Assembly: GCF_900101395.1 (NCBI RefSeq)
Contig: NZ_FMZO01000002.1
Span: forward strand, 509,840 to 573,839
Origin: Niabella drilacis
GTDB taxonomy: Bacteria > Bacteroidota > Bacteroidia > Chitinophagales > Chitinophagaceae
DNA: 64,000 nt
Direction: 5' to 3'
The translations under genes and the position numbers were made by a program. The notes beneath the pieces were generated by a model, which worked only from the letters and a program-made list of their open reading frames with translations, made no database searches and was not told where the DNA came from. Positions 1 through 64,000 of this stretch are shown here, piece by piece. Position 1 is the stretch's first letter. Every line of letters begins with the position of its first letter.

Positions 1-90
1 GTTTGATTATTACCGGCGCCGGTAGTAGGTGCTGCCTGCTGGTATATGCTTGCTCCCTGCGGGGATGCGCTGTTCCAATAAATGGCATGT

Positions 91-131
91 AAAAAAGGCA
101 GTGCAGCGGTGGTCCCCGGCTGCACTGCCTT
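91..131 (-). terminator. Rho-independent terminator after clpX
   Basis: A 13-bp perfect stem (AAGGCAGTGCAGC with its complement) and an 11-nt loop lie directly downstream of the clpX stop codon. On the minus strand the stem is followed by a run of T residues. It is a typical intrinsic terminator and closes the clpP/clpX cluster. Confidence 0.85.
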
Positions 132-140
132 CAAAGAATA

Positions 141-1388
141 TTATGCAGCCTTTACAAGGCCCATTTTGCTTTTGTCGAACTTACGCCTTGCGTATTCCCG
201 GGTGAGGGTGAAATGGGTTTCTGATGCTGAGGGCAGCTCGTACATGGCATCGGTAAGGATGCTTTCGCAAATGCTGCGCAGCCCGCGTGCGCCTAATTTG
301 TATTCCACGGCTTTGTCCACCATAAAATCCAGTACCTGTGGTTCCACATCCAGTTCAATACCCTCCAGCTCAAACAGCTTTTTGTATTGTTTCATCAGTG
401 CGTTCCTGGGCTCTGTGAGGATGGCCCTAAGGGTAGTAGCATCCAGAGGGTCCAGATGCGTAACCACCGGTAAACGCCCCAGCAGCTCAGGGATCAGTCC
501 AAAGGTTTTCAGATCCTGCGCATTTACAAAGCGCAGCAGGTTTTTCTTCATATCTTCCTGCTCTTCCTTATCCACGTTAAAACCGATCGTGTTGGTTTGT
601 ACCCTTCGGGCAATGATCTTGTCTACCCCGTCAAATGCGCCTCCGCAAATAAAGAGGATGTTCTGGGTGTTGACCTTGATCAGTTTCTGATCGGGGTGTT
701 TACGTCCGCCCTGTGGCGGCACCAGCACATCTGTTCCTTCCAGCAGTTTCAGAAGACCCTGTTGTACGCCCTCTCCACTTACATCCCGTGTAATGCTGGG
801 GTTATCACTTTTGCGGGCTACCTTGTCCAGCTCATCAATGTACACGATACCGCGCTCGGCAGCTTCCACATCGTAGTTGCATACCTGCAGCAGCCGGGTT
901 AAAATACTTTCCACATCTTCGCCTACATAACCGGCTTCTGTAAAAACGGTGGCATCCACAATAGCAAACGGTACATTCAGCATTTTGGCAATGCTCCTCG
1001 CCAGCAGGGTCTTTCCGGTTCCGGTTTCCCCCACCATAATGATATTGCTCTTTTCGATTTCAACGTCGTTATGACTGTCGATGTCCCTGCTCTTTTGTTT
1101 CAGCCGTTTATAGTGATTGTAAACGGCCACGGCAAGTACCTTTTTGGCATCATTCTGACCAATCACATAATCATCAAGGAACGTTTTGATCTCCATCGGC
1201 TTCCGGATCGACTGGTTAAACCCGCTAACGGTTTTGGTGTCTTCCCTGAAATGAAGCTCCTGGTTAATAATTTCCTGTGCATGCTCCACACAGTTTTCAC
1301 AAATATGTCCATCCTGCCCCGCGATCAGTATTTCTACCTCGTCCCGGTTCCTTCCGCAAAATGAACACTTTAACACATTATCCGGCAT
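141..1388 (-). CDS. clpX: ATP-dependent Clp protease ATP-binding subunit ClpX
   Basis: ClpX is the AAA+ unfoldase that recognises substrates and feeds them to the ClpP chamber in the cytoplasm. At 415 residues it has the usual family length. The N-terminal C4 zinc finger uses Cys8, Cys11, Cys30 and Cys33. The Walker A motif GETGTGKT, the GYVGED pore loop, the Walker B stretch IVYIDELDK and the RKH loop all follow in the expected order. The IGF loop (in NTIGFNV) that docks onto ClpP is present, so it should couple to one or both ClpP proteins encoded just upstream. A terminator-like hairpin separates it from clpP, so it may have its own promoter or be read through at a reduced level. The call is secure. 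Confidence 0.98.
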
Positions 1389-1420
1389 AGTCCGATTATT
1401 AAGAATTAAGCTGCAAAGTT

Positions 1421-1449
1421 AAAAAAATCGCTGCGAATACAGCGATTTT
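1421..1449 (-). terminator. Terminator-like hairpin between clpP and clpX
   Basis: A 10-bp stem, AAAATCGCTG and its complement, encloses a 6-nt loop. In the direction of clpP/clpX transcription it is followed by further T residues. Its place between two co-oriented genes that work together suggests partial termination or a processing site rather than a hard operon end. Confidence 0.7.
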
Positions 1450-1488
1450 CCATTTTTTATGATTTTATTATTACTTTTCGGGATGCGT

Positions 1489-2142
1489 TTATAGTTGGGT
1501 TACAACCTTATCAGCGATACCATAGGCAATGGCCTCCTGTGCATCCATCCAGTAATCGCGGTCAAAATCCCGGAGGATCTCCTCAACGGTCTTGCCGCAG
1601 TTCTCTGCCAGGATCTGGGCGCCGATCATTTTAACCCGCTGTGTTTGTTTGGCTTGTATCTCCAGATCGCTGCTTACACCCCGGATAAAACCACCCAGGG
1701 AGGGTTGGTGGATCATTACCTCACCATGCGGATAGATATGCCGTTTTCCTTTTTCACCGCCGCTGAGCAAAATACTGCCCATCGATGCCGCCAAACCCAT
1801 ACAAATGGTGCTTACCGGACTTTTGATCATCTTCATGGTATCATAGATCACCATTCCGCTGGTTACCACGCCACCGGGGCTGTTGATATAAAATTTGATC
1901 TCTTCTCCCGGTTTGTCGGCATCCAGCAACAACAGCTTGGTAGTAATTTCGCGAGCGCTTTTATCATCCACAACGCCCCACAGGTATACGGCTCTTTTTT
2001 CAAAGAACAGTTGCTCCAGGCGTTTGTTCAGCATCATCAGGTCATCCCGTTTGTCGGCGGCCTCTTTAGGCTCTTCTTCTTCTCCTTCACCATCAAAGCG
2101 AAGCGGATTTAACCATTTATCTTCTTTTAAATTGGATATCAT
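1489..2142 (-). CDS. clpP: ClpP-family protease subunit (copy nearest clpX)
   Basis: This is a serine peptidase of the ClpP family (217 residues), expected to form a heptameric ring of the Clp proteolytic chamber. The triad is visible as Ser120 (in GLAASMG), His145 (in MIHQP) and Asp196 (in FDRDYW). An acidic N-terminal extension of about 35 residues precedes the peptidase core. I chose the ATG giving MISNLKEDKW over an upstream in-frame start that would add 18 residues. It lies 90 bp downstream of a second, more canonical clpP on the same strand. It is clearly different from that copy in sequence, so a mixed ClpP1P2 particle is possible. That is inference. Confidence 0.93.
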   Translation of the reverse strand: MISNLKEDKWLNPLRFDGEGEEEEPKEAADKRDDLMMLNKRLEQLFFEKRAVYLWGVVDDKSAREITTKLLLLDADKPGEEIKFYINSPGGVVTSGMVIYDTMKMIKSPVSTICMGLAASMGSILLSGGEKGKRHIYPHGEVMIHQPSLGGFIRGVSSDLEIQAKQTQRVKMIGAQILAENCGKTVEEILRDFDRDYWMDAQEAIAYGIADKVVTQL

Positions 2143-2232
2143 GTTATTTTTTTTAGTTTGATAAGTTAATGAGTTGATCGGTTTAAAAGGGGGCAAAAAG
2201 CACCCTGTAAACTTTTCAACCTGTAAACTGTC

Positions 2233-2916
2233 CTACTTTTTCTTCTTGTTTACCAGCAATACTTCATCCACAAAACCATACTCCTTGGCTTCAGAAGCGG
2301 TCATCCATTTATCCCGTTCAAAATCCTTTTCGATCTGGTCAATCGGTTTGTCCGTGTGATGGTTTACGATCTCATACAGTTCCTTCTTTAATTTGCGGAT
2401 CTCGTTCACGGTGATCTCAATATCACTGGCTTGCCCGCCAATACCCCCACTGGGCTGATGCATCATAATGCGGGCATGTTTTAACGCGGCTCTTTTGCCA
2501 TGTGTGCCGGCACCCAGTAATACACAGCCCATGGATGCAGCCATACCGATACAAATGGTGGCCACATCAGGAGTTACATATTGCATCGTGTCGTAAACAC
2601 CCAGCCCTGCATAAACACTGCCGCCCGGGCTGTTGATATACATATTGATATCGCGTACCCGATCCGTGCTGTCCAGGAACAGCAGCTGGGCGGTTACGAT
2701 ATTGGCCACTTCATCGTTGATAGGATAACCCAGGAAGATGATGCGGTCCATCATCAGGCGGCTGTATACATCCATTACGGCCACGTTCATGGGTCTTTCC
2801 TCAATGATATTGGGCGTTAATGCGGTTACCAGGTGATTACCGTAGCTGTGCAGGGTATTGCTTGAAATACCCCGGTGCTTTACCGCATATTTTTCAAATT
2901 CCGAGTTATACGTCAT
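2233..2916 (-). CDS. clpP: ATP-dependent Clp protease proteolytic subunit ClpP
   Basis: This is a canonical ClpP of 227 residues. The catalytic Ser128 lies in GMAASMG and His153 in MMHQPSGG; the Asp lies in FERDKW near the C terminus. The INSPGG strand motif of the oligomer interface and a Lys-rich tail are also present. It is the promoter-proximal gene of the clpP-clpP-clpX cluster. Trigger factor, its usual upstream neighbour, is on the same strand but about 1.7 kb away, separated by an opposing gene. Of the two ClpP proteins this one looks more like the standard enzyme. Confidence 0.96.
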   Translation of the reverse strand: MTYNSEFEKYAVKHRGISSNTLHSYGNHLVTALTPNIIEERPMNVAVMDVYSRLMMDRIIFLGYPINDEVANIVTAQLLFLDSTDRVRDINMYINSPGGSVYAGLGVYDTMQYVTPDVATICIGMAASMGCVLLGAGTHGKRAALKHARIMMHQPSGGIGGQASDIEITVNEIRKLKKELYEIVNHHTDKPIDQIEKDFERDKWMTASEAKEYGFVDEVLLVNKKKK

Positions 2917-3379
2917 AATAATCTTAAGTTACAGGTTAAATTTAATTGCTGCCGTTGCCGCTGCCCGGATGTTTTGCCGGGCGCTGTACAAACAGCTTTT
3001 AAAAGTAATCAAATATTTCTCCATTTACAAAATAGTGGTTTTAAATGCCAACTTGGCTGATTTTGCCCCGGTAAATTCGTCAGATATGCATGTGCCCCGG
3101 GCGTATCCGGCTCTTTTGTTCACGGGCCTTGGGTCAGCCTTCCCGGCGATCAGCCCCGGTGCCAGGAGCTTTGATTCCCGGTCTTCTGCAGACCCGGCCC
3201 CGCTATGGGGCTTTCCTGTATGCTTCCTGCCGGGAGCTGCAGAAAGCCCGGCGGTATTTTTAGTACAATGCAGACACTTGTTTGATGCCTGCGGTATTGA
3301 CTGTTTGTTAATAATTTGTTGACGGCGGGGTAGTGTGTTATATCTGCAATTTGAAATAACTTTAGCAAAATCCCGAAAA
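2917..3379. other. Divergent intergenic region, no gene seen
   Basis: About 460 bp separate clpP (minus) from the metallophosphoesterase (plus). I see no convincing ORF, RNA or strong hairpin. The region should hold the promoters of both genes, but no promoter matched the Bacteroidota consensus well enough to be placed. Confidence 0.5.
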
Positions 3380-4195
3380 ATGAAGCGTAAAGAATTTTTA
3401 AAAATAGCAGGGCCGGCCTTTCTGCTGCTGGCAAACGGTAATATTGTACGGGCAGGGGAGCAGGCGGGGGACCTGCTGAAAAAGAAAAAGCGGGTACGCT
3501 TTGCCCTTGCTTCCGATCTTCATTACGGGCAGCCGGGTACGGACTATGACCGCTTTTTGAAAAATGCGATAGCGCGGATCAATGAGGAACACGCAAAAGC
3601 GCCTTTTGATTTTTGTATGCTGAATGGTGATATCGTGCATAATGACCCGGTACATTACCCGGCGGCCAAAGCACTTATAGAACAATTAAAGATGCCCTAT
3701 TATGTAACGCCCGGAAATCATGATATGGTAACGCCTGAACGCTGGCAGCGGATCTGGAACCGGCCGGTGAACTATGATTTTGCAGTGAATGGGACGGTGT
3801 TCCTGGCAGGTACGACTTCCAATGAAAAGGGGGAGTATATCTGCCCGGACCTGCAATGGATGGCGGCGAAGCTGGAGCAGTATAAAAAAGCCAGGAACCT
3901 TTTTGTGATCGTACATATCAATCCCGCTAAATTAACGACCCACGGCATCGACTGCCCCGAGTTTCTGGCATTGCTGAAGCGTTATAAAAATGTAAGGGCT
4001 GTGTTTAACGGGCATGATCATGATGAGGATGGCATTAAGAAAAAGCTGGATATCCCATTTGTTTTTGATGCGCACGTAGGCGGCAACTGGGGAACCCCGT
4101 ACCAGGGATTCCGGGTAGTGGAGCTGCTGGCAGATGAAAGCGTGCTGACCTATATTATGAATCCGGTTGAACGCCTGAATGAAGCACGGCTATAG
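3380..4195 (+). CDS. Calcineurin-like metallophosphoesterase, probably exported
   Basis: This 271-residue protein carries the ordered metal-binding motifs of the calcineurin-like phosphoesterase fold: SDLHYG, LNGDIV, GNHD, a lone His in VHINP, and GHDHD. A short basic and hydrophobic N-terminal stretch (KRKEFLKIAGPAFLLLA) looks like a signal or Tat-type leader, so a periplasmic location is likely. I took the ATG of MKRKEF; an upstream start adds 15 unlikely residues. The substrate is unknown; phosphomonoesters, phosphodiesters and nucleotides are all possible. It is transcribed against its neighbours and lies between tig and clpP. Confidence 0.85.
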   Translation: MKRKEFLKIAGPAFLLLANGNIVRAGEQAGDLLKKKKRVRFALASDLHYGQPGTDYDRFLKNAIARINEEHAKAPFDFCMLNGDIVHNDPVHYPAAKALIEQLKMPYYVTPGNHDMVTPERWQRIWNRPVNYDFAVNGTVFLAGTTSNEKGEYICPDLQWMAAKLEQYKKARNLFVIVHINPAKLTTHGIDCPEFLALLKRYKNVRAVFNGHDHDEDGIKKKLDIPFVFDAHVGGNWGTPYQGFRVVELLADESVLTYIMNPVERLNEARL

Positions 4196-4246
4196 CCAGC
4201 CAACGGCGCTAGGGAACTGAGCGCAAGGAAACCGGCTGCACGTGGT

Positions 4247-4569
4247 TCACAAGGCCTTAAAAGCGGGCCATGCAAACCGGTGCATTTCTTCAATGCGTAC
4301 ACCGGTCATTTTATTGCGCAGTTGATCCGGAGTGATCAGGATGCTGGTAAACGAAAGCCGGGTTCCGTTGTTCAAAAAGATCGTATACACTGCAAAATCG
4401 CGAACGGGGCTGCGCGAGTTTGATTGACCTGAAAAGGCGATCTTCAAAATATCCTGTTTTTGATATTTGATGAGGTGCTGCGCAGTACCAAAATAAAAAT
4501 CCGGCAAGCCTTTGGAGCCTTTTTCAAAGTTCCGGTATTGTACCTTACCTGTTAGATGGTTCGTGCCAT
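4247..4569 (-). pseudogene. Small conserved-looking protein, probable 5' frameshift
   Basis: A minus-strand frame codes for a well-formed globular sequence (GKVQYRNFEKGSKG, then PDFYFG, YTIFLNNG and FTSILITPDQL) but has no ATG or GTG. The only initiator in frame is a TTG at 4507, which cuts into the domain. Twenty-one further codons upstream look like the same protein and end at a TAA at 4571-4573. An ATG at 4569 opens the neighbouring frame (MARTI) and stops after five codons, so one inserted base would join the two. Either this is a frameshifted gene, a sequencing error, or a TTG-started short protein. The terminator of tig lies just upstream. I do not recognise the function. Confidence 0.5.
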
Positions 4570-4582
4570 TTTAAAAGTACAT

Positions 4583-4616
4583 AAAAAAAGCCGTTCCTTT
4601 TGAGAACGGCTTTTTT
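4583..4616 (-). terminator. Rho-independent terminator of tig
   Basis: The stem GCCGTTC/GAACGGC with a 7-nt loop is flanked by an A-run on one side and a T-run on the other, so it can act in both directions. It lies 17 bp beyond the tig stop codon. Confidence 0.9.
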
Positions 4617-4632
4617 AAACATCTTGTATCGA

Positions 4633-6039
4633 TTAATGGTGGTGATGCTGGTGTTCACTGACCATTTTAGCAAATTCTTCCGCTTTGATGGATGTTGCCT
4701 TGGGTTTTACCCTGGTTTCTGCCCATTCAAATACCTTTTGGGATTGCAGGCGGTTGTAAGCATCCTCCACGTATTTCCGGTCTTTCATCATGCGTTCTAT
4801 ATAATCGTTTACCCAGGGCTGATCCTCTGTCATACCCATTGCTCCGCCCATGTACTGGAATAATTGCTGTTTGGCAAAGTTCCGGATCTCATCGGGTGCT
4901 ACCTGTATGCTGTTATCCGTAATGATCTTTTCAGTGATCAGGGTCCATTTCAGCTGGTTCAGGAAGGAAGGCATTTCTGCTTCGATCTGCTCCGGTGTTT
5001 TGGCGGGTTGCTGATCTTCTCCTTCCTGCGGCTGGCTGTTTTGAGTCGTGAGCCAGTTCTTCAGGAAGGTTTCAGGGAATTCTATTTTTGTATCATCAAC
5101 CAGTTTGTGGAACAACTGGTCGTGGATCTGGTTGCGGCTCTGGGCTGCCCAGTACTGATAGATCTCGTCTTTTACCTTTGCTTTGAAGTCTTCTTCTGTT
5201 TTTACATCGCCTGCGGGGTACAGCTGGTTAAAGAATTCCTCATTCAGTTCCTTCTTCTCAAGCAATCCCACTTTTGTGATCTCCAGCTGGAACGTTTTAT
5301 CCCTGGTGGCAGCATCCTCTTTGTCAAGACCAAGATCCTGGGCAATAAATTCCAGTTCTTTTTCTCCGAAAGCCTCGCCCAGTTTAATGCTAATGCTATC
5401 GCCGGTTTTTTTACCGTTAAGCGCGGTTCTTACCGCAGGTGCAAAGTATTTTACCAGCAGCGAGTTGTCCTTTTTTATACCATCTTCAACCAGGTTACCT
5501 GCTGCGTCGGTTTCAGTAAATGTTACATTCAGCACATTATCATCCGCATCAACGGCCTCTTTATCCGTCATGTTGCCGTAGCGGTTCTGCAGGCGTTCTA
5601 CTTCTTCATTTACCATTTCATCGGTAATGTCGATATTGTAACCGGTAATATCCAGCTTGGCCAGGTCCTGCATTTTGAAATCGGGCTTCAGGCCGATCTC
5701 GAAATGGAAATCATAGTCCGAAGGATTGCTCACGTCCAGTTTCGACATGTCGTTTTCCAGGGGAAGTGGCTGGGCGAAAATATTTACTTTATTGGTATCC
5801 AGGTAGTTTACAACTTCTTTATCAACAGACCGCAATACTTCGTCCATGAAAAGAGACGGCCCGTACATTTTCTTTATCAGACCAGCAGGAACTTTTCCGG
5901 GGCGGAAGCCGGGGATACTGGCTTTCTTGCTGTATTCTTTTAAGGATTTTTCAAATCCGGGTAAGTAGTCCGTTTTGTCCAGCTTTATGCTGAGCTTTTC
6001 GTGAAGAGGGCCAATTTTTTCTTGTGTAATTGTCGCCAT
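4633..6039 (-). CDS. tig: Trigger factor
   Basis: Trigger factor is a ribosome-bound chaperone for nascent chains. The N-terminal ribosome-docking signature GFRPGKVP is present near residues 43-50. It is followed by a divergent FKBP-like segment and a long helical C-terminal chaperone arm rich in Gln, Glu and Lys. The length of 468 residues is near the Bacteroidota norm. The C terminus ends in a natural His-rich tail (EHQHHHH). Its normal operon partners clpP and clpX are on the same strand, but an intervening plus-strand gene breaks the classical tig-clpP-clpX order. Confidence 0.95.
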   Translation of the reverse strand: MATITQEKIGPLHEKLSIKLDKTDYLPGFEKSLKEYSKKASIPGFRPGKVPAGLIKKMYGPSLFMDEVLRSVDKEVVNYLDTNKVNIFAQPLPLENDMSKLDVSNPSDYDFHFEIGLKPDFKMQDLAKLDITGYNIDITDEMVNEEVERLQNRYGNMTDKEAVDADDNVLNVTFTETDAAGNLVEDGIKKDNSLLVKYFAPAVRTALNGKKTGDSISIKLGEAFGEKELEFIAQDLGLDKEDAATRDKTFQLEITKVGLLEKKELNEEFFNQLYPAGDVKTEEDFKAKVKDEIYQYWAAQSRNQIHDQLFHKLVDDTKIEFPETFLKNWLTTQNSQPQEGEDQQPAKTPEQIEAEMPSFLNQLKWTLITEKIITDNSIQVAPDEIRNFAKQQLFQYMGGAMGMTEDQPWVNDYIERMMKDRKYVEDAYNRLQSQKVFEWAETRVKPKATSIKAEEFAKMVSEHQHHHH

Positions 6040-6046
6040 TTGTATT

Positions 6047-6105
6047 GTTTAATGTTTAAAGGTTCAATGTTTAAGGTTATTAACTAGCAACATTAAACAT
6101 TAAAC
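6047..6105. repeat. Inverted and direct AT-rich word repeat upstream of tig
   Basis: The word GTTTAATGTTTAA (6047-6059) recurs in part at 6065-6074 and as its exact reverse complement at 6093-6105. The arms could form a 13-bp stem with a 33-nt loop in the tig leader. A related A/T/C word series is found at 45401-45430. Confidence 0.6.
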
Positions 6106-6120
6106 CTCAAACCTGTTTAG

Positions 6121-6202
6121 TCCGGATGAAGGGACTCGAACCCCCACACCTTGCGGCATCAGATCCTAAGTCTGACGTGTCTACCAATTCCACCACATCC
6201 GG
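6121..6202 (-). tRNA. tRNA-Leu (anticodon UAG)
   Basis: Read on the minus strand, the 82-nt sequence has a 7-bp acceptor stem (CCGGATG with CATCCGG) and discriminator A. The D arm includes GGTAGAC, and the anticodon loop CTTAGGA is closed by TCAGA/TCTGA. A short variable arm stem and a T arm containing GGTTCGAGTCC follow. The anticodon TAG and the extra arm identify leucine. CCA is not encoded. Confidence 0.95.
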
Positions 6203-6420
6203 ATAAGAACTCTATTTCGGGCTGCAAATGTAGTATATTCTGCCATAAAAAATCACAGTTCCCGGAAAAAATACGGGGAATGCGGACACGGCGGGCCACA
6301 GAAGCGCTGATTTGAATTCCGGTATTTAAAATGAAATGAGTCTGCGTCCAAATGCCTGGCATGTACCGGCGGATCAGCGACCCTGAATATTGACAGACCT
6401 ACGAATACCGCTTTAAAGAA

Positions 6421-6591
6421 TTATGGCCGTTTCAGGAATATGGTTTTTTGCAAAAGATTGTTAACCTTCCTTAGTTTATCACTAAACAGCGAACCATCAA
6501 CGGCGGGATCAAACCGTTCTACATAAACCGTGGTACCATTTAATACCATTTTTTTGCGGCTGCTTTTTTTTGTATTTTTTAAGGTGCTCAT
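6421..6591 (-). CDS. Small basic protein paired with DUF6934-like gene
   Basis: This 56-residue protein begins MSTLKNTKKSSRKKM and continues with a compact segment (VLNGTTVYVERFDPAVDGSLF). I chose the start at 6591 because it lies 10 bp after the stop of the preceding gene; the longer frame overlaps that gene. The N terminus is very basic. It is the second gene of a two-gene unit with a DUF6934-like protein. I do not recognise a domain; the small-partner arrangement recalls toxin-antitoxin or regulatory pairs, but nothing in the sequence proves that. Confidence 0.6.
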   Translation of the reverse strand: MSTLKNTKKSSRKKMVLNGTTVYVERFDPAVDGSLFSDKLRKVNNLLQKTIFLKRP

Positions 6592-6601
6592 ATATACAAA
6601 T

Positions 6602-7069
6602 TTAATAAATTCTTTCAACAAAAAAAGCTAAATACGGAACAGGAATTTCAGGATTGAAAGTCAATTCTTTATATTGCTGACCAACGTTTACAAGGCCGGT
6701 GATCACAAATTCTTTTGTAAACTCAGCGTGGTACATTTTTAAAATTCGCTGGTAAAGTCTTAAACGTTCGGGGGTGCTTCCGGTAAATACTATTTTGATA
6801 CCAGGTTTTAGCAGGGTAAATACTTTCAGGATGCGTACAACGGTTGCCAGTACTTTTATATTATCTCCGTTGTTGGAGTGCACGGAATCATCAATTGTTC
6901 CGTCCAGACACAGATCGCCAAAGCCCAGGTTGTAAATATGCGGTATACCGGTTGGCGAAAATTCAACAATTTTTTCTATATGCATTCTTCCGGTACTGAT
7001 AAAAGAATACCTGTTGCCAGCACTTATTTCATAGGGATAAGCAGGGTGTTTCATTTGGACCTGTTTCAA
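6602..7069 (-). CDS. DUF6934-like protein
   Basis: The 155-residue sequence resembles a Bacteroidota family that I recall as DUF6934. It opens with a Tyr/Pro-rich start and a central VYNLGFGD-type motif (here IYNLGFGDLCLDG). A DDSVHSNNGD segment, a hydrophobic helix, FTGSTPERLRLYQ, and a C-terminal half ending in AFFVERIY follow. The FTGST..R..LY stretch is the most diagnostic part. The function is unknown. It directly precedes a 56-residue basic protein and the two are probably cotranscribed. An alternative start at the second Met would remove five residues. The family assignment is from memory and needs a profile search. Confidence 0.65.
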   Translation of the reverse strand: MKQVQMKHPAYPYEISAGNRYSFISTGRMHIEKIVEFSPTGIPHIYNLGFGDLCLDGTIDDSVHSNNGDNIKVLATVVRILKVFTLLKPGIKIVFTGSTPERLRLYQRILKMYHAEFTKEFVITGLVNVGQQYKELTFNPEIPVPYLAFFVERIY

Positions 7070-7282
7070 GTGGTTAGTGTATTACAAAGTAATCTTATGT
7101 CAAATATAATCAAAAAATAATATAAAAGAACAGCTATTTGAAGGCTGCCAAAACGCACGGGTGACCTTTATTTTTGTTGTTTAGGGAGAGATGACGCCGC
7201 GCAGCAGAATTTCTGTATTTTTAACAGGAGGAATGAATCGTTATCAAAGAAACAAAAGGAAGAGGAGTGTGTCCATTATTGC

Positions 7283-9544
7283 ATGAAAACTGTAGAGCAA
7301 AAACCCAAATATGGTCTTAACGAGGAGCAGGAGAAAAAACTGATTTTAAGGGAGTACCGGTCACTGTTGCGCGCGTTGAAGGATAAAATAAAACCGGGAG
7401 ATAAAGATATTCTCCGGAGGGCGTTTGAAATGGCAGCGGATGCACACAGCAGCATGCGGCGTAAAAGCGGTGAGCCCTATATCCTGCACCCGATCGCCGT
7501 GGCAAAAATATGTGTGGAGGAGATCGGGCTGGGTGTCCGGTCAACTGTATGCGCATTGCTTCATGATACGGTAGAAGACACGGATATCACCCTCCAGGAT
7601 ATTGAGCGGGAATTTGGTTCAGAAATTGCGCGGATCGTAGACGGACTCACAAAGATCTCCAATGTGATTGATTCCTCGGCCTCCCAGCAAGCCGAGAACT
7701 TTAAGAAAATCCTGCTTACGCTTACAGATGATCCCCGGGTGATCCTCATTAAACTGGCCGACCGCCTGAACAACATGCGTACGCTGGACAGCATGAAGCG
7801 GGAAAAACAGTTAAAGATCGCATCCGAAACGGTATATGTTTTTGCTCCCCTGGCGCACCGGATGGGGCTTTACAGTATCAAAACGGAACTGGAAGACCTG
7901 GCTATGAAGTACCTGGAGCCGGACACCTATAAAGAGATCGCCAAAAAGCTGGCGGAGACCAAGCGCGACCGGACCCGGTATATCAACGAGTTTATCAAAC
8001 CCATTAAGGAAAAACTGGAAAGGAACCGGTTTGATTTTGAAATATACGGGCGCCCTAAAAATATTCATTCCATCTGGAATAAAATGAAGAAAAAGGGGGT
8101 GACTTTTGAAGAGGTTTATGATCTTTTTGCCATCCGGATCATCCTGAATTCCCCGCAGGAGCGGGAAAAGGAAGACTGCTGGAAGGTGTACTCGCTGATC
8201 ACTGATGAATATACACCGTCTATTGAGCGGCTGCGCGACTGGGTCAGTAACCCCAAATCCAATGGATATGAGGCATTGCATACCACGGTAATGGGCCCCC
8301 GGGGAAAATGGGTGGAGGTACAGATCCGGACCAAGCGCATGAATGAAATCGCTGAAAAGGGGCTTGCCGCACACTGGAAGTATAAGGAGGGAAGTCCTGA
8401 TAGTTACCGGGATGAGAACCGGTTTGATAAATGGTTTCAGCAGATCCGGGAGGTGCTGTACAACCAGGATGCAGATAGCGTGGATTTCCTACAGGATTTC
8501 AAGATGAGTTTCCTGACCGAGGAGATCTATATCTATACGCCCAAAGGGGATATAAAAATGCTTCCGGTGGGCAGTACCGCGCTGGACTTCGCATTTGCCA
8601 TTCATACGGCCGTTGGCGCTAAAACGATTGGTGCAAAAGTGAATCATAAACTGGTCCCTATCAGCTATAAACTGCGCAGCGGCGACCAGGTGGAGATCAT
8701 CACCAGTAACAAGCAAACGCCATCGGAGGATTGGCTGTCGTTTGTGGTAACGGCCAAGGCTAAGGCTAAGGTAAAAGAGGCGCTGAAGGAGGAAAAGAAA
8801 AAGGTGGCAGATGAAGGACGCTATACCATCCAGCGTAAGCTGGAAGGTATGGGGGTATCGCTGCAGCAGGCCAACCTGGATGAGCTGGTGCAGTTTTATA
8901 AACTGCACTCCAACCTGGAACTGTTTTACCAGGTGGCCATCAAAAATATTGATCTTAAAGAACTAAAGGAATTTAAGGTGATCGGCGACCGGATCGAATA
9001 CCCGAGGCCGGTGAAGATCGTGCAGGAAAATAAGATCGAAAGTCATACCCCGGCACACAATAAACAGGATACCGAGCTGATCATTTTTGGTGAAAGCAGC
9101 GATAAGATCATGTACCACCTGGCCAATTGCTGTAAACCTATTCCGGGGGACGATGTTTTTGGTTTTATTACCACCGGCAAAGGGCTGGCCATTCATCGCA
9201 CCAATTGCCCCAATGCCCCCAAGCTGCTGGCCAACTACGGGCACCGGATCGTAAAGACCAAATGGGCGAAGAACAAAGAAATCTCATTCCTTACGGGTGT
9301 TAGGATCATCGGGATGGATGATGTGGGCGTGGTAAGCAAGATCACCAGCCTGATCTCGGCCGAGCTCAAGATCAATATAGCGGCGCTCACCATCGAGGCT
9401 TCGGAAGGATTGTTTGAGGGAAATATTAAAGTATATGTGCATGATAAAGAAGAGCTGGATGAACTGGTGAACCGGCTGAAGGACCTGGACGGGATTGAGG
9501 CGGTGGAGCGGTACGATACAGAAGACCTGCCGGCAAAATCGTAA
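7283..9544 (+). CDS. Bifunctional (p)ppGpp synthetase/hydrolase, Rel/SpoT type
   Basis: This stringent-response enzyme makes and degrades (p)ppGpp. Its 753 residues carry all domains. The hydrolase HD domain comes first, with His94-Asp95 in LLHDTVEDTDIT. The synthetase domain (about 230-380) follows, with NGYEALHT and the RLRD variant of the RxKD motif seen in bifunctional enzymes. Next are a TGS domain near 410-480 (IYTPKGDIKMLP) and a zinc-finger/RIS region with CCKP and HRTNCPNA. The C terminus is an ACT domain (GMDDVGVVSKI). Both catalytic domains look intact, so it should be bifunctional rather than a RelA-only or SpoT-only paralog. It appears monocistronic. Confidence 0.96.
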   Translation: MKTVEQKPKYGLNEEQEKKLILREYRSLLRALKDKIKPGDKDILRRAFEMAADAHSSMRRKSGEPYILHPIAVAKICVEEIGLGVRSTVCALLHDTVEDTDITLQDIEREFGSEIARIVDGLTKISNVIDSSASQQAENFKKILLTLTDDPRVILIKLADRLNNMRTLDSMKREKQLKIASETVYVFAPLAHRMGLYSIKTELEDLAMKYLEPDTYKEIAKKLAETKRDRTRYINEFIKPIKEKLERNRFDFEIYGRPKNIHSIWNKMKKKGVTFEEVYDLFAIRIILNSPQEREKEDCWKVYSLITDEYTPSIERLRDWVSNPKSNGYEALHTTVMGPRGKWVEVQIRTKRMNEIAEKGLAAHWKYKEGSPDSYRDENRFDKWFQQIREVLYNQDADSVDFLQDFKMSFLTEEIYIYTPKGDIKMLPVGSTALDFAFAIHTAVGAKTIGAKVNHKLVPISYKLRSGDQVEIITSNKQTPSEDWLSFVVTAKAKAKVKEALKEEKKKVADEGRYTIQRKLEGMGVSLQQANLDELVQFYKLHSNLELFYQVAIKNIDLKELKEFKVIGDRIEYPRPVKIVQENKIESHTPAHNKQDTELIIFGESSDKIMYHLANCCKPIPGDDVFGFITTGKGLAIHRTNCPNAPKLLANYGHRIVKTKWAKNKEISFLTGVRIIGMDDVGVVSKITSLISAELKINIAALTIEASEGLFEGNIKVYVHDKEELDELVNRLKDLDGIEAVERYDTEDLPAKS

Positions 9545-11262
<1,718 letters not shown>

Positions 11263-11347
11263 TTCATAAAAAATCAGTTTAAAAAATTTGGAGAATTAAA
11301 AACTTCGATTAAAATTTACATTTTCATTTATCAGATTTTATTAGGTT

Positions 11348-11767
11348 ATGGCAAAATCAAATAAGTCAGCTGGAACAGACAAGAAGACAAATGCAGGCAA
11401 TGCCCCTGTGGAAAAAGCGTCCTCAAAATCGAAGAAGAAAGAGGATGAATTAGAGGAGGATGATGATCTTTACGGGGAGGATGATGAAGCTCCTGTAAAG
11501 GGGAAGAAAGGAAAAGCTTCAAAAGACGACGACGATGACGACGAGGATCTTGATGAGGAGGATGATGATTGGGATAAGGTAGAAGAAGATGAGGATTGGG
11601 ATAAGGATTTCGAGGAGTTTGATATTCCGAAGTCGAAATCAAAATCCGGGGGCAAAGGAAAGAAATCCTATGATGAAGATGAGGAAGAGTTTAAGCCGGA
11701 CGAGGAATTTGATGACCTGTTCGGTAATAACGATGATGACTTTGATGACGACGACGATTTCAGATAA
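11348..11767 (+). CDS. Hyperacidic low-complexity protein
   Basis: This 139-residue protein is composed mainly of Asp, Glu, Lys, Gly and Ser. Two basic Lys/Ser-rich patches (SSKSKKKE and KSKSKSGGKGKK) alternate with long Asp/Glu tracts, and it ends in a poly-Asp segment (DDDFDDDDDFR). No signal peptide or folded domain is evident, so it is probably intrinsically disordered. Its codons follow a normal coding pattern and it sits in the purA-pabB series, which argues that it is a real gene. A nucleic-acid mimic or chaperone-like role would be speculation. Confidence 0.75.
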   Translation: MAKSNKSAGTDKKTNAGNAPVEKASSKSKKKEDELEEDDDLYGEDDEAPVKGKKGKASKDDDDDDEDLDEEDDDWDKVEEDEDWDKDFEEFDIPKSKSKSGGKGKKSYDEDEEEFKPDEEFDDLFGNNDDDFDDDDDFR

Positions 11768-11861
11768 GGATCATCGGGACAGAATTTTAATAAACGGCAT
11801 TGGATAGTGAACCAACAAAAGGTCAAAGTTTTCCGTTAAAAGACGCTGTCTTTATTAAGGC

Positions 11862-11904
11862 AAAGGTGTTAAACTGGTTAAGGCAGTTTAACACCTTTTG
11901 TTTT
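11862..11904 (+). terminator. Perfect terminator-like hairpin over the pabB start
   Basis: AAAGGTGTTAAACTG (11862-11876) and its exact complement (11884-11898) form a 15-bp perfect stem with a 7-nt loop, followed by TGTTTT. It looks like an intrinsic terminator for the upstream transcript, yet it lies inside the frame of pabB and covers the candidate GTG start at 11866. Confidence 0.8.
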
Positions 11905-13089
11905 CTGGATTCCTGTGGTTTCCCGGGGGGGCGTTTTGAATTTCTTGCGGGAGCGGGCCTAAAGCGGGAGGTCATACTTTCAGGTGCGTGCGCCCCGGAG
12001 GATTTTGATACTTTCTTAAAGGAAAAGGATACCTGGCTACTGGGGCACTGGAGCTATGAGCTGCAAACCGGTACGGGGCTGAACCATTCCGGGCACACTG
12101 ATGCAGTTGGCTTTCCTGAGGGTTTTTTCTTTGAGCCGGAATGGCTGCTGTATGTAAAAGAAGGCCGGCTTTATATTGAGGGGGAGGACCCCGCGGCACT
12201 TTACAAAACATTGCTCGGGCAACCGGCATCTGCTCCGGAGCCCTTACAATTACAGTTGCCGGTTCAATGCCGGGTTACCAAAGAAGCCTACCTGGAAACG
12301 ATCCGGCAATTGCAGGCGCATATTCACCGGGGCGATTGTTATGAGATCAACTATTGCGTGGAATTTTTTTCGGCGGATGCCCGGATGAATCCCTTTGATG
12401 TATACCAGCAACTCACAACCCGTTCCCCTAATCCCTTTTCGGGGCTTTACCGGTTTGATGACCGGTGGCTGATCTGTGCCAGCCCCGAGCGGTTTTTAGA
12501 AAGAACAGGCAGCCGGCTGATCAGTCAGCCGATTAAAGGAACCCTTTCGCGAAGCGGAACGGATACCGCAAGCTTAAAGGAGGAACAACGACGCCTGGCC
12601 GGCAGCAGTAAGGACCGGGCCGAGAACGTAATGGTGGTTGACCTCGTAAGAAATGACCTGTCACGTATCTGTAGCCGGGGATCGGTGCAGGTGGATGAGC
12701 TGTTCGGCATCTACAGCTTCGCGCAGGTACACCAGATGATTTCCACTGTTTCCGGAACGGTTGATGAGCATATACGTATGGCGGATATCTTAAGGGCAAC
12801 CTTCCCGATGGGTTCTATGACCGGCGCTCCCAAGATCCGCGTAATGCAGCTGATCGACCATTATGAAAAAACGGCCCGGGGCATTTTCTCCGGCGCACTG
12901 GGTTATGTACAGCCTGATGGCAACTTTGATTTTAATGTAGTGATCCGCAGCTTGATGTACAATGCCTCATCGCGTTACCTGTCTTATAAAGTAGGGTCCG
13001 GCATCACTATTTACAGCAATCCTGAGCTGGAATGGGAGGAGTGCCTGTTAAAAGCAAAGGCAATAGAAGCGGTGCTGGAAGGCCGGTAA
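11866..13089 (+). CDS. pabB: Aminodeoxychorismate synthase component I (anthranilate synthase-like)
   Basis: This is a chorismate-utilising enzyme that forms aminodeoxychorismate for folate synthesis. Conserved blocks are RGDCYEINYCVEFF, ENVMVVDLVRNDLSRIC, FPMGSMTGAPKIRVMQLID and a C-terminal KVGSGITIYSNPELEWEE. The length of about 408 residues fits the short Bacteroidota form. There is no ATG at the start. I chose a GTG at 11866 because the family homology begins about there (LNWLRQFNTFCFLD); a TTG at 11800 would add 22 residues. The start codon is buried in a perfect hairpin. No glutaminase partner (PabA) is nearby. TrpE is less likely given the length and motifs. Confidence 0.85.
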   Translation: MLNWLRQFNTFCFLDSCGFPGGRFEFLAGAGLKREVILSGACAPEDFDTFLKEKDTWLLGHWSYELQTGTGLNHSGHTDAVGFPEGFFFEPEWLLYVKEGRLYIEGEDPAALYKTLLGQPASAPEPLQLQLPVQCRVTKEAYLETIRQLQAHIHRGDCYEINYCVEFFSADARMNPFDVYQQLTTRSPNPFSGLYRFDDRWLICASPERFLERTGSRLISQPIKGTLSRSGTDTASLKEEQRRLAGSSKDRAENVMVVDLVRNDLSRICSRGSVQVDELFGIYSFAQVHQMISTVSGTVDEHIRMADILRATFPMGSMTGAPKIRVMQLIDHYEKTARGIFSGALGYVQPDGNFDFNVVIRSLMYNASSRYLSYKVGSGITIYSNPELEWEECLLKAKAIEAVLEGR

Positions 13090-13312
13090 TGGGTGTGCCT
13101 CTTAGCAGCCGATCGGGATCCCGGTTTTTCCCCGGCTTTTAAACCCGGGCAAACGCATCTGATTGCAGCATTGCTCCGCTCCGCAGGAGCGTTGTACTGA
13201 AGGCGGACCACTATTGTAAAAAGTTCAGACCAGGTATTCTCTGATCCCTTGTTAAAAGTCGCCAGGAAGGCCCCCATTGGTCTTTTTCCAACCGGACAGA
13301 TGCCGGTCTTGC

Positions 13313-13987
13313 CTAATCATCTTCCCCGGTCTTAACAAAGCCATTGGCTCCGAAACGATACCCATGCTCCTTTTCAAGATATTCGCGGATGCCATAGATA
13401 CTTTTGTCCTGGAGGTTTGCTTTTGTTTTAAAATTCTGACGGCTTTTTTTAACGGTTTCAATGCTGATATGAAGTTCATCCCCAATTTCCTTATTCGTTT
13501 TCCCTATAACAGCCAGGGCCATGATCTGGAATTCCCTGGGCGCTTTTGAGTCATTATAAGAATAATGCTCTTTTGCCGGGCCTGCATTCTTAGAGGTCTG
13601 GAAACTGGAGGTGCCTTCAAGCACATCCCGGATCACCGATATGAGGGTATCCACCGGTTCGTTCTTATGCACGTACCCGTCAAACCCCCATTTGATCAGG
13701 TCTTTTTTATTGAGGGAAGAATTCGTATAGGCGATCACTTTGGGTGGTTTAAACAGGTCTTTCTTTAGCTGAGCACATCCTTTGGCCCCGTTTACACCGG
13801 TTAAAATGATATCCAGCAAAATCAGATCAGGCTGGATCTTGGTCAGGGGTTCGCGGGCGCTCTCGATATTGTAATATTGCCCTTTTAAGGTCAGGTTTTC
13901 AAATCGTCTCAATATATAGGCTAATCCTTTTTGCATTACAGGATTATCTTCAATGATCACATAGCTATAAGATCGGGCAGTAGTCAT
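13313..13987 (-). CDS. LuxR-type response regulator (orphan)
   Basis: This 224-residue two-component regulator has an N-terminal receiver domain with the acidic pair in IIEDN and a phosphoacceptor Asp59 in LILLDIIL. It is followed by a C-terminal LuxR/NarL helix-turn-helix (KTNKEIGDELHISIETVKKS). No sensor kinase is encoded beside it, so its partner is elsewhere or it works without one. It is convergent with pabB. Target genes cannot be read from the sequence. Confidence 0.9.
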   Translation of the reverse strand: MTTARSYSYVIIEDNPVMQKGLAYILRRFENLTLKGQYYNIESAREPLTKIQPDLILLDIILTGVNGAKGCAQLKKDLFKPPKVIAYTNSSLNKKDLIKWGFDGYVHKNEPVDTLISVIRDVLEGTSSFQTSKNAGPAKEHYSYNDSKAPREFQIMALAVIGKTNKEIGDELHISIETVKKSRQNFKTKANLQDKSIYGIREYLEKEHGYRFGANGFVKTGEDD

Positions 13988-14480
13988 CTTTTAAAAAATG
14001 GTTTTCTAAATATTGGGTATAACCAGGAGGTAATCATTCTGTGCAGAAGGTATAACCCCTTTTTATTCTTTACAATAACCGGGATCAGATCAAGCTCCCG
14101 GAGGCCAGGGGAAAAACGTCGGTCCTCCACCGCCGGTCCTGCAAAAAGGATGGCAACCTGTGTTTGAACGGTCCCGGAGCTATAGGGAATAACAGCGGGT
14201 ATGGGGAATTGCCTGTTACCCCCCGCAGCCGAATGGTCTTTACAATCTGCGGGGTGTTCATGCTTTTTAGGAATATCGGAGCAGGCATGGGGCCTGATCC
14301 TGGTTTTGGGCTTGGGGTCATATATACGCGTAAACATCCGGCTTTCTTGTACCTATCAAAGCTAACACTAAAAACTGTGATTTTAAAAAATACTACTTGT
14401 GGGTATTGACCTGCGCAGTTTGCCATGCTACTTTTACATCAGCAACCACGCTTCTGAATTGACAACCCAATGGGTTTATT
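13988..14480. other. Intergenic region, no gene seen
   Basis: About 490 bp lie between the response regulator (minus) and the lipoprotein (plus). Short minus-strand ORFs here are Pro/Arg/His-rich and show no recognisable domain. The last 150 bp become AT-rich, as expected for a promoter of the downstream lipoprotein. Confidence 0.45.
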
Positions 14481-15011
14481 ATGAGACAATTAAAACTAAC
14501 TGCACTTTCGAGTGCCTGTAAGCTTATATGCCACCATGTACTGGTTCCGGCCTTATCCCTGATACTGTTTTCTACTGCCTGCCGCAAGCATGATATAGCG
14601 GCGGATAATGAGGCGGAGAAGATCCGGACAGCACTGCTGACAACAGGCGAATGGAAACTGGATACCTGGACCTGGATCGTTAATCCTGCAGGGACGGTGG
14701 CGCCCTATGAAGATAACGAAAGTAGCACTTCTGTTCCCATGGAAACCTGTCAAAAAGATGATGTAACCATATTTAAAGCCAATGGGGATGTGGTTATGGA
14801 TCCCAAAACACTGTGTGATGATGATCCTACTCCTGTGCTAACGACCAGTCGTTGGAAGTTTACCAATGACAGGGCCGGCATTATTATCGGAACGGGTGCG
14901 GATGCAACAACCTATACCATCGTGGAGTTTACGGCTAACCGGCTTAAAGTGAGGAACACCAACACGGATGCGGGAACCGCTTATATAAGCGAAATCGTAA
15001 TGGTCCATTAA
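14481..15011 (+). CDS. Lipocalin-like lipoprotein
   Basis: This 176-residue protein has an N-terminal hydrophobic stretch ending in a lipobox-like LILFSTAC, so it should be lipid-anchored. The mature part resembles Bacteroidota lipocalin-like lipoproteins. It has a LTTGEWKLDTW opening strand, a central CQKDD..FKANGDVV, and a late SRWKF..DRAGIII strand, a layout usual for an eight-stranded barrel. No ligand can be inferred. The neighbouring genes give no functional context. Confidence 0.7.
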   Translation: MRQLKLTALSSACKLICHHVLVPALSLILFSTACRKHDIAADNEAEKIRTALLTTGEWKLDTWTWIVNPAGTVAPYEDNESSTSVPMETCQKDDVTIFKANGDVVMDPKTLCDDDPTPVLTTSRWKFTNDRAGIIIGTGADATTYTIVEFTANRLKVRNTNTDAGTAYISEIVMVH

Positions 15012-15112
15012 CCACCGTATTCCATTGCTCCGGAAAAACTCCGGGGAGTGAATCAGTAGGATGTATATCCGGCGCGAGGGGAGGTAAAGAAAAGGCCGCC
15101 GGAAGATGCGGT

Positions 15113-16234
15113 TCAGGAAATGATTGTTTCCGATTGATAATACCGGGTCAAAAAAAGGATGATGGCTAAAAGAAGAAATAACAGGCCGATAAACCCGATG
15201 CCGGAAACCATCAGGATAAAATACCCAAGAAAGAATAATAGCAATAAAATAACCACCAGATGTTTAACGGCCATTTGTTTCACAAAGCTGATGCTGATAA
15301 GCAACTGGATTGCAGAAAAGGCATAGAACCCCAATGCAAGCGCGTTTTCCACGCTGATGTGTGCGGGTGAAAGAAAGCAGAGTAACCCGGCTTCCGGCAG
15401 CAGGAGCAGGATATTAAAGCAGGCATACTGTGCCAGCCGCCTGATCAGCGGTACCGGAAGGCTGCGGTAAAAGGAAAGGTATTGCTCCTCAACCCGGCGC
15501 AGGTGGTTGACAAATACACCATTGGCCAGTACTCCGAAGCTGAAGAGCAAAAACATAAGTTGCAGATCGTCGTGAGCGAGGGTATTGTTCATAGACATCA
15601 GACATAGCAGGGCGCCTGCGAACAATTTAATGCTTAGCCAAACGAGTTTCTGGGTCCGGAGTACGGCGCGGATCAGGATCTGCGGATAAACTGCGAACTG
15701 CGGCAATGCTCCCGTAAGGCGCTGCAAAAAGAAGCATTGCTTTTTCTCAGGGTGGTTCAACACATGAACATGCCGAACGGGCAGCAGGACGCAGCAGGCA
15801 AGCAGAAAAACAAGTACCAAAACGGTTGCCGGAAACAGGTGGAGGTAAAGCCCCTCTGTAAGTACCAGCAGTATATAAAAAGTTTGTGGCAAAAGCAGGA
15901 TAAAGTCCGTTATAAAGAAAAGCAGGTACTGCCGGTGCAGAGGCAGGTTTCTGAAAATGGAAATAAACTGATAGTGCGGCTGCCGCAGAAGATGGGCAAT
16001 GAATACAGCGCATTTTCGCGCATATAAGGCCCATAGCAGCAACGCGGCACCCAGGAATGGTTTGATGCTTAACAGCGCTTTTATTAACCCGTAATGATAT
16101 TTAAAAAGCCCTGCGCCATCTACGGTACCAACAACAAAAAAGAACATAGTGAACACAAATACAAATGTGCCGGCATTTTCCCGGTAAAAGGGTTTTATAA
16201 ACGATTGGTAAAATATGCGAAAGAGGGCACTCAA
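15113..16234 (-). CDS. ABC transporter membrane subunit
   Basis: This 373-residue protein is strongly hydrophobic, with roughly eight to ten predicted membrane segments and no soluble domain. Its start overlaps the stop of the upstream ATPase gene by 4 bp, which points to translational coupling and a shared complex. It resembles the large, poorly characterised permeases that pair with a single short ATPase in Bacteroidota. The substrate and direction of transport are unknown. Confidence 0.75.
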   Translation of the reverse strand: MSALFRIFYQSFIKPFYRENAGTFVFVFTMFFFVVGTVDGAGLFKYHYGLIKALLSIKPFLGAALLLWALYARKCAVFIAHLLRQPHYQFISIFRNLPLHRQYLLFFITDFILLLPQTFYILLVLTEGLYLHLFPATVLVLVFLLACCVLLPVRHVHVLNHPEKKQCFFLQRLTGALPQFAVYPQILIRAVLRTQKLVWLSIKLFAGALLCLMSMNNTLAHDDLQLMFLLFSFGVLANGVFVNHLRRVEEQYLSFYRSLPVPLIRRLAQYACFNILLLLPEAGLLCFLSPAHISVENALALGFYAFSAIQLLISISFVKQMAVKHLVVILLLLFFLGYFILMVSGIGFIGLLFLLLAIILFLTRYYQSETIIS

Positions 16235-16857
16235 CTAAGGATGGTTTTGTTGCGTACAAATAGTTGCTTACAAAAAGGCCGCAGGTCCTCACCCGGATCC
16301 TGATGGGTACTGAGGATAAACGCGGTGTCGTTTTCCCGGTTCCTTTCCAGGATCAGCTGCTCCAGTGTGACACAGGCTTGGGCGTCCAGTGTAATGAACG
16401 GCTCATCCAGTAATATCAAGCCGGCAGCACCCGTAAAAGCCAGTATGAGGGATAATTTTTTAAGCATTCCTGCAGAATACGTATCTACCCGGTTGTGCAG
16501 GTAAGATGTCGCATCCAGCAGGCGGATGAGTGTGGCTGTTTCATTGCCGGTTACATTGCGGATCTGCCGGTAAAGAGCGATCAGCTCATTCCCGGTCAGA
16601 AAGCCGGGGTACAGGGGTTCTGCTTCGGCCCAGCTGATTTGCTGACGGTAACGCAGGGGAGAAGCTTTTTGTGAGATCCCGTTAACTGAAATGGTTCCTT
16701 TAAAAGGGATCAGCGCTGCTGCCATTTTCAGAAAGGTTGTTTTGCCGGAGCCGTTCTCGCCCTTTAACCAATAGATGCCCTTTTGAAGATGTAATGACGG
16801 AATGTTGAGGATCAACTGCCGGTTGTATTGTTTTACAATGGATGTTATCTCCAGCAT
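16231..16857 (-). CDS. ABC transporter ATP-binding protein
   Basis: This short ABC ATPase has 208 residues. Walker A is GENGSGKTT at about 33-41, the signature helix is a variant YSAGMLKKLSL, Walker B is LILLDEP, and the switch His lies in STHQDP. It is the first gene of a two-gene transporter operon, overlapping the permease by 4 bp. The degenerate signature (SAGM in place of SGGQ) is common in exporters of this small type. The cargo is unknown. Confidence 0.9.
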   Translation of the reverse strand: MLEITSIVKQYNRQLILNIPSLHLQKGIYWLKGENGSGKTTFLKMAAALIPFKGTISVNGISQKASPLRYRQQISWAEAEPLYPGFLTGNELIALYRQIRNVTGNETATLIRLLDATSYLHNRVDTYSAGMLKKLSLILAFTGAAGLILLDEPFITLDAQACVTLEQLILERNRENDTAFILSTHQDPGEDLRPFCKQLFVRNKTILS

Positions 16858-17182
16858 GCCAGGGGTATTTGATAGGGACTAAGATAGCACATTGCGGTTG
16901 CTTGTTTTGTTAATGGTGATATAAAAACACCCGTGTGGCAACGGGCGGTCGGGCCGGGTGAAGGTGGCCGGTGAAATAGGTGGATTACTCAAACGTATGT
17001 GCTGTGATACATCTTGTAATAGGCCGGACCGATACAATAGTTACCTGTATCAATTATGGAAATATGGCCGGCAGCATTGGCGGTTTTCTATACGATCTGT
17101 AAATAATAGCAACCCTCCCGGTGCATTGTATGCCGGATCATACCGGGAGTGCAGGATGTTAATCGAATTAAAGCGCTGCTCA
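16858..17182. other. Intergenic region with one inverted repeat
   Basis: About 325 bp without a convincing gene. CTCCCGGT (17115-17122) and ACCGGGAG (17142-17149) form an 8-bp stem whose loop contains a further GCAT/ATGC pair. It has no T-run and so is not a typical terminator for the transglycosylase gene that ends nearby. Confidence 0.45.
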
Positions 17183-18226
17183 TCAATTCCGGTACTCCGG
17201 ATTGATCAGCATCTGGATGGATTCGTTCAGCATTTCGTTCTTTTTCTCCAGGAAGAGGTCTATTTTATCTTCCGGAAGTTTTAGCTGGTAAGTACTGTTG
17301 GAGGCCAGTACCTTATCAAGACTGGGGTTCAGCTTGTTGAAATCAGCAAGGGACATTTCCAGGTATTTGGCAATGGCGGTTGCATTATAGCGCCCGCTGA
17401 TGGTTTGTACCTTTACATTCTGCTGGGTAACCTCATCCTTTACGGTTTTCATCATGGCCAGTGCCTGGTCTCTGGAAACCGTTGTTACGCCTCCCTGGCC
17501 TTCCATGATATAATGGGTGGCAATAAATTTCTTTACATGGTTGCGGCTTTCTGCCGGGAGGTAGTACTGGAGATCCCAGAAATCGTTGCTTCCGGCTTTA
17601 TTGATAGCAGAATTTACACGGCCGGGGCCGCAATTGTAGGCGGCTACTACCAGCAACCAGTCTTTGTAAATATTAAAGAGATAATTCAGGTATTTGCTGG
17701 CCGCCCTTGTACTTTTCAGATAGTCGGTACGCTCATCCCTGCCACGGGAAACATTGAGTCCCAGCCCACGTGCGGTTTCCGGCATAAACTGCCAGGGGCC
17801 AACAGCACCGGCCCAGGAAACCAGGTTCGACCGCAGGTGCGATTCAATAACGGCCAGGTATTTCAATTCCTTGGGGATCCCGCTTTGCGACAACACGTCG
17901 TCCATCATATCAAAATAAGGACGTGCCCAGGTTTTCAGCTCATTCAGTTCCCGCGAATTGCGGTCGATATAATCCTTTACAAAGCTGACCGCTTTCGGGT
18001 TCAGGTGCTCGGTTTTAATGCCTTTAAAGCTGGTGGTTTTGAGATCCGCATTTTCAAAGAGGTCCTTAAAGCCGGCCTTGGGATCCGCTTTTACCAGTTG
18101 CTCGGCAGGCGCTGCAGGTGCTGCCGCCGTCTCTTTTACGGGGCTCAGCTGCGCATGAGCGGAGGTTATGGTACAAAGGGATACCATTATGCTGCCAATG
18201 AAAACAGTCAATGGATTCCTGGTCAT
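17183..18226 (-). CDS. Lytic murein transglycosylase (SLT domain), exported
   Basis: This enzyme should cleave peptidoglycan glycan strands in the periplasm. The start giving MTRNPLTVF was chosen because it is followed by a clean signal peptide ending in AHA-Q; a longer frame would run into gatA. The SLT catalytic Glu128 lies in VIESHL. It is followed by GAVGPWQFMPETAR and AYNCGPGRVN, the hallmark order of the MltD/Slt fold. The C-terminal 80 residues (ISGRYNATAIAKYLEMSLADF) resemble a divergent LysM. The length is 347 residues. It is downstream of tatA and gatA on the same strand. Confidence 0.9.
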   Translation of the reverse strand: MTRNPLTVFIGSIMVSLCTITSAHAQLSPVKETAAAPAAPAEQLVKADPKAGFKDLFENADLKTTSFKGIKTEHLNPKAVSFVKDYIDRNSRELNELKTWARPYFDMMDDVLSQSGIPKELKYLAVIESHLRSNLVSWAGAVGPWQFMPETARGLGLNVSRGRDERTDYLKSTRAASKYLNYLFNIYKDWLLVVAAYNCGPGRVNSAINKAGSNDFWDLQYYLPAESRNHVKKFIATHYIMEGQGGVTTVSRDQALAMMKTVKDEVTQQNVKVQTISGRYNATAIAKYLEMSLADFNKLNPSLDKVLASNSTYQLKLPEDKIDLFLEKKNEMLNESIQMLINPEYRN

Positions 18227-18287
18227 TATTTGCTGTCGTGTTTTAATAATTAATGCTTTATAAAAAACGCAGTTTGGAGTGTAAACC

Positions 18288-19724
18288 TTAGAATAACGAT
18301 TCTGTAGTTGAATTATTGTTGCTGAAAGACAGCAAAGATAGTTCATTGAACGGAGCCGCCATTAACTGGACGCCAAAGGGCATCTGGTGGGTTGGATGGG
18401 TAAATAGAGGGAGTGAGATGGCAGGAATTCCTGTAAGGTTTGCCATAACTGTGTATATATCAGCGATATACATAGCGATCGGGTCCTTTGATTTTTCACC
18501 GATCTTAAAGGCGACAGCAGGGGAAGTGGGTAAACAAATAAAATCGAACTCCTTGAGAATCAATTGTAAATTATTTGTTAAAATACGTCTTACTTTCTGT
18601 GCCTGGGTAAAGTAAGCATCATAGTAGCCGGAACTTAGAACGAAGTTCCCGAGGAGGATCCTGCGTTTTACTTCCTTTCCAAATCCTTCGGAGCGGTTCT
18701 TTTTGTAGAAATCATCCAGCTCTGCAAGATTACTTTCTTCCGACCGGTGTCCATATTTGACACCGTCATAGCGGGAGAGGTTAGAAGAAGCTTCTGCGGT
18801 GGTTAAAACATAATAGGTAGGAACAACATAATCCAGCAGGTCAAAGCGGATGGGCGTTACAGTATGTCCTGCGGCTTCCCAGTCCTTCAGTTTTTCTTTA
18901 ATTGCATTGCCGATCTCCGGATCCAGGCTTTCATGCTCCAGGGCTTCCGGGAAATAGGCAATTTTATAACTGCGATCCTGTTCCAGCAGCTGTGAGTAGG
19001 CCGGCACCGGTTGCTGTGATACCGTGCTGTCATAGTCATCAGCACCGGAGATCACTTCCAGTACCAGGGCTGTGTCTGGTATTGTTTTGGCAAAGATGCC
19101 GATCTGGTCAAAGGATGAAGCGTAGGCGATCAGTCCGTACCGCGATACCCGGCCATAAGTAGGTTTCAGGCCGATAATGCCGCAGAAATCTGCCGGCTGC
19201 CTTACGGATCCCCCGGTATCGCTCCCCAGGGATACCATGCAGAGACCGGCCTGAACAGCAACCGCCGAACCCCCGGAAGATCCGCCGGGAATGCGGCTTT
19301 CGTCGGCGGCATTCAGTACCTTTCCGTAGGCAGAGTTCTCATTGGTGGACCCCATGGCAAACTCATCGCAGTTCACCCGCCCGATGATGATGGCGCCTTC
19401 AGCCAGAAGCCGCTCCACCGCCGTGGCAGAGAACACCGAGGTAAATCCTTCCAGTATCCGGGAAGCCGCAGTAAGCCCGTGATCTTTATGACAGATCACA
19501 TCTTTGAGTGCTACAATAACCCCATGCAATTTCCCCTGCGGAGCGGGCAGCTGATCCAGCGCTACAGCGCGCTGCAGCGCCTCTGCAGCATATACTTCAA
19601 TAAAAGCATTGAGGTGTTTGCTGGCATCAATCTTTTTCAGGTAATCCTCAACTGTGGCTTTACAGGTCGTTTCGCCATTTTGCAGCTGGGTTTGGTACCG
19701 GGCAATAGAAATAAAGTCCTGCAA
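18288..19724 (-). CDS. gatA: Asp-tRNA(Asn)/Glu-tRNA(Gln) amidotransferase subunit A
   Basis: GatA supplies ammonia from glutamine for the transamidation of misacylated Glu-tRNA(Gln) or Asp-tRNA(Asn). The amidase-signature triad is present as Lys74 (VALKDVI), Ser149 (PGGSSGGS) and Ser173 (DTGGSVRQP), with the spacing known from GatA proteins. The length is 478 residues. No ATG is available in frame: I used a TTG at 19724, and the frame stays open back to the tatA stop 48 bp upstream. gatB and gatC are not adjacent, as is usual in this phylum. Confidence 0.92.
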   Translation of the reverse strand: MQDFISIARYQTQLQNGETTCKATVEDYLKKIDASKHLNAFIEVYAAEALQRAVALDQLPAPQGKLHGVIVALKDVICHKDHGLTAASRILEGFTSVFSATAVERLLAEGAIIIGRVNCDEFAMGSTNENSAYGKVLNAADESRIPGGSSGGSAVAVQAGLCMVSLGSDTGGSVRQPADFCGIIGLKPTYGRVSRYGLIAYASSFDQIGIFAKTIPDTALVLEVISGADDYDSTVSQQPVPAYSQLLEQDRSYKIAYFPEALEHESLDPEIGNAIKEKLKDWEAAGHTVTPIRFDLLDYVVPTYYVLTTAEASSNLSRYDGVKYGHRSEESNLAELDDFYKKNRSEGFGKEVKRRILLGNFVLSSGYYDAYFTQAQKVRRILTNNLQLILKEFDFICLPTSPAVAFKIGEKSKDPIAMYIADIYTVMANLTGIPAISLPLFTHPTHQMPFGVQLMAAPFNELSLLSFSNNNSTTESLF

Positions 19725-19772
19725 AAGAAAATCGCTTTTGTAGTCAGATATTAAATGTTGAAAAACCGGGTC

Positions 19773-20000
19773 TTATTCCTGGGAAGCGGCGGGCTTTTTA
19801 GGCTCAGATGCTATTGTATTTGCGCTTTCTTCGATCTCTCTTTTCACATTGTCCTTTGCATCGTTAAATTCACGCACCCCTTTACCTAAGCCCCTCATTA
19901 ATTCAGGAATTTTGCGACCTCCGAATAACAACAGCACAATAACCATTATGATAATGATCTCGTTTGTACCCAACGCACCCAATAATTGAAAATTTGCCAT
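19773..20000 (-). CDS. tatA: Sec-independent translocase subunit TatA
   Basis: TatA is a small single-span protein (75 residues) that forms the Tat export channel. The N-terminal membrane helix ([14 protein letters not shown]) ends in the [16 protein letters not shown] hinge and amphipathic helix typical of TatA/TatE. The tail is charged and unstructured. It is upstream of gatA with a 48-bp gap and probably cotranscribed. tatC is not in the window. Confidence 0.93.
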
Positions 20001-20358
20001 GATCTGTAAAAATTAGTGTTCAAATATACGGTTTGTATCGTAATCCGAACGGTTAAATATTAGTTTGAGAATTTCCCTGGAATATTACATCAAAAAAGCG
20101 CATTTGTTCTAAAAAAAGCAGGGGATTTTAGATATTTTTTATGAGGGGGCCCCAGGCGGTTTAAAAGGAGGCTTCCTTACGGAGCAGGTTACCATCCCCT
20201 TTTTTTACTGCGGTTATACTGCCGTTTTAATGTTCATATTAGTTGTGCAAACGATTGTTTATTTAACAATTTCGAATACTTTATTATGAACAATCGTTTG
20301 CACAGGATATGTTAAATCATTTGTAATAATATTGTCTTTTAACATTAAATTAAATAAG
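20001..20358. other. Divergent control region of tatA and susC
   Basis: This 358-bp gap holds no gene. Its right half is AT-rich and carries a perfect 16-bp inverted repeat (listed separately) about 55-115 bp upstream of susC, so it is the control region of the first uptake operon. Confidence 0.6.
20244..20304 (+). promoter_or_regulatory. Paired LacI-type operators / 16-bp inverted repeat
   Basis: TGTGCAAACGATTGTT (20244-20259) recurs as its exact reverse complement at 20289-20304. Each arm contains CAAACGATTG or its complement. That is itself a near-palindrome of the form CAAWCGWTTG around a central CG, as expected for operators of LacI-family regulators. The centres are 43 bp apart, close to four helical turns, which would suit binding by two dimers or a looped tetramer. 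The arms could also form an RNA hairpin. No LacI-family gene is in the window. Confidence 0.65.
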
Positions 20359-23300
20359 ATGAGGAAACTGTTTCTAAGCTTATTGGTTGTCCTTTTTGCG
20401 ATTACCGCTCAAGCTCAGAATTATTCCGTTTCAGGGATGGTAACGGATACTTCTGGTCAGCCACTGGCTAATGTATCGATTATCAATCTGGGAACCCGAC
20501 AGGGAACCGTTGCCGATGAGAATGGGAAATTTACGTTTGCCATACCCAAGGCTTCGGCACGTCTGGAGTTTAGCCTGATTGGTTTTGTAAGTCAGAAACT
20601 TACTGCAGCGGCGGGAAAGGAAATATTGGTCAAACTAGAACCGGCCCAGCAAACCAGTCTCAATGAGGTGATTGTTGTTGGGGTGCAAACCCAGACAAAA
20701 AGGACCGCAACTTCGGCGATTTCCAGCGTTTTGTCCCGTGACATTGAGAACCGGCCTGCTCCAAGTGTGGATCAGCTGCTTCAGGGACGGGTGCCGGGGA
20801 TGAATGTGCAGATCACTTCCGGTGAGCCGGGTGTGGCACCTACTGTTGTGATCCGCGGAAACTCAAGGGTAAGCACTTCTATCGGGGAGGATCCTAATAT
20901 TGCGCAGGCCAAGGCGCTGAGCGGGCCGCTTTACATCATCGATGGGATACCGGTGAATACAGACGACATTTCCTCCAACCTGGGGGCAACCGGTACTAAC
21001 TTCCTGGCGGGCATTAATGTAAACGATATTGAGAGCGTGGATGTTCAGAAAGATGCGGCTGCCACCGCAGCCTGGGGATCGCGTGGTGCCAATGGGGTTA
21101 TTTATATAAAAACAAAAAGAGGGCGCAGTGCAAAGCCGGAGTTCCGGGTAAATGTCTATGGCGGATTTGTGAAAATGCCCGAGTTGCTGAAAACAGCTAC
21201 CGGCGCAGCAGAAAGACAGCAGAAAATGGATATCATCCGGCAGTATGCCACTCCGGCGCAAATGGCAGACCTGCCGCAAATGCTGACCGACCGGTACAAC
21301 CCCTCTTTTAATAATGCTACGGACTGGCAGGGCTTATTCTACCGCAACGGGTCGATCCGCAACGTGGATGCCTCCATGTCTGCGGCCAGCAGCCTGCTGA
21401 ACTACCGCGTAAGCATGAACTATTTTGATGAGACCGGTATTATCAGCTCCTTCGGTTTTCAGCGATACAGTTTCAGAGGCAATTTTGACTTTAAACTGAG
21501 CGACAAGCTGAACAGCCAGCTCGTTTTAGGCATGTCAAAAGCGAACCGGGAGCGGGGACGGAAATATGAGAACAACAGTGATGATAATACTCCCGTAAGC
21601 GGGTTTGATCAGCCTTCTTCATTGTATCGGCTTACTGCCTTTGATTCGCTGAATTTCAGAGGGCTTTACAATAAGCTTCGCAATGATAATACGGATAATT
21701 ATTATTCGGCGGCTTTGACGGTCAACTACGACATCCTGCCTGCGCTGCGATATACGTTACAGGGAAGTGTCAACGTTACCGGCTCGGATAAGGATTATTT
21801 CGAGCCCTCCAATATTGATGAGGTTGCATCCCTTGACCCGGATGCCACACCTACACCGTCAAAAGCGATTTCTCAAAAGGGCACCTATTCCCAATATTTT
21901 GTATCCAATACCCTGAACTGGAACAAAACCATAACCACTGCCCGTGACAATGCGCATAATATAATATTTACAGCCGGGCAACAGTTCAGTTCTGATGTGA
22001 TCAACAGTAACTATCTGCAGGCGTATCGCATTCCGTCCAACGATATCCAGGTAATTCCCGGCAAAGATGCATTACAGCCTAATGATTATGACCGTTATTA
22101 TACGAACTCCGGCTACGCTGCAAGTGCGATGCTTTCATTTCTCGGGCAATTGCAATATGATTTTAACCAAAAATACATTCTATACGGATCTTACAGGGGC
22201 GATGCTTCTTCCCGTTTCGGACGTGACTCAAAGTGGGGCTATTTCCCTGCAGTAGGAGCCGGATGGGTTATTTCGGACGAGGGATTTATGAAGGGATTGA
22301 AAAATACGATCACCTTCTTGAAACTCAGGGGAAGCTACGGGGTATCCGGTGATAACTCCAGCGACTTTTATGCGCCTTTTAATTCTTATGTGATATCAGG
22401 CACCTATAACGGTAGTCCGGCCATTCAACCAGACTACAATAACGGGTTAACTAAAAACAACCTGACCTGGTCCAAGGTCATCCAGAAAAATATAGGGTTG
22501 GATGTAAATCTTTTCCGTGGCCGGGTTACCATGAATGTTGATGTTTATGATAAACTTACAAAGGATGGTTTTTATAATTTTATTCTTCCTTTTTATACCG
22601 GTTTTGGATCTATCAATTTTAATGCGACGGATCTGTGGGTTAGTAACCGGGGTACCGATGTGCAGTTGAATGTAAAAGTGCTGCCGGCAAAAAGCGAATG
22701 GCAATGGAATACACAAGTGAATTTCTCTTACAATAAAAATCTTTTTGCAAAATTGCCCAACAATAACCGCACGCTGGTACTGGACGACTACTATGGATTT
22801 TCAAGGATCTATTCCGTTGGTCAGCCCGTGTATGAAATGTTCCAGCTGAAATATGAAGGGGTTTATAATCATGCGGGCGAGATTCCTTTCAACCCGCTTA
22901 CAGGGCAGGGGCTTACCTATTATAAGGGGAATCACAAAGTAGTGCCCGGCGACCCTAAATGGAAGGATGTGAATAACAGCGGTGATGTGTGGCCCGATGA
23001 AGATAATGGCGCGGCCTATGGGGACCGGATCCCAACCGGTGATCCCAACCCGAAATTCACCGGCGGTTGGTCCAATGAAGTATCCTACAAAAATTTCAGC
23101 TTAAGCATATTGAGTATTTTTACCTGGAAGCGCGATATCATCAACACGTATTTTCAGCGCCAGATCAGCAATGTTACAGGAGGATACAGCAGCAATATCT
23201 ACACATTTGCACAGGGGCGCCTGCCTAACTTTGAAGGGGTTGATTACTGGACTCCTGAGAAAGCTGCCGACCCCAATTATAAAGCAGGATTCCCGAGTAT

Positions 23301-23592
23301 CAACCCGTTGATGGGATCTTACTATCAATATATACCCATTTCCAGTATGTTCAATGAGGATGGAAGCTATTTTAAGGTAAAAAATATTACACTGGGATAC
23401 CAGATACCTCAAACCCTGATAGACCGTGTCCGGTTAAAGGGCGCACGCGTTTACGCTATCGTGGATAATGTGCTGACACTAAAGAACAGTACCATGCCCA
23501 ACCCGGAGCTTGTAGATCAATTGGGTGTTTATACAGGAGGCGCTTATCCTACGCCGGTTAAATTTACCCTCGGTGTGGATGTGAGATTCTAA
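20359..23592 (+). CDS. SusC-family TonB-dependent outer-membrane transporter
   Basis: This is an energy-dependent importer of oligosaccharides or other nutrients across the outer membrane (1,077 residues). A signal peptide (LFLSLLVVLFAITAQAQ) precedes a carboxypeptidase-regulatory-like domain (about 22-100). The TonB-box/plug region follows with NEVIVVGVQTQ, then the SusC hallmark LYIIDGIPVN, and a long barrel ending in an aromatic residue. The start was moved to MRKLF, nine codons inside the longest frame, because it begins the signal peptide. It heads a four-gene operon with SusD, a fasciclin protein and a lipoprotein, and is preceded by paired LacI-type operators. Confidence 0.93.
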   Translation: MRKLFLSLLVVLFAITAQAQNYSVSGMVTDTSGQPLANVSIINLGTRQGTVADENGKFTFAIPKASARLEFSLIGFVSQKLTAAAGKEILVKLEPAQQTSLNEVIVVGVQTQTKRTATSAISSVLSRDIENRPAPSVDQLLQGRVPGMNVQITSGEPGVAPTVVIRGNSRVSTSIGEDPNIAQAKALSGPLYIIDGIPVNTDDISSNLGATGTNFLAGINVNDIESVDVQKDAAATAAWGSRGANGVIYIKTKRGRSAKPEFRVNVYGGFVKMPELLKTATGAAERQQKMDIIRQYATPAQMADLPQMLTDRYNPSFNNATDWQGLFYRNGSIRNVDASMSAASSLLNYRVSMNYFDETGIISSFGFQRYSFRGNFDFKLSDKLNSQLVLGMSKANRERGRKYENNSDDNTPVSGFDQPSSLYRLTAFDSLNFRGLYNKLRNDNTDNYYSAALTVNYDILPALRYTLQGSVNVTGSDKDYFEPSNIDEVASLDPDATPTPSKAISQKGTYSQYFVSNTLNWNKTITTARDNAHNIIFTAGQQFSSDVINSNYLQAYRIPSNDIQVIPGKDALQPNDYDRYYTNSGYAASAMLSFLGQLQYDFNQKYILYGSYRGDASSRFGRDSKWGYFPAVGAGWVISDEGFMKGLKNTITFLKLRGSYGVSGDNSSDFYAPFNSYVISGTYNGSPAIQPDYNNGLTKNNLTWSKVIQKNIGLDVNLFRGRVTMNVDVYDKLTKDGFYNFILPFYTGFGSINFNATDLWVSNRGTDVQLNVKVLPAKSEWQWNTQVNFSYNKNLFAKLPNNNRTLVLDDYYGFSRIYSVGQPVYEMFQLKYEGVYNHAGEIPFNPLTGQGLTYYKGNHKVVPGDPKWKDVNNSGDVWPDEDNGAAYGDRIPTGDPNPKFTGGWSNEVSYKNFSLSILSIFTWKRDIINTYFQRQISNVTGGYSSNIYTFAQGRLPNFEGVDYWTPEKAADPNYKAGFPSINPLMGSYYQYIPISSMFNEDGSYFKVKNITLGYQIPQTLIDRVRLKGARVYAIVDNVLTLKNSTMPNPELVDQLGVYTGGAYPTPVKFTLGVDVRF

Positions 23593-23613
23593 ACAATAAA
23601 ACATTTGAGTATC

Positions 23614-25119
23614 ATGAAAAATAATTCAATAAAATATTTGCTGCTGCTTTGCGGAATACTGGTGTTGGGCGGTAGCTGTAAAAAGTATATTTACCAGACT
23701 CCGATCACCTCAACGTATGGCGAAAAATTCTGGACTTCGAAAACCTCGGTGGAGCAGGCCAGCAACAGCATGTATATCCAGCTCAGAAGCAGCTTCAGGG
23801 CCAGTCGCTCATTCTTTATCAACGGAGACCTGGTTTCCGGTTTTTATGTGCCGGCTTCCAACCAGTGGAACTATGCTACATTGAAGGCTTCCAATAACCC
23901 GGCCTATAATTTTTCTTATGTGCCCTATCTTCCTGAGTTACAGGACTGGAGCCGTTTTTACCGTATTATAGCGCAGGCGAATATCATACTGAAAAATGTG
24001 CCCGCTATGCCGGCCGGAACCTTCCCCAGTGAGCAGGTGCGCAATGGTTATATGGCGGAAGCGCTGTTCATGAGGGCATTCGTTTATTTTTATATGATCC
24101 GTGTATGGGGCGATCCTGTTTATGTGACCAAGGTATATGATGATGTGGATTATGGTAAAATTCCGCCGGTGGCCAGAACTGCGGAAGGAGCAGTGATCGA
24201 TAGTTGTCTGGCGGATCTTAAAACGGCTTCGGGATATCTTTCGTTCAGCAATGATCGGAGCAAGGTTACGAGAGCCGGTAAGGGAGCGATACTGGCCTTA
24301 ATGGCGCATATGTATGCCTGGAAGCATGATTATAATAATGCGCACCTGGCATGCCAGGAAATTATCGACAAGGGAGGATATGAACTGGAGCCCATTGAGA
24401 GCTATAAAAATATATGGAAAGGCGAAGCCTCCAATGAGAATATCTGGGAACTGTCGATGAAAGCGACCCAGAACAGCACCAGCGAGACGGACTATGATTT
24501 TTTTGCTACTTTCCTGAAAGGTTCCCTGGTGGACGGAAGGTCCAATAATTGCTGGGTATCTCCCAATAACGGGTTTGTAGACCAGTTCTATGACGGCAGT
24601 GATCTGCGCCTGTCCCGGGTATTTACAAAGGTAAATGCGGGCAACGGGGACCCCGCGGGTTATTTGCTCACAAAGTATGGCAACTTTCAGTATGCTGCGC
24701 CCGATACAAAATCGGATCCTTATCTGGACAATAACCTCGTATTATTCCGGCTGTCGGATATCTACCTCCTGAACGCGGAGGCGCTGGCATTTCAAAATGA
24801 TCTGTCCGGTGCAAAAGCGAATCTTGCAAAGACAGAAGACCGGGCGGGCATTGCTTCCTATGAGGCGCTTTCTTCCCAATATGATATTGTTGATGAAGTG
24901 GTCATGGAGCGGGCACGCGAGCTTACCGGGGAGGGAACCTGGTTTTACGACCTTATCCGGACCAATAAAACCCAGGGATGGCTGGAGTATGTAGGCTACC
25001 CGGCAGGAGAACGGCTGGATGATAACAATAAAGGGTATTACTGGCCGCTGAACATGGGAACCTTATTTCCCCAGGATAACCTGCTGACCCAAAATCCGTG
25101 GTGGGCCAAGAACCGGTAA
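23614..25119 (+). CDS. SusD/RagB-family nutrient-binding lipoprotein
   Basis: This 501-residue surface lipoprotein forms the lid of the SusC channel. The signal peptide ends in a lipobox (LVLGGSC-KK). The TPR-like helices of the SusD fold are visible in AEALFMRAFVYFYMIRVWGDPVY and in the C-terminal LLNAEALAF and ERARELTGEG..FYDLIR. It starts 22 bp after susC. The operon has no glycoside hydrolase, so its ligand may be a small or already processed compound. Confidence 0.92.
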   Translation: MKNNSIKYLLLLCGILVLGGSCKKYIYQTPITSTYGEKFWTSKTSVEQASNSMYIQLRSSFRASRSFFINGDLVSGFYVPASNQWNYATLKASNNPAYNFSYVPYLPELQDWSRFYRIIAQANIILKNVPAMPAGTFPSEQVRNGYMAEALFMRAFVYFYMIRVWGDPVYVTKVYDDVDYGKIPPVARTAEGAVIDSCLADLKTASGYLSFSNDRSKVTRAGKGAILALMAHMYAWKHDYNNAHLACQEIIDKGGYELEPIESYKNIWKGEASNENIWELSMKATQNSTSETDYDFFATFLKGSLVDGRSNNCWVSPNNGFVDQFYDGSDLRLSRVFTKVNAGNGDPAGYLLTKYGNFQYAAPDTKSDPYLDNNLVLFRLSDIYLLNAEALAFQNDLSGAKANLAKTEDRAGIASYEALSSQYDIVDEVVMERARELTGEGTWFYDLIRTNKTQGWLEYVGYPAGERLDDNNKGYYWPLNMGTLFPQDNLLTQNPWWAKNR

Positions 25120-25150
25120 CCCGTTTTATTAAAAAATTAAAAGAAATTTT

Positions 25151-25870
25151 ATGAGAACTAAAGGTTTATATATCTTAATCGCAATAGCAACCCTTGTTGC
25201 TTCCTGCACAAAGGACCATATTATCGGCGGGGAACAGGAAGATATCAACGCCTATAAAAATACGCCCACGTTTGATGTATTAAAGACAGACGCAGTCTAT
25301 GATACATTGGTCCAGCTGATCGAGGCGGCCGGCCTGCAGAATGAGGTGAATACTTCCAATACCACTTTTTTTGCACCCACCGACTATGCAGTAATGAACT
25401 ATCTGAATGACCGCACACTGTATGTGCAATCTGTATACGGGGACACTAAAAAGTTCGGTTTGGATTCGCTGATCTACTACCTGAAAAATAATATCAACAA
25501 TACCAAAGATTCGTTCCGGCTTTACATTGTTAAGCCTGCTTTAAATTACGGGGATCTTACAGCGAGCGGCCAGTTTTATGAAACGGGGCTTTCGGCAAAA
25601 AAAGTAATCGTATCGTATGAATATGTTCGTTCCGGTGATTTGGGGTATAATCCCATTGTTTCATCAATACCCCGGGTGGTTTACCTGAGTTATCTGTACC
25701 AGCCATATGATCTTAGCGATTCGAATCCTGCAAGCGATATCCCATCCGTTGTAGGAGTGAGGTCTTTATGCAAGGTTTCAGGATTGCGCACGCAGAATGG
25801 GATCATGAATGAACTGGAAGCGTCACATGTATTGTTTTTCTCAAACTGGCGTGGTAACATATCACAATAA
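25151..25870 (+). CDS. Fasciclin-domain lipoprotein
   Basis: This 239-residue lipoprotein has a lipobox at LVASC and one fasciclin (FAS1) domain, with TTFFAPTDYAVMNYL as the clearest block and a late ASHVLFFSNW. FAS1 domains mediate adhesion or ligand binding outside the cell. It lies between SusD and another lipoprotein in one operon and is probably an accessory surface component of this uptake system. Confidence 0.8.
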   Translation: MRTKGLYILIAIATLVASCTKDHIIGGEQEDINAYKNTPTFDVLKTDAVYDTLVQLIEAAGLQNEVNTSNTTFFAPTDYAVMNYLNDRTLYVQSVYGDTKKFGLDSLIYYLKNNINNTKDSFRLYIVKPALNYGDLTASGQFYETGLSAKKVIVSYEYVRSGDLGYNPIVSSIPRVVYLSYLYQPYDLSDSNPASDIPSVVGVRSLCKVSGLRTQNGIMNELEASHVLFFSNWRGNISQ

Positions 25871-25904
25871 ACAAGTTGGCTTAACAGTTTAAATTGATTT
25901 AAAA

Positions 25905-26990
25905 ATGAAAAATAGAATGATATTTACGCTTAAGGCGCTGCTGGTTTTGTTGATAGCGGTCGTTGCGGGATGTACGAAGGTTGATAAAGGGTTCCTGAGT
26001 CCTTATGTCCAGTATGCCAGTGATTTTACGGTTATCCGTGGAAGGGTAGGCAAGTCTTACTCCCTGGTTACTGATGGATCCAGTCTTCCGATCAAGGTAA
26101 AGCTTTTACACATTTATAATGAGGCCGGAGAAATTGTAGACGATGTTTTTAAGAAGGCATACCCGGTGGAGATATGGACAGAAAGGTATGATCCTTTAGT
26201 AGACAAGAGTTATGCGGCCATCAAAGCAAAACAAAAAACGGTGGATCTTCCTCCCATTACCGTGAACGAATCCAACGGTACTATTGAATCCAATGCCGGC
26301 ACTCTGTATCTTCCGCTGGGAACTTATTCGCTCGACCTGGAAGTGTCCAATGAAGCCGGAAGCGAGGTGGTTCAGAAGATCATCAAGTTGAAGCTTGTTG
26401 ATGGAGACCCGGTTGAAATTACACCGCAAACAGGTAGTTTCAGCGCCTCATTGCTTGTAGCCGGAACCGCTTCGGGAGCTGGAACCTTATTCAACGGAAA
26501 TAATAACCCTTTTGTGCAGTATTCGATAACACGGACGGCGGATACACCCAATGTATTTGTGTTACGGGTAGAGGACCGGAATGGAGTGGTTTTTAGCCCG
26601 GCAAAGGGAGAGATCGCAAAGCGGCCTAATTCGGGTTTGAACCCGAATCCTCCGTTCCTGCAAAACCTGGAGGATTATGCCCCGGATACGTTTACCGCAT
26701 TGGATACAGCAATGGTCTTAAGATACCCGCTGGTGCCCTTCCCGCTTCAATCACTGGGTAACGGCTATAATATGTATTACAGGCTGCCGGCACGGTTTGT
26801 ACGGATCGATAATACATCTACCTGGAGCGCGAATGCGGCCGGCAATTTCTATAAAGGCACAGCAGACCCGCACTATGTAGGTATTTATCCGGATAATGCA
26901 TATGACTACGCGATAAGAATCCCCATGCGGATTTTTGTTCCGGGTTCTTACAGACTGGTGGTGCGGCTTTTGAATACTACACATCGCTGA
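25905..26990 (+). CDS. Surface lipoprotein, DUF5007-like
   Basis: This 361-residue lipoprotein has a lipobox at VVAGC. The mature part is beta-rich, with a repeated immunoglobulin-like character in the first half (YSLDLEVSNEAGSEV). The C-terminal half, with NGYNMYYRLPARF and YAIRIPMRIFVPGSYRLVV, is reminiscent of the DUF5007 lipoproteins that follow fasciclin proteins in Bacteroidota; that family name is from memory. It is the last gene of the operon, followed by a strong terminator. It may act like SusE/SusF as a ligand-binding surface protein. Confidence 0.65.
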   Translation: MKNRMIFTLKALLVLLIAVVAGCTKVDKGFLSPYVQYASDFTVIRGRVGKSYSLVTDGSSLPIKVKLLHIYNEAGEIVDDVFKKAYPVEIWTERYDPLVDKSYAAIKAKQKTVDLPPITVNESNGTIESNAGTLYLPLGTYSLDLEVSNEAGSEVVQKIIKLKLVDGDPVEITPQTGSFSASLLVAGTASGAGTLFNGNNNPFVQYSITRTADTPNVFVLRVEDRNGVVFSPAKGEIAKRPNSGLNPNPPFLQNLEDYAPDTFTALDTAMVLRYPLVPFPLQSLGNGYNMYYRLPARFVRIDNTSTWSANAAGNFYKGTADPHYVGIYPDNAYDYAIRIPMRIFVPGSYRLVVRLLNTTHR

Positions 26991-27009
26991 TAAGATATCA
27001 GCTTATTTT

Positions 27010-27053
27010 AAAGCGGTTTGGTGGCGGTTCTGCCGTTGCCAAACCGCTTTTTC
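27010..27053 (+). terminator. Rho-independent terminator of the first SusCD operon
   Basis: A perfect 12-bp stem (AAAGCGGTTTGG and its complement) with a 17-nt loop is followed by TTCATTTT. It lies about 20 bp after the last lipoprotein gene. Confidence 0.88.
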
Positions 27054-27273
27054 ATTTTCCTGGTAGTTGTATAGGATAAGGCCTGTTTTGGTAGTAGTTA
27101 ACGGGAACCTGCCGTAAATGAGCAGGTTTGTGATTAAGGACAAGCCCCGAAATAGTACATTTTCCGAATGTAGGAATGGGTCGGTAGGCGGTTGGAAATA
27201 GCAATGATGAGGTGGTGTATGGCAATACAGACGCGGCAGGTGCCGCATATTTGCCAGGTACTGTTGCCGGTAA

Positions 27274-27298
27274 CAAAAAAATCCCGCCAAAGCGGGAT
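27274..27298 (-). terminator. Rho-independent terminator of rplS
   Basis: ATCCCGC and GCGGGAT pair around a CAAA loop and are followed on the minus strand by seven T residues, about 25 bp beyond the rplS stop. Confidence 0.9.
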
Positions 27299-27322
27299 CT
27301 TAAAGATATTATTTCAGCCGGA

Positions 27323-27712
27323 TTATGCTTCCGCTGCTTTCTTTGATTTTTCAGTAGCCACTGCCATACGCTTTTCGCGGATACGGGCGCTTTTACCAAA
27401 ACGCTCTCTCTGGTAGAACAGTTTTGCACGGCGTACCTGGCCTACTTTATTTAACACGATAGAGTCGATGTTGGGAGAGGTAAAAGGGAAAAGTCTTTCT
27501 ACACCAATACCGTCAGAGATTTTCCGTACCGTAAAAGTAGCAGTGCTGCCGTTTCCTTGTTTTTTAATTACATCACCTTTAAAAGACTGGATCCGTTCTT
27601 TGTTTCCCTCGATGATCTTATAATTAACAGTGATGTTGTCACCGGCTTTAAAAGCGGGGAATGTCTTTTTGGGAGTCAGTTGTTCGTGTACAAAGTCTAT
27701 AGCGCTGCTCAT
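27323..27712 (-). CDS. rplS: 50S ribosomal protein L19
   Basis: L19 lies at the interface of the two ribosomal subunits. The 129-residue protein shows the conserved order [42 protein letters not shown] and [11 protein letters not shown]. It has an Ala/Lys-rich C-terminal extension of about 15 residues. It is monocistronic, with its own terminator and a small leader hairpin. Confidence 0.98.
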
Positions 27713-27728
27713 AACTCTAAATTTTTAG

Positions 27729-27750
27729 TCCCGATTTTTTATTATCGGGA
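27729..27750 (-). promoter_or_regulatory. Small leader hairpin upstream of rplS
   Basis: TCCCGAT and ATCGGGA form a 7-bp stem with an AT-only loop, 16 bp upstream of the rplS start codon. Ribosomal protein leaders often carry regulatory stems, but this one is short and I cannot match it to a known leader class. Confidence 0.35.
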
Positions 27751-27814
27751 TGCAAAGGTAGCAAGGAAATCGATATTTTCCAAAAAAAACAAAGGATATT
27801 GTTATTTATCCTCA

Positions 27815-29047
27815 TTATAAGCGCTTCAGCATATCAACGGTCTGGCTTTCAATAGGTTCCTTTCTCCTTTTTAAGCTGCTGCTGCCGGACAACAGGATAC
27901 AGAGGGCCGTAAACGCACAAAATGCCATGATCCCGCCCATAGGAACAGCCGTTTCATTATGAAACAGGCTCACCATCACCGTACTGAGCGCACCTACCGC
28001 CATCTGGATGCAGCCCAGCAGGGCCGAAGCGCTGCCGGCGTTTTCATGAAAAGGGGCAATGGCCAGGGCCGAGGCATTGGGAAAGGTAAAACCCTGGCAG
28101 GCAAGAAAAATGCAGCAAAGCAGGATGCTGCTGTACAATCCCCACCAGTTAAGGGCAAATCCTGCAAAAAGCAGGACCCCGGCCAGGACCTGGAAACTGA
28201 CGGCGCGGGGAATGATATACGCACTGGTACGTTTCCGCAAAACACGGGCATTGATCTGTGTGGCGGTTACCAGGCCCGCTGCTACAATGGTAAAGATCCA
28301 GCCATATACTTTTTCACTGACCCCGAAGATCTCCATGAATACATGCGGGGACCCGGCAATATAGGCATAAAGGCCGGCTGCGGTAAAGGACCCGGCAAAG
28401 GCATAAGTAACGAATTGCCGTTCCCTGAAAACGGTTCCGAATTTGCCAAGGATGGCCCGGGGATACAGGGAATACCCGGGGTCCGGCTTTTTGGACTCGG
28501 GCAGCAGGAAGAACACCAGGGCAACAATGATAGTGCCAATGGCGCCTAACACAATAAAGATGGATTGCCAGCCGAAGGCTGCAGCCAGGTAGCCCCCGGC
28601 AGTCGGGGCAATAATAGGAGATACGCCTACTACCAGCATCAGCAGGGAAAAGATCTTGGCATTTTCCTTTACGTCGAACAGATCCCGTACAATAGCCCGG
28701 GATGCCACCATGCCCACACAGCCGCCGATGGCCTGCAGGAAGCGTAACCCGATCAGCATTTCGATGGAACGGGCAAATACACAGCCGAAAGAGGCCAGGA
28801 TATAAGCAGCCATACCAATATACAGGGGCTTTTTCCGTCCATATTTATCTAACAGCGGACCATATAATAATTGCCCGGCAGAGATCCCTACAAAAAAGCC
28901 GGAAAGGGTAAGCGACACTTTACTAACATCTGTATGCAGGTCCTTTGCTATATCCGGGAAACCCGGGAGGTACATATCGATGGAAAAGGGGCCAATAGCC
29001 GATAACAGGCCTAATATTAATAAACGGATAAACCTTTGCTCCTTCAT
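27815..29047 (-). CDS. Bcr/CflA-type multidrug efflux MFS transporter
   Basis: This inner-membrane major-facilitator protein has 410 residues and about 12 membrane segments. The loop-2 motif YGPLLDKYGRKKPLY and the early GPFSIDMYLPGFPDIAKDL are typical of the Bcr/CflA (DHA1) drug efflux group. The C terminus is short and charged. It is flanked by rplS and an outer-membrane barrel gene, without evident operon partners. The exported drug or metabolite is unknown. Confidence 0.88.
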   Translation of the reverse strand: MKEQRFIRLLILGLLSAIGPFSIDMYLPGFPDIAKDLHTDVSKVSLTLSGFFVGISAGQLLYGPLLDKYGRKKPLYIGMAAYILASFGCVFARSIEMLIGLRFLQAIGGCVGMVASRAIVRDLFDVKENAKIFSLLMLVVGVSPIIAPTAGGYLAAAFGWQSIFIVLGAIGTIIVALVFFLLPESKKPDPGYSLYPRAILGKFGTVFRERQFVTYAFAGSFTAAGLYAYIAGSPHVFMEIFGVSEKVYGWIFTIVAAGLVTATQINARVLRKRTSAYIIPRAVSFQVLAGVLLFAGFALNWWGLYSSILLCCIFLACQGFTFPNASALAIAPFHENAGSASALLGCIQMAVGALSTVMVSLFHNETAVPMGGIMAFCAFTALCILLSGSSSLKRRKEPIESQTVDMLKRL

Positions 29048-29124
29048 AAATCAGGAGCAAAGGTAAGGTTAAGGTTAGAATAGTTATGGAAATGAAAGAT
29101 TAAGGTAAGAAGGTATTCTCCTGT

Positions 29125-29727
29125 TTAAAAAACCACACTGAAGCCCAGTCCCAGCGTATGAAGCGCATCGCGGCCAATAGTGGTTCTTGCTGCAAAGGTC
29201 TTTTCTGTTGTACCGGGTCCTGTATGGTTTTGGGTGTAGTTGACCGAAAAGATATTGGGAAGCATCAGTTCGATGCGGGCCCAGTCCAGCACACTGTAGG
29301 ACAGCCCGGGGGTAAAGCCTAAACTAACCGCGTCATACATCGATCTTTTATCACTGGCGGCACTGATCCTGCTGCTTAAATGGGAATAGCCTGCTGCAGA
29401 TTCCCCAAAAAGATGAAAAGCATTACTCAGCGGTTTGTATACCCGGTTAAACACACCAGCGGAAAAACCGGAATGCCCCGGACTTGTATTGTTGGCCTTA
29501 TCACCAAACAGGTAACCTCCCTGTACCCCCCACAGCATGTTGGGCGTAAACGCATGCCCGATCTTCAACTGGACTGTTCCTGATTTTATGTGATCGGTGC
29601 CGTTTAATTGATTGTTATTGAAGTTGATGCTTCCCCCAATGAGTGTAGACCCCTTTTCTGTTTGGGCATGGGCGTGGATGAGGCAACAAAAAGCAAATAG
29701 CGTAGTTATGAATATTTCTTTTTTCAT
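29125..29727 (-). CDS. Outer-membrane beta-barrel protein, tandem copy 1
   Basis: This is a 200-residue protein with a signal peptide ending in HAHAQ. The mature start TEKGSTLIGGSINF, repeated amphipathic strands and a terminal Phe (LGFSVVF) mark a small outer-membrane barrel. It is clearly paralogous to the next gene upstream: both share EKGSTLIGG, FNRLYKPL-type and LPNI.SVNYT segments. The function is unknown. Confidence 0.75.
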   Translation of the reverse strand: MKKEIFITTLFAFCCLIHAHAQTEKGSTLIGGSINFNNNQLNGTDHIKSGTVQLKIGHAFTPNMLWGVQGGYLFGDKANNTSPGHSGFSAGVFNRVYKPLSNAFHLFGESAAGYSHLSSRISAASDKRSMYDAVSLGFTPGLSYSVLDWARIELMLPNIFSVNYTQNHTGPGTTEKTFAARTTIGRDALHTLGLGFSVVF

Positions 29728-29786
29728 GATTGATTTTTAAAAGTGGAACATATAGTAAAAGGGCAGCCGGATAACGGACGTTTTTC

Positions 29787-30395
29787 CTAAAAAAGCAGGG
29801 TAAAGCCCAGGCCCAGCAGGTCGGCAGTGCTTCCGCTTAAACTGGTGTTTACATTAAAATGCTTGTCCTTGAGTTTCGTGCCACCGAAAACAGTCCGGGT
29901 GCTTGTATAGTTTACAGAAAGGATATTAGGAAGGGTTAATTCCAGCTGCGCCCAATCGAAGATTTTATAAGAAATACCGGGGGAAAACCCAAGCGACACC
30001 TGGTCTCTTGTCGGTTTCAGGTTTTCGTCGGACGATGTGAATACCATATGCATATACGACAGCGAGGTTTCACCGTAAAGGTTGAAGCCTTTTCCTAACG
30101 GCTTGTACAACCGGTTAAAAACACCTCCGCCGTAGGTGTCGCTTTTCGTTTGGAAGGAGTTGTAACGCGACCGGGTGGTTGTATGGCCAATGGCTCCCCA
30201 AACGCCCCATACCACGTTCTCTGAAAAAGCCCGGCCCGCTTTTAAAGTGACCATTCCTCCGCGCATTTTGGCTGTATCACTCTTGCTGGCAAACGAAACA
30301 TCCCCGCCAATGAGTGTGGACCCTTTTTCAACCTGGGCGTTCGAGTAAAGATAGGCGCATGTCAGCAAGGCCACCATGAGTAGTTTTGTCTTCAT
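29787..30395 (-). CDS. Outer-membrane beta-barrel protein, tandem copy 2
   Basis: This 202-residue paralog of the downstream gene has a signal peptide ending in SNAQ, the shared mature start VEKGSTLIGGDVSF and a C-terminal aromatic barrel signature (LGLGFTLLF). I chose the MKTKLL start because it begins the signal peptide; the longer frame adds ten residues. The tandem pair probably arose by duplication and is likely cotranscribed (59-bp gap). The function is unknown. Confidence 0.75.
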   Translation of the reverse strand: MKTKLLMVALLTCAYLYSNAQVEKGSTLIGGDVSFASKSDTAKMRGGMVTLKAGRAFSENVVWGVWGAIGHTTTRSRYNSFQTKSDTYGGGVFNRLYKPLGKGFNLYGETSLSYMHMVFTSSDENLKPTRDQVSLGFSPGISYKIFDWAQLELTLPNILSVNYTSTRTVFGGTKLKDKHFNVNTSLSGSTADLLGLGFTLLF

Positions 30396-30504
30396 AAATT
30401 CAGTTTTTTGAAGGTTAAAAATCAATTTTCAATAAGGGTTCAAAAATAAGGGAAGGACAATTGTGTAAAAACGGGTTTAACGAATGATTATCAGAATAAA
30501 ACGT

Positions 30505-30538
30505 AAATAAAAAAGTCTTTACATTTTGTAAAGACTTT
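30505..30538 (-). terminator. Rho-independent terminator of rny
   Basis: AAAGTCTTTACA and its complement form a 12-bp stem with a 3-nt loop; on the minus strand it is followed by TTTTTATT. It lies 27 bp after the rny stop codon. Confidence 0.88.
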
Positions 30539-30564
30539 AATTGTTTTATTGCTGTAAAGCAGTT

Positions 30565-32124
30565 CTATCTTGCCACGTTCACCGCTCTTTTTTCGCGGAT
30601 CACGGTTACCTTGATCTGACCCGGGAAGGTCATTTCTGTCTGGATCTTCTGGGCTATTTCAAAAGATAGTTTATCACTGTCCTGGTCGCTTACCTTATCC
30701 GATTCTACGATCACACGCAGCTCGCGGCCGGCCTGGATGGCATAGGCTTTTTCCACGCCCGGATAGCTGGTGGCCAGGTTCTCCAGGTCCTTGATCCGCT
30801 GCAGGTATTGCTGCATGATCTCCCTGCGGGCGCCGGGGCGGGCACCGCTGATGGCATCACATGCCTGTACGATGGGCGCAATCACATATTGCATTTCCGC
30901 TTCATCGTGGTGTGCTGCTATAGCATTTACCACGGCGGGGTTCTCACCATATTTTTCTGCCAGCTTTGCACCTAACAGCGCGTGGCTCAGTTCTGATTCT
31001 TCATCCGGCACTTTACCAATATCGTGCAGCAGGCCTGCGCGTTTGGCCAGTTTGGGGTTCAGTCCCAGTTCAGAGGCCATGATGGCGCAAAGGTTGGCCG
31101 TTTCGCGGCTGTGCATCAGCAGGTTCTGTCCGTAGGACGAACGGTAGCGCATACGGCCTACCATCCGTACCAGTTCTTTATGCAATCCGTGGATCCCCAG
31201 GTCAATAACGGTTCGTTCCCCGATCTCCATTACCTGCTCTTCGATCTGCTTGCGGGTTTTTTCAACCACCTCCTCGATACGGGCCGGGTGGATCCGTCCG
31301 TCGGTAACCAGGCGCTGTAAGCTCAGCCGCGCAATTTCGCGGCGCAGCGGGTCAAAGCAGGAGAGCAGGATGGCCTCGGGGGTGTCGTCTACAATAAGAT
31401 CCACTCCTGTAGCAGCTTCCAGCGCCCGGATATTACGTCCTTCGCGGCCAATGATCTGTCCTTTCACCTCATCGCTTTCCAGGTTGAACACGGTGATCGA
31501 GTTCTCAATAGCCTGCTCAGCCGCGGTGCGCTGGATGGTTTGTATAATAATCTTGCGGGCTTCTTTATTGGCCTTTTGTTTGGCTTCGTCGATGATCTCC
31601 TGCTGGATGCCGATGGCCTGGGTCTGGGCCTCGTTCTTCAGGCTTTCCACCAGCTGGCTTTTGGCTTCTTCGGCAGACAGGCCGGCAATTTTTTCCAGCC
31701 GGCGGATATGCTCTTCCTGGTGCTTTTCCAGTTCCGTCCGTTTTTTATTAACTACCTCTATCTGGCGATTGAGGTTCTCTTTAATAGCATCATTTTCCTT
31801 GATCTGCTTTTCAGCATTGGTCTCTTTCTGGCTGAGTGATTGTTCTTTTTGCTTGATGCGGTTCTCCGATTCTGACAGTTTCCGGTTGCGCTCATTGACT
31901 TCTTTTTCATGAGCGGCTTTTAAAGAAACAAAACGTTCTTTGGCTTCCAGCTCTTTTTCCTTGCGGATGGTTTCTGCTTTTAGTTCTGCTTCTTTGAGGA
32001 TGTTTTTGGAATGTAACTCCGCTTCTTCAATTTTCTGCTGTGTGTTTTTTGCAAAGATCAGTTTACCGGCGATAATACCTACTACCAGGCCGCCCAGGAT
32101 ATAAACAATTATTAAAGGATCCAT
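30565..32124 (-). CDS. rny: Ribonuclease Y
   Basis: RNase Y is a membrane-anchored endoribonuclease that starts mRNA decay. The 519 residues have the standard order. A membrane anchor (about 1-24) leads into a long Glu/Lys-rich coiled coil to about residue 200. A KH domain with [15 protein letters not shown] follows, then an HD domain with [12 protein letters not shown] and AAHHDEAE, and a C-terminal domain containing GRELRV. All catalytic residues appear intact. It is monocistronic. Confidence 0.97.
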
Positions 32125-32355
32125 TAAATTTCATTTTTATTTTTCTTTTCAGAAAAAGATTCTATAATTCTATTAAACGTTCATGCGTGCCCGGCATTTT
32201 ATTTAGCCGGAAAGGCATAGCGGCGAAGATACAAAAGCGGCATCAAAAAAATACATCTTTAGGTGAACTAAATTATACCCTTCGGAATGAGGAGCTTATG
32301 ATGCTGCCGGGTTGAAGGCTGTATGCTGCATCGGTTTAAAATATATTGCATATAT

Positions 32356-32522
32356 TAAGAGCCTGTTTAAATTTTATTGATGGAATTTATTATGAAACTA
32401 TTTTGGAGCGAAACAAGGAAAATTTTGCAGGCATAGTAGGCCACTATGGCGAAAAATTTAACGCAGTTGCAGCCCAAAACAGCCATAATAAAGCCATTGA
32501 ATGAATTTTAAACAGGCTCTTA
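32356..32522. mobile_element. Palindromic MITE-like element, TA-flanked
   Basis: A 167-bp element begins TAAGAGCCTGTTTAAA and ends with the complement of the same sequence. The two arms (about 83 nt each) match over nearly their whole length with scattered mismatches and meet at a centre CATAGTAGGCCACTATG, so the element can fold into one long hairpin. The outer TA could be the target duplication of an IS630/mariner-like transposase, or part of the inverted repeat. It carries no ORF and would need a transposase in trans. The 231 bp between rny and this element show no gene. Confidence 0.75.
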
Positions 32523-32533
32523 TTGATCTGTAG

Positions 32534-32833
32534 CTTCCTGTAACAAAACGCCCGCTTCCGGCACCGGGGGGCGTATTTATAAAAACCGAGGGCCTTGCCG
32601 ATGGTGTGGCCAGCATCTGGATGCAGCTTAATGGCGTTGATGCCATTATTGCAGATAAGAACAGCGACGATCAAAGTGTAAAGGGTAATTCCGGCTGGAA
32701 ACAGTACGCTATCGAACTTCCCGTTTCCGGCAATGTACAGTCGGTCGCATTCGGCTGTAAAATGATCGGGACGGGTAAAGCCTGGTTCGGCGACCTTGAA
32801 GTGCTGATAGACGGCGTGCCGGTGCAGGAATAA
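32534..32833 (+). pseudogene. Truncated remnant of a larger exported enzyme
   Basis: The frame is open from just after the MITE-like element and codes for FIKTEGLADGVASIWMQ, then a middle with KGNSGWKQYAIELPV and a last strand GKAWFGDLEVLIDGVPV before its stop. I recognise this as the beta-sandwich segment often attached to Bacteroidota S41 peptidase-like or erythromycin-esterase-like proteins. In those it sits inside a much longer chain. Here there is no signal peptide or ATG, only an internal GTG at 32606, and no catalytic domain. A 5' deletion at the mobile element is the simplest explanation; a short stand-alone protein is the alternative. Confidence 0.6.
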
Positions 32834-32893
32834 TGGAACAAGGCCGCGGCACAGGTGCCCTGGCAGATCCCAGTGTGTGCCGGGGAGAGACGG

Positions 32894-34108
32894 TCAATAC
32901 CGGTGTGTGCCTGTAAACGCATCGGTATAGATCTCCCGGATCTGTTGTTCCGAAAGTTCCATAGGACAGCGGGCCAGCAGGCGTTTCTGAAGAAAGCCGT
33001 CTGCGGCCAGTACGCCAATAGCTGCCCGGGGGATTCTGTAGCCCGCCAGTGTTTCCGGAATGCCGATGTCTTTTGTTAATGCAGCCAGGGCCTCAATGCA
33101 TTTTCCTGCGGCTTCATTTATATCAAGATCCGCCGCGGGGGATCCCAGTGCCTGGTAAATGACCGCGAGCCGTTCTGCACAGGAGGGCGCAATATAACCC
33201 AGCACGTAGGGGATCAGCACCGCATTGGATGCACCATGGGCCAGGTGAAACTGGCCGCCCAGCGGGTAAGCCAGCGCATGTATGGCGCCCACTCCCGCAT
33301 TAAAGAATGCCATACCGGCAAGATAGCTGCCATAGGCCATGGCCGTGCGGGCCTCCCGGCTGCTACCTGTTTTTACGGCAGTACGCAGCGAAGAGCTGAT
33401 CAAGCGGATGGCTTGCAGTGCCAGTCCATCCGAATAGGGGTTGGCATTTACGGAAATAAAGGCTTCGATGGCGTGGGTAAGCGCATCCGCGCCGGTAGCG
33501 GCCGTAACACCGGGGGGAACGGAGAGCGTAAAAGCAGGGTCTACAATGGCAGCGTCCGCCAGCAGGTAATCATGTACGATCACATCCTTGGTGCGTTCCA
33601 GTGCCAGTACCGAAATATTGGTTACTTCGGCGCCCGTTCCGGAGGTGGTAGGGATCAGGATCCTGGGCAACCCGCGCTTTTCAATTTTTTGAGTTCCGCC
33701 CAGGTTAAGGTAATTGCTTACCGGACCGGCATTGTGTGCAAATACGGCCACCAGTTTGGCCATGTCAAGGGCGCTGCCTCCTCCAAAACCGATGACCAGT
33801 TTAAAATGGCCGTTCCTCCCAAAATCGATCGCGTTTTGCGCCGTTTTCACCGTAGGCTCTGGAAGGAGATCACTATAGATCGTATAAATTGTTTGTTGCT
33901 GTTCCAGGATGTCCAGCACCGGCCGAATGATCTGAAGCGATACCAGCGCAGGATCGGCAACGATCAGGACAGGACCGCCGCCCGCCTGCAGCAGCAGGTC
34001 AGGCAATTGCTGAATGGCCTGCCAGCCCATAGCAGTGGGAGGAACAGGTTTTATAAGGCTGGTACCGGAAGCGGATTTCAACAGGATTTCGTTAAAAGAT
34101 GCCGTCAT
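32894..34108 (-). CDS. Iron-containing alcohol dehydrogenase
   Basis: This 404-residue group III alcohol dehydrogenase should reduce or oxidise a small aldehyde/alcohol in the cytoplasm with NAD(P)H. Visible motifs are the nucleotide-binding GFGGGSALDMAK, PTTSGTGAEVT, and the metal ligands Asp and His in TGADALTHAIEAF. Two further His lie in AGVGAIHALAYPLGG and FHLAHG. It is divergent from the first ceramidase-like gene, marks the left border of the catabolic island and could handle an aldehyde from an aldolase step. A maleylacetate-reductase-like activity cannot be excluded. Confidence 0.88.
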   Translation of the reverse strand: MTASFNEILLKSASGTSLIKPVPPTAMGWQAIQQLPDLLLQAGGGPVLIVADPALVSLQIIRPVLDILEQQQTIYTIYSDLLPEPTVKTAQNAIDFGRNGHFKLVIGFGGGSALDMAKLVAVFAHNAGPVSNYLNLGGTQKIEKRGLPRILIPTTSGTGAEVTNISVLALERTKDVIVHDYLLADAAIVDPAFTLSVPPGVTAATGADALTHAIEAFISVNANPYSDGLALQAIRLISSSLRTAVKTGSSREARTAMAYGSYLAGMAFFNAGVGAIHALAYPLGGQFHLAHGASNAVLIPYVLGYIAPSCAERLAVIYQALGSPAADLDINEAAGKCIEALAALTKDIGIPETLAGYRIPRAAIGVLAADGFLQKRLLARCPMELSEQQIREIYTDAFTGTHRY

Positions 34109-34232
34109 AAAAGATGCAATAATTTTTTTGAATCACCACCTAAATTCGATTATCTTAGTCGCTATTGAGCAATAGTGATGCCTGGCATAAAATTATAAAA
34201 AGTGGCCGGCAGGCAGCTGTTGCTGCAGGATC

Positions 34233-34251
34233 GTATTATGATTGCGTAGAA
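34233..34251 (+). promoter_or_regulatory. Candidate island regulator site, copy 1
   Basis: GTATTATGATTGCGTAGAA lies 34 bp upstream of the first ceramidase-like gene, in the divergent region with the iron alcohol dehydrogenase. It matches 16 of 19 positions of a sequence upstream of the aminotransferase operon (41598-41616). A 14-bp palindrome (CTATTGAGCAATAG) is nearby at 34162-34175. The AraC protein of the island is the obvious candidate binder; that is inference. Confidence 0.45.
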
Positions 34252-34285
34252 AAATAGCAAAACGTTTCTTATTGTTTAAGATTAA

Positions 34286-35653
34286 ATGATGAACGAAAAG
34301 ATGCTGTCAGCCGGTACGGCAACAACAGAGATCACTCCGCCGGTTGGTTCCATTATAAACGGAGACTTTTTTTCGCACCGTGCGCAGTCGGTCGGGGACC
34401 CGCTTTACGCCAAGGCTATCGTGTTGCAATCGGGTGCCATCCGCTTTGCGTTGGTGATGGTGGATACCTGCTCGCTTACTTATGAGTTCCTGGGCCCTGT
34501 AAAACAGCAGATAGAAGCAATAACGGGCATCCCTCAGCAACACCAGCTGATCGCAGCCACACATATTCATTCCGGCGGGTCGGTTAACGGTATTTTTTTG
34601 TCGGAAGTGGATACCGCCTATTGTGCCCTCCTGGGCAAAGCCCTGGTGCAGGTAGTTGCGAAGGCTTTTGAGTGCCTGACGCCCTGCATGGTTGCCTATG
34701 GATCGGTTCCGGTGCCGGAACACATGGTTTGCCGGCGGTATCATATGAAAAAGGACTTTACGCCTTTTGACCCGTTTGGGAAGGGTACAGACAGGGTTGT
34801 AACCAATCCTTTCGGGTATGAAGACCAGATACTGGAGCAGGCCGGTGAAACGGATCCGGAACTGGCTTTTATGGCCCTCCGTTCACTGGAGGGAACATGG
34901 CTGGCCGTACTGGCAAACTATTCCCTGCATTATGTAGGTGATTTTTCAAAAACAGTGGTCTCCGCCGATTATTTCGGGCATTTTGCCCGTTCGCTAAAAG
35001 AAAGGCTGGGAGCGGGCGCCGACTTTGTGGCCCTTATGTCAAACGGCACCAGCGGTAACATAAATATCTGGGATTTTTTAAATCCGCACCGCTATCCCGG
35101 CGAACCGTTTGAAAAAAGCAGGTTAATTGGCCGGGAGCTGGCAGCGCATATTGTTGATTGTTTGCCGCAATTACAGTGGGATGCTGCCGCAACGCTTTCG
35201 GCAGGCGCCGCGGTGTTTGAGCTGCCGGTGCGTAAACCCGGGCATGCGGCATTGATGCGGGCGCAGCAACAGGTGGAGGGGGGCGTATTGGAAGGGCGCA
35301 GGTCCCTGGATCGGGAAACCGTACAACGGATCTATGCAAGAGAGCAATTGCTTTTAGCTGCTGAGCCGGATCATTGCCCGGTATATATCCAGGGAGTCCG
35401 GATCGGTGCGGGGCGGATCGGTGCGTTTCCCGGGGAGCTCTTTGCTGAAACAGGGCTGTGGCTGAAAGAACGCTTCCGGGGTACCCCTTATTTTACCATT
35501 TGCCTGGCAAACGGGAATATCGGCTATGCGCCACCTCCGCATGAGCTGGAGGCAGGAGGATATGAGACCTGGCGTTGCCGTACAAGCAAACAGGAGGCGG
35601 GTGCCGAGCCGGAAATTAAAAGCCGGATGGAGCAGCTGCTAAAAGGGTTATAA
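34286..35653 (+). CDS. Neutral/alkaline ceramidase-type amidase, cytoplasmic (A)
   Basis: The 455-residue protein follows the catalytic domain of neutral ceramidases, zinc amidases that cut N-acyl bonds. Matching elements are a TATTEITPP start, zinc His in AATHIHSGG (His93/His95), and a second His in NYSLHYVGD followed by SADYFGH. SNGTSGNIN stands at the nucleophile region, then GAFPGELF with the Glu ligand, and NGNIGYAPPPHELEAGGYE with the Tyr region. The C-terminal beta domain and the signal peptide of true ceramidases are absent, so it should act on a small cytoplasmic N-acyl compound. A second homolog lies at 45432-46739. Confidence 0.78.
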   Translation: MMNEKMLSAGTATTEITPPVGSIINGDFFSHRAQSVGDPLYAKAIVLQSGAIRFALVMVDTCSLTYEFLGPVKQQIEAITGIPQQHQLIAATHIHSGGSVNGIFLSEVDTAYCALLGKALVQVVAKAFECLTPCMVAYGSVPVPEHMVCRRYHMKKDFTPFDPFGKGTDRVVTNPFGYEDQILEQAGETDPELAFMALRSLEGTWLAVLANYSLHYVGDFSKTVVSADYFGHFARSLKERLGAGADFVALMSNGTSGNINIWDFLNPHRYPGEPFEKSRLIGRELAAHIVDCLPQLQWDAAATLSAGAAVFELPVRKPGHAALMRAQQQVEGGVLEGRRSLDRETVQRIYAREQLLLAAEPDHCPVYIQGVRIGAGRIGAFPGELFAETGLWLKERFRGTPYFTICLANGNIGYAPPPHELEAGGYETWRCRTSKQEAGAEPEIKSRMEQLLKGL

Positions 35654-35670
35654 AGATCAGGCAGGGAGCT

Positions 35671-36543
35671 TCAGGCCGAAGCATCTACCGTGCGCCGGTA
35701 ATCAGTAGGCGTCATTTTTTTGATCTTTTTAAACTGCCGGTTAAAATTCGCCAGGTTTTTAAAACCACATTCATACGCGATCTCTACTACATTCTTGTTT
35801 TTTTCGGCGATCAGTTTGCAGGCGTATCCCACTCTTACCGTATTGAGGTATTCTACAAAAGTGGTCCGGTAATTTTCTTTGAAAAAATTGCAAAAAGTAG
35901 TGATCGCCATATTCGACCGTGCTGCTATTTCGGGGAGTGAGATGTCGCTGTCGAAATTGCGCATGATGTATTCGGTGATCTTTGCGGACCGGTCGGAGCC
36001 ATTCCAGCATCCCTTTTGCACATATCCCGGGCTCGCCAGCAATTCATATTCCCTGGTATGGGCCAGCAGGTGAAAAATATTGAAGAGCGCCGATAACCGT
36101 TCCAGCCCTGTCATTGTCGGCATCTGCTTCATGATATTGTTGATCTGGTTCCTGGTGTCTCCCTGGATCACCATCCCGTGGGATGCCAGTTGAAATACTT
36201 TTTTCAGTTTTTCCATTTCCGGGATCTCCAGGAATTTTTCTCCCAGGAATTTTTCAACAAACTGGATCACGATCCCATCCGCCTGTTCCCGGGCTTCTCC
36301 GTTTACATAGTTTTCATCATTCAGCCATACATGCTGAAGCCCGGGGCCCATAAAGACGAGGTCTTCTTTATCAAAATACCCGATATGGTCGCCCACCATC
36401 CGGCGGCCGGTACTGCTGGTGATCAACACCAGCTCATATTCGGGATGGTAATGCCAGGGGCAGGGAAAAAACTGGCCACTTTCACGAAACACAATAAATG
36501 ACTTATCATAATCCTGGGGCAAACGTTGTTCAATCGCTTTCAT
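35671..36543 (-). CDS. AraC-family transcriptional regulator
   Basis: This 290-residue regulator has an N-terminal cupin-like sensing domain (FPCPWHYHPEYELVLI) and a C-terminal double helix-turn-helix. Its blocks are ISLPEIAARSNMAITTFCNFF and VVEIAYECGFKNLANFNRQFKK. It is the only regulator in the island, lies head-to-head with the sialidase-like operon, and is convergent with the first ceramidase-like gene. It probably controls the flanking operons in response to a pathway sugar or intermediate. Confidence 0.92.
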   Translation of the reverse strand: MKAIEQRLPQDYDKSFIVFRESGQFFPCPWHYHPEYELVLITSSTGRRMVGDHIGYFDKEDLVFMGPGLQHVWLNDENYVNGEAREQADGIVIQFVEKFLGEKFLEIPEMEKLKKVFQLASHGMVIQGDTRNQINNIMKQMPTMTGLERLSALFNIFHLLAHTREYELLASPGYVQKGCWNGSDRSAKITEYIMRNFDSDISLPEIAARSNMAITTFCNFFKENYRTTFVEYLNTVRVGYACKLIAEKNKNVVEIAYECGFKNLANFNRQFKKIKKMTPTDYRRTVDASA

Positions 36544-36929
36544 AATTCGAAAATTAAGGCTGATATTATTCTGTTATAAATTTAGGTAAAATAGTACCAG
36601 TTCTGGTTGCGGGGTGAAAGAAAGTACCATGAGTCGATCAGATAATACTATATAATCCTTTACAGGCCCAGTATTTTTGACAGGGAGGAACGAAGAGCGG
36701 GAGCTTGCAGGGCAGGTTTGGCATCTTACTGTTCTTCCCGGGTATATTGTTCATAACCAGGAGTAAAACAGGGTGTGATAGCACGGCCGGGGTCATTCCC
36801 GCTGAAGGATGCCCGGTATTATTGCAGGAGAAACGGCCGGCCGGTATAGAGGCACCCGAAATATAGTATTACTTTGAGGATCCTGGTCAACCGGGTACGG
36901 AACTGACGGGGTTTAAAAACAGGAAGCAA
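36544..36929. promoter_or_regulatory. Divergent control region of araC-type gene and catabolic operon 1
   Basis: This 386-bp region has no gene. At 36624-36642 it holds GTACCATGAGTCGATCAGA, which resembles the shared motifs at 34233 and 41598 (GTA.CATGA.TCG.T core in common with the latter). The motif is 81 bp from the AraC start codon and 287 bp from the sialidase-like gene. Confidence 0.4.
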
Positions 36930-37949
36930 ATGAAAAAAATGATCGCACTCGCTGTTGTTCTGCTGCTAGCCCGGCTTTGCCCGGCACAGTTTCCGGCCCC
37001 CGTTACCGCTCCTGCATCAGGGGGGACGGAGATCTGGAGCGGGGCGCCGCACAATGCCTTTACCGATCTGATCGAATACAAAGGATATATATACTGCAGC
37101 TTCCGGGAGGGATCGGGGCATGTGCCCGGCTCCAATGGCGCCGGCCGTATCCTTCGCACAAAGGACGGTAACACCTGGGAATCCTTCGCCCTGATTCGTA
37201 AAGACGGTATTGATCTGAGGGATCAGAAGCTTTCGGTAATGCCGGATGGGCGTATGCTTTGCCTGATGGGCGGGTCGGTATACGATACCGCAAAGAAACC
37301 TTCCCGCCTGCTGGGTATGTACCCTCATGTAGCCTTTATGGGAAAGGATATGAAATTTACGACGCCTGAAAAAGCGGTGATCGGAAACCCTGGTCATCAC
37401 TGGGTGTGGCGGCTTACCTGGTATAAGGGGGTTGGTTATGGCATCGACTATGGAAGCGGGCGGTCTGCCACGCTGGTGAAAACAACAGATGGTAAAACCT
37501 TCACCGGCATAACGGATCTGGAGGTGGACGGAATGCCCAACGAATCGACGATCCGGTTTGATAAAAAGGGAAAAATGTATATCCTGATCCGGAGGGAGCA
37601 GGGCGATAAGCTGGGTGTACTGGCTACGGGGAAGGCCCCTTTTACTTCTTTCAGCTATCAAAAACTGGATTACCGTTTGGGCGGGCCCGATTTTATGTTT
37701 ACGCCGGATCAGAAAAAACTGATCGTGGGAACGCGCCTGTATCTGCCGGGCGGAGCCAAAACGGGTATCCTTGTTACAGACCTCAGCGGCAGGCTGTTAA
37801 GGACGGTGGAGCTGGAGAGCGGGGGCGATTGCAGCTACCCCGGGATGCTGGTGAGGAGAAAAGAACTTTGGATCAGCTACTATTCCTCGCATAGAGGGAA
37901 AACGAATATCTATTTTACCCGCATTCCACTCAATGACCTTTTAAAATAA
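36930..37949 (+). CDS. Exported sialidase-like beta-propeller protein
   Basis: This 339-residue protein has a signal peptide ending in LCPAQ. The mature part resembles the six-bladed sialidase/BNR superfamily. An early YCSFREGSGH takes the place of the sialidase Arg motif, an Asp-box-like RTKDGNTWES lies at about 76-85, and DGRMLCLMGG, ESTIRFDKKG and YPGMLVRRKELWISYYSS follow at blade positions. Only one clear Asp-box is seen. True sialidase activity is uncertain; another exo-glycosidase or binding role is as likely. It is the first gene of operon 1, 4 bp before the aldolase gene. Confidence 0.7.
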   Translation: MKKMIALAVVLLLARLCPAQFPAPVTAPASGGTEIWSGAPHNAFTDLIEYKGYIYCSFREGSGHVPGSNGAGRILRTKDGNTWESFALIRKDGIDLRDQKLSVMPDGRMLCLMGGSVYDTAKKPSRLLGMYPHVAFMGKDMKFTTPEKAVIGNPGHHWVWRLTWYKGVGYGIDYGSGRSATLVKTTDGKTFTGITDLEVDGMPNESTIRFDKKGKMYILIRREQGDKLGVLATGKAPFTSFSYQKLDYRLGGPDFMFTPDQKKLIVGTRLYLPGGAKTGILVTDLSGRLLRTVELESGGDCSYPGMLVRRKELWISYYSSHRGKTNIYFTRIPLNDLLK

Positions 37950-37953
37950 ACGA

Positions 37954-38817
37954 ATGAAACAATATCGCTTAAATCGGCTGATGAACCCGGATTCGGGTAA
38001 ATGTTTTGATGTAGCCATCGATCATGGCTTCTTTAATGAACTGGCTTTTTTAAAAGGAATTGAAGATATCCGCAACGCTGTTGAGGTGATCGTTAAGGCT
38101 AATCCCGATGCAATACAGTTAACGCCGGGCCAGCTGAAGTATTTACAGCGGGTGCCGGGGAAAGCGAAGCCCGCGTTGGTCCTGCGCACAGATGTTGCCA
38201 ATGTTTACGGCAAAGAGTTGCCTGCTGCTGCCTTTAGCAAAATGATAGAAACGCCGGTACTGCAGGCCGTAAGAGCAGATGCCGCCTGTATGTGTGTGAA
38301 CCTGTTCCGTATCCCCGGTGCTCCTGAAGTAACGGCGCAGTGTATCGACAACATCATCAAAATAAAAATGGAGGCAGAGCATTATGGTATGCCTCTGATG
38401 ATAGAGCCCCTGGTGTTCCGTGCCAATAGTGAAGCGGGCGGGTATATGGTAGACGGTGATCTGGATAAGATCCTGCCGCTGGTGCGGCAGGCCGTTGAGT
38501 TAGGAGCGGATATTATTAAAGCAGATCCCTGCGACCGGCTTGAAGAATATCATAAAGTGATAGAAACTGCAGGCGAAGTGCCGGTGTTGGTGCGGGGCGG
38601 AGGCAGGGCCGGTGATGAAGAGATCCTGAGGCGCACCCAGACATTGCTGGAGCAGGGGATCGCCGGTATTGTATACGGCCGCAACATTATCCAGCATGCT
38701 TTCCCCGATCGTATAACCAGGGCGCTGATGGGGATGGTACATACCGGCTATTCTGTTGATACCTGCCTGGCCATATTAAAAGAAGGAAAAACGGATCAAG
38801 ATGGAAGCGCCTGGTAA
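37954..38817 (+). CDS. DhnA/LacD-type class I aldolase
   Basis: The 287-residue protein belongs to the DeoC/FbaB/LacD TIM-barrel aldolases. The Schiff-base Lys is Lys189 in [20 protein letters not shown] near the start and [10 protein letters not shown] and [11 protein letters not shown] near the end are the family phosphate-binding and barrel motifs. It should cleave a phosphorylated keto-sugar or a related hydroxy-keto acid. Its 3' end overlaps the next gene by 17 bp, so the two are translationally coupled. The phosphate-site motifs suggest a phosphosugar made by the FGGY kinase of the same island. Confidence 0.82.
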
Positions 38818-39589
38818 TATATTCGATCTGAAAGGAAAAGACATATGGGTGATCGGAGGCGCCGGCTACCTGGGGCAGCCAACGGTGCAGGTATTAACCG
38901 CGGCCGGCGCCACCGTGCTTTGCTGCGACCTGGACGGGCGCGCCGCAGGATTTGTGGCCGCAAGCGGACTGGAGGCAAGCGTTACACCGGTTGATATCAA
39001 TACCGGTGATGAAGCAGGGGTGAAGGCCTTTGTTGAAAGCCAGGTAGCGGAGCGGGGGATACCGCAAGGCCTGGTGGATCTATCCTTTGGCGCTACTGCT
39101 AAAATTTTGGAGGAGCTTACTGCAGAGGAATTCAATAATGCGAATAAGGCGCTTACCAATACATTTTTGATGGCCCGGGAAGTAGGCACCCGTATGGCGG
39201 AGCACCAGGCCGGCAGCATCGTATTATGCTCCAGCATGTATGGCAATGTAGCTCCTTACCCGGCGGTGTATGACGGGTTGGACATGAATAAGAACCCTGT
39301 TGAATATGGAGCCGGAAAGGCGGCCATCATACAGATGACCCGCTACCTGGCTGTACACTGGGGACGGAAGAATGTACGGTGCAACTGTGTTTCGCCGGGC
39401 CCGTTTCCAAATCCCGGCGTCCAGGAAAAGCATCCCGAGTTCATTAAACGGTTGTCGGAGAAATCGCCCATGGGCCGTGTAGGCAGGAAGGATGAAATTG
39501 CAGGAACTGTTGCCTTCTTAATTTCAGAAGCCGCCTCTTACATTACCGGGCAGAATATCCGGGTTGATGGAGGGTGGACGGCCTGGTAA
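38801..39589 (+). CDS. SDR-family oxidoreductase (intact active site)
   Basis: This 262-residue classical short-chain dehydrogenase has the cofactor motif GGAGYLG at about 19-25. The active-site Ser lies in LCSSMYG, and the pair Tyr169/Lys173 is in [14 protein letters not shown] and a C-terminal [10 protein letters not shown] complete the fold. An Asp after the second strand (CCDLDG) favours NAD(H). It overlaps the aldolase gene by 17 bp and is followed within 3 bp by an aldo/keto reductase gene. It is likely to oxidise a sugar hydroxyl in the same pathway. Confidence 0.88.
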
Positions 39590-39592
39590 GTA

Positions 39593-40480
39593 ATGAAGAT
39601 GAAAGGACCGATACAAAAGATCGCACTGGGTACCGTTACTTTCGGACGGGAAATTGACCGGCTGCAGTCGTTCCGGGTCATGGACGAAGCGGCAATAAGG
39701 GGCATCCTGTTTTTTGATACGGCAGAAGCGTATGGCCAGGGCGCGTCGGAAACCATTATTGGCAGCTGGCTGCAGGCACATCCTTCAATGAAACAACAGG
39801 TGACCATCGCCAGCAAGCTGCTTCCTCCCTATAGTTCCGCATCCTTTAAACAGCGTGTTGAAGCATGCCTCCGGCGGCTGAAGCGTTCGTATATCGATCT
39901 GCTCTTTTTTCACAGCTGGGATCCATCTGTTTTAAACCCGGATGTATTGATCCGTGCAGAAGCACTGATACAACAGGGCGTAGTGAAAGCCTTTGGCGTC
40001 AGTAATTTCAATGCTGCACAGCTAACCAGCCTGTTGGAAGTACAGCAGCGTTATCGGCTGTCCCCGGTTGCAGCTGTACAAAATAATCATAACCTGGCTG
40101 TTTCAGACCTGGATGTATCGCTGCTTTCCCTTTGCAGGAAACACCAGGTCAGGGTCATTACCTATAGTCCGCTGGGCGCCGGTTTTCTTACCGGAAAGCA
40201 CACGCGCCGTATTGAGCAGGGATCGCGGTTTGACCGGATGCCGGCACACCGGGATATTTATTTTACCAAGGAAAGCCTGGAATCTTTACAAAGATTGAGC
40301 ACGGCAGCCGGCGGGCAAAAAGACCTGCAGGTACAGTGGGCGCTGGCCTGGGCGCTGCATCATCCGGATGTAGACCTGGTCCTGGTTGGGGCCCGCTCCG
40401 TTGAACACCTGCAGCAGGCCGTTGATGCCGCATTGTTTGATGACCCGGACTTCCTGCAACGGCTGCGGCCGTTTAAATAA
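39593..40480 (+). CDS. Aldo/keto reductase (operon 1)
   Basis: This 295-residue NADP(H)-dependent oxidoreductase has the AKR tetrad: Asp and Tyr in FFDTAEAYGQG, Lys in IASKL, and His in LLFFHSWD. The cofactor-binding end includes YSPLGAGFLTG and VGARSVEHLQQA. It starts 3 bp after the SDR stop codon. It probably reduces a sugar aldehyde or keto group; a second AKR in the island is only distantly similar. Confidence 0.85.
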   Translation: MKMKGPIQKIALGTVTFGREIDRLQSFRVMDEAAIRGILFFDTAEAYGQGASETIIGSWLQAHPSMKQQVTIASKLLPPYSSASFKQRVEACLRRLKRSYIDLLFFHSWDPSVLNPDVLIRAEALIQQGVVKAFGVSNFNAAQLTSLLEVQQRYRLSPVAAVQNNHNLAVSDLDVSLLSLCRKHQVRVITYSPLGAGFLTGKHTRRIEQGSRFDRMPAHRDIYFTKESLESLQRLSTAAGGQKDLQVQWALAWALHHPDVDLVLVGARSVEHLQQAVDAALFDDPDFLQRLRPFK

Positions 40481-40628
40481 GCGGCACCGCCCGCCTTTTT
40501 TTGCAATAGTTTCGCTTACTTTTTTGTATGCCCGGTTGCATACACAAACACTGGCAACGGGAAAAAGCGCCTGTGAGCACCGCTATCCGGATTTTTTGTA
40601 TTTTATGCCCCTGAAATCAAATGGCTAT

Positions 40629-41438
40629 ATGAACAATGTTGTATTAAGAAGATATTGGAGTATTTTGCTGGTAAGCCTGCTTCTTTCCTGCAGCCCGCCA
40701 GGCAGAACAGGCAGCGTGCAAAAAGAAAAGGGGCGCCCGGGCAACTATCAGGTTTACCTGCTGATGGGCCAGTCAAATATGGCCGGCAGGGGCATCCTTA
40801 CAGGGGAGTATACGGGTATCCGTGCTGAAAGGGTACTGATGCTGGACCGGGAGAACGAGTGGGTTCCGGCAAGGCATCCCCTGCATTTTGACAAGCCCAA
40901 AGTAGCAGGAGTTGGACCAGGTCTGTCTTTTGGTGCAGCATTAGCAAAGGTTTATTCCAAAGATACCATTGGCCTGGTTCCCTGTGCGGTTGGAGGCACT
41001 GCCATTTCAAAATGGGAGCCCGGGGCTTTTGATGAAGTGACCCGGACACACCCTTATGATGATGCAATCCTCCGCCTGAAGGCTGCCCGGAAGCGGGGTG
41101 TTATAAAGGGGGTGATCTGGCTGCAGGGCGAGGGTGACAGCAACCCGGTTTCCGCAAAGAAATACCTGGCCCGCCTTACTGCTCTTATTGAACGGATCAG
41201 GAAAGAAGCAGGCGACCCGGAGCTGCCTTTTGTAGTAGGCGAACTGGGACGTTACAGGACCCAGTATCGCCTGGTAAATGAGCAGCTGGCCCTTCTTCCC
41301 AAAACAGTCCCGTTTACGTTGGTGGTCTCTTCAGAGGGACTGGTACATAAAGGAGATACGACACATTTCGACAGCCCTTCGGCAACTGAATACGGACGGC
41401 GTTTTGCAGCGGGAATGCTGCTGTTGCAAAAACGATGA
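40629..41438 (+). CDS. SGNH/sialate O-acetylesterase-like lipoprotein
   Basis: This 269-residue lipoprotein (lipobox LLLSC) has the catalytic Ser in LLMGQSNMAGRG and a C-terminal Asp-His pair in DTTHFDSPSATEYG. It carries GGTAISKW and WLQGEGDSN as blocks II and III of the family. Such enzymes remove O-acetyl groups from sugars. I chose the MNNVV start because it begins the signal sequence; the frame extends 81 codons upstream into the previous gene. It closes operon 1, before a terminator. Confidence 0.85.
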   Translation: MNNVVLRRYWSILLVSLLLSCSPPGRTGSVQKEKGRPGNYQVYLLMGQSNMAGRGILTGEYTGIRAERVLMLDRENEWVPARHPLHFDKPKVAGVGPGLSFGAALAKVYSKDTIGLVPCAVGGTAISKWEPGAFDEVTRTHPYDDAILRLKAARKRGVIKGVIWLQGEGDSNPVSAKKYLARLTALIERIRKEAGDPELPFVVGELGRYRTQYRLVNEQLALLPKTVPFTLVVSSEGLVHKGDTTHFDSPSATEYGRRFAAGMLLLQKR

Positions 41439-41530
41439 CCGGTTTTACGAATGGGATTTGTTCGCGACAGGCCGGGGAAGGTTAGGGTAAAACGGAGCGG
41501 ATATATACAGGAAAAAAGATGCTGTTTGAC

Positions 41531-41557
41531 AGGGGGCTTACCGGCTCCCTTTTTTTA
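41531..41557 (+). terminator. Rho-independent terminator of operon 1
   Basis: AGGGGGC and GGCTCCCT pair (with one G-T) around a short loop and are followed by seven T residues. It separates operon 1 (36930-41438) from operon 2. Confidence 0.8.
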
Positions 41558-41597
41558 TGCGATCCCGGTAGGGCAGCCGGGATAAAAATAAAAATTA

Positions 41598-41616
41598 GTA
41601 TCATGATTCGGTAGAA
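41598..41616 (+). promoter_or_regulatory. Candidate island regulator site, copy 2
   Basis: GTATCATGATTCGGTAGAA lies 81 bp upstream of the aminotransferase start codon and downstream of the operon 1 terminator. It matches 16 of 19 positions of the copy at 34233-34251. Its position fits an activator site for operon 2. Confidence 0.45.
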
Positions 41617-41697
41617 CCTGTGGCATCAAACCGGATTTTATAGAGCAAATTTGAAACCGGAAATATCCGGTTGCCGGATCTGGAAATAATAAGTTTT

Positions 41698-43098
41698 ATG
41701 AAACAATCAGACGAACAGAAATTAACCTTAACAAGAGACTGGTGGAAGGAAAATGCTGCCGATGTGCCGCGGCTGATCACAGCAACACCGGGTCCGCGTT
41801 CAAAAGAAATGCATGCACGTGCAGCCCGTTATATGAAAGGACTGAGCAGCCAGGTAAAACTTTTTCCTGTATGTTTTGAAGAAGGGTATGGCGTTACGCT
41901 TACAGATGTGGATGGAAACAGGTATCTTGATTTTTCTTCCGGTATCTACGTTACATCGTTGGGGCATTGCCACCCCAAAATATCGGAGGCCATTGCTTAC
42001 TGGGCAAAAAAACTGATGAACGCGCACGATTTTACCACGCCGGTTAAAGAAAAGCTGCTGGAAAAAATGGCCGGGGTGTTGCCCGGAAATCTGAATGCTA
42101 TCCAGCTGTACAGCGATGGGGCTTCAGCCGTGGAAGCAGCCATCCGGGCTGCGCGGGCTATTACGGGCAAGCACGAATTCATTTCGGGGTATCGCGACTT
42201 TCATGGGAAAAGCATGGCGGCAGTAAGCTGTGCCCAGATGATACGGGGCGATGTATACAGCTACGGGCCCACGCGGGCGCCGGGGTTTTACATGGTGCCG
42301 CGCCCGGATCCCTATCGCCCCTTATGGACCAGGGCCGACGGGACCATTGACACCGATCAATACATCGCGTTTTATGATCAGTTTATCACGGAGAGCACGG
42401 TAGGCAATGTGGCCGCATTTGTACTGGAACCGGCCCAGGGATGGGCGGGGTCCATTTTTCCGCCGGATGATTTCTTTCCCAAGTTAAAAGCCTTTTGCGA
42501 AAAGAAAAAGATCCTGCTGTTTGATGATGAAGTACTGGCAGGTATGGGAAGAACGGGCGAATACCTTTGCATGAACCACTGGAACGTAGAGCCGGATATC
42601 GTAACCCTGGGAAAATCCTTTGGCAACGGGTTTCCGGTAACAGCCATGGTGTTAAAAGAAGAGTATGGTGAGGCGCTGGAAAGCATTTCGGCCTCCTCCA
42701 GTTATGGCGGTAATCCAATGGCCTGCGCGGCAGCCCTGGCATCGATTGAAGTGATTGAAGAGGAAGGACTGCTGGAGAATGTGCGAACGGTAGGAGCCGC
42801 TATCATGAAGCGCCTGGAAAAGATGAAAGCGGAGCACCCGATCATCGGCGATGTAAAAGGAAAAGGATTCCTGCTGGGTATAGAACTGGTCAGGGACAAG
42901 ATCACAAAAGAACCTTTTGCTGAGGCGGGAACCCTGGTATATCAAAAGGCCTTTCAGCGGGGACTGGCCTGGATCCCGGCCGGACATATCCTGCGCATGT
43001 CGCCGCCCCTTATTATGGATGAAACTTACGCTATGAAAGGGATCGATATGATCGAAGATGCAATCTCGGATGTTGAAAAACAATTTGGATACGTGTAA
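41698..43098 (+). CDS. Class III PLP aminotransferase
   Basis: This 466-residue fold-type I aminotransferase belongs to the ornithine/4-aminobutyrate aminotransferase class. The PLP Lys is Lys306 (TLGKSFGNGFP), and the pyridine-binding Asp277 lies in LFDDEVLAGMGRTG. GHCHPK, SDGASAVEAAIRAAR and EPAQGWAG are further family blocks. Its place before NagA- and NagB-like genes suggests it moves an amino group to or from an amino sugar, an amino-polyol or a semialdehyde. The substrate is not predictable. The ATG at 41698 was chosen over a longer frame. Confidence 0.88.
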   Translation: MKQSDEQKLTLTRDWWKENAADVPRLITATPGPRSKEMHARAARYMKGLSSQVKLFPVCFEEGYGVTLTDVDGNRYLDFSSGIYVTSLGHCHPKISEAIAYWAKKLMNAHDFTTPVKEKLLEKMAGVLPGNLNAIQLYSDGASAVEAAIRAARAITGKHEFISGYRDFHGKSMAAVSCAQMIRGDVYSYGPTRAPGFYMVPRPDPYRPLWTRADGTIDTDQYIAFYDQFITESTVGNVAAFVLEPAQGWAGSIFPPDDFFPKLKAFCEKKKILLFDDEVLAGMGRTGEYLCMNHWNVEPDIVTLGKSFGNGFPVTAMVLKEEYGEALESISASSSYGGNPMACAAALASIEVIEEEGLLENVRTVGAAIMKRLEKMKAEHPIIGDVKGKGFLLGIELVRDKITKEPFAEAGTLVYQKAFQRGLAWIPAGHILRMSPPLIMDETYAMKGIDMIEDAISDVEKQFGYV

Positions 43099-43109
43099 AA
43101 ACAGAATAG

Positions 43110-44315
43110 ATGCAAGCCATATCCGAACTACAAAACACAAATAAAATAACCGGTATCAGGGGCAATATCTTAACAGATACCGGGTTCCAGAAAACGGCCG
43201 TCTGGTTTGAAAACGGTAAGATCAGGGCCGTGGGCGAGGCCTTTAATGCGGAGGAAGCAAACATGCAGCTCATAGAAGTGGGCGAGGCATTTGTTGTGCC
43301 AGGGTTTATTGATCTGCATATGCACGGTATTCATCAATACCTGATCGATAACGGGCCGGCCGATCTCAAACAGATCGCACAGATCATTCTTCAATATGGT
43401 ATTACCAGTTTTTTGCCCACTGTTTGCCCGCGCAGGGAAGGAGAAGATATCTCGTTCTTAAAAACACTGGCAGTTGTTCAGTCTGAAGGGGCCAATATAC
43501 TGGGGTTCCATCTTGAAGGACCCTTTATAAAACTGACCGGCTCCCTGGTGGCCAACACCATTGCGAAGGCGGACCCGGCACGGGTAAAGGCGTTGATCGA
43601 CGCAGCGAAGCCCTACCGGTCGGTTTTCAGTATTTCGCCGGACCTGGATCATGTTACCGATATCATCCCCCTGATGGCCGCGGATAATACACCGGTGTTT
43701 ATGACACATACCGCGGCCAATGTGGAACAGACCAGGGCTGCTATTGCGCTGGGTGCTTCTCATGCAACACATTTTTATGATGTATTTCCCTGCCCGCCGG
43801 TTACGGAGCCGGGCGTACGCCCCTGCGGGATCGTGGAAGCCATCCTGGCCGATGAACAGATCAGTGTTGATTTTATACTGGATGGAGTGCATGTAGACCC
43901 TATTGCCGTAAAGATGGCCATGGTCTGTAAGGCCAACGGGCCGGGCAGGGTGTGCCTGATCACCGATTCCAATATCGGTGCCGGTTTGCATGCAGGGCGG
44001 TTTGTTTTCGGGGAGAACGGGGAGGTGGAGATCGCTTACAAAGGAGCCCCGGTAAGAAAGACGGCGGACAATACATTGGCGGGCAGCGGCCTTACGATGG
44101 ACCAGGCCGTACGGAATGCCATGCAGTATCTTGAGATCGGTTTGCCGGAAGCTGTAACAATGGCCAGTGCCAATCCTGCCCGGGTGCTGGGGGTGTCTGA
44201 TAAAAAAGGAAAGATTGAAGCCGGGTTTGATGCGGATATGGTGGTGCTGGATGCGGATTATAATGTGGTTCAGACCTGGGTTTCGGGGGAGCGGCGGTTT
44301 GTCAGGGGGGAGTGA
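43110..44315 (+). CDS. NagA-like amidohydrolase (N-acetyl amino-sugar deacetylase)
   Basis: The 401-residue protein matches N-acetylglucosamine-6-phosphate deacetylases. Metal and catalytic residues can be placed: His70/His72 in FIDLHMHG, Glu136 in FHLEGPF, His200 in MTHTAAN, His221 in ATHFYD, His261 in LDGVHVDP, and the catalytic Asp286 in LITDSN. The usual HLYNAM segment is changed to HFYDVF, so the substrate pocket may differ. It follows the aminotransferase by 11 bp and precedes a NagB-like gene. The order mirrors the nag pathway, but the NagB partner is atypical, so I leave the symbol blank. Confidence 0.8.
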   Translation: MQAISELQNTNKITGIRGNILTDTGFQKTAVWFENGKIRAVGEAFNAEEANMQLIEVGEAFVVPGFIDLHMHGIHQYLIDNGPADLKQIAQIILQYGITSFLPTVCPRREGEDISFLKTLAVVQSEGANILGFHLEGPFIKLTGSLVANTIAKADPARVKALIDAAKPYRSVFSISPDLDHVTDIIPLMAADNTPVFMTHTAANVEQTRAAIALGASHATHFYDVFPCPPVTEPGVRPCGIVEAILADEQISVDFILDGVHVDPIAVKMAMVCKANGPGRVCLITDSNIGAGLHAGRFVFGENGEVEIAYKGAPVRKTADNTLAGSGLTMDQAVRNAMQYLEIGLPEAVTMASANPARVLGVSDKKGKIEAGFDADMVVLDADYNVVQTWVSGERRFVRGE

Positions 44316-44323
44316 AAAGAAGA

Positions 44324-44379
44324 GTGAGCGGTTGATAGTGAGCGGTTGATAGTGAGATGTGTGGAGTGAGATGTGTGGA
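44324..44379 (+). repeat. Four 14-bp tandem units, all starting GTGAG
   Basis: Two copies of GTGAGCGGTTGATA are followed directly by two copies of GTGAGATGTGTGGA, and then by a partial GTGAG. The array lies between the NagA-like and NagB-like genes. It could affect mRNA spacing or be a harmless slippage product; no protein is encoded. Confidence 0.85.
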
Positions 44380-44423
44380 GTGAGTGATGAAACGTGAATA
44401 ATAAAAAAATAAATGATTCGGTT

Positions 44424-45356
44424 ATGAGTGACTTTCAGTTTGAAGCATCGAAGTGGGTGCCCTTTAAAGATAAGGCCGTTATTGAACAGGTGCGGGGTAT
44501 TAAAAGCGGAGACATCGGCAAACATGCAAACCCTGATTTTAAAATAGCCGTATACCCGGATGCTGATATTGAGTATGTATGGGTAACAGATCTGTTTACA
44601 CGGATCCTGACTGCATCACGGAATAATGAAAAGCTGGTGCTGATATTACCCAATCCCTGCCCGTCTTACCGGCATGTGGTACGCCTTATCAATGCCAATA
44701 AGGTAAGCTGCAAAAATATTTATGCTTTTGCAATGGATGAGTATGCGGATGAAGAGGGGAACATTGCACCCGCCGGCTGGAAATATGGATTCACCTATGC
44801 CATGTTTCATTATTTCTATGACCGGATCGACCCGGCACTACGGCCGCCACCGGAACAGTTTGTAGGATTCACAAACAGGAATATCAATGATTATGGGAAA
44901 ATGATCGGGGACCTGGGCGGAGCAGATGTCTGCTACAGCGGACCGGGCTGGACGGGGCACCTGGCCTTTATTGAGCCGGATGCACCGGAGTTTGCCGGGA
45001 GCCTGGAGGAGTGGAAGGAAATGAGTGCGCGTATTGTTACCTTAAGTCCTTTTACGCTGGCCCAAAACTCACTGCATGGCAGCTTTGGCAAAAGCGGCGA
45101 TCTTTCTGCCGTGCCGCCCAGGGCTGCTACTATTGGTCCTAAAGAAGTGATCCGGTCCGGACACCGGGTAGATACGCATTCTATCTCGGTACATGGCACT
45201 ACTACCTCCTGGCAACGGCTGATGACCCGGCTGGTATTGCATGGGCCGGTGACACCGCTGATCCCGGAATCCATCCTGCAAACATTAAGAACAGACGTAC
45301 TGGTTTCAGAAACGGCGGCGATGGACATTGAACCGGACTGGAACAAGGGATATTAA
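44424..45356 (+). CDS. NagB-like glucosamine-6-phosphate deaminase homolog, altered active site
   Basis: The 310-residue protein has the NagB fold signatures MDEYADE (Asp105, the ring-proton base in NagB) and GPGWTGHLAFIEP, the counterpart of the NagB GxGxDGHxAFNEP motif. The triad Asp of NagB is Thr177 here; His179 and Glu184 remain. The N-terminal phosphate loop (GxTP type) is replaced by LPNPCPSYRH, and the Lys that binds phosphate in NagB is missing from VHGTTTSW. It may therefore act on a different, perhaps non-phosphorylated, amino sugar or catalyse another isomerisation. The start at 44424 was preferred to a GTG 30 bp upstream. Confidence 0.75.
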   Translation: MSDFQFEASKWVPFKDKAVIEQVRGIKSGDIGKHANPDFKIAVYPDADIEYVWVTDLFTRILTASRNNEKLVLILPNPCPSYRHVVRLINANKVSCKNIYAFAMDEYADEEGNIAPAGWKYGFTYAMFHYFYDRIDPALRPPPEQFVGFTNRNINDYGKMIGDLGGADVCYSGPGWTGHLAFIEPDAPEFAGSLEEWKEMSARIVTLSPFTLAQNSLHGSFGKSGDLSAVPPRAATIGPKEVIRSGHRVDTHSISVHGTTTSWQRLMTRLVLHGPVTPLIPESILQTLRTDVLVSETAAMDIEPDWNKGY

Positions 45357-45400
45357 CGGACCGCAGTCAGTCATCAGAAATCAGCTAAAAGCAGACAGGA

Positions 45401-45430
45401 CAAATCTCAAACCTCAAATCTTAAATCTCC
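45401..45430 (+). repeat. Simple word repeat in intergenic spacer
   Basis: The spacer before the second ceramidase-like gene contains four imperfect copies of the word (C)AAATCTC / AAACCTC. It shares AAACCTCAAA with the word repeat upstream of tig near 6103. No function is evident. Confidence 0.6.
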
Positions 45431-45431
45431 A

Positions 45432-46739
45432 ATGATAAAAGCCGGGGCATTTGCAACCGATATCACCCCCAGAAATGATCTTCAGCTGGCAGGTTATCCC
45501 TTCGTGGAACGGAGAGGCACCGGGGTGCATGACCCTTTGCTGGCATCTGTTCTGTATATTCATAACGGGGAAACGGCCCTGCTCTTTGTTTCCTGTGATC
45601 TGATTTATATAGGACGGGATTTAGCCCTGCGTATATGCGAACAGGTTCAGGAACGCCATGGCATCCCCCGGGCAAATATAATGATCACCGCCACCCATAC
45701 TCATTCCGGACCGGCCACGGTAACATTTATTGCCGGTGCGCATGATGCCCTGCAACAACCGGTAGACGAAGGGTATCTTTCTTTTCTTGAGGAACGGATA
45801 ATGGAGGCAGTGCTACAGGCTATAGTGCAGGCAGGGCCGGCAGCGGCCGCACTGGTAAAAGCAGATGCCACCGGTATCGGCACCAACCGGCATAGCCCGG
45901 AAGCAGCCTCGGACCTGAAGATGCCGGTATTAATGGTACGCCGTAAAGCCGATCTGTCTGTAATAGCCTGTATGGTTGTATGCTGTATGCATCCCACGGT
46001 ATTGCATGAAGATTCCACGTTGTACAGCGGCGATTTCCCGGGGGTGGCGCGGCAGATACTGCAGCAATACTTTTCAAAGGACACCGTATTCCTGTTCCAG
46101 CTGGGAACTGCGGGCAACCAAAGCCCAAGACACGTTACAACCGGCAATACCTTTGGGGAAGCGGGACGGCTTGCCGGTATCCTGGCGACCGCCATTACGA
46201 CCGCCATCCGCGGAGCGCGGTATCAAAGTGATCTTGGAATAAGAACAGCGGCAGGAACAGTAAAGCTGGTCCGTAAAACGTTCCCGCTTCCTGCAGACGC
46301 GCGGGATTATGTGGCAACCTGCCAACTGGAGCTGGACAGTGCCCGGGCCATGGGGCTTACTCCGCAGGAGGTCCGCTCCAGGGAGGTGAACTGGTTCGGT
46401 GCAAGAGAGATGGCATATCTTTCACAACTGGTGGCCAACGGGGCGCTGGAAGAAACCTACAGGAAAACGGAACAGGCGGAGATCCTTATCTTTAAAACAG
46501 ACTTATATACCTTTATTGGCTGGCCGGGAGAGATCTTTGTGGAATATGGCCTTGAAATTAAAGAACACTATCCGGACGCAGCCGTAATAACCCTGGTCAA
46601 CGGAGAACTGCAGGGGTATATTGTAACACCCGAAGCCGCCGCTGAGGGCGTCTATGAAGCATCGAACGCTGTTTTTGATCCGTCCTGCGGCGCGCTTCTC
46701 GTAGCAAAAACAAAAGCATTATTAAATAGCTTGCAATAA
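45432..46739 (+). CDS. Neutral/alkaline ceramidase-type amidase, cytoplasmic (B)
   Basis: This 435-residue homolog of the ceramidase catalytic domain shows GAFATDITP at the start and zinc His in TATHTHSGP (His89/His91). CMHPTVLHEDSTLYSGDFPG, QLGTAGNQSPRH, GWPGEIFVEYG and NGELQGYIVTPEAAAEGVYEA stand at the further ligand and Tyr positions. It has no signal peptide. The two ceramidase-like proteins of the island are only moderately alike, so they probably act on different N-acyl (or ester) bonds. It starts about 75 bp after the NagB-like gene and ends one base before the kinase start codon. Confidence 0.78.
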   Translation: MIKAGAFATDITPRNDLQLAGYPFVERRGTGVHDPLLASVLYIHNGETALLFVSCDLIYIGRDLALRICEQVQERHGIPRANIMITATHTHSGPATVTFIAGAHDALQQPVDEGYLSFLEERIMEAVLQAIVQAGPAAAALVKADATGIGTNRHSPEAASDLKMPVLMVRRKADLSVIACMVVCCMHPTVLHEDSTLYSGDFPGVARQILQQYFSKDTVFLFQLGTAGNQSPRHVTTGNTFGEAGRLAGILATAITTAIRGARYQSDLGIRTAAGTVKLVRKTFPLPADARDYVATCQLELDSARAMGLTPQEVRSREVNWFGAREMAYLSQLVANGALEETYRKTEQAEILIFKTDLYTFIGWPGEIFVEYGLEIKEHYPDAAVITLVNGELQGYIVTPEAAAEGVYEASNAVFDPSCGALLVAKTKALLNSLQ

Positions 46740-46740
46740 T

Positions 46741-48084
46741 ATGTTGTTCCTGGGCATTGATATGGGGACCAGCTATTTTAAAGCGGGGCTCTTCAACAGG
46801 GAAGGGCAGCTGGTGGGCTCGGGCAGCGTAAAAGTGCCTGTGCATAATAAGGGTGTGCGCGCAGAACTCGATACGGCCCGGTTCTGGCACTCGCTACGGC
46901 AATGCATCCATGCCGCTTTTGAAGAAGCAAAGGCCGACCGGCGAACGCTTACGGCAATGGCCTATTCTTCCCAGGCCAATACATTTATATTAACGGATAC
47001 AGGAGGAGGCCCGTTAACGCCCCTGGTGCTCTGGACGGATGAACGGGTGCCAGACAGCCGGTCGCTTACAATATTTACCGCGCAGGAACAATGGACGGAA
47101 ACAACCGGTATCGGTATTCCTTTCGGGGCAGGCTTTTGCATTAGCAAAGCCCAGTGGTTCCGGGAGCAGGCCCAGGACCTGTGGCGAAGGGCAGCCGCCC
47201 TGCTGACGCTGCCGGATTATTTTACGTTTTGCCTGACGGGGGAAAGGATGGTGGATACAAGTACCGCATCATTGCTGGGGCTGATGGATGTAGAGAAGCA
47301 GGTATGGTGGCCGGAGGCCCTGGCAGTGTCCGGAATCGATGAAGGGTTGCTTTCACCGCTGTGCGCTATAGGGGCAGCCGGCGGCACGCTTCAGCCCGGA
47401 AATCCATTGGCGCTTCCCTCCGGTGTGCCATTATTTGCGGGGGGATTAGATCATCATATGGCAGCAGTGGGAGTAGGTACCGGTGCAAAAGCAAAGCTGA
47501 GTGAATCTACGGGAACCGTTATTGCGGCCGTCTTATACAGCCGGAACCCAAAGCGTTTAAAGGAAGTCTGTATGGCGCCAGCTTTGGAAGCGGGTGCTTA
47601 TTTTAAAATGAGCTTTGACCGCAACGGGGCCGCCGCGTTGGAGTGGTACCGGGAAACCTATGCACTGCCGTATACGATGGAGGCTTTGCTTGAAATGGCG
47701 GCAGCGGTTCCTGCCGGATGTGAAGGACTGGAGGCACTGCCCTGTGCCCATCTGTATGCAGGCAAAAGCGGATTTTTGAATCAACAGGACCGGTTTCACC
47801 ATGGGTATTATATACGGGCGATCATGGAGTCAACCGCCATCAGCTTAAAGCAGCTGATCAGCAAGGTGGATACAGAACGGGAAAGCAATGCTGTTTTTTC
47901 CACCGGTGGTGGTGCTAAAAGTGCGCTATGGGGCGTTATAAAAGAATCCCTGATCGGGAGGCGGTTTTACCGCAATAAAAATAATGAAGCAGCCTGCAGG
48001 GGCGCGGCCATGGTAGCTGCTGCCGGTGCCGGTATTTTTACATCTGTTTTTCAGGCACAGGAATCGTGGTTGCCGCATGAATGA
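46741..48084 (+). CDS. FGGY-family carbohydrate kinase
   Basis: This 447-residue sugar/polyol kinase of the actin-like ATPase fold has the N-terminal phosphate-1 motif FLGIDMGTSYFKAG. The catalytic Asp237 lies in AGGLDHHMA, and FSTGGGAKSALW and AACRGAAMVAA form the adenosine-binding end. FGGY members phosphorylate xylulose, ribulose, gluconate, erythritol and others; the substrate is not readable here. Its start codon follows the previous stop by one base, so translation is coupled. Confidence 0.88.
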   Translation: MLFLGIDMGTSYFKAGLFNREGQLVGSGSVKVPVHNKGVRAELDTARFWHSLRQCIHAAFEEAKADRRTLTAMAYSSQANTFILTDTGGGPLTPLVLWTDERVPDSRSLTIFTAQEQWTETTGIGIPFGAGFCISKAQWFREQAQDLWRRAAALLTLPDYFTFCLTGERMVDTSTASLLGLMDVEKQVWWPEALAVSGIDEGLLSPLCAIGAAGGTLQPGNPLALPSGVPLFAGGLDHHMAAVGVGTGAKAKLSESTGTVIAAVLYSRNPKRLKEVCMAPALEAGAYFKMSFDRNGAAALEWYRETYALPYTMEALLEMAAAVPAGCEGLEALPCAHLYAGKSGFLNQQDRFHHGYYIRAIMESTAISLKQLISKVDTERESNAVFSTGGGAKSALWGVIKESLIGRRFYRNKNNEAACRGAAMVAAAGAGIFTSVFQAQESWLPHE

Positions 48085-48099
48085 AGTATCTTTCAAAAA

Positions 48100-49056
48100 A
48101 TGAAAAAACGAAAATTAGGCAGAACAGGTATCGAAGTTTCTGAAATGGCTTTCGGAACAGTGGCCCTGGGGCTTCCATATGGCCTGGGGATTGAACATGA
48201 ATCGCAATTGCTTCCGGAAGACAAAGCCGTTCAGCTGCTGCAAACGGCGCTGGGGCGGGGGATTGATTTTTTTGATACGGCGCGTCAGTATGGAAAGAGT
48301 GAAGCATTGCTGGGGCGGGCCTTCCGGCAACGGCGGCAGGAGGTGGTGATCGCAACCAAATGCGCGCATCTGCGGAATAAGGATCATACATTGCCGGCAG
48401 AGAAAGAGCTGGCCGCAGCCATTGAACGGTCGCTTGCCGAAAGCCTGGAAGCCCTGCAAACCGGCTATGTAGATATCTTGATGCTGCATGACGGAGATGA
48501 GGAGATCATCAGGCATGTGGGGATCCGGAAAATATTCGAAGCGTATAAGAAGGAAGGCGTCATCCGGGCCACCGGAGTATCTACTTACACGCCGCAGGAG
48601 ACAAAAGCCGTAATGGACAGCGGCGGGTGGGATGTGGTGCAGGTGCCCTTTAATTTAATGGACCAGCGGCAGGCGGCGTTGTTTGATGCGCTGGACCAGC
48701 GGGGTATGGGCATTGTGGTCCGTTCTGTATTGCTTAAAGGCCTGTTAAGTGAAAGAGGACAGCAGCTGCATCCCGCATTGAAAAAAGTGGAGCAGCATAT
48801 AGCGTCCTACGCCCCGCTAAGCAAAGCCTCGGGATTGGGTTTGCCACAGCTGGCTACAAAATTCGTATTGGCATTTCCGCAGGTATCTGCCGTGCTGGTG
48901 GGGATCGACCGGATGGAATACCTGCAGGAAGCGCTGGATACTGTTGCGGGGAAGGTCCTGGAGCCCGAGTTTTTTGAACAGGCCCGGAACGGGGCCTTTA
49001 AGGATCCCGGCTTTTTAAACCTGCACGAGTGGAGCGTTCAGGGCTGGTTAAAATAA
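48100..49056 (+). CDS. Aldo/keto reductase (operon 2)
   Basis: This 318-residue AKR has RKLGRTGIEVSEMAFGT at the start, then Asp and Tyr in FFDTARQYGKSE, Lys in ATKCAH and His in ILMLHDGD. It resembles the bacterial group that includes L-fucose or D-threo-aldose dehydrogenases, but I cannot assign it firmly. It lies between the kinase and a Gfo/Idh/MocA oxidoreductase in one operon. Confidence 0.85.
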   Translation: MKKRKLGRTGIEVSEMAFGTVALGLPYGLGIEHESQLLPEDKAVQLLQTALGRGIDFFDTARQYGKSEALLGRAFRQRRQEVVIATKCAHLRNKDHTLPAEKELAAAIERSLAESLEALQTGYVDILMLHDGDEEIIRHVGIRKIFEAYKKEGVIRATGVSTYTPQETKAVMDSGGWDVVQVPFNLMDQRQAALFDALDQRGMGIVVRSVLLKGLLSERGQQLHPALKKVEQHIASYAPLSKASGLGLPQLATKFVLAFPQVSAVLVGIDRMEYLQEALDTVAGKVLEPEFFEQARNGAFKDPGFLNLHEWSVQGWLK

Positions 49057-49066
49057 AAATGAGGCA

Positions 49067-49993
49067 ATGATAAAATTAGGCATGATCGGAATGAGCGAAG
49101 GGAATGCGCATCCTTATTCCTGGTCGGCGATCGTGAACGGCCGGTTCGACGCGGGCGAAATCACAAGGATCGGCTATCCCGCAGTGGCCGCTTATTTACA
49201 GGCCAATAAAGAAACACTGGGGCTTCCGCATGCACGTGTTACACATGTATGGGCACAGGAGCGGGAAATTGCAGGCAGCATAGCGCAGGCAACCGGTATT
49301 GAGTATATTGCAGGCTCCCTGGAAGCAATGGCCGCAGAAGTGGATGCCGTCCTGCTTTGCCGGGATGACCCGGAAAACCATGTGGCAATGGCCCGTCCAT
49401 TCCTGGCTGCCGGAGTGCCGCTCTTTATTGATAAACCACTAGCCGCTACAAGGGCGGACCTGGATTGGTTTGAAGCGGAAGCCGGAAAAGGCCGCTTCTT
49501 TATGTCCTGTTCCTCGATGCGTTATGCCGGCGAATGCCGTTCGGTTCGGCAGGATCTTTCAAACCTGGGACCTCTGCAACTGATAACGGCGGTTGGCAAA
49601 AAGGACTGGATGAAATACGGCGTACATATGCTGGAAGCAATATTTGCCATTGCTGGTCAGACACGCGTGATTTCTGTGATCAATACCGGGGATACCGGAA
49701 AGGAAATAGCGACGCTCGAATTTGAAGACGGACTTAAAGCCACCCTGCATTTGTTTATGGATATTGCGCCTACCTTCCAGGTTTCTGTATTTGGAAAAAA
49801 TGCCTGGCGCATGGCCGATATAAAAAACTCTTATGCCATGTTCCGGGATAATATCATTGAATTTATCCGGTCGGTTGAAGAAGGAAAACCGCGGATCGCA
49901 TTTGAAGAAACGCGGCGGATTATGCAGGTGCTGATCGCTGCGCAGGAAAGCCGGGAAGCCGGTGGTAATAAAATAATGATCGACGTATTATGA
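49067..49993 (+). CDS. Gfo/Idh/MocA-family oxidoreductase
   Basis: This 308-residue protein has the IDKPLA segment with the conserved Lys123 of the Gfo/Idh/MocA family, and an AVLLCRDDPENHVAMARPFL block. The N-terminal nucleotide loop is unusual (GMIGMSEGNAHPYSW in place of GxGxxG). The C-terminal domain is typical of NAD(P)-dependent sugar or inositol dehydrogenases. It overlaps the next SDR gene by 4 bp (ATGA), so the two proteins are made together and may act in sequence on the same ring or polyol. Confidence 0.82.
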   Translation: MIKLGMIGMSEGNAHPYSWSAIVNGRFDAGEITRIGYPAVAAYLQANKETLGLPHARVTHVWAQEREIAGSIAQATGIEYIAGSLEAMAAEVDAVLLCRDDPENHVAMARPFLAAGVPLFIDKPLAATRADLDWFEAEAGKGRFFMSCSSMRYAGECRSVRQDLSNLGPLQLITAVGKKDWMKYGVHMLEAIFAIAGQTRVISVINTGDTGKEIATLEFEDGLKATLHLFMDIAPTFQVSVFGKNAWRMADIKNSYAMFRDNIIEFIRSVEEGKPRIAFEETRRIMQVLIAAQESREAGGNKIMIDVL

Positions 49994-50769
49994 ATGTAAA
50001 AGACCTGTTGAGTTTAAAAGGAAAGATCATCCTGGTTACCGGTGGGGCCGGTAATTATGGTAAGTGTATTGTGGAAGGGCTGGCAGAGGCAGACGGGACC
50101 GTTATCACCGCTTCCCGCAATTTGGAGGCCAATGAAGCCTTTGTGAACCAGCTAAAGGAAAAGGGGCTGAACGTATATGCGCAGCAGCTGGACCAGGGGG
50201 ATCCCGCATCAGTAAGGGATCTGAAAGCTGCCATTGAAAAGCAGTTCGGAGCCCTGCATGTTTTTGTGAACAATGCAGTGGCGCGCCCGATGGCTACCTA
50301 TGATGCGCCTATTGAAGCCTTTGCAGAATCGATGCGTGTGAACGCGACCGGGATGGTAGACCTGATGCGCGAAATAACGGATATGATCATCAAAAACGGA
50401 GGTGGCAGCATCATTAATATTGCTTCGATGATGGGCATGTTTGGTCCGGATCTTTCTAATTATGAAGGCACCACCATGACGCAGAGCCCGCCACCGGATT
50501 ATTATTTCCATAATGCGGGGCTCATCAACCTTACGCGTTACTGGGCGCGGATGATGAGGGGAAAGAACGTGCGGGTAAATTGCGTGAGCCCCGGGGGGCT
50601 GCTGAACAACCAGCCGGAACGATTTCTTGAGAATTATACAAAAAAAGTACCTTTAGGGCGGATGGCTAACCACGACGATATAAAAGGCCTGGTGGTGCTG
50701 CTGGCCTCAGAGGCCGGCGCCTATATCAACGGCGAAAATATCCTGATGGATGGCGGTCTGAACGCTTAA
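49990..50769 (+). CDS. SDR-family protein lacking the catalytic Lys
   Basis: This 259-residue SDR has the cofactor motif GGAGNYGK, NNAVARP, the Ser of NIASMMGMFG (Ser146), NCVSPGG and a C-terminal GENILMDGG. In the active-site helix the YxxxK Lys is replaced: the sequence is DYYFHNAGLINLTRYW, and alignment on TRY to the other SDR of the island puts Asn175 (codon AAT) where Lys is expected. The codon is one base from AAA/AAG. It may have another catalytic solution, bind substrate without oxidising it, or carry a single mutation. It overlaps the upstream gene by 4 bp. Confidence 0.82.
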   Translation: MNVKDLLSLKGKIILVTGGAGNYGKCIVEGLAEADGTVITASRNLEANEAFVNQLKEKGLNVYAQQLDQGDPASVRDLKAAIEKQFGALHVFVNNAVARPMATYDAPIEAFAESMRVNATGMVDLMREITDMIIKNGGGSIINIASMMGMFGPDLSNYEGTTMTQSPPPDYYFHNAGLINLTRYWARMMRGKNVRVNCVSPGGLLNNQPERFLENYTKKVPLGRMANHDDIKGLVVLLASEAGAYINGENILMDGGLNA

Positions 50770-50781
50770 AAAAATAGTACG

Positions 50782-52152
50782 ATGGCAATACAATCGATCA
50801 ATCCTTTAAACGGGAAACGGATTCAAACATATAAAGAAGAAACAGCTAAAACAGTTGGGGAAAAAATTGAAGCGGGGCACAAGGCCTGGCTGAAATGGCG
50901 CACCACTTCCTTTGAAGCGCGCGGGCGTTTGCTGCTGAAAGCAGCGGCGGTATTACAACAGCAAAAGAGCGGCCTTGCACTATTGATGGCTCAGGAAATG
51001 GGCAAGCCGTTGAAAGATGGTATTGCCGAGGTCGAAAAATGTGCTTCGGTGTGCGAATATTATGCTGCAAACGGGGCAGCTTTTTTAAAGGATCAAAAGA
51101 TAAAGACCGATGCCCGTAACAGTTTTGTTACCTGTCAGCCTATTGGCGTAGTACTGGCGGTGATGCCCTGGAACTTTCCCTATTGGCAATGTTTTCGTTT
51201 TATTGCTCCTGCATTGATGGCGGGTAACACAGGATTACTGAAACATGCTTCGAATGTGCCGGGCTGTGCCCTGTCGATAGAGCAGGTACTTTTAAAGGCC
51301 GGTTTTCCCAGGGGTGTGTTCCATACCTTGCTGGTTGGCAGTAAGGCTGTAAAAGGGATCATTGAGCATCCGCTGGTAAAAGCCGTAACGCTTACCGGCA
51401 GCACAGAAGCAGGCAGGCAGGTGGCCGCACAGGCCGGCGGCCAGATAAAAAAGACGGTGCTTGAACTGGGCGGCAGTGATCCGTATGTGATCCTGGAAGA
51501 TGCCGACCTGGAGCTGGCGGCCACCGTTTGCGCCCAGAGTCGTTTGATCAATAATGGGCAGAGCTGCATTGCCGCAAAAAGATTTATTGTTGTAAGGCAG
51601 GTTGAAAAAGAATTTGTTCGATTGTTTAAAGAAAAGATGAGCAACAAACGGCTGGGTGACCCATTGGATCCTGCTACCGACCTGGGACCCATGTCCCGTG
51701 CAGATCTCCGGGATGAACTGCACCGGCAGGTGCTGGAAAATATTGAGGCTGGTGCTGTCTGTATCCTGGGAGGAACGATCCCGGATTTTAAAGGAACACA
51801 TGCATTCTATACGCCGACAATTCTGACGGGCATAAAAAAAGGAATGTCTGGCTACCGGGAAGAGCTTTTTGGTCCGGTAGCCTGTGTTATTACTGCGCGC
51901 AACCAGGCACACGCTATTGAAATAGCCAACGATACCAGCTTTGGGCTGGGGGCCGCTGTATTTACCAGGGATATTAAAAAAGGAGAATGTATTGCGCGTG
52001 AACAATTACAGGCAGGTGCCTGCTTTGTCAATACTTTGGTAAAATCTGATCCCCGGGTGCCCTTTGGCGGCATTAATCAATCGGGCTACGGGCGCGAGCT
52101 GGGAAGTTTCGGGATCCGGGAGTTTGTGAATATAAAAACGGTTTGGCGGTAA
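50782..52152 (+). CDS. NAD(P)-dependent aldehyde dehydrogenase (semialdehyde type)
   Basis: This 456-residue aldehyde dehydrogenase resembles succinate-semialdehyde dehydrogenases of the short class. The general base Glu228 lies in LELGGSDPY and the nucleophile Cys262 in NNGQSCIAAKRF. VMPWNFPYWQ and TLTGSTEAGRQ are cofactor-binding blocks, and PFGGINQSGYGRELG closes the protein. It ends operon 2. A semialdehyde formed by aldol cleavage or transamination in this island is the natural substrate guess. Confidence 0.9.
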   Translation: MAIQSINPLNGKRIQTYKEETAKTVGEKIEAGHKAWLKWRTTSFEARGRLLLKAAAVLQQQKSGLALLMAQEMGKPLKDGIAEVEKCASVCEYYAANGAAFLKDQKIKTDARNSFVTCQPIGVVLAVMPWNFPYWQCFRFIAPALMAGNTGLLKHASNVPGCALSIEQVLLKAGFPRGVFHTLLVGSKAVKGIIEHPLVKAVTLTGSTEAGRQVAAQAGGQIKKTVLELGGSDPYVILEDADLELAATVCAQSRLINNGQSCIAAKRFIVVRQVEKEFVRLFKEKMSNKRLGDPLDPATDLGPMSRADLRDELHRQVLENIEAGAVCILGGTIPDFKGTHAFYTPTILTGIKKGMSGYREELFGPVACVITARNQAHAIEIANDTSFGLGAAVFTRDIKKGECIAREQLQAGACFVNTLVKSDPRVPFGGINQSGYGRELGSFGIREFVNIKTVWR

Positions 52153-52841
52153 ACAGCTATTAGCCTTTAGCCAATCAAATATCCGTGGAAGCTGTGAGCG
52201 GTAGATGGAGCGTCTGTGCGCTGAAGAAACGATATTGATTTGCCATCAGCTGCCAGTTCCGAAGCCCCGGAAGCACTTCTTTTCAAATATAAAACGGATC
52301 CGATCCGCCCCGGGCGGGCAGCAGCCACTATTCCCCTGTTGGAGGGAAAATAACTCCCGCAAACCTGGAGCAGGCGCCGGAACGGTAAACTGCCCGTTGC
52401 CGGTATAAGATGTAGTTCAGGATTGGAAAATGCAGGTCCCCCAGGTTAGGGGGCCGGAGTGGAAGGTGCTGCCCGGTATGAAACCGGGTCTAACTGTTCA
52501 ACGTTAAACCTTGCACAAAGCAAAGCCCCCGAAGTGTGAACGTATACAACCGGATCCCTCTTCAAACCTGAAACTACTGGTGCCCGGTAAAAAGCAGTTG
52601 AGTCAAAAACGCCTGCCAAAGCCCCTGTGGACGAGGGCCGCAGGCAGGTTATCAAATGCAGTTGTCCCATACCCGGAAGTAAGAAAATACTGAAAATGTA
52701 CATAATAATAGCAGCTTCTCTTATAGGTCAAAACTAAATTTGAATTTGTAACTAGTTAACGATCCTGTTGCATTTTGATTAAATCATCACTTCAAAATTG
52801 TGGAAATGATTCAGAAATTTTTTTACCGGAACAAGGTTGTT
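52153..52841. other. Intergenic region upstream of second SusC, no gene seen
   Basis: This region of about 690 bp contains only short unconvincing ORFs. An imperfect stem (GCCTGC at 52611-52616 with GCAGGC at 52640-52645, plus an inner GCCC/GGGC pair) is present. The last 110 bp are AT-rich, with TAAATTTG at 52735-52742, which fits the Bacteroidota -7 element TAnnTTTG. No good -33 element is seen in front of it. Confidence 0.45.
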
Positions 52842-55800
52842 ATGGAACACCGTTCCGTTCACGAAAAAAAGTGGCTTTTGCTGTTTTTATGTATGCTGTA
52901 TGCTGCTGTTATGCAGGCGCAAACAAGTTTAACGGGAACCATTCTCAACGAGGCCGGCGAACCGGTGGCCGGCGCAACAGTTGGTATTAAAGGTGCGGAA
53001 GCCGGGGTGAGCGCCGGCAACGACGGAAGCTTCAGTCTGCCGGTCAGGGATCCGAAAGGAACCCTGGTGGTGAGCGCCGTGGGCTACCAGCAGCAGGAAG
53101 TGTTGTTGAATGGCCGGGCGGAGATCCAGGTGGTATTAAAACAGTCAGGGAGTAATGCACTTTCGGAAGTGGTGATTATAGGATACGGGAAACAACGGAG
53201 GGATGTGGTTACAACAGCCGTTTCAAAACTGGACAACAAAGTGCTGGAAAATATTCCCTATTCAAATGCGGCTGCGGCATTGCAGGGGAACCTTGCCGGG
53301 GTGAGGGTGCAAACCAATTCAGGGCAACCCGGGGCAGCCCCTAATATTGTGATTAGGGGAGGTACTTCCATTAATAGCCCCAACAGTTCCCCGCCCCTCT
53401 ATATCATCGATGGGGTGCAGCGCTCCAATATGAATGATATTGCAGCGCATGATATCAAATCCATACAGGTATTAAAGGATGCAGCGGCCACTTCTATATA
53501 CGGGGCGCAGGGCTCCAACGGCGTGGTGATCGTGGAAACAAAAAGCGGATTACCCGGGAAGCCACAGGTTACCTATTCCTTTGACCTGGTCCGCTCGGAA
53601 GTGGTAAAAAAATATGACCTGCTGACGGCCGAAGAAGAAGCCTATTTCTCACGCCTGGGACTGATCGCTACCAGCAGGATCAACCCGGCGTTTGAGGTAC
53701 AGCTGGATCGCAATGTGTACCTCGGCGGAGCGGGCAATGATCTTACCAATAATACGACCAATTCCCTCCAGTACCTTACACAGGATAACCGGTATAAATT
53801 GAGCCAGGGCTGGTACAGCATCCCCGACCCTGTGGATGCCTCAAGGACGCTGATCTTTTCCAGCACGGACTGGCAGCGCATGTTGTTCCGCAAAGCGCTT
53901 TCCCAGAATCATGCCCTTACGGTTTCCGGGGGCAGCCAGAAAGCCCGGTTCTACCTGGGGATCGGGTATCTTGACAACAAGGGAATAGCGATCGAAACTG
54001 ATTATAAACGTTTTTCGTTAAACCTGAACGGGGAGCTGAATCTGAACGACCGGATGAAGCTGTTTGCAAGGGTTATGTACGCGCATATGCAAAACACACA
54101 GGTGCCTACAACCGATGTATTCAAATCTTCACTGATTGCGCCGGTGACCAATAAACTTTATTTTGAGGACGGCACGCTTTCTCCGGGCCGGAACTTTGGG
54201 TACTCCAATCCTTTTTACCGGATCTCCGTATATAATCCCCGTAACGTGTCCAATGATCTCACGATGATCGTGGGCGGAAACCTGGAGATCGTTAACGGGC
54301 TCAGTTTCAGCCCGCAGTTTTCCGTTCAGTATAAAGGAACTTATTCGAGGAACTTTCTGAAATCCTATCTGGATGGACCTGCCACCAAAGTGACTTCCCG
54401 TACGGCTACAGGGTCCTATGCAGAGAACTTCAGACCGCAGGCCAATGCGGTGCTTACTTATAACAAGATCTTCAGCAACGATCATGATTTTGAATTAAAA
54501 GGAGGGATGTCCTATTTGTGGACGGATAATATATCACTCTCTGCCACCGGTAATAATGCTGCTACGGATATCATCCCCACGCTGAATGCATCAGCAACGC
54601 CAACGGCTGTTTCGGGTGCCGAGACCCAGCAGGCACTGATCGGCTATTTTTCGCGGGCGACCTATAACTATAAGCGGAAGTATCTTTTCAATATGAGTCT
54701 GCGTTATGATGGGGCCTCCAACCTGGGAACAGATCATAAATGGGGATTATTCCCGGGTGTATCCGCAGGCTGGAACCTGGACCAGGAAAGCTTCTGGTCT
54801 GCCTTGCCCCCGGACCTGGTAAAGATGAAGCTGAGGGCCAGTTATGGTGTTACCGGAAATATCAGCGGGCTGGGGTTGTACCAGGCGCAGGGCGAGTACA
54901 ATGCTTCTTCCCGGTATAACGGGGCCTCCGGGATCATGATCTCCGTATTGCCCAACCAGAATCTCAAATGGGAACAATCAAAAACGTTTGATGTAGGGGC
55001 CGACATCGGGCTGCTTAACAACCGGGTAAGCCTGATACTGGATTATTACCGGCGGGTTACCGATAACCTGTTAACAACATTGCCCCTGCCACCTTCTTCA
55101 GGCTTCCCCAGTATCCTTACCAACTATGGCTCTTTGGAAAATAAGGGGTTCGAGGTAGAGGTGTCGGCCCGGGTGATGGATCCCTCGGCCGCATTCCAAT
55201 GGAATATTGCGCTGAACCATGCAACGGTCAGCAGCAAGATACTCCGCCTCCCGGAGAACGGGATTGAGCATAACAGGGTTGGCGGATATTATGTATACGA
55301 CCCCGCCCGCGGCGGCTATGCCTGGCTGGGTGGTTTACAGGAAGGCGGACGCATCGGCGACCTTTACGGCTACCGGCAGGTGAGTGTTTATGCTACGGAC
55401 GAGGAAGCGGCAAAAGGGCCTGTTGATATGCTTTTGCCCAGTGCTAACAAGATCAAATACGGCGGGGATGTGAACTGGCTGGATGTAGACCGCAATGATA
55501 CCATTGATACCCGCGACCGCGTATACCTGGGCAATGCTATTCCCCGGTTTACCGGAGGGTTTTCCAACACCTTTAGTTATAAGAACCTGAACCTGATCGT
55601 GCGCATGGACTATACGCTGGGTGCTACCATGTACAATGAAACGGCCGCAAGGCTGGAAGGGAATTTTTCCGGTGCCAATGCGATCAGCGCCAATATCCGC
55701 CGTTCCTGGCAGCAGCAGGGCGATGTTACCGATATTCCCCGGTACTACTGGGCCGATCAGAACGGGCAGTGGAATGTATGGAACAACAGGGGAAACTCAA

Positions 55801-56030
55801 GGTTTTATGAAAGTATGGATTTCCTGTGCCTGCGGGAAGTGACCCTGTCCTATAACCTGCCCCGCACGCTCCTGCATAAACTACGGATCTCAGATATAAA
55901 ATTAAATGTTACGGGAAGCAACCTGGTCTATTTTACAAAGTATACCGGGTTAAGCCCGGAGCAAACGGATAGTGACACGGCCTATCCTAATCCACGCTCT
56001 TTCATTTTTGGGGCTTCTATTACTTTCTAA
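52842..56030 (+). CDS. SusC-family TonB-dependent transporter of the catabolic island
   Basis: This outer-membrane importer has about 1,062 residues. A signal peptide (KKWLLLFLCMLYAAVMQAQ) is followed by a carboxypeptidase-regulatory-like domain (SLTGTILNEAGEPVAGATV). The TonB-box/plug region includes SEVVIIGYGKQRR, LYIIDGVQRS and AAATSIYGAQGSNGVV. The barrel ends in FIFGASITF. I chose the ATG at 52842; an ATG at 52806 would add 12 residues before the signal peptide. The SusD gene follows without a gap. It probably imports the island substrate. Confidence 0.92.
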   Translation: MEHRSVHEKKWLLLFLCMLYAAVMQAQTSLTGTILNEAGEPVAGATVGIKGAEAGVSAGNDGSFSLPVRDPKGTLVVSAVGYQQQEVLLNGRAEIQVVLKQSGSNALSEVVIIGYGKQRRDVVTTAVSKLDNKVLENIPYSNAAAALQGNLAGVRVQTNSGQPGAAPNIVIRGGTSINSPNSSPPLYIIDGVQRSNMNDIAAHDIKSIQVLKDAAATSIYGAQGSNGVVIVETKSGLPGKPQVTYSFDLVRSEVVKKYDLLTAEEEAYFSRLGLIATSRINPAFEVQLDRNVYLGGAGNDLTNNTTNSLQYLTQDNRYKLSQGWYSIPDPVDASRTLIFSSTDWQRMLFRKALSQNHALTVSGGSQKARFYLGIGYLDNKGIAIETDYKRFSLNLNGELNLNDRMKLFARVMYAHMQNTQVPTTDVFKSSLIAPVTNKLYFEDGTLSPGRNFGYSNPFYRISVYNPRNVSNDLTMIVGGNLEIVNGLSFSPQFSVQYKGTYSRNFLKSYLDGPATKVTSRTATGSYAENFRPQANAVLTYNKIFSNDHDFELKGGMSYLWTDNISLSATGNNAATDIIPTLNASATPTAVSGAETQQALIGYFSRATYNYKRKYLFNMSLRYDGASNLGTDHKWGLFPGVSAGWNLDQESFWSALPPDLVKMKLRASYGVTGNISGLGLYQAQGEYNASSRYNGASGIMISVLPNQNLKWEQSKTFDVGADIGLLNNRVSLILDYYRRVTDNLLTTLPLPPSSGFPSILTNYGSLENKGFEVEVSARVMDPSAAFQWNIALNHATVSSKILRLPENGIEHNRVGGYYVYDPARGGYAWLGGLQEGGRIGDLYGYRQVSVYATDEEAAKGPVDMLLPSANKIKYGGDVNWLDVDRNDTIDTRDRVYLGNAIPRFTGGFSNTFSYKNLNLIVRMDYTLGATMYNETAARLEGNFSGANAISANIRRSWQQQGDVTDIPRYYWADQNGQWNVWNNRGNSRFYESMDFLCLREVTLSYNLPRTLLHKLRISDIKLNVTGSNLVYFTKYTGLSPEQTDSDTAYPNPRSFIFGASITF

Positions 56031-56053
56031 TGCTTAACTACAAAAGACAGAAA

Positions 56054-57529
56054 ATGAAAAATTATACATACATTTTATATATCGTTCTGCTGGCGTTCAT
56101 ACCGGTATCCTGTACCCGTAACCTGGAGCTGGAGCCGGTCAGCACGATCTCCACGGCCTCCTTCTGGAAAACAGAAGATGATGCAAATGGCGCGCTCAGG
56201 GGAATGTATATACGGCTGCGGAGCGTTACTGCCACCAACCTGTATTTATGGGGAGAAGCCCGGAGCCAGGATATGAAACAGTCGGTGGGCAATGATTTTA
56301 ATAACCTGAGGATCTTTAATAATACGCTCGATGCTACTACTGCCGGTCCGGACTGGAGCTCCGTTTACCGCGTGGTTAATGATGCCAATCTTATTTTAAA
56401 ATACCTTCCGGGCATTGTGTTTGGAGCAGACGCAAACAGGAACCGGCTGCTTGCCGAAGCGTTTGCCATGCGCGCGTTTTGTTATTTCATTATGACGAAG
56501 ACCTGGGGCACACTGCCATTGGTGCTGGAGCCTACCGAGGGATACGACCCTGCGATACTTTACCGGGAGCGATCCGGAGTGAATGAAGTATTTGTACAAA
56601 TCAAAAATGATATTGAAAAGGCATTGTCCCTATTCCCCGATAATAATTTCCAGGCCGGCAGGAACCGGTGGTCAAAACCCGCGGTAAATGCGTTGAAAGG
56701 CGATGTCTTTTTATGGACTGCCAAAAAACTGAACGGAGGCAATAACGACCTTAATACGGCACTGACGGCTTTGAACGAGGTTGGTGCCGCCGATGTGCAA
56801 CTGCTGACCGGTTTCGAAAGCGTGTTTAACTATGACAACAAAGGCAACAAAGAAATATTGATGGCCAATAATTTTCAGCAGTTTGAAACAGGCGGTACAT
56901 TCATGGCCAATATGTATATTGATGCCTATCCTCCCAACGCAGATCCGGTTGCCAGGGCCCTTATCGGAACCGTTGGCGGCGGAAACTACTGGACGCTGTC
57001 CGACGATACCCGCAGCCGGTTTAAAGATGATGATACCCGGAAGGCAGCTACCTATACGGAGTTGTACAGCGTGGATCCGGCTACCGGTGCAAAGACCAGT
57101 TTCTATGGCTGCATCCAGCGCAAATTCAATGGTACCGTTGATGCAGGTGCGCGGCTCTTCATTGATGATGTTATCTTATACCGGTACGCCGATGTGTTAC
57201 TGATGAAAGCTGAAGCACAGAATGCATTGGGGCAGGATCCTGCCAACGCCATCAATGAGGTAAGGAAAAGAGCCTTTGGTGCCAGGTTCAGCGAACATAC
57301 ATTTGTAACCGGTTCAAAAGAAGCCAATGACAATGCGATCCTTGAGGAGCGGTTGCTTGAATTTTTATATGAAGGAAAGTATTGGTGGGATATACTGCGT
57401 TTTGACAAAGCCGCAACGCAGATCCCTTATTTTAAAGCCAATCCCGGTCATACCTACAAGTATATCTGGCCGCTTTCACTGGGCATCCTTAGCTCGGAGC
57501 CAAAAGTACAGCAGAATACCGGGTATTAA
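56054..57529 (+). CDS. SusD/RagB-family lipoprotein of the catabolic island
   Basis: This 491-residue surface lipoprotein has a signal peptide ending in the lipobox FIPVSC. SusD helices are seen in RLLAEAFAMRAFCYFIM, LLMKAEAQNALGQDPANAI and ERLLEFLYEGKYWWDILRF. I used the MKNYTY start; an earlier ATG at 56030 overlaps the susC stop codon and adds eight residues. It pairs with the SusC just upstream and precedes two exported propeller proteins in the same direction. Confidence 0.92.
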   Translation: MKNYTYILYIVLLAFIPVSCTRNLELEPVSTISTASFWKTEDDANGALRGMYIRLRSVTATNLYLWGEARSQDMKQSVGNDFNNLRIFNNTLDATTAGPDWSSVYRVVNDANLILKYLPGIVFGADANRNRLLAEAFAMRAFCYFIMTKTWGTLPLVLEPTEGYDPAILYRERSGVNEVFVQIKNDIEKALSLFPDNNFQAGRNRWSKPAVNALKGDVFLWTAKKLNGGNNDLNTALTALNEVGAADVQLLTGFESVFNYDNKGNKEILMANNFQQFETGGTFMANMYIDAYPPNADPVARALIGTVGGGNYWTLSDDTRSRFKDDDTRKAATYTELYSVDPATGAKTSFYGCIQRKFNGTVDAGARLFIDDVILYRYADVLLMKAEAQNALGQDPANAINEVRKRAFGARFSEHTFVTGSKEANDNAILEERLLEFLYEGKYWWDILRFDKAATQIPYFKANPGHTYKYIWPLSLGILSSEPKVQQNTGY

Positions 57530-57574
57530 CCGGTACCATATTAATAAACGAATGGTTATACTATTAAAAGAATT

Positions 57575-59029
57575 ATGAAGAAACGATCACTATCCATCGC
57601 ATTCCTGATGGCGGCGGGTCTTGCCGGTAACAGCGGAAGGGCCCAGGAAGGGCCTGTGCTTGACCTGGGTAACAAGCGCGAGCTTTTTGTAGACCGCTAC
57701 CTGGTGGCACAAACAAAGGAGGTTACATTCAAGCTGCATCATCCGCATAATGAAGGACCGGTATTGTACTTTAATCAGCCCTGGGAAGGGAACTTCAGCG
57801 GCTATGGAACAGTAATAAAAGATGCAGGATTGTACCGGCTGTACTACAGGGGCATCCGCCAGTCCGGCAAGGATGGCGCGGAAGCCGAGGTGACCTGTTA
57901 CGCAGAGTCCATAGACGGGCAGCATTGGAAAAAACCGGATCTGGGCATCTATGAGATCGGGAATTCACGGGCCAATAATGTGATCCTGGCGCATGTGGCA
58001 CCGGTAACCCATAATTTCTCCCCCTTCCTGGATACAAATCCCGAAACAAAACTGGCCTACCGGTATAAAGCGCTGGGAGGGATAAAAAAAAGCGGGCTGA
58101 TCCCCTATGTGTCTGCAGATGGGATCCACTGGAAACCGCTCCGGGAGCAACCGGTGATCACCCAGGGCGATTTCGATTCGCAGAATGTAGCGTTCTGGTC
58201 GGCCGCCGAAAAGCAATATGTGTGCTATCTCAGGACCTCGGCAAAAAGCGGTAATAAATCATTCCGGTCCGTCAGCAGGACCACTTCTGCTGATTTTATT
58301 AACTGGACAACGCCGGAGCCGATGCAGTTTGGAGATGTTCCGCTGGATCATTTGTATACGCAGCAAACCGGTGCCTACTACCGGGCGCCGCATATCTATG
58401 TGGCTATAGGTGCCCGGTTTATGCCGGGCCGGCAGGTGGTATCTGATGAGCAGGCTGCGGCGCTGAAAGTGAACCCGGCTTATTATAAAGATTGTTCCGA
58501 TGCGGTGCTGATGACAACGCGGGGCGGTAATGAATACCACCGGGAGTTCCTGGAATCATTTATCAGGCCGGATATCGGGCTGGAGAACTGGGTCTCCAGG
58601 ACCAACTACCCGGTTTTGAACGTGGTGCCAACCAGCGAGACCGAAATGTCGGTTTTCATGAATGAAAGCTATGCGCAGGAGGGGGCGCATATCAAAAGGT
58701 ATTCGATGCGTATTGACGGGTTCGCCTCGCTTAACGCAGGCATGAAGGAGGGGACCGTGCTTACCCGGCCCTTTGTGTTTTCGGGCAAAGAGCTGGAGTT
58801 GAACTATTCAACTTCTGCGGCAGGGGCGCTTAAGATAGAGGTTCAGGACATAAAAGGCAATCCCATACCGGGCTATACCATGAGCGATGCACAGGAAATA
58901 ATTGGAAATGAGATCAAACGCATCGCTTCCTGGAAGGGGAACACGGACCTGTCTGCCCTGGCCGGAACCCCGGTAAAACTGCGTATCTATTTAAAGGACG
59001 CAGACCTTTTTTCATTAAAATTTAATTAG
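57575..59029 (+). CDS. Exported beta-propeller protein of an uncharacterised family, tandem copy 1
   Basis: This 484-residue protein has a signal peptide and a mature start KRELFVDRYLVA. It recalls a large family of five-bladed propellers, near GH32/GH43, seen in Planctomycetota, Verrucomicrobiota and Bacteroidota. Conserved blocks are HHPHNEGPV, PWEGNFSGYGTV, LYYRG, EVTCYAESIDG, THNFSPFLDTNP and WVSRTNYPVLNVV. A C-terminal beta-sandwich of about 100 residues includes YTMSDAQEIIGNE. No member with a proven function is known to me. The tandem gene that follows is a close paralog, and both stand behind SusC/SusD, so a hydrolase or lyase for the imported glycan is likely. Confidence 0.75.
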   Translation: MKKRSLSIAFLMAAGLAGNSGRAQEGPVLDLGNKRELFVDRYLVAQTKEVTFKLHHPHNEGPVLYFNQPWEGNFSGYGTVIKDAGLYRLYYRGIRQSGKDGAEAEVTCYAESIDGQHWKKPDLGIYEIGNSRANNVILAHVAPVTHNFSPFLDTNPETKLAYRYKALGGIKKSGLIPYVSADGIHWKPLREQPVITQGDFDSQNVAFWSAAEKQYVCYLRTSAKSGNKSFRSVSRTTSADFINWTTPEPMQFGDVPLDHLYTQQTGAYYRAPHIYVAIGARFMPGRQVVSDEQAAALKVNPAYYKDCSDAVLMTTRGGNEYHREFLESFIRPDIGLENWVSRTNYPVLNVVPTSETEMSVFMNESYAQEGAHIKRYSMRIDGFASLNAGMKEGTVLTRPFVFSGKELELNYSTSAAGALKIEVQDIKGNPIPGYTMSDAQEIIGNEIKRIASWKGNTDLSALAGTPVKLRIYLKDADLFSLKFN

Positions 59030-59130
59030 CGCAACTTCGCTGATCTATTGAAATGGCTGGCGGAGCTTTATTGATGATATTTACATGTAAACGATGCCAT
59101 AACGGGTTTATTGATTCTAAATTCACAAAT

Positions 59131-60588
59131 ATGCAAAAAAGACATCTACTGCTTTGGTCACTGATATTATTTACCGCGGTAATGCCGCGTGCACAAACCA
59201 CCCTGCCACTGCCGGTAGGGAGCAACCGTGAGCTTTTTGTTGACAGCTACCTGATCGACAGGTTGAATAATGTAACACAGCAGCTGCATCATCCCCATAA
59301 TGAAGGCCCTGTGCTCAAATTTGACAATCCATGGGAAGGCAACTTCAGTGCGTACTGTACCATTATAAAGGATGGAGACCGGTTTAAGCTTTACTACCGG
59401 GGCATCCGCAATCCAGGCAGGGATGGCAACGATAACGAAGTGACCTGCTACGCGGAATCTGCAGATGGGATCAACTGGATAAAGCCCCGGCTGGGCATCT
59501 ATACCGTAGGTGGTACAAAAGACAATAATGTGGTATTGGCGCATGTGGCGCCCGCTACTCATAATTTCAGTCCTTTCCTGGATGCGAACCCCAATGCGCC
59601 TGCTGCGGAACGGTACAAGGCCGTGGGAGGAACAGACAGTACCGGGCTCTTTGCATTTGTATCTGCAGACGGTATTCATTGGAAAAAGAAGCGGGCAACG
59701 GCTGTTTTCAAAACCGGGGTGTTTGATTCTCAGAATGTGGCTTTCTGGTCGGAAAGTGAAAAACAATATGTGTGTTATTTCAGGACCTGGAGTGATGGAG
59801 GGTTTACCCGGTACAAAGGATTCCGGTCGGTGAGCCGGACTACATCCCGGGACTTTATCAACTGGAGCGCCCCGGTTAAAATGACGTTCGGCAATACGCC
59901 GCTGGATCATTTGTATACGCAGCAGACCAGCCCGTATTTCCGCGCCCCGCAGATCTACCTGGCTATCGGCGCCCGGTTCATGCCCAAGCGTCAGGTCATT
60001 ACAGAAGAACAGGCCAAAGCGCTGGATGTAAACCCGAACTATTTTAAAGATTGCTCAGATGCGATTTTAATGAGCACCCGTGGCGGAAGCGTTTACGACC
60101 GTACATTTATGGAATCCTATATCCGTCCCGGCATCGGTCTGGGAAACTGGGTTTCCCGTTCCAACTACCCGGTATTGAATGTAGTACAAACCAGCCCTTC
60201 GGAACTTTCGATCTATGTGAACGAACATTACGCACAGCCTACTTCGCATATCAACCGGTATTCTTTGCGGATTGACGGGTTTGCTTCCCTGCACGGGGAC
60301 TTTCAGGGGGGCACCGCGGTTACGAAGCCCTTCATCTTTAAGGGAAGGGAACTGGAAATTAACTATGCAACTTCGGCAGCGGGCTTTGTTAAGGTTGAGC
60401 TCCTGGATGAAAAAGGCAGCCCGGTCCCGGGCTATACCGTGAACGACGCACAGGAAATTATTGGCAACGAAATCGCGCGGATCGTTTCCTGGAAAGGGAA
60501 TACCAACCTGTCGGCCCTGGCTGGGAAAGCCGTTCGGTTAAAGTTCTATCTTAAAGACGCGGACCTGTATGCATTAAAGTTTAACTAA
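59131..60588 (+). CDS. Exported beta-propeller protein of an uncharacterised family, tandem copy 2
   Basis: This 485-residue paralog of the preceding gene shares nearly every block in the same order (RELFVDSYL, HHPHNEGPV, PWEGNFSAYCTI, EVTCYAESADG, THNFSPFLDANP, WVSRSNYPVLNVV, YTVNDAQEIIGNE). The signal peptide starts at MQKRHLL; the frame is open 26 codons further upstream but those residues are not a leader. Differences are scattered rather than clustered, which suggests an old duplication with both copies kept functional. A terminator follows the gene. Confidence 0.75.
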   Translation: MQKRHLLLWSLILFTAVMPRAQTTLPLPVGSNRELFVDSYLIDRLNNVTQQLHHPHNEGPVLKFDNPWEGNFSAYCTIIKDGDRFKLYYRGIRNPGRDGNDNEVTCYAESADGINWIKPRLGIYTVGGTKDNNVVLAHVAPATHNFSPFLDANPNAPAAERYKAVGGTDSTGLFAFVSADGIHWKKKRATAVFKTGVFDSQNVAFWSESEKQYVCYFRTWSDGGFTRYKGFRSVSRTTSRDFINWSAPVKMTFGNTPLDHLYTQQTSPYFRAPQIYLAIGARFMPKRQVITEEQAKALDVNPNYFKDCSDAILMSTRGGSVYDRTFMESYIRPGIGLGNWVSRSNYPVLNVVQTSPSELSIYVNEHYAQPTSHINRYSLRIDGFASLHGDFQGGTAVTKPFIFKGRELEINYATSAAGFVKVELLDEKGSPVPGYTVNDAQEIIGNEIARIVSWKGNTNLSALAGKAVRLKFYLKDADLYALKFN

Positions 60589-60603
60589 CAGTACAGGGGA
60601 AAA

Positions 60604-60640
60604 CGGGCAGATGGTAGCAATACTGTCTGCCTGTTTTTTT
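60604..60640 (+). terminator. Rho-independent terminator after the propeller pair
   Basis: CGGGCAGA and TCTGCCTG pair around a 14-nt loop and are followed by seven T residues. It ends the SusCD-propeller operon 16 bp after the last stop codon. Confidence 0.8.
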
Positions 60641-60798
60641 AGTAAAGGAAGCGGCTGCGCATCCCCTGGTTCCCACAAAGAAAAACTGGGAAATGAATGG
60701 CGGGTCTGGGGTTGGGTAATAATATTTGGCAGTATAGCCGATACCCTGTACCGGTAAAATAAAGATATAAAACGGGAATGCTGTTTAAACAGCCGGCC

Positions 60799-61608
60799 TT
60801 ATTTGTAGGCCTCATTTCCTTTAGCTGTGGAAGTGCCGGATGCATGGATCCGGGTACTGAGCCCCTGGAAGTAGCCGGACAGCCCTACTACATCGGCGCC
60901 CACACTCACAAACTGGTACCCCATTTCTTTAAAAGCATCCAGGTGATCAATACTTCCTGTAGTGCCGGCAAATTTCCCATACCGGCGGGCGGCGGCAGCT
61001 ACTTTTTTACGGGCCTCCAGGAGTTCGGGGTGACTAAAGTTGCCCGGTGCGCCGATTCCCTGGCTGAAATCGCCCGGTCCAAAAAATAGCATATCATATC
61101 CTTCCAGTTGAGCAATCGCATCAAGGTCCTTCAAAGGTTCCGGGTCCTCGATCTGCAGGATCACAAACCGCTCCCGGTTGGCGGTTGCCAGGTATTCCTG
61201 GAAATCCATATTGGTATATCCGCCATCTGCATTGCCTCCGTCGATCGGTCTTCTGCCAAGAGGGTGGAACCGGGTCATATGCACTACACCGGCGGCATCC
61301 TGTAAACTCATGATATGTGGCACCATAATGCCCGTAGCATCCATCTCCAGTGGCCGGACGAGATCGCTATAGCTGCCGCGGGGTACACGCACCAGCAGGT
61401 CCGCATCGTAGGCTTTGGCTGCCCATACCTGGCTGTTAAGTACCTGCCAGTCGGGGGCGCAATGCTCCTGGTCTACCCATATGCAGTCAAAGCCGCTGCG
61501 CGCAGCCAGTTCCACAACCTGGGCGTTAGAGATATTGATCTTAATGCAGCTGGCAAAGCCGCCGCTTCTTAATTTTTGTAATACTTTGCTGGATCTCATT
61601 TTCATCAT
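60799..61608 (-). CDS. HpcH/HpaI-family aldolase
   Basis: This 269-residue metal-dependent class II aldolase splits 2-keto-3-deoxy or 4-hydroxy-2-keto acids into pyruvate and an aldehyde. Family motifs are WVDQEHCAPDW with the metal/base region, RVPRG, LQIEDPEPLKDLDAIA, and GPGDFSQGIG with the second metal ligand. It is downstream of an MFS transporter on the same strand (28-bp gap). In the island it could carry out the terminal cleavage, giving a semialdehyde for the aldehyde dehydrogenase or iron dehydrogenase. Confidence 0.88.
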   Translation of the reverse strand: MMKMRSSKVLQKLRSGGFASCIKINISNAQVVELAARSGFDCIWVDQEHCAPDWQVLNSQVWAAKAYDADLLVRVPRGSYSDLVRPLEMDATGIMVPHIMSLQDAAGVVHMTRFHPLGRRPIDGGNADGGYTNMDFQEYLATANRERFVILQIEDPEPLKDLDAIAQLEGYDMLFFGPGDFSQGIGAPGNFSHPELLEARKKVAAAARRYGKFAGTTGSIDHLDAFKEMGYQFVSVGADVVGLSGYFQGLSTRIHASGTSTAKGNEAYK

Positions 61609-61636
61609 TCTAAAATAAACATTAATTACTGTTGTT

Positions 61637-62881
61637 CTATCCGGCCTGTTTTTTTCTGATCATTAAAAGAAGCAGGGCACATAGAACCATAATAACGGCC
61701 GCGGCTTGAAACAGCACCTGCATATTTACAGAAGCATCTCTAAGTACGCCTCCGGCATAAATGCCCAACCCGCCTACGATGCAGGCAAACAGGTTCAGGA
61801 TGCCATAACCCGTGGCCCGGTATTTTTCATGCGCGATCATGCATAAGACGGGCATCAGGTTGGCGTCTGTAAATGTGCGGGTAAGGGCGTAAACCATAAA
61901 TCCTCCGATAGCAACGGCCAGCAGGGCGGAGGATCCTGCAATGAATACCGCCGGAGCTGCTATAAGCAGCCCTATCGCCGGCAGCAGGATCCGGGCGTAT
62001 TTGTTGGAACGATGCCAGCGGTCGGCCAGGAGCCCGCCCAGGAGTACGCCGGCGAAGCTGAGCGGGTATACATACCATGTTGCGTAGATGCCGGCCTGGG
62101 TTTGGGTGAGGTTAAAGTGTTCCTTGTAGTAGGTAGGAAGCCACCCCAGGATCATCCAGCCCACCACACCCATAAGCCCCCAGAAAATAACCAGCAGGAC
62201 AAAGGAGGAATGGCGGAACAGGTTTTTGATCCCGTCTGTAAAGCGCAGGGGAGATACTGCCGCCGGGGTTGATGGAGGTGGCATACGCCCCGGCGCGTCT
62301 TTGAGCCAGAAAAGCATAAATACGGCATAAACGATACCGAAAATACCAAATACGGTAAATGCAGAGCTCCAGTGATGATTTTCGGCAATCCATCCGCCTA
62401 AAAATCCCATAGACTGGCCAATCATGATGCCGCCATTGTGGATGCCGGTTGCCAGTGAGCGGGTATTGCCCTGGTGGTAATCTGCTATGAGGGCAAGTGC
62501 CGCGGGAATATAACAGGCCTCGCTGATGCCCATCAGGGCACGTGTTGCCAGCAATTGTTCAAAATTTTGCGCATGGGCAGTAAGCCAGGTTACGGCCGAC
62601 CATACAAAGAGGCTGACGATAATGACCCGGCTGCGGCTGAACCGGTCTGCAAGAAAACCGGCATAAGGGCTCAGGAGGCCATATACCCACAGGAAAACGG
62701 AGGTCAGCAGGCCAAACTGGGCATCGGTCATCGGTATCGCTTCTACGATGGAGCCGCGCATGGTGGTAAGCATGATGCGGTCCAGGTAATTAAGAAAGCC
62801 TATGACAAATAAAAGAAAAACGGTGAGCCAGGCACCGCGTGTGGCTTTTGCAGCAGGCAGGAGATCGTTATGCATATTCAT
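61637..62881 (-). CDS. MFS transporter (sugar-acid/ACS or spinster-like)
   Basis: This 414-residue inner-membrane transporter has about 12 membrane segments. Its motifs are GFLNYLDRIMLTTMRG, AGFLADRFSRSRVI (loop 2-3) and RALMGISEACYIPAALALIAD. These recall the anion:cation symporter and spinster-like groups that carry hexuronates, aldonates and similar organic anions. It heads a two-gene operon with the HpcH/HpaI aldolase, which fits import of a sugar acid or its intermediate. Confidence 0.85.
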   Translation of the reverse strand: MNMHNDLLPAAKATRGAWLTVFLLFVIGFLNYLDRIMLTTMRGSIVEAIPMTDAQFGLLTSVFLWVYGLLSPYAGFLADRFSRSRVIIVSLFVWSAVTWLTAHAQNFEQLLATRALMGISEACYIPAALALIADYHQGNTRSLATGIHNGGIMIGQSMGFLGGWIAENHHWSSAFTVFGIFGIVYAVFMLFWLKDAPGRMPPPSTPAAVSPLRFTDGIKNLFRHSSFVLLVIFWGLMGVVGWMILGWLPTYYKEHFNLTQTQAGIYATWYVYPLSFAGVLLGGLLADRWHRSNKYARILLPAIGLLIAAPAVFIAGSSALLAVAIGGFMVYALTRTFTDANLMPVLCMIAHEKYRATGYGILNLFACIVGGLGIYAGGVLRDASVNMQVLFQAAAVIMVLCALLLLMIRKKQAG

Positions 62882-62923
62882 CAGGCCGAAGGTAGGGGTT
62901 GTCGCCGATTCCTTTTGTTACTT

Positions 62924-62989
62924 TTATTTTTGATTATGATACTATATTGCGGCAAAGGGCATCAGCAGGCTCCCGGGGCAGGATCGTAT
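62924..62989. promoter_or_regulatory. Divergent control region of MFS and symporter with shared motifs
   Basis: On the minus strand, GTATCATAATC (62942 downward) matches the first part of the shared island motif (GTATCATGATT). On the plus strand, GCAGGATCGTAT (62978-62989) is identical over 12 bp to 34225-34236, upstream of ceramidase-like gene A. The region separates the MFS operon from the symporter gene. Confidence 0.35.
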
Positions 62990-63083
62990 AAAAAACGGGC
63001 AAATATTTAAATTGCGGGCTGCGCGTACAGTGATATTTTTACATCCCGGTCCGGGAGCTTCCAATGAACGATAAATTTTGCAT

Positions 63084-64000
63084 ATGAAGAAATTGCCTTT
63101 TATTGACTTAAGTGTGATCCTGCTTTACCTGGTTGCCATGGTACTGGTAGGATACCTGTTCTCAAAGAAGAACAAAAATGCCGATCAGTTCACAACAGCC
63201 TCCGGCCGTATACCGGGCTGGGCGGTGGGACTTTCTATTTATGCCACTTTTTTGAGCAGCAACACGTTTCTTGGCGTTCCGGGAAAAGCTTTTGGAAGCA
63301 ACTGGAATGCATTTGCGTTCAGCCTTTCCATGCCGCTGGCAGCCTGGGTAGCAGCAAAATACTTTGTTCCGTTCTACCGCGGTGTAGGCGAAGTATCGGC
63401 CTATACCAACCTGGAGAAGCGGTTTGGCCCCTGGGCCCGCACCTATGCCGTGATCTGTTTTTTGCTCACGCAGATCGCCCGTATGGGATCCATCTTCTTT
63501 GGCTTGTCGCTTACACTTCAGGCGCTTACCGGGTTTAATATGCAGGTTATTATGCTGGTTACGGGGGCCTGTATCATCCTTTATACAGTGATGGGGGGCA
63601 TCGAAGCGGTGATCTGGACGGAAGTGGTACAGGGTATTTTAAAAACACTGGGCGCTATCCTTATCGTATACCTGGTTATCTCCAATGTAAACGGAGGCAT
63701 TTCTACGATCATGGATATCGGGAAGGCGGATCATAAATTCAGTTTGGGCGGCCTGAACCTCGACTTTACCAGTTCCGGTTTTTGGGTGGTGCTGTTATAC
63801 GGCTTCTTTATCAATCTTAATAATTTTGGTATGGATCAGAACTATGTGCAGCGCTATCATACCGCCACCTCTCAAAAGGAAGCAGCCCGCTCAGTCTGGC
63901 TCTGTGTCTGGATCTATATCCCGGCATCCCTGCTGTTCTTTATCATTGGTACCTGCCTGTACGCCTATTACCAGCTCAACCCGGCATTGCTGGATGCGGT
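63084..64000 (+). CDS. Sodium:solute symporter (SSS family), 3' end cut off by the window
   Basis: The first 305 codons are present. The N terminus (PFIDLSVILLYLVAMVLVGYLF) and blocks YATFLSSNTFLGVPGKAF, YTNLEKRFGPWARTYA, YTVMGGIEAVIWTEVVQG and FGMDQNYVQRY are characteristic of SSS transporters for sialic acid, sugars or other solutes. About eight membrane helices are visible before the window ends. As the inner-membrane partner of the SusCD system it likely brings the released monomer into the cytoplasm. Confidence 0.88.
   Translation, partial: MKKLPFIDLSVILLYLVAMVLVGYLFSKKNKNADQFTTASGRIPGWAVGLSIYATFLSSNTFLGVPGKAFGSNWNAFAFSLSMPLAAWVAAKYFVPFYRGVGEVSAYTNLEKRFGPWARTYAVICFLLTQIARMGSIFFGLSLTLQALTGFNMQVIMLVTGACIILYTVMGGIEAVIWTEVVQGILKTLGAILIVYLVISNVNGGISTIMDIGKADHKFSLGGLNLDFTSSGFWVVLLYGFFINLNNFGMDQNYVQRYHTATSQKEAARSVWLCVWIYIPASLLFFIIGTCLYAYYQLNPALLDA

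Follow-up and report, generated by a model that had tools for sequence, protein, structure and literature searches.

Which substrate is served by the long block of sugar-related genes that closes a 64,000-nucleotide stretch of the Niabella drilacis genome (hereafter the window), and is this block inherited as one set? The host is a soil bacterium of the Niabella group of Chitinophagaceae. A first-pass annotation had regarded the block as a complete route for one unusual N-acylated amino sugar or amino-polyol, and all the protein classes that it listed are present in the sequence, as judged mostly from Pfam matches and from the translations (Table 1). At the heart of the block lies a genuine module, which occurs as one unit across several bacterial phyla. 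With somewhat less than an even chance, in our judgement, this would be a catabolic module for an N-acylated amino sugar that carries no C6 phosphate before de-amination, a diacetamido substrate being suggested.

Organization of the gene block

Fourteen genes form a forward-strand run from 36930 to 52152, with small gaps or overlaps. Downstream, the SusC/SusD pair lies beside degradative genes, the arrangement that marks a polysaccharide utilisation locus. Export, or its absence, was judged by eye from the N-termini throughout.

Table 1. Genes of the block, with positions in the window
Feature	Position	Strand	Basis	Remarks
Iron-containing alcohol dehydrogenase (Fe-ADH)	32894..34108	-	Pfam	accessory
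Ceramidase-like amidase A (cerA)	34286..35653	+	profile comparison	no signal peptide by eye; accessory
AraC-family regulator	35671..36543	-	Pfam	92-96% relatives in two Niabella loci
Exported sialidase-fold protein	36930..37949	+	predicted model	without Pfam match
LacD/DeoC class I aldolase	37954..38817	+	Pfam	
SDR1	38801..39589	+	Pfam	
Aldo/keto reductase 1	39593..40480	+	Pfam	
SASA-type carbohydrate esterase	40626..41438	+	Pfam	extra gene; start probably near 40626 rather than the ORF's listed 40386
Class III aminotransferase	41698..43098	+	Pfam	core; start probably near 41698
NagA-like deacetylase	43110..44315	+	TIGR00221	frequent partner
NagB-like protein, phosphate site changed	44394..45356	+	TIGR00502 comparison and alignment	core
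Ceramidase-like amidase B (cerB)	45432..46739	+	PF04734, N-terminal part only	core
FGGY kinase	46741..48084	+	Pfam	core
Aldo/keto reductase 2 (AKR2)	48100..49056	+	Pfam	frequent partner
Gfo/Idh/MocA oxidoreductase	49067..49993	+	Pfam	frequent partner
SDR2	49990..50769	+	Pfam	frequent partner
Aldehyde dehydrogenase	50782..52152	+	Pfam	
SusC-type receptor	52800..56030	+	Pfam	
SusD-type lipoprotein	56030..57529	+	Pfam	
Exported protein	57575..59029	+		without Pfam match; one family with 59131-60588
Exported protein	59131..60588	+		without Pfam match; relatives in L027, L032, L037
HpcH/HpaI aldolase	60799..61608	-	Pfam	
MFS transporter	61637..62881	-	Pfam	57% relative adjoins AKR2 in L016
SSF symporter	63078..64000	+	Pfam	gene continues beyond the window end (L090)

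The exported propellers of the first-pass annotation can be upheld for one protein, that encoded upstream of the LacD aldolase, whose predicted model (pLDDT 84) has a sialidase-type propeller fold. Its best match in a structure search is an uncharacterised Dyadobacter protein, followed by sialidases, with GH93 and GH43 also listed and the P. aeruginosa pseudaminidase 2w38 at rank 17. By eye, AFTDL occupies the site where sialidases presumably carry their first arginine motif. This structure comparison pointed to no particular glycan. For the two exported proteins encoded after SusD the label is unproven, since neither has a Pfam match and the model of the second is poor (pLDDT 49).

Sequence features of the enzymes

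The NagB-like protein reaches 52.7 bits against the TIGR00502 equivalog, whose cut-off is 236.9, and has no Pfam match at E 0.001. Throughout its family (n = 45), Asp72 and His143 are kept in 45/45 sequences and residue 148 is Glu or Asp in all 45; Asp72, His143 and Glu148 are, we assume, the catalytic residues of GlcN6P deaminase (NagB). Lys208 is gone in 45/45 and the Thr41-Thr44 loop is altered in all 44 sequences that cover it, this loop and lysine being what we take to be the 6-phosphate site of that enzyme. Judging from the alignment, a site that keeps the catalytic residues and lacks the lysine and the phosphate loop probably acts on a sugar that is not 6-phosphorylated at deamination. 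Position 172, an Arg in GlcN6P deaminase, is Leu in 45/45 members, and a conserved Arg is gained at 209. Two further proteins of the host serve as controls: its NagB passing the TIGR00502 cut-off, L086, retains Lys208 and a TGSS loop and carries Tyr at 172, and its other NagB relative, L087, retains Lys208 while lacking the loop. The loss of Arg172 alone is therefore not diagnostic, and it was dropped as proof of a changed NagB site.

The NagA-like protein scores 245 against TIGR00221, above the cut-off of 225.65, and the metal ligands and catalytic Asp of GlcNAc6P deacetylase, as given in PMC6016474, are present in it. In the phosphate-binding region, where Asn-Ala and Arg were sought, FNAM is replaced by YDVF and the Arg is possibly kept after a longer loop. 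A loss of phosphate binding in this enzyme was dropped from consideration, because the Arg may be conserved behind this insertion. Together with Arg209 of the NagB-like protein, this candidate phosphate Arg leaves room for an anionic substrate.

With respect to the amidases, cerB covers positions 4-234 of the 509 of PF04734 and matches solved neutral ceramidases weakly. Its His89, His91, His187 and Glu367, presumably residues of the zinc-site type of neutral ceramidase, are invariant in the 23 aligned sequences (of 24 members); a full-length PF04734 N-terminal model, a C-terminal domain and export (by eye), the hallmarks of neutral ceramidase that were looked for, are lacking in cerB. The cerA protein has no Pfam match at E 0.001 and matches the cerB profile (hhalign 99.9%, E 5e-33).

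The best 60 solved relatives listed for the aminotransferase are amino-acid, amine and racemase enzymes. Among solved structures the FGGY kinase finds its best match in LsrK, and it falls below the equivalog cut-offs of xylulokinase (199.4 vs 380.25) and fuculokinase (86.1 vs 470.9). The LacD/DeoC aldolase is related to LsrF and keeps, in the alignment, what we take to be the Schiff-base lysine and the phosphate motif (GRN region) of LsrF / ADH-synthase-type enzymes. The best NCBIfam family for Fe-ADH is lactaldehyde reductase (289 bits vs a cut-off of 523), and the aldehyde dehydrogenase stays under the cut-offs of the NCBIfam families listed.

Inheritance and spread of the module

Of 17 genomes of the genus, the same 6 contain all four of the genes for the NagB-like protein, the aminotransferase, cerB and the Gfo/Idh enzyme, and the other 11 contain none of them. 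A genome scan gave 45 loci with NagB-like relatives, 28 genomes with a close one (54-91% identity) and 17 with a remote one, the named carriers including Niabella pedocola, N. aurantiaca and two Arenibacter species. The aminotransferase accompanies 25/28 close relatives vs 2/12 remote ones tested (of 17), and cerB 27/28 vs 1/12; at E <= 1e-130, with up to 4 candidates scored per genome, this aminotransferase is found in 1/395 phylum genomes, which is the window's own copy. The first-pass annotation had proposed to look for the co-occurrence of these genes with FGGY and SDR2 as well; among the 28 close loci, 21 hold some type of FGGY kinase and 10 hold SDR2. Other frequencies among these loci are 17/28 for a Gfo enzyme of some type, 11/28 for AKR2 and only 8/28 for LacD near the NagB-like gene. 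Relatives of the HpcH/HpaI aldolase (55-62%) occur in 5/28. The aldehyde dehydrogenase is distributed over the window, three Niabella loci and L017; cerA (relatives of 78% in L014 and 31% in L043), SusC/D, the exported proteins, HpcH and MFS vary in presence, and the esterase and Fe-ADH have no match in the fetched stretches (3-21 kb) of any of the 45 relatives. The single set claimed at first is therefore retained for the central genes, and not for the whole 31 kb.

Several parts seem interchangeable. The deacetylase of the close loci is nagA in 17, Amidohydro_2 (c11) in 5, both in none and neither in 6, and the FGGY kinases are of three remote types, of which none of the loci holds two, L039 having one plus a fourth type. 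Near remote NagB-like genes, 6/17 loci have a DegT aminotransferase within 2.5 kb (4 of these 6 near-identical and Caldatribacterium-type), 9/17 have a Gfo enzyme no further than 10 kb away, 3/17 show a PIG-L deacetylase and only 2/17 a kinase, while 4/17, which are short or sparse, show no partner sought; the profiles used were made from those very loci. This swapping of deacetylase, aminotransferase and kinase for unrelated or remote proteins in some relatives suggests a shared scheme in which the acyl group is taken off, nitrogen is removed, and the ketose is phosphorylated and then cleaved.

Proposed pathway and alternative substrates

From the gene families, their co-inheritance, the changed NagB site and the replacement of parts, all of them observed, we infer the reactions, their order and the substrate. 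Uptake would proceed through SusC/D and then MFS or SSF, followed by N-deacylation by the NagA-type enzyme and cerB. One nitrogen would be removed by the class III aminotransferase, leaving a ketone for the Gfo/Idh enzyme or SDR2 to reduce, whereas the C2 nitrogen would leave with aldose-ketose isomerisation through the NagB-like enzyme. The ketose would be phosphorylated by the FGGY kinase and cleaved by the LacD-type aldolase into dihydroxyacetone phosphate and an aldehyde, the latter finished by Fe-ADH or aldehyde dehydrogenase. Most copies encode two kinds of amidase as well as two kinds of enzyme that remove nitrogen, which suggests a substrate with two acetamido groups; our best guess is a 2,3- or 2,4-diacetamido sugar, perhaps a 6-deoxy one, of the sort that occurs in bacillosamine-type glycans of bacteria. 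A bolder version, which we consider doubtful, would be a dedicated pathway for such sugars (bacillosamine-type or 2,3-diacetamido) by which several phyla eat the rare surface glycans of other bacteria; in it, NagA, Amidohydro_2 and PIG-L deacetylases would stand in for one another around a phosphate-free NagB, as would class III and DegT aminotransferases.

The substrate may instead hold a single nitrogen, as in one N-acyl 6-deoxyhexosamine or hexosaminuronic acid (FucNAc, QuiNAc or GalNAcA type), deacylated by NagA/cerB, deaminated by the NagB-like enzyme and passed to FGGY and LacD, with the aminotransferase coming in at a later step, where it would act on an aldehyde or an amino acid formed along the way. 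This is possible, if on the unlikely side: three actinobacterial MAGs (1.3-1.8 Mb), which may be incomplete, have nagA, the NagB-like gene and the kinase without the aminotransferase, one of them also lacking cerB; the solved structures nearest to the aminotransferase are GABA-type enzymes and amino-acid racemases; and its gene adjoins LacD in several loci. However, the two amidase kinds, and the Gfo enzyme that accompanies either aminotransferase type, would need another reason. A nonulosonic acid route appears improbable. Sialidase-fold enzymes and the esterase would free pseudaminic or legionaminic acid, HpcH would split off pyruvate and the core would degrade the 2,4-diacetamido-2,4,6-trideoxyhexose, in line with the predicted sialidase fold and its pseudaminidase match, the SASA esterase and the HpcH of the window and five loci; but those five are few among the 28, AFTDL, by eye, stands at the presumed place of the first arginine motif, and the esterase is without match in the relatives' stretches.

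Ordinary catabolism of GlcNAc, GalNAc, xylulose or fucose by divergent enzymes would agree with the NagA score, and is nevertheless decidedly unlikely. Separate NagA and NagB genes, both above curated cut-offs, lie elsewhere in the host genome, the NagB lysine and loop are altered family-wide, and the NagB-like protein, FGGY kinase, Fe-ADH and aldehyde dehydrogenase are under the cut-offs of the families listed. With the inheritance of the core, this indicates that the module is not simply the GlcNAc pathway, as had been proposed from the window alone. Degradation of N-acyl lipids or ceramide, after the ceramidase name, is also unlikely, indeed hardly credible: the PF04734 match is limited to the N-terminal part, no signal peptide is seen, similarity to solved neutral ceramidases is weak and sugar enzymes surround the gene in the loci.

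Comparison with known systems

Among the titles and abstract openings listed from the open-licence literature, none describes the pathway, an absence that is weak evidence, and to our knowledge no route that breaks down rare di-amino sugars of bacteria has been characterised. For these, the preferred diacetamido reading offers a concrete, testable candidate route in named strains; if true, it would define a NagB subfamily whose members deaminate sugars that carry no phosphate, and would make action as a sugar amidase the likely role of cytoplasmic ceramidase-like proteins.

The sialic acid utilisation loci of Bacteroidota resemble the block in SusC/D, a sialidase-fold protein, an esterase, MFS/SSF and nag-type genes, but the aldolases of the module differ, and NanA, NanE or NanK were not recognised among the Pfam and NCBIfam matches of the block. 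Autoinducer-2 processing (LsrK-LsrF) shares the relatedness of kinase and aldolase; in contrast, the module has amino-sugar enzymes, and neither LsrG nor an Lsr transporter was recognised among the same matches. With the isomerase-kinase-aldolase routes for L-fucose and L-rhamnose the module has in common an FGGY kinase, possibly a DHAP-forming aldolase and lactaldehyde-type redox enzymes, whereas a NagB-like enzyme stands for the isomerase and the aldolase is of the LacD/LsrF type. Pairs of Gfo and DegT enzymes, such as NtdC/NtdA and WlbA/WlbE, act in 3-amino sugar metabolism, and the module likewise joins an oxidoreductase to an aminotransferase, although its setting is catabolic and its close clade has a class III aminotransferase. 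Finally, as in GlcNAc catabolism (NagA-NagB), a deacetylase adjoins an enzyme of the NagB superfamily, but here the latter lacks Lys208 and the phosphate loop, and a ketose-type kinase, an aminotransferase and a ceramidase-like enzyme are added.

Gene content of the island and its surroundings

The protein classes that the first-pass annotation had named are all present in the window, which belongs to a host genome of 6.1 Mb. The host is probably a member of the Niabella group, since one genome in the genus set has its NagB position in common with the Niabella pedocola locus. Ceramidase-like A gave no match in a Pfam search, and profile comparison relates it to ceramidase-like B. The SSF gene extends past position 64000, and a second sialidase-like protein lies 1.2-2.5 kb beyond the window end, followed by an AraC regulator and a GH32-like protein (all three named by eye). 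The G+C content is 0.45-0.48 over 1-28000 vs 0.50-0.53 over 28001-64000, a step that precedes the left edge of the island. Besides the NagA-like protein of the island, the host genome encodes two further NagA above the TIGR00221 cut-off. In a second unusual nag pair of this genome, close to an MFS-like transporter (by eye), the NagA exceeds its cut-off and the NagB relative, at 135.5 bits, falls short of it.

Coordinates of the features discussed (window positions unless a locus is named)
Feature	Position	Strand	Remark
Fe-ADH (iron-containing alcohol dehydrogenase)	32894-34108		
Ceramidase-like A	34286-35653		
Gene run	36930-52152	+	14 genes with small gaps or overlaps
LacD aldolase	37954-38817		
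Aminotransferase (class III)	41698-43098	+	
NagA-like	43110-44315	+	
NagB-like	44394-45356	+	
Ceramidase-like B	45432-46739		
FGGY kinase	46741-48084		
AKR2	48100-49056		
Gfo/Idh/MocA oxidoreductase	49067-49993		
SDR2	49990-50769		
HpcH/HpaI aldolase	60799-61608		
Second nag pair	G000:C21:472336-475750		host genome (L079, L087)
Small recurring protein	L022:2587-3129		
Small recurring protein	L025:17632-18144		
Small recurring protein	L031:3022-3489		
Propeller-like pair	L019:255-2528		actinobacterial MAG

Distribution of the core genes

A scan with the NagB-like protein as query, using one genome per species, yielded 45 loci, divided by identity into 28 close (54-91%) and 17 remote (43-47%) ones. 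The close clade is supported in the tree (97/95), and L041 (43% identity) joins it through a long branch, yet is counted among the remote loci. According to submitter titles, the close loci correspond to Bacteroidota (9), Planctomycetota (8), Actinomycetota (3), Spirochaetota (2), KSB1 (2), Verrucomicrobiota (1) and Hydrogenedentota (1), with two lacking a phylum. Bacteroidota fall into two separate clades of the NagB tree, which would be consistent with horizontal transfer without proving it.

As assembled, 25 of the 28 close genomes carry the aminotransferase (E <= 1e-100) and 27 carry ceramidase-like B (E <= 1e-40); among the 12 remote genomes tested, the counts are two (those of L041 and L049) and one (L041), respectively. 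On the fetched stretches around NagB, where many contigs are short, the close loci show ceramidase-like B (23/28), an FGGY kinase of some type (21/28), the aminotransferase at >= 55% identity (19/28), a Gfo enzyme (17/28), AKR2 (11/28) and SDR2 (10/28), and LacD lies near NagB in only 8/28. In a scan of 395 phylum genomes, the aminotransferase (E <= 1e-130, at most four candidates scored per genome) was found solely in the window's own genome, and the NagB-like protein matched in six other genomes (best E 9.4e-25, 31% identity). Within the genus, NagB-like, aminotransferase, ceramidase-like B and Gfo genes occur together in the same six of 17 genomes, and all four are absent from the remaining 11 at the thresholds used. 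For NagB, ceramidase-like B and aminotransferase, the pairwise identities measured across the window and 18 loci are correlated (Spearman 0.33-0.47, permutation p 0.0005-0.002), and shared organism history contributes to this; L013 was left out of the ceramidase-like B and aminotransferase alignments, and L035 out of the latter.

The island had been proposed as a single set, and this holds for a co-inherited core, the proposed boundary being too generous. Aminotransferase, NagB-like, ceramidase-like B and a kinase have the widest distribution (41698-48084, a span that also includes nagA). LacD and the oxidoreductases up to 50769 often accompany them, and the remainder of the island is accessory.

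Active-site residues of the NagB-like and NagA-like proteins

Alignment of the 45 NagB-like sequences to E. coli NagB (1cd5) revealed that Asp72 and His143 are conserved in all of them, with Glu or Asp at position 148. Lys208 is replaced by Gln or Glu and Arg172 by Leu in 45/45, and the Thr-Gly-Gly-Thr loop is shorter in the 44 sequences covering the region (L057 is cut off); the functional roles of these residues and of the loop are those that we presume for NagB. The host NagB that passes the TIGR00502 cut-off (L086) retains both Lys208 and the loop, with Tyr in place of Arg172, whereas a host relative below the cut-off (L087) retains, of these features, only Lys208. The argument for a changed site therefore rests on Lys208 and the loop and not on Arg172. 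A new conserved Arg directly follows position 208, and therefore another anion site is conceivable. The NagB family evidence and the co-inheritance strengthen the earlier proposal of an amino-sugar route distinct from that of GlcNAc.

In the NagA-like protein, the metal-ligand motifs described in PMC6016474 are conserved, and the phosphate-contacting Asn-Ala is Asp-Val in the Niabella type. An Arg may be retained beyond a longer loop, judging from the alignment, and given this, no loss of phosphate binding is claimed.

Other enzymes and a putative route

LacD aligned to MJ0400 and LsrF conserves the lysine and GRN motif region. The FGGY kinase has LsrK and xylulokinase as its closest structures and stays under the cut-off in each of the 12 families listed, and AKR2 is closest to oxidoreductase 1ynp, IolS and L-galactose dehydrogenases. 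In ceramidase-like B, His89, His91, His187 and Glu367 are invariant among 23 aligned sequences. Asp277 and Lys306, which presumably have PLP roles, are invariant in the aligned aminotransferases (19 relatives, 56-97% identical to the window's copy).

A diacetamido sugar would be the simplest explanation for two kinds of amidases and two kinds of nitrogen-removing enzymes, one with a candidate ketone reductase; the amidases would N-deacylate this sugar before both nitrogen-removing enzymes act. A ketose-type kinase and the LacD aldolase, following a phosphate-free NagB, suggest a sugar for which phosphorylation at C6 would be impossible, for example a 6-deoxy sugar. The route would end in DHAP and lactaldehyde, and the best match of Fe-ADH is lactaldehyde reductase (289 bits vs a cut-off of 523). 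The main weaknesses of this mechanism are three actinobacterial MAGs without the aminotransferase, the scarcity of LacD near NagB, the lack of Fe-ADH in the fetched stretches of relatives, and the fact that no sugar-acting enzyme was recognised in the 60 of 197 solved aminotransferase relatives listed.

Alternative architectures

The Niabella-type architecture combines nagA and FGGY, whereas four loci (L024, L027, L029 and L031, from Marinilabiliaceae, Arenibacter and Bacteroidales) carry an Amidohydro_2 protein (c11) and a different FGGY kinase (c22) in one run with HpcH, aminotransferase, NagB and ceramidase-like B, joined by LacD and an SSF symporter in three of the four. L028 keeps c11 and HpcH in a different order and without c22; a second NagB-like stretch (50% identity) lies near 14700 of the same Spirochaetaceae contig. 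Over the locus stretches of the 28 close loci, 17 have nagA, five c11, none both and six neither, although two of these six genomes (L021, L035) carry nagA on separate fetched stretches (L092, L099).

Other gene associations were also observed. Six stretches from genomes with the module (L022, L025, L027, L031, L036 and L092) share a protein of ~160-180 aa, for which a Pfam search with a single member gave no match; in L022 and L025 it is preceded by another small protein (c40). In L019, two propeller-like proteins (by eye, no visible signal peptide) stand ahead of an ABC transporter and the nagA-NagB-kinase-ceramidase-like B genes. On the aminotransferase stretches of L039, L041 and L100, an AraA-like isomerase and another FGGY kinase occur with Amidohydro_2 or LacD-like genes, possibly an isomerase-based variant of the route.

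The remote loci, which may deal with a different substrate, contain a Gfo enzyme (9/17), a DegT aminotransferase within 2.5 kb (6/17, four of them near-identical Caldatribacterium-type), a PIG-L deacetylase (3/17) or an FGGY kinase (2/17), with none of these partners in 4/17, the partner profiles having been built from the same loci; L043 also has a ceramidase-like gene. From the two architectures and these remote partners, we infer that the chemistry seems constant (N-deacetylase, aminotransferase, Gfo dehydrogenase and NagB-like enzyme) while the folds are swapped, which would be the best clue to the function of the module.
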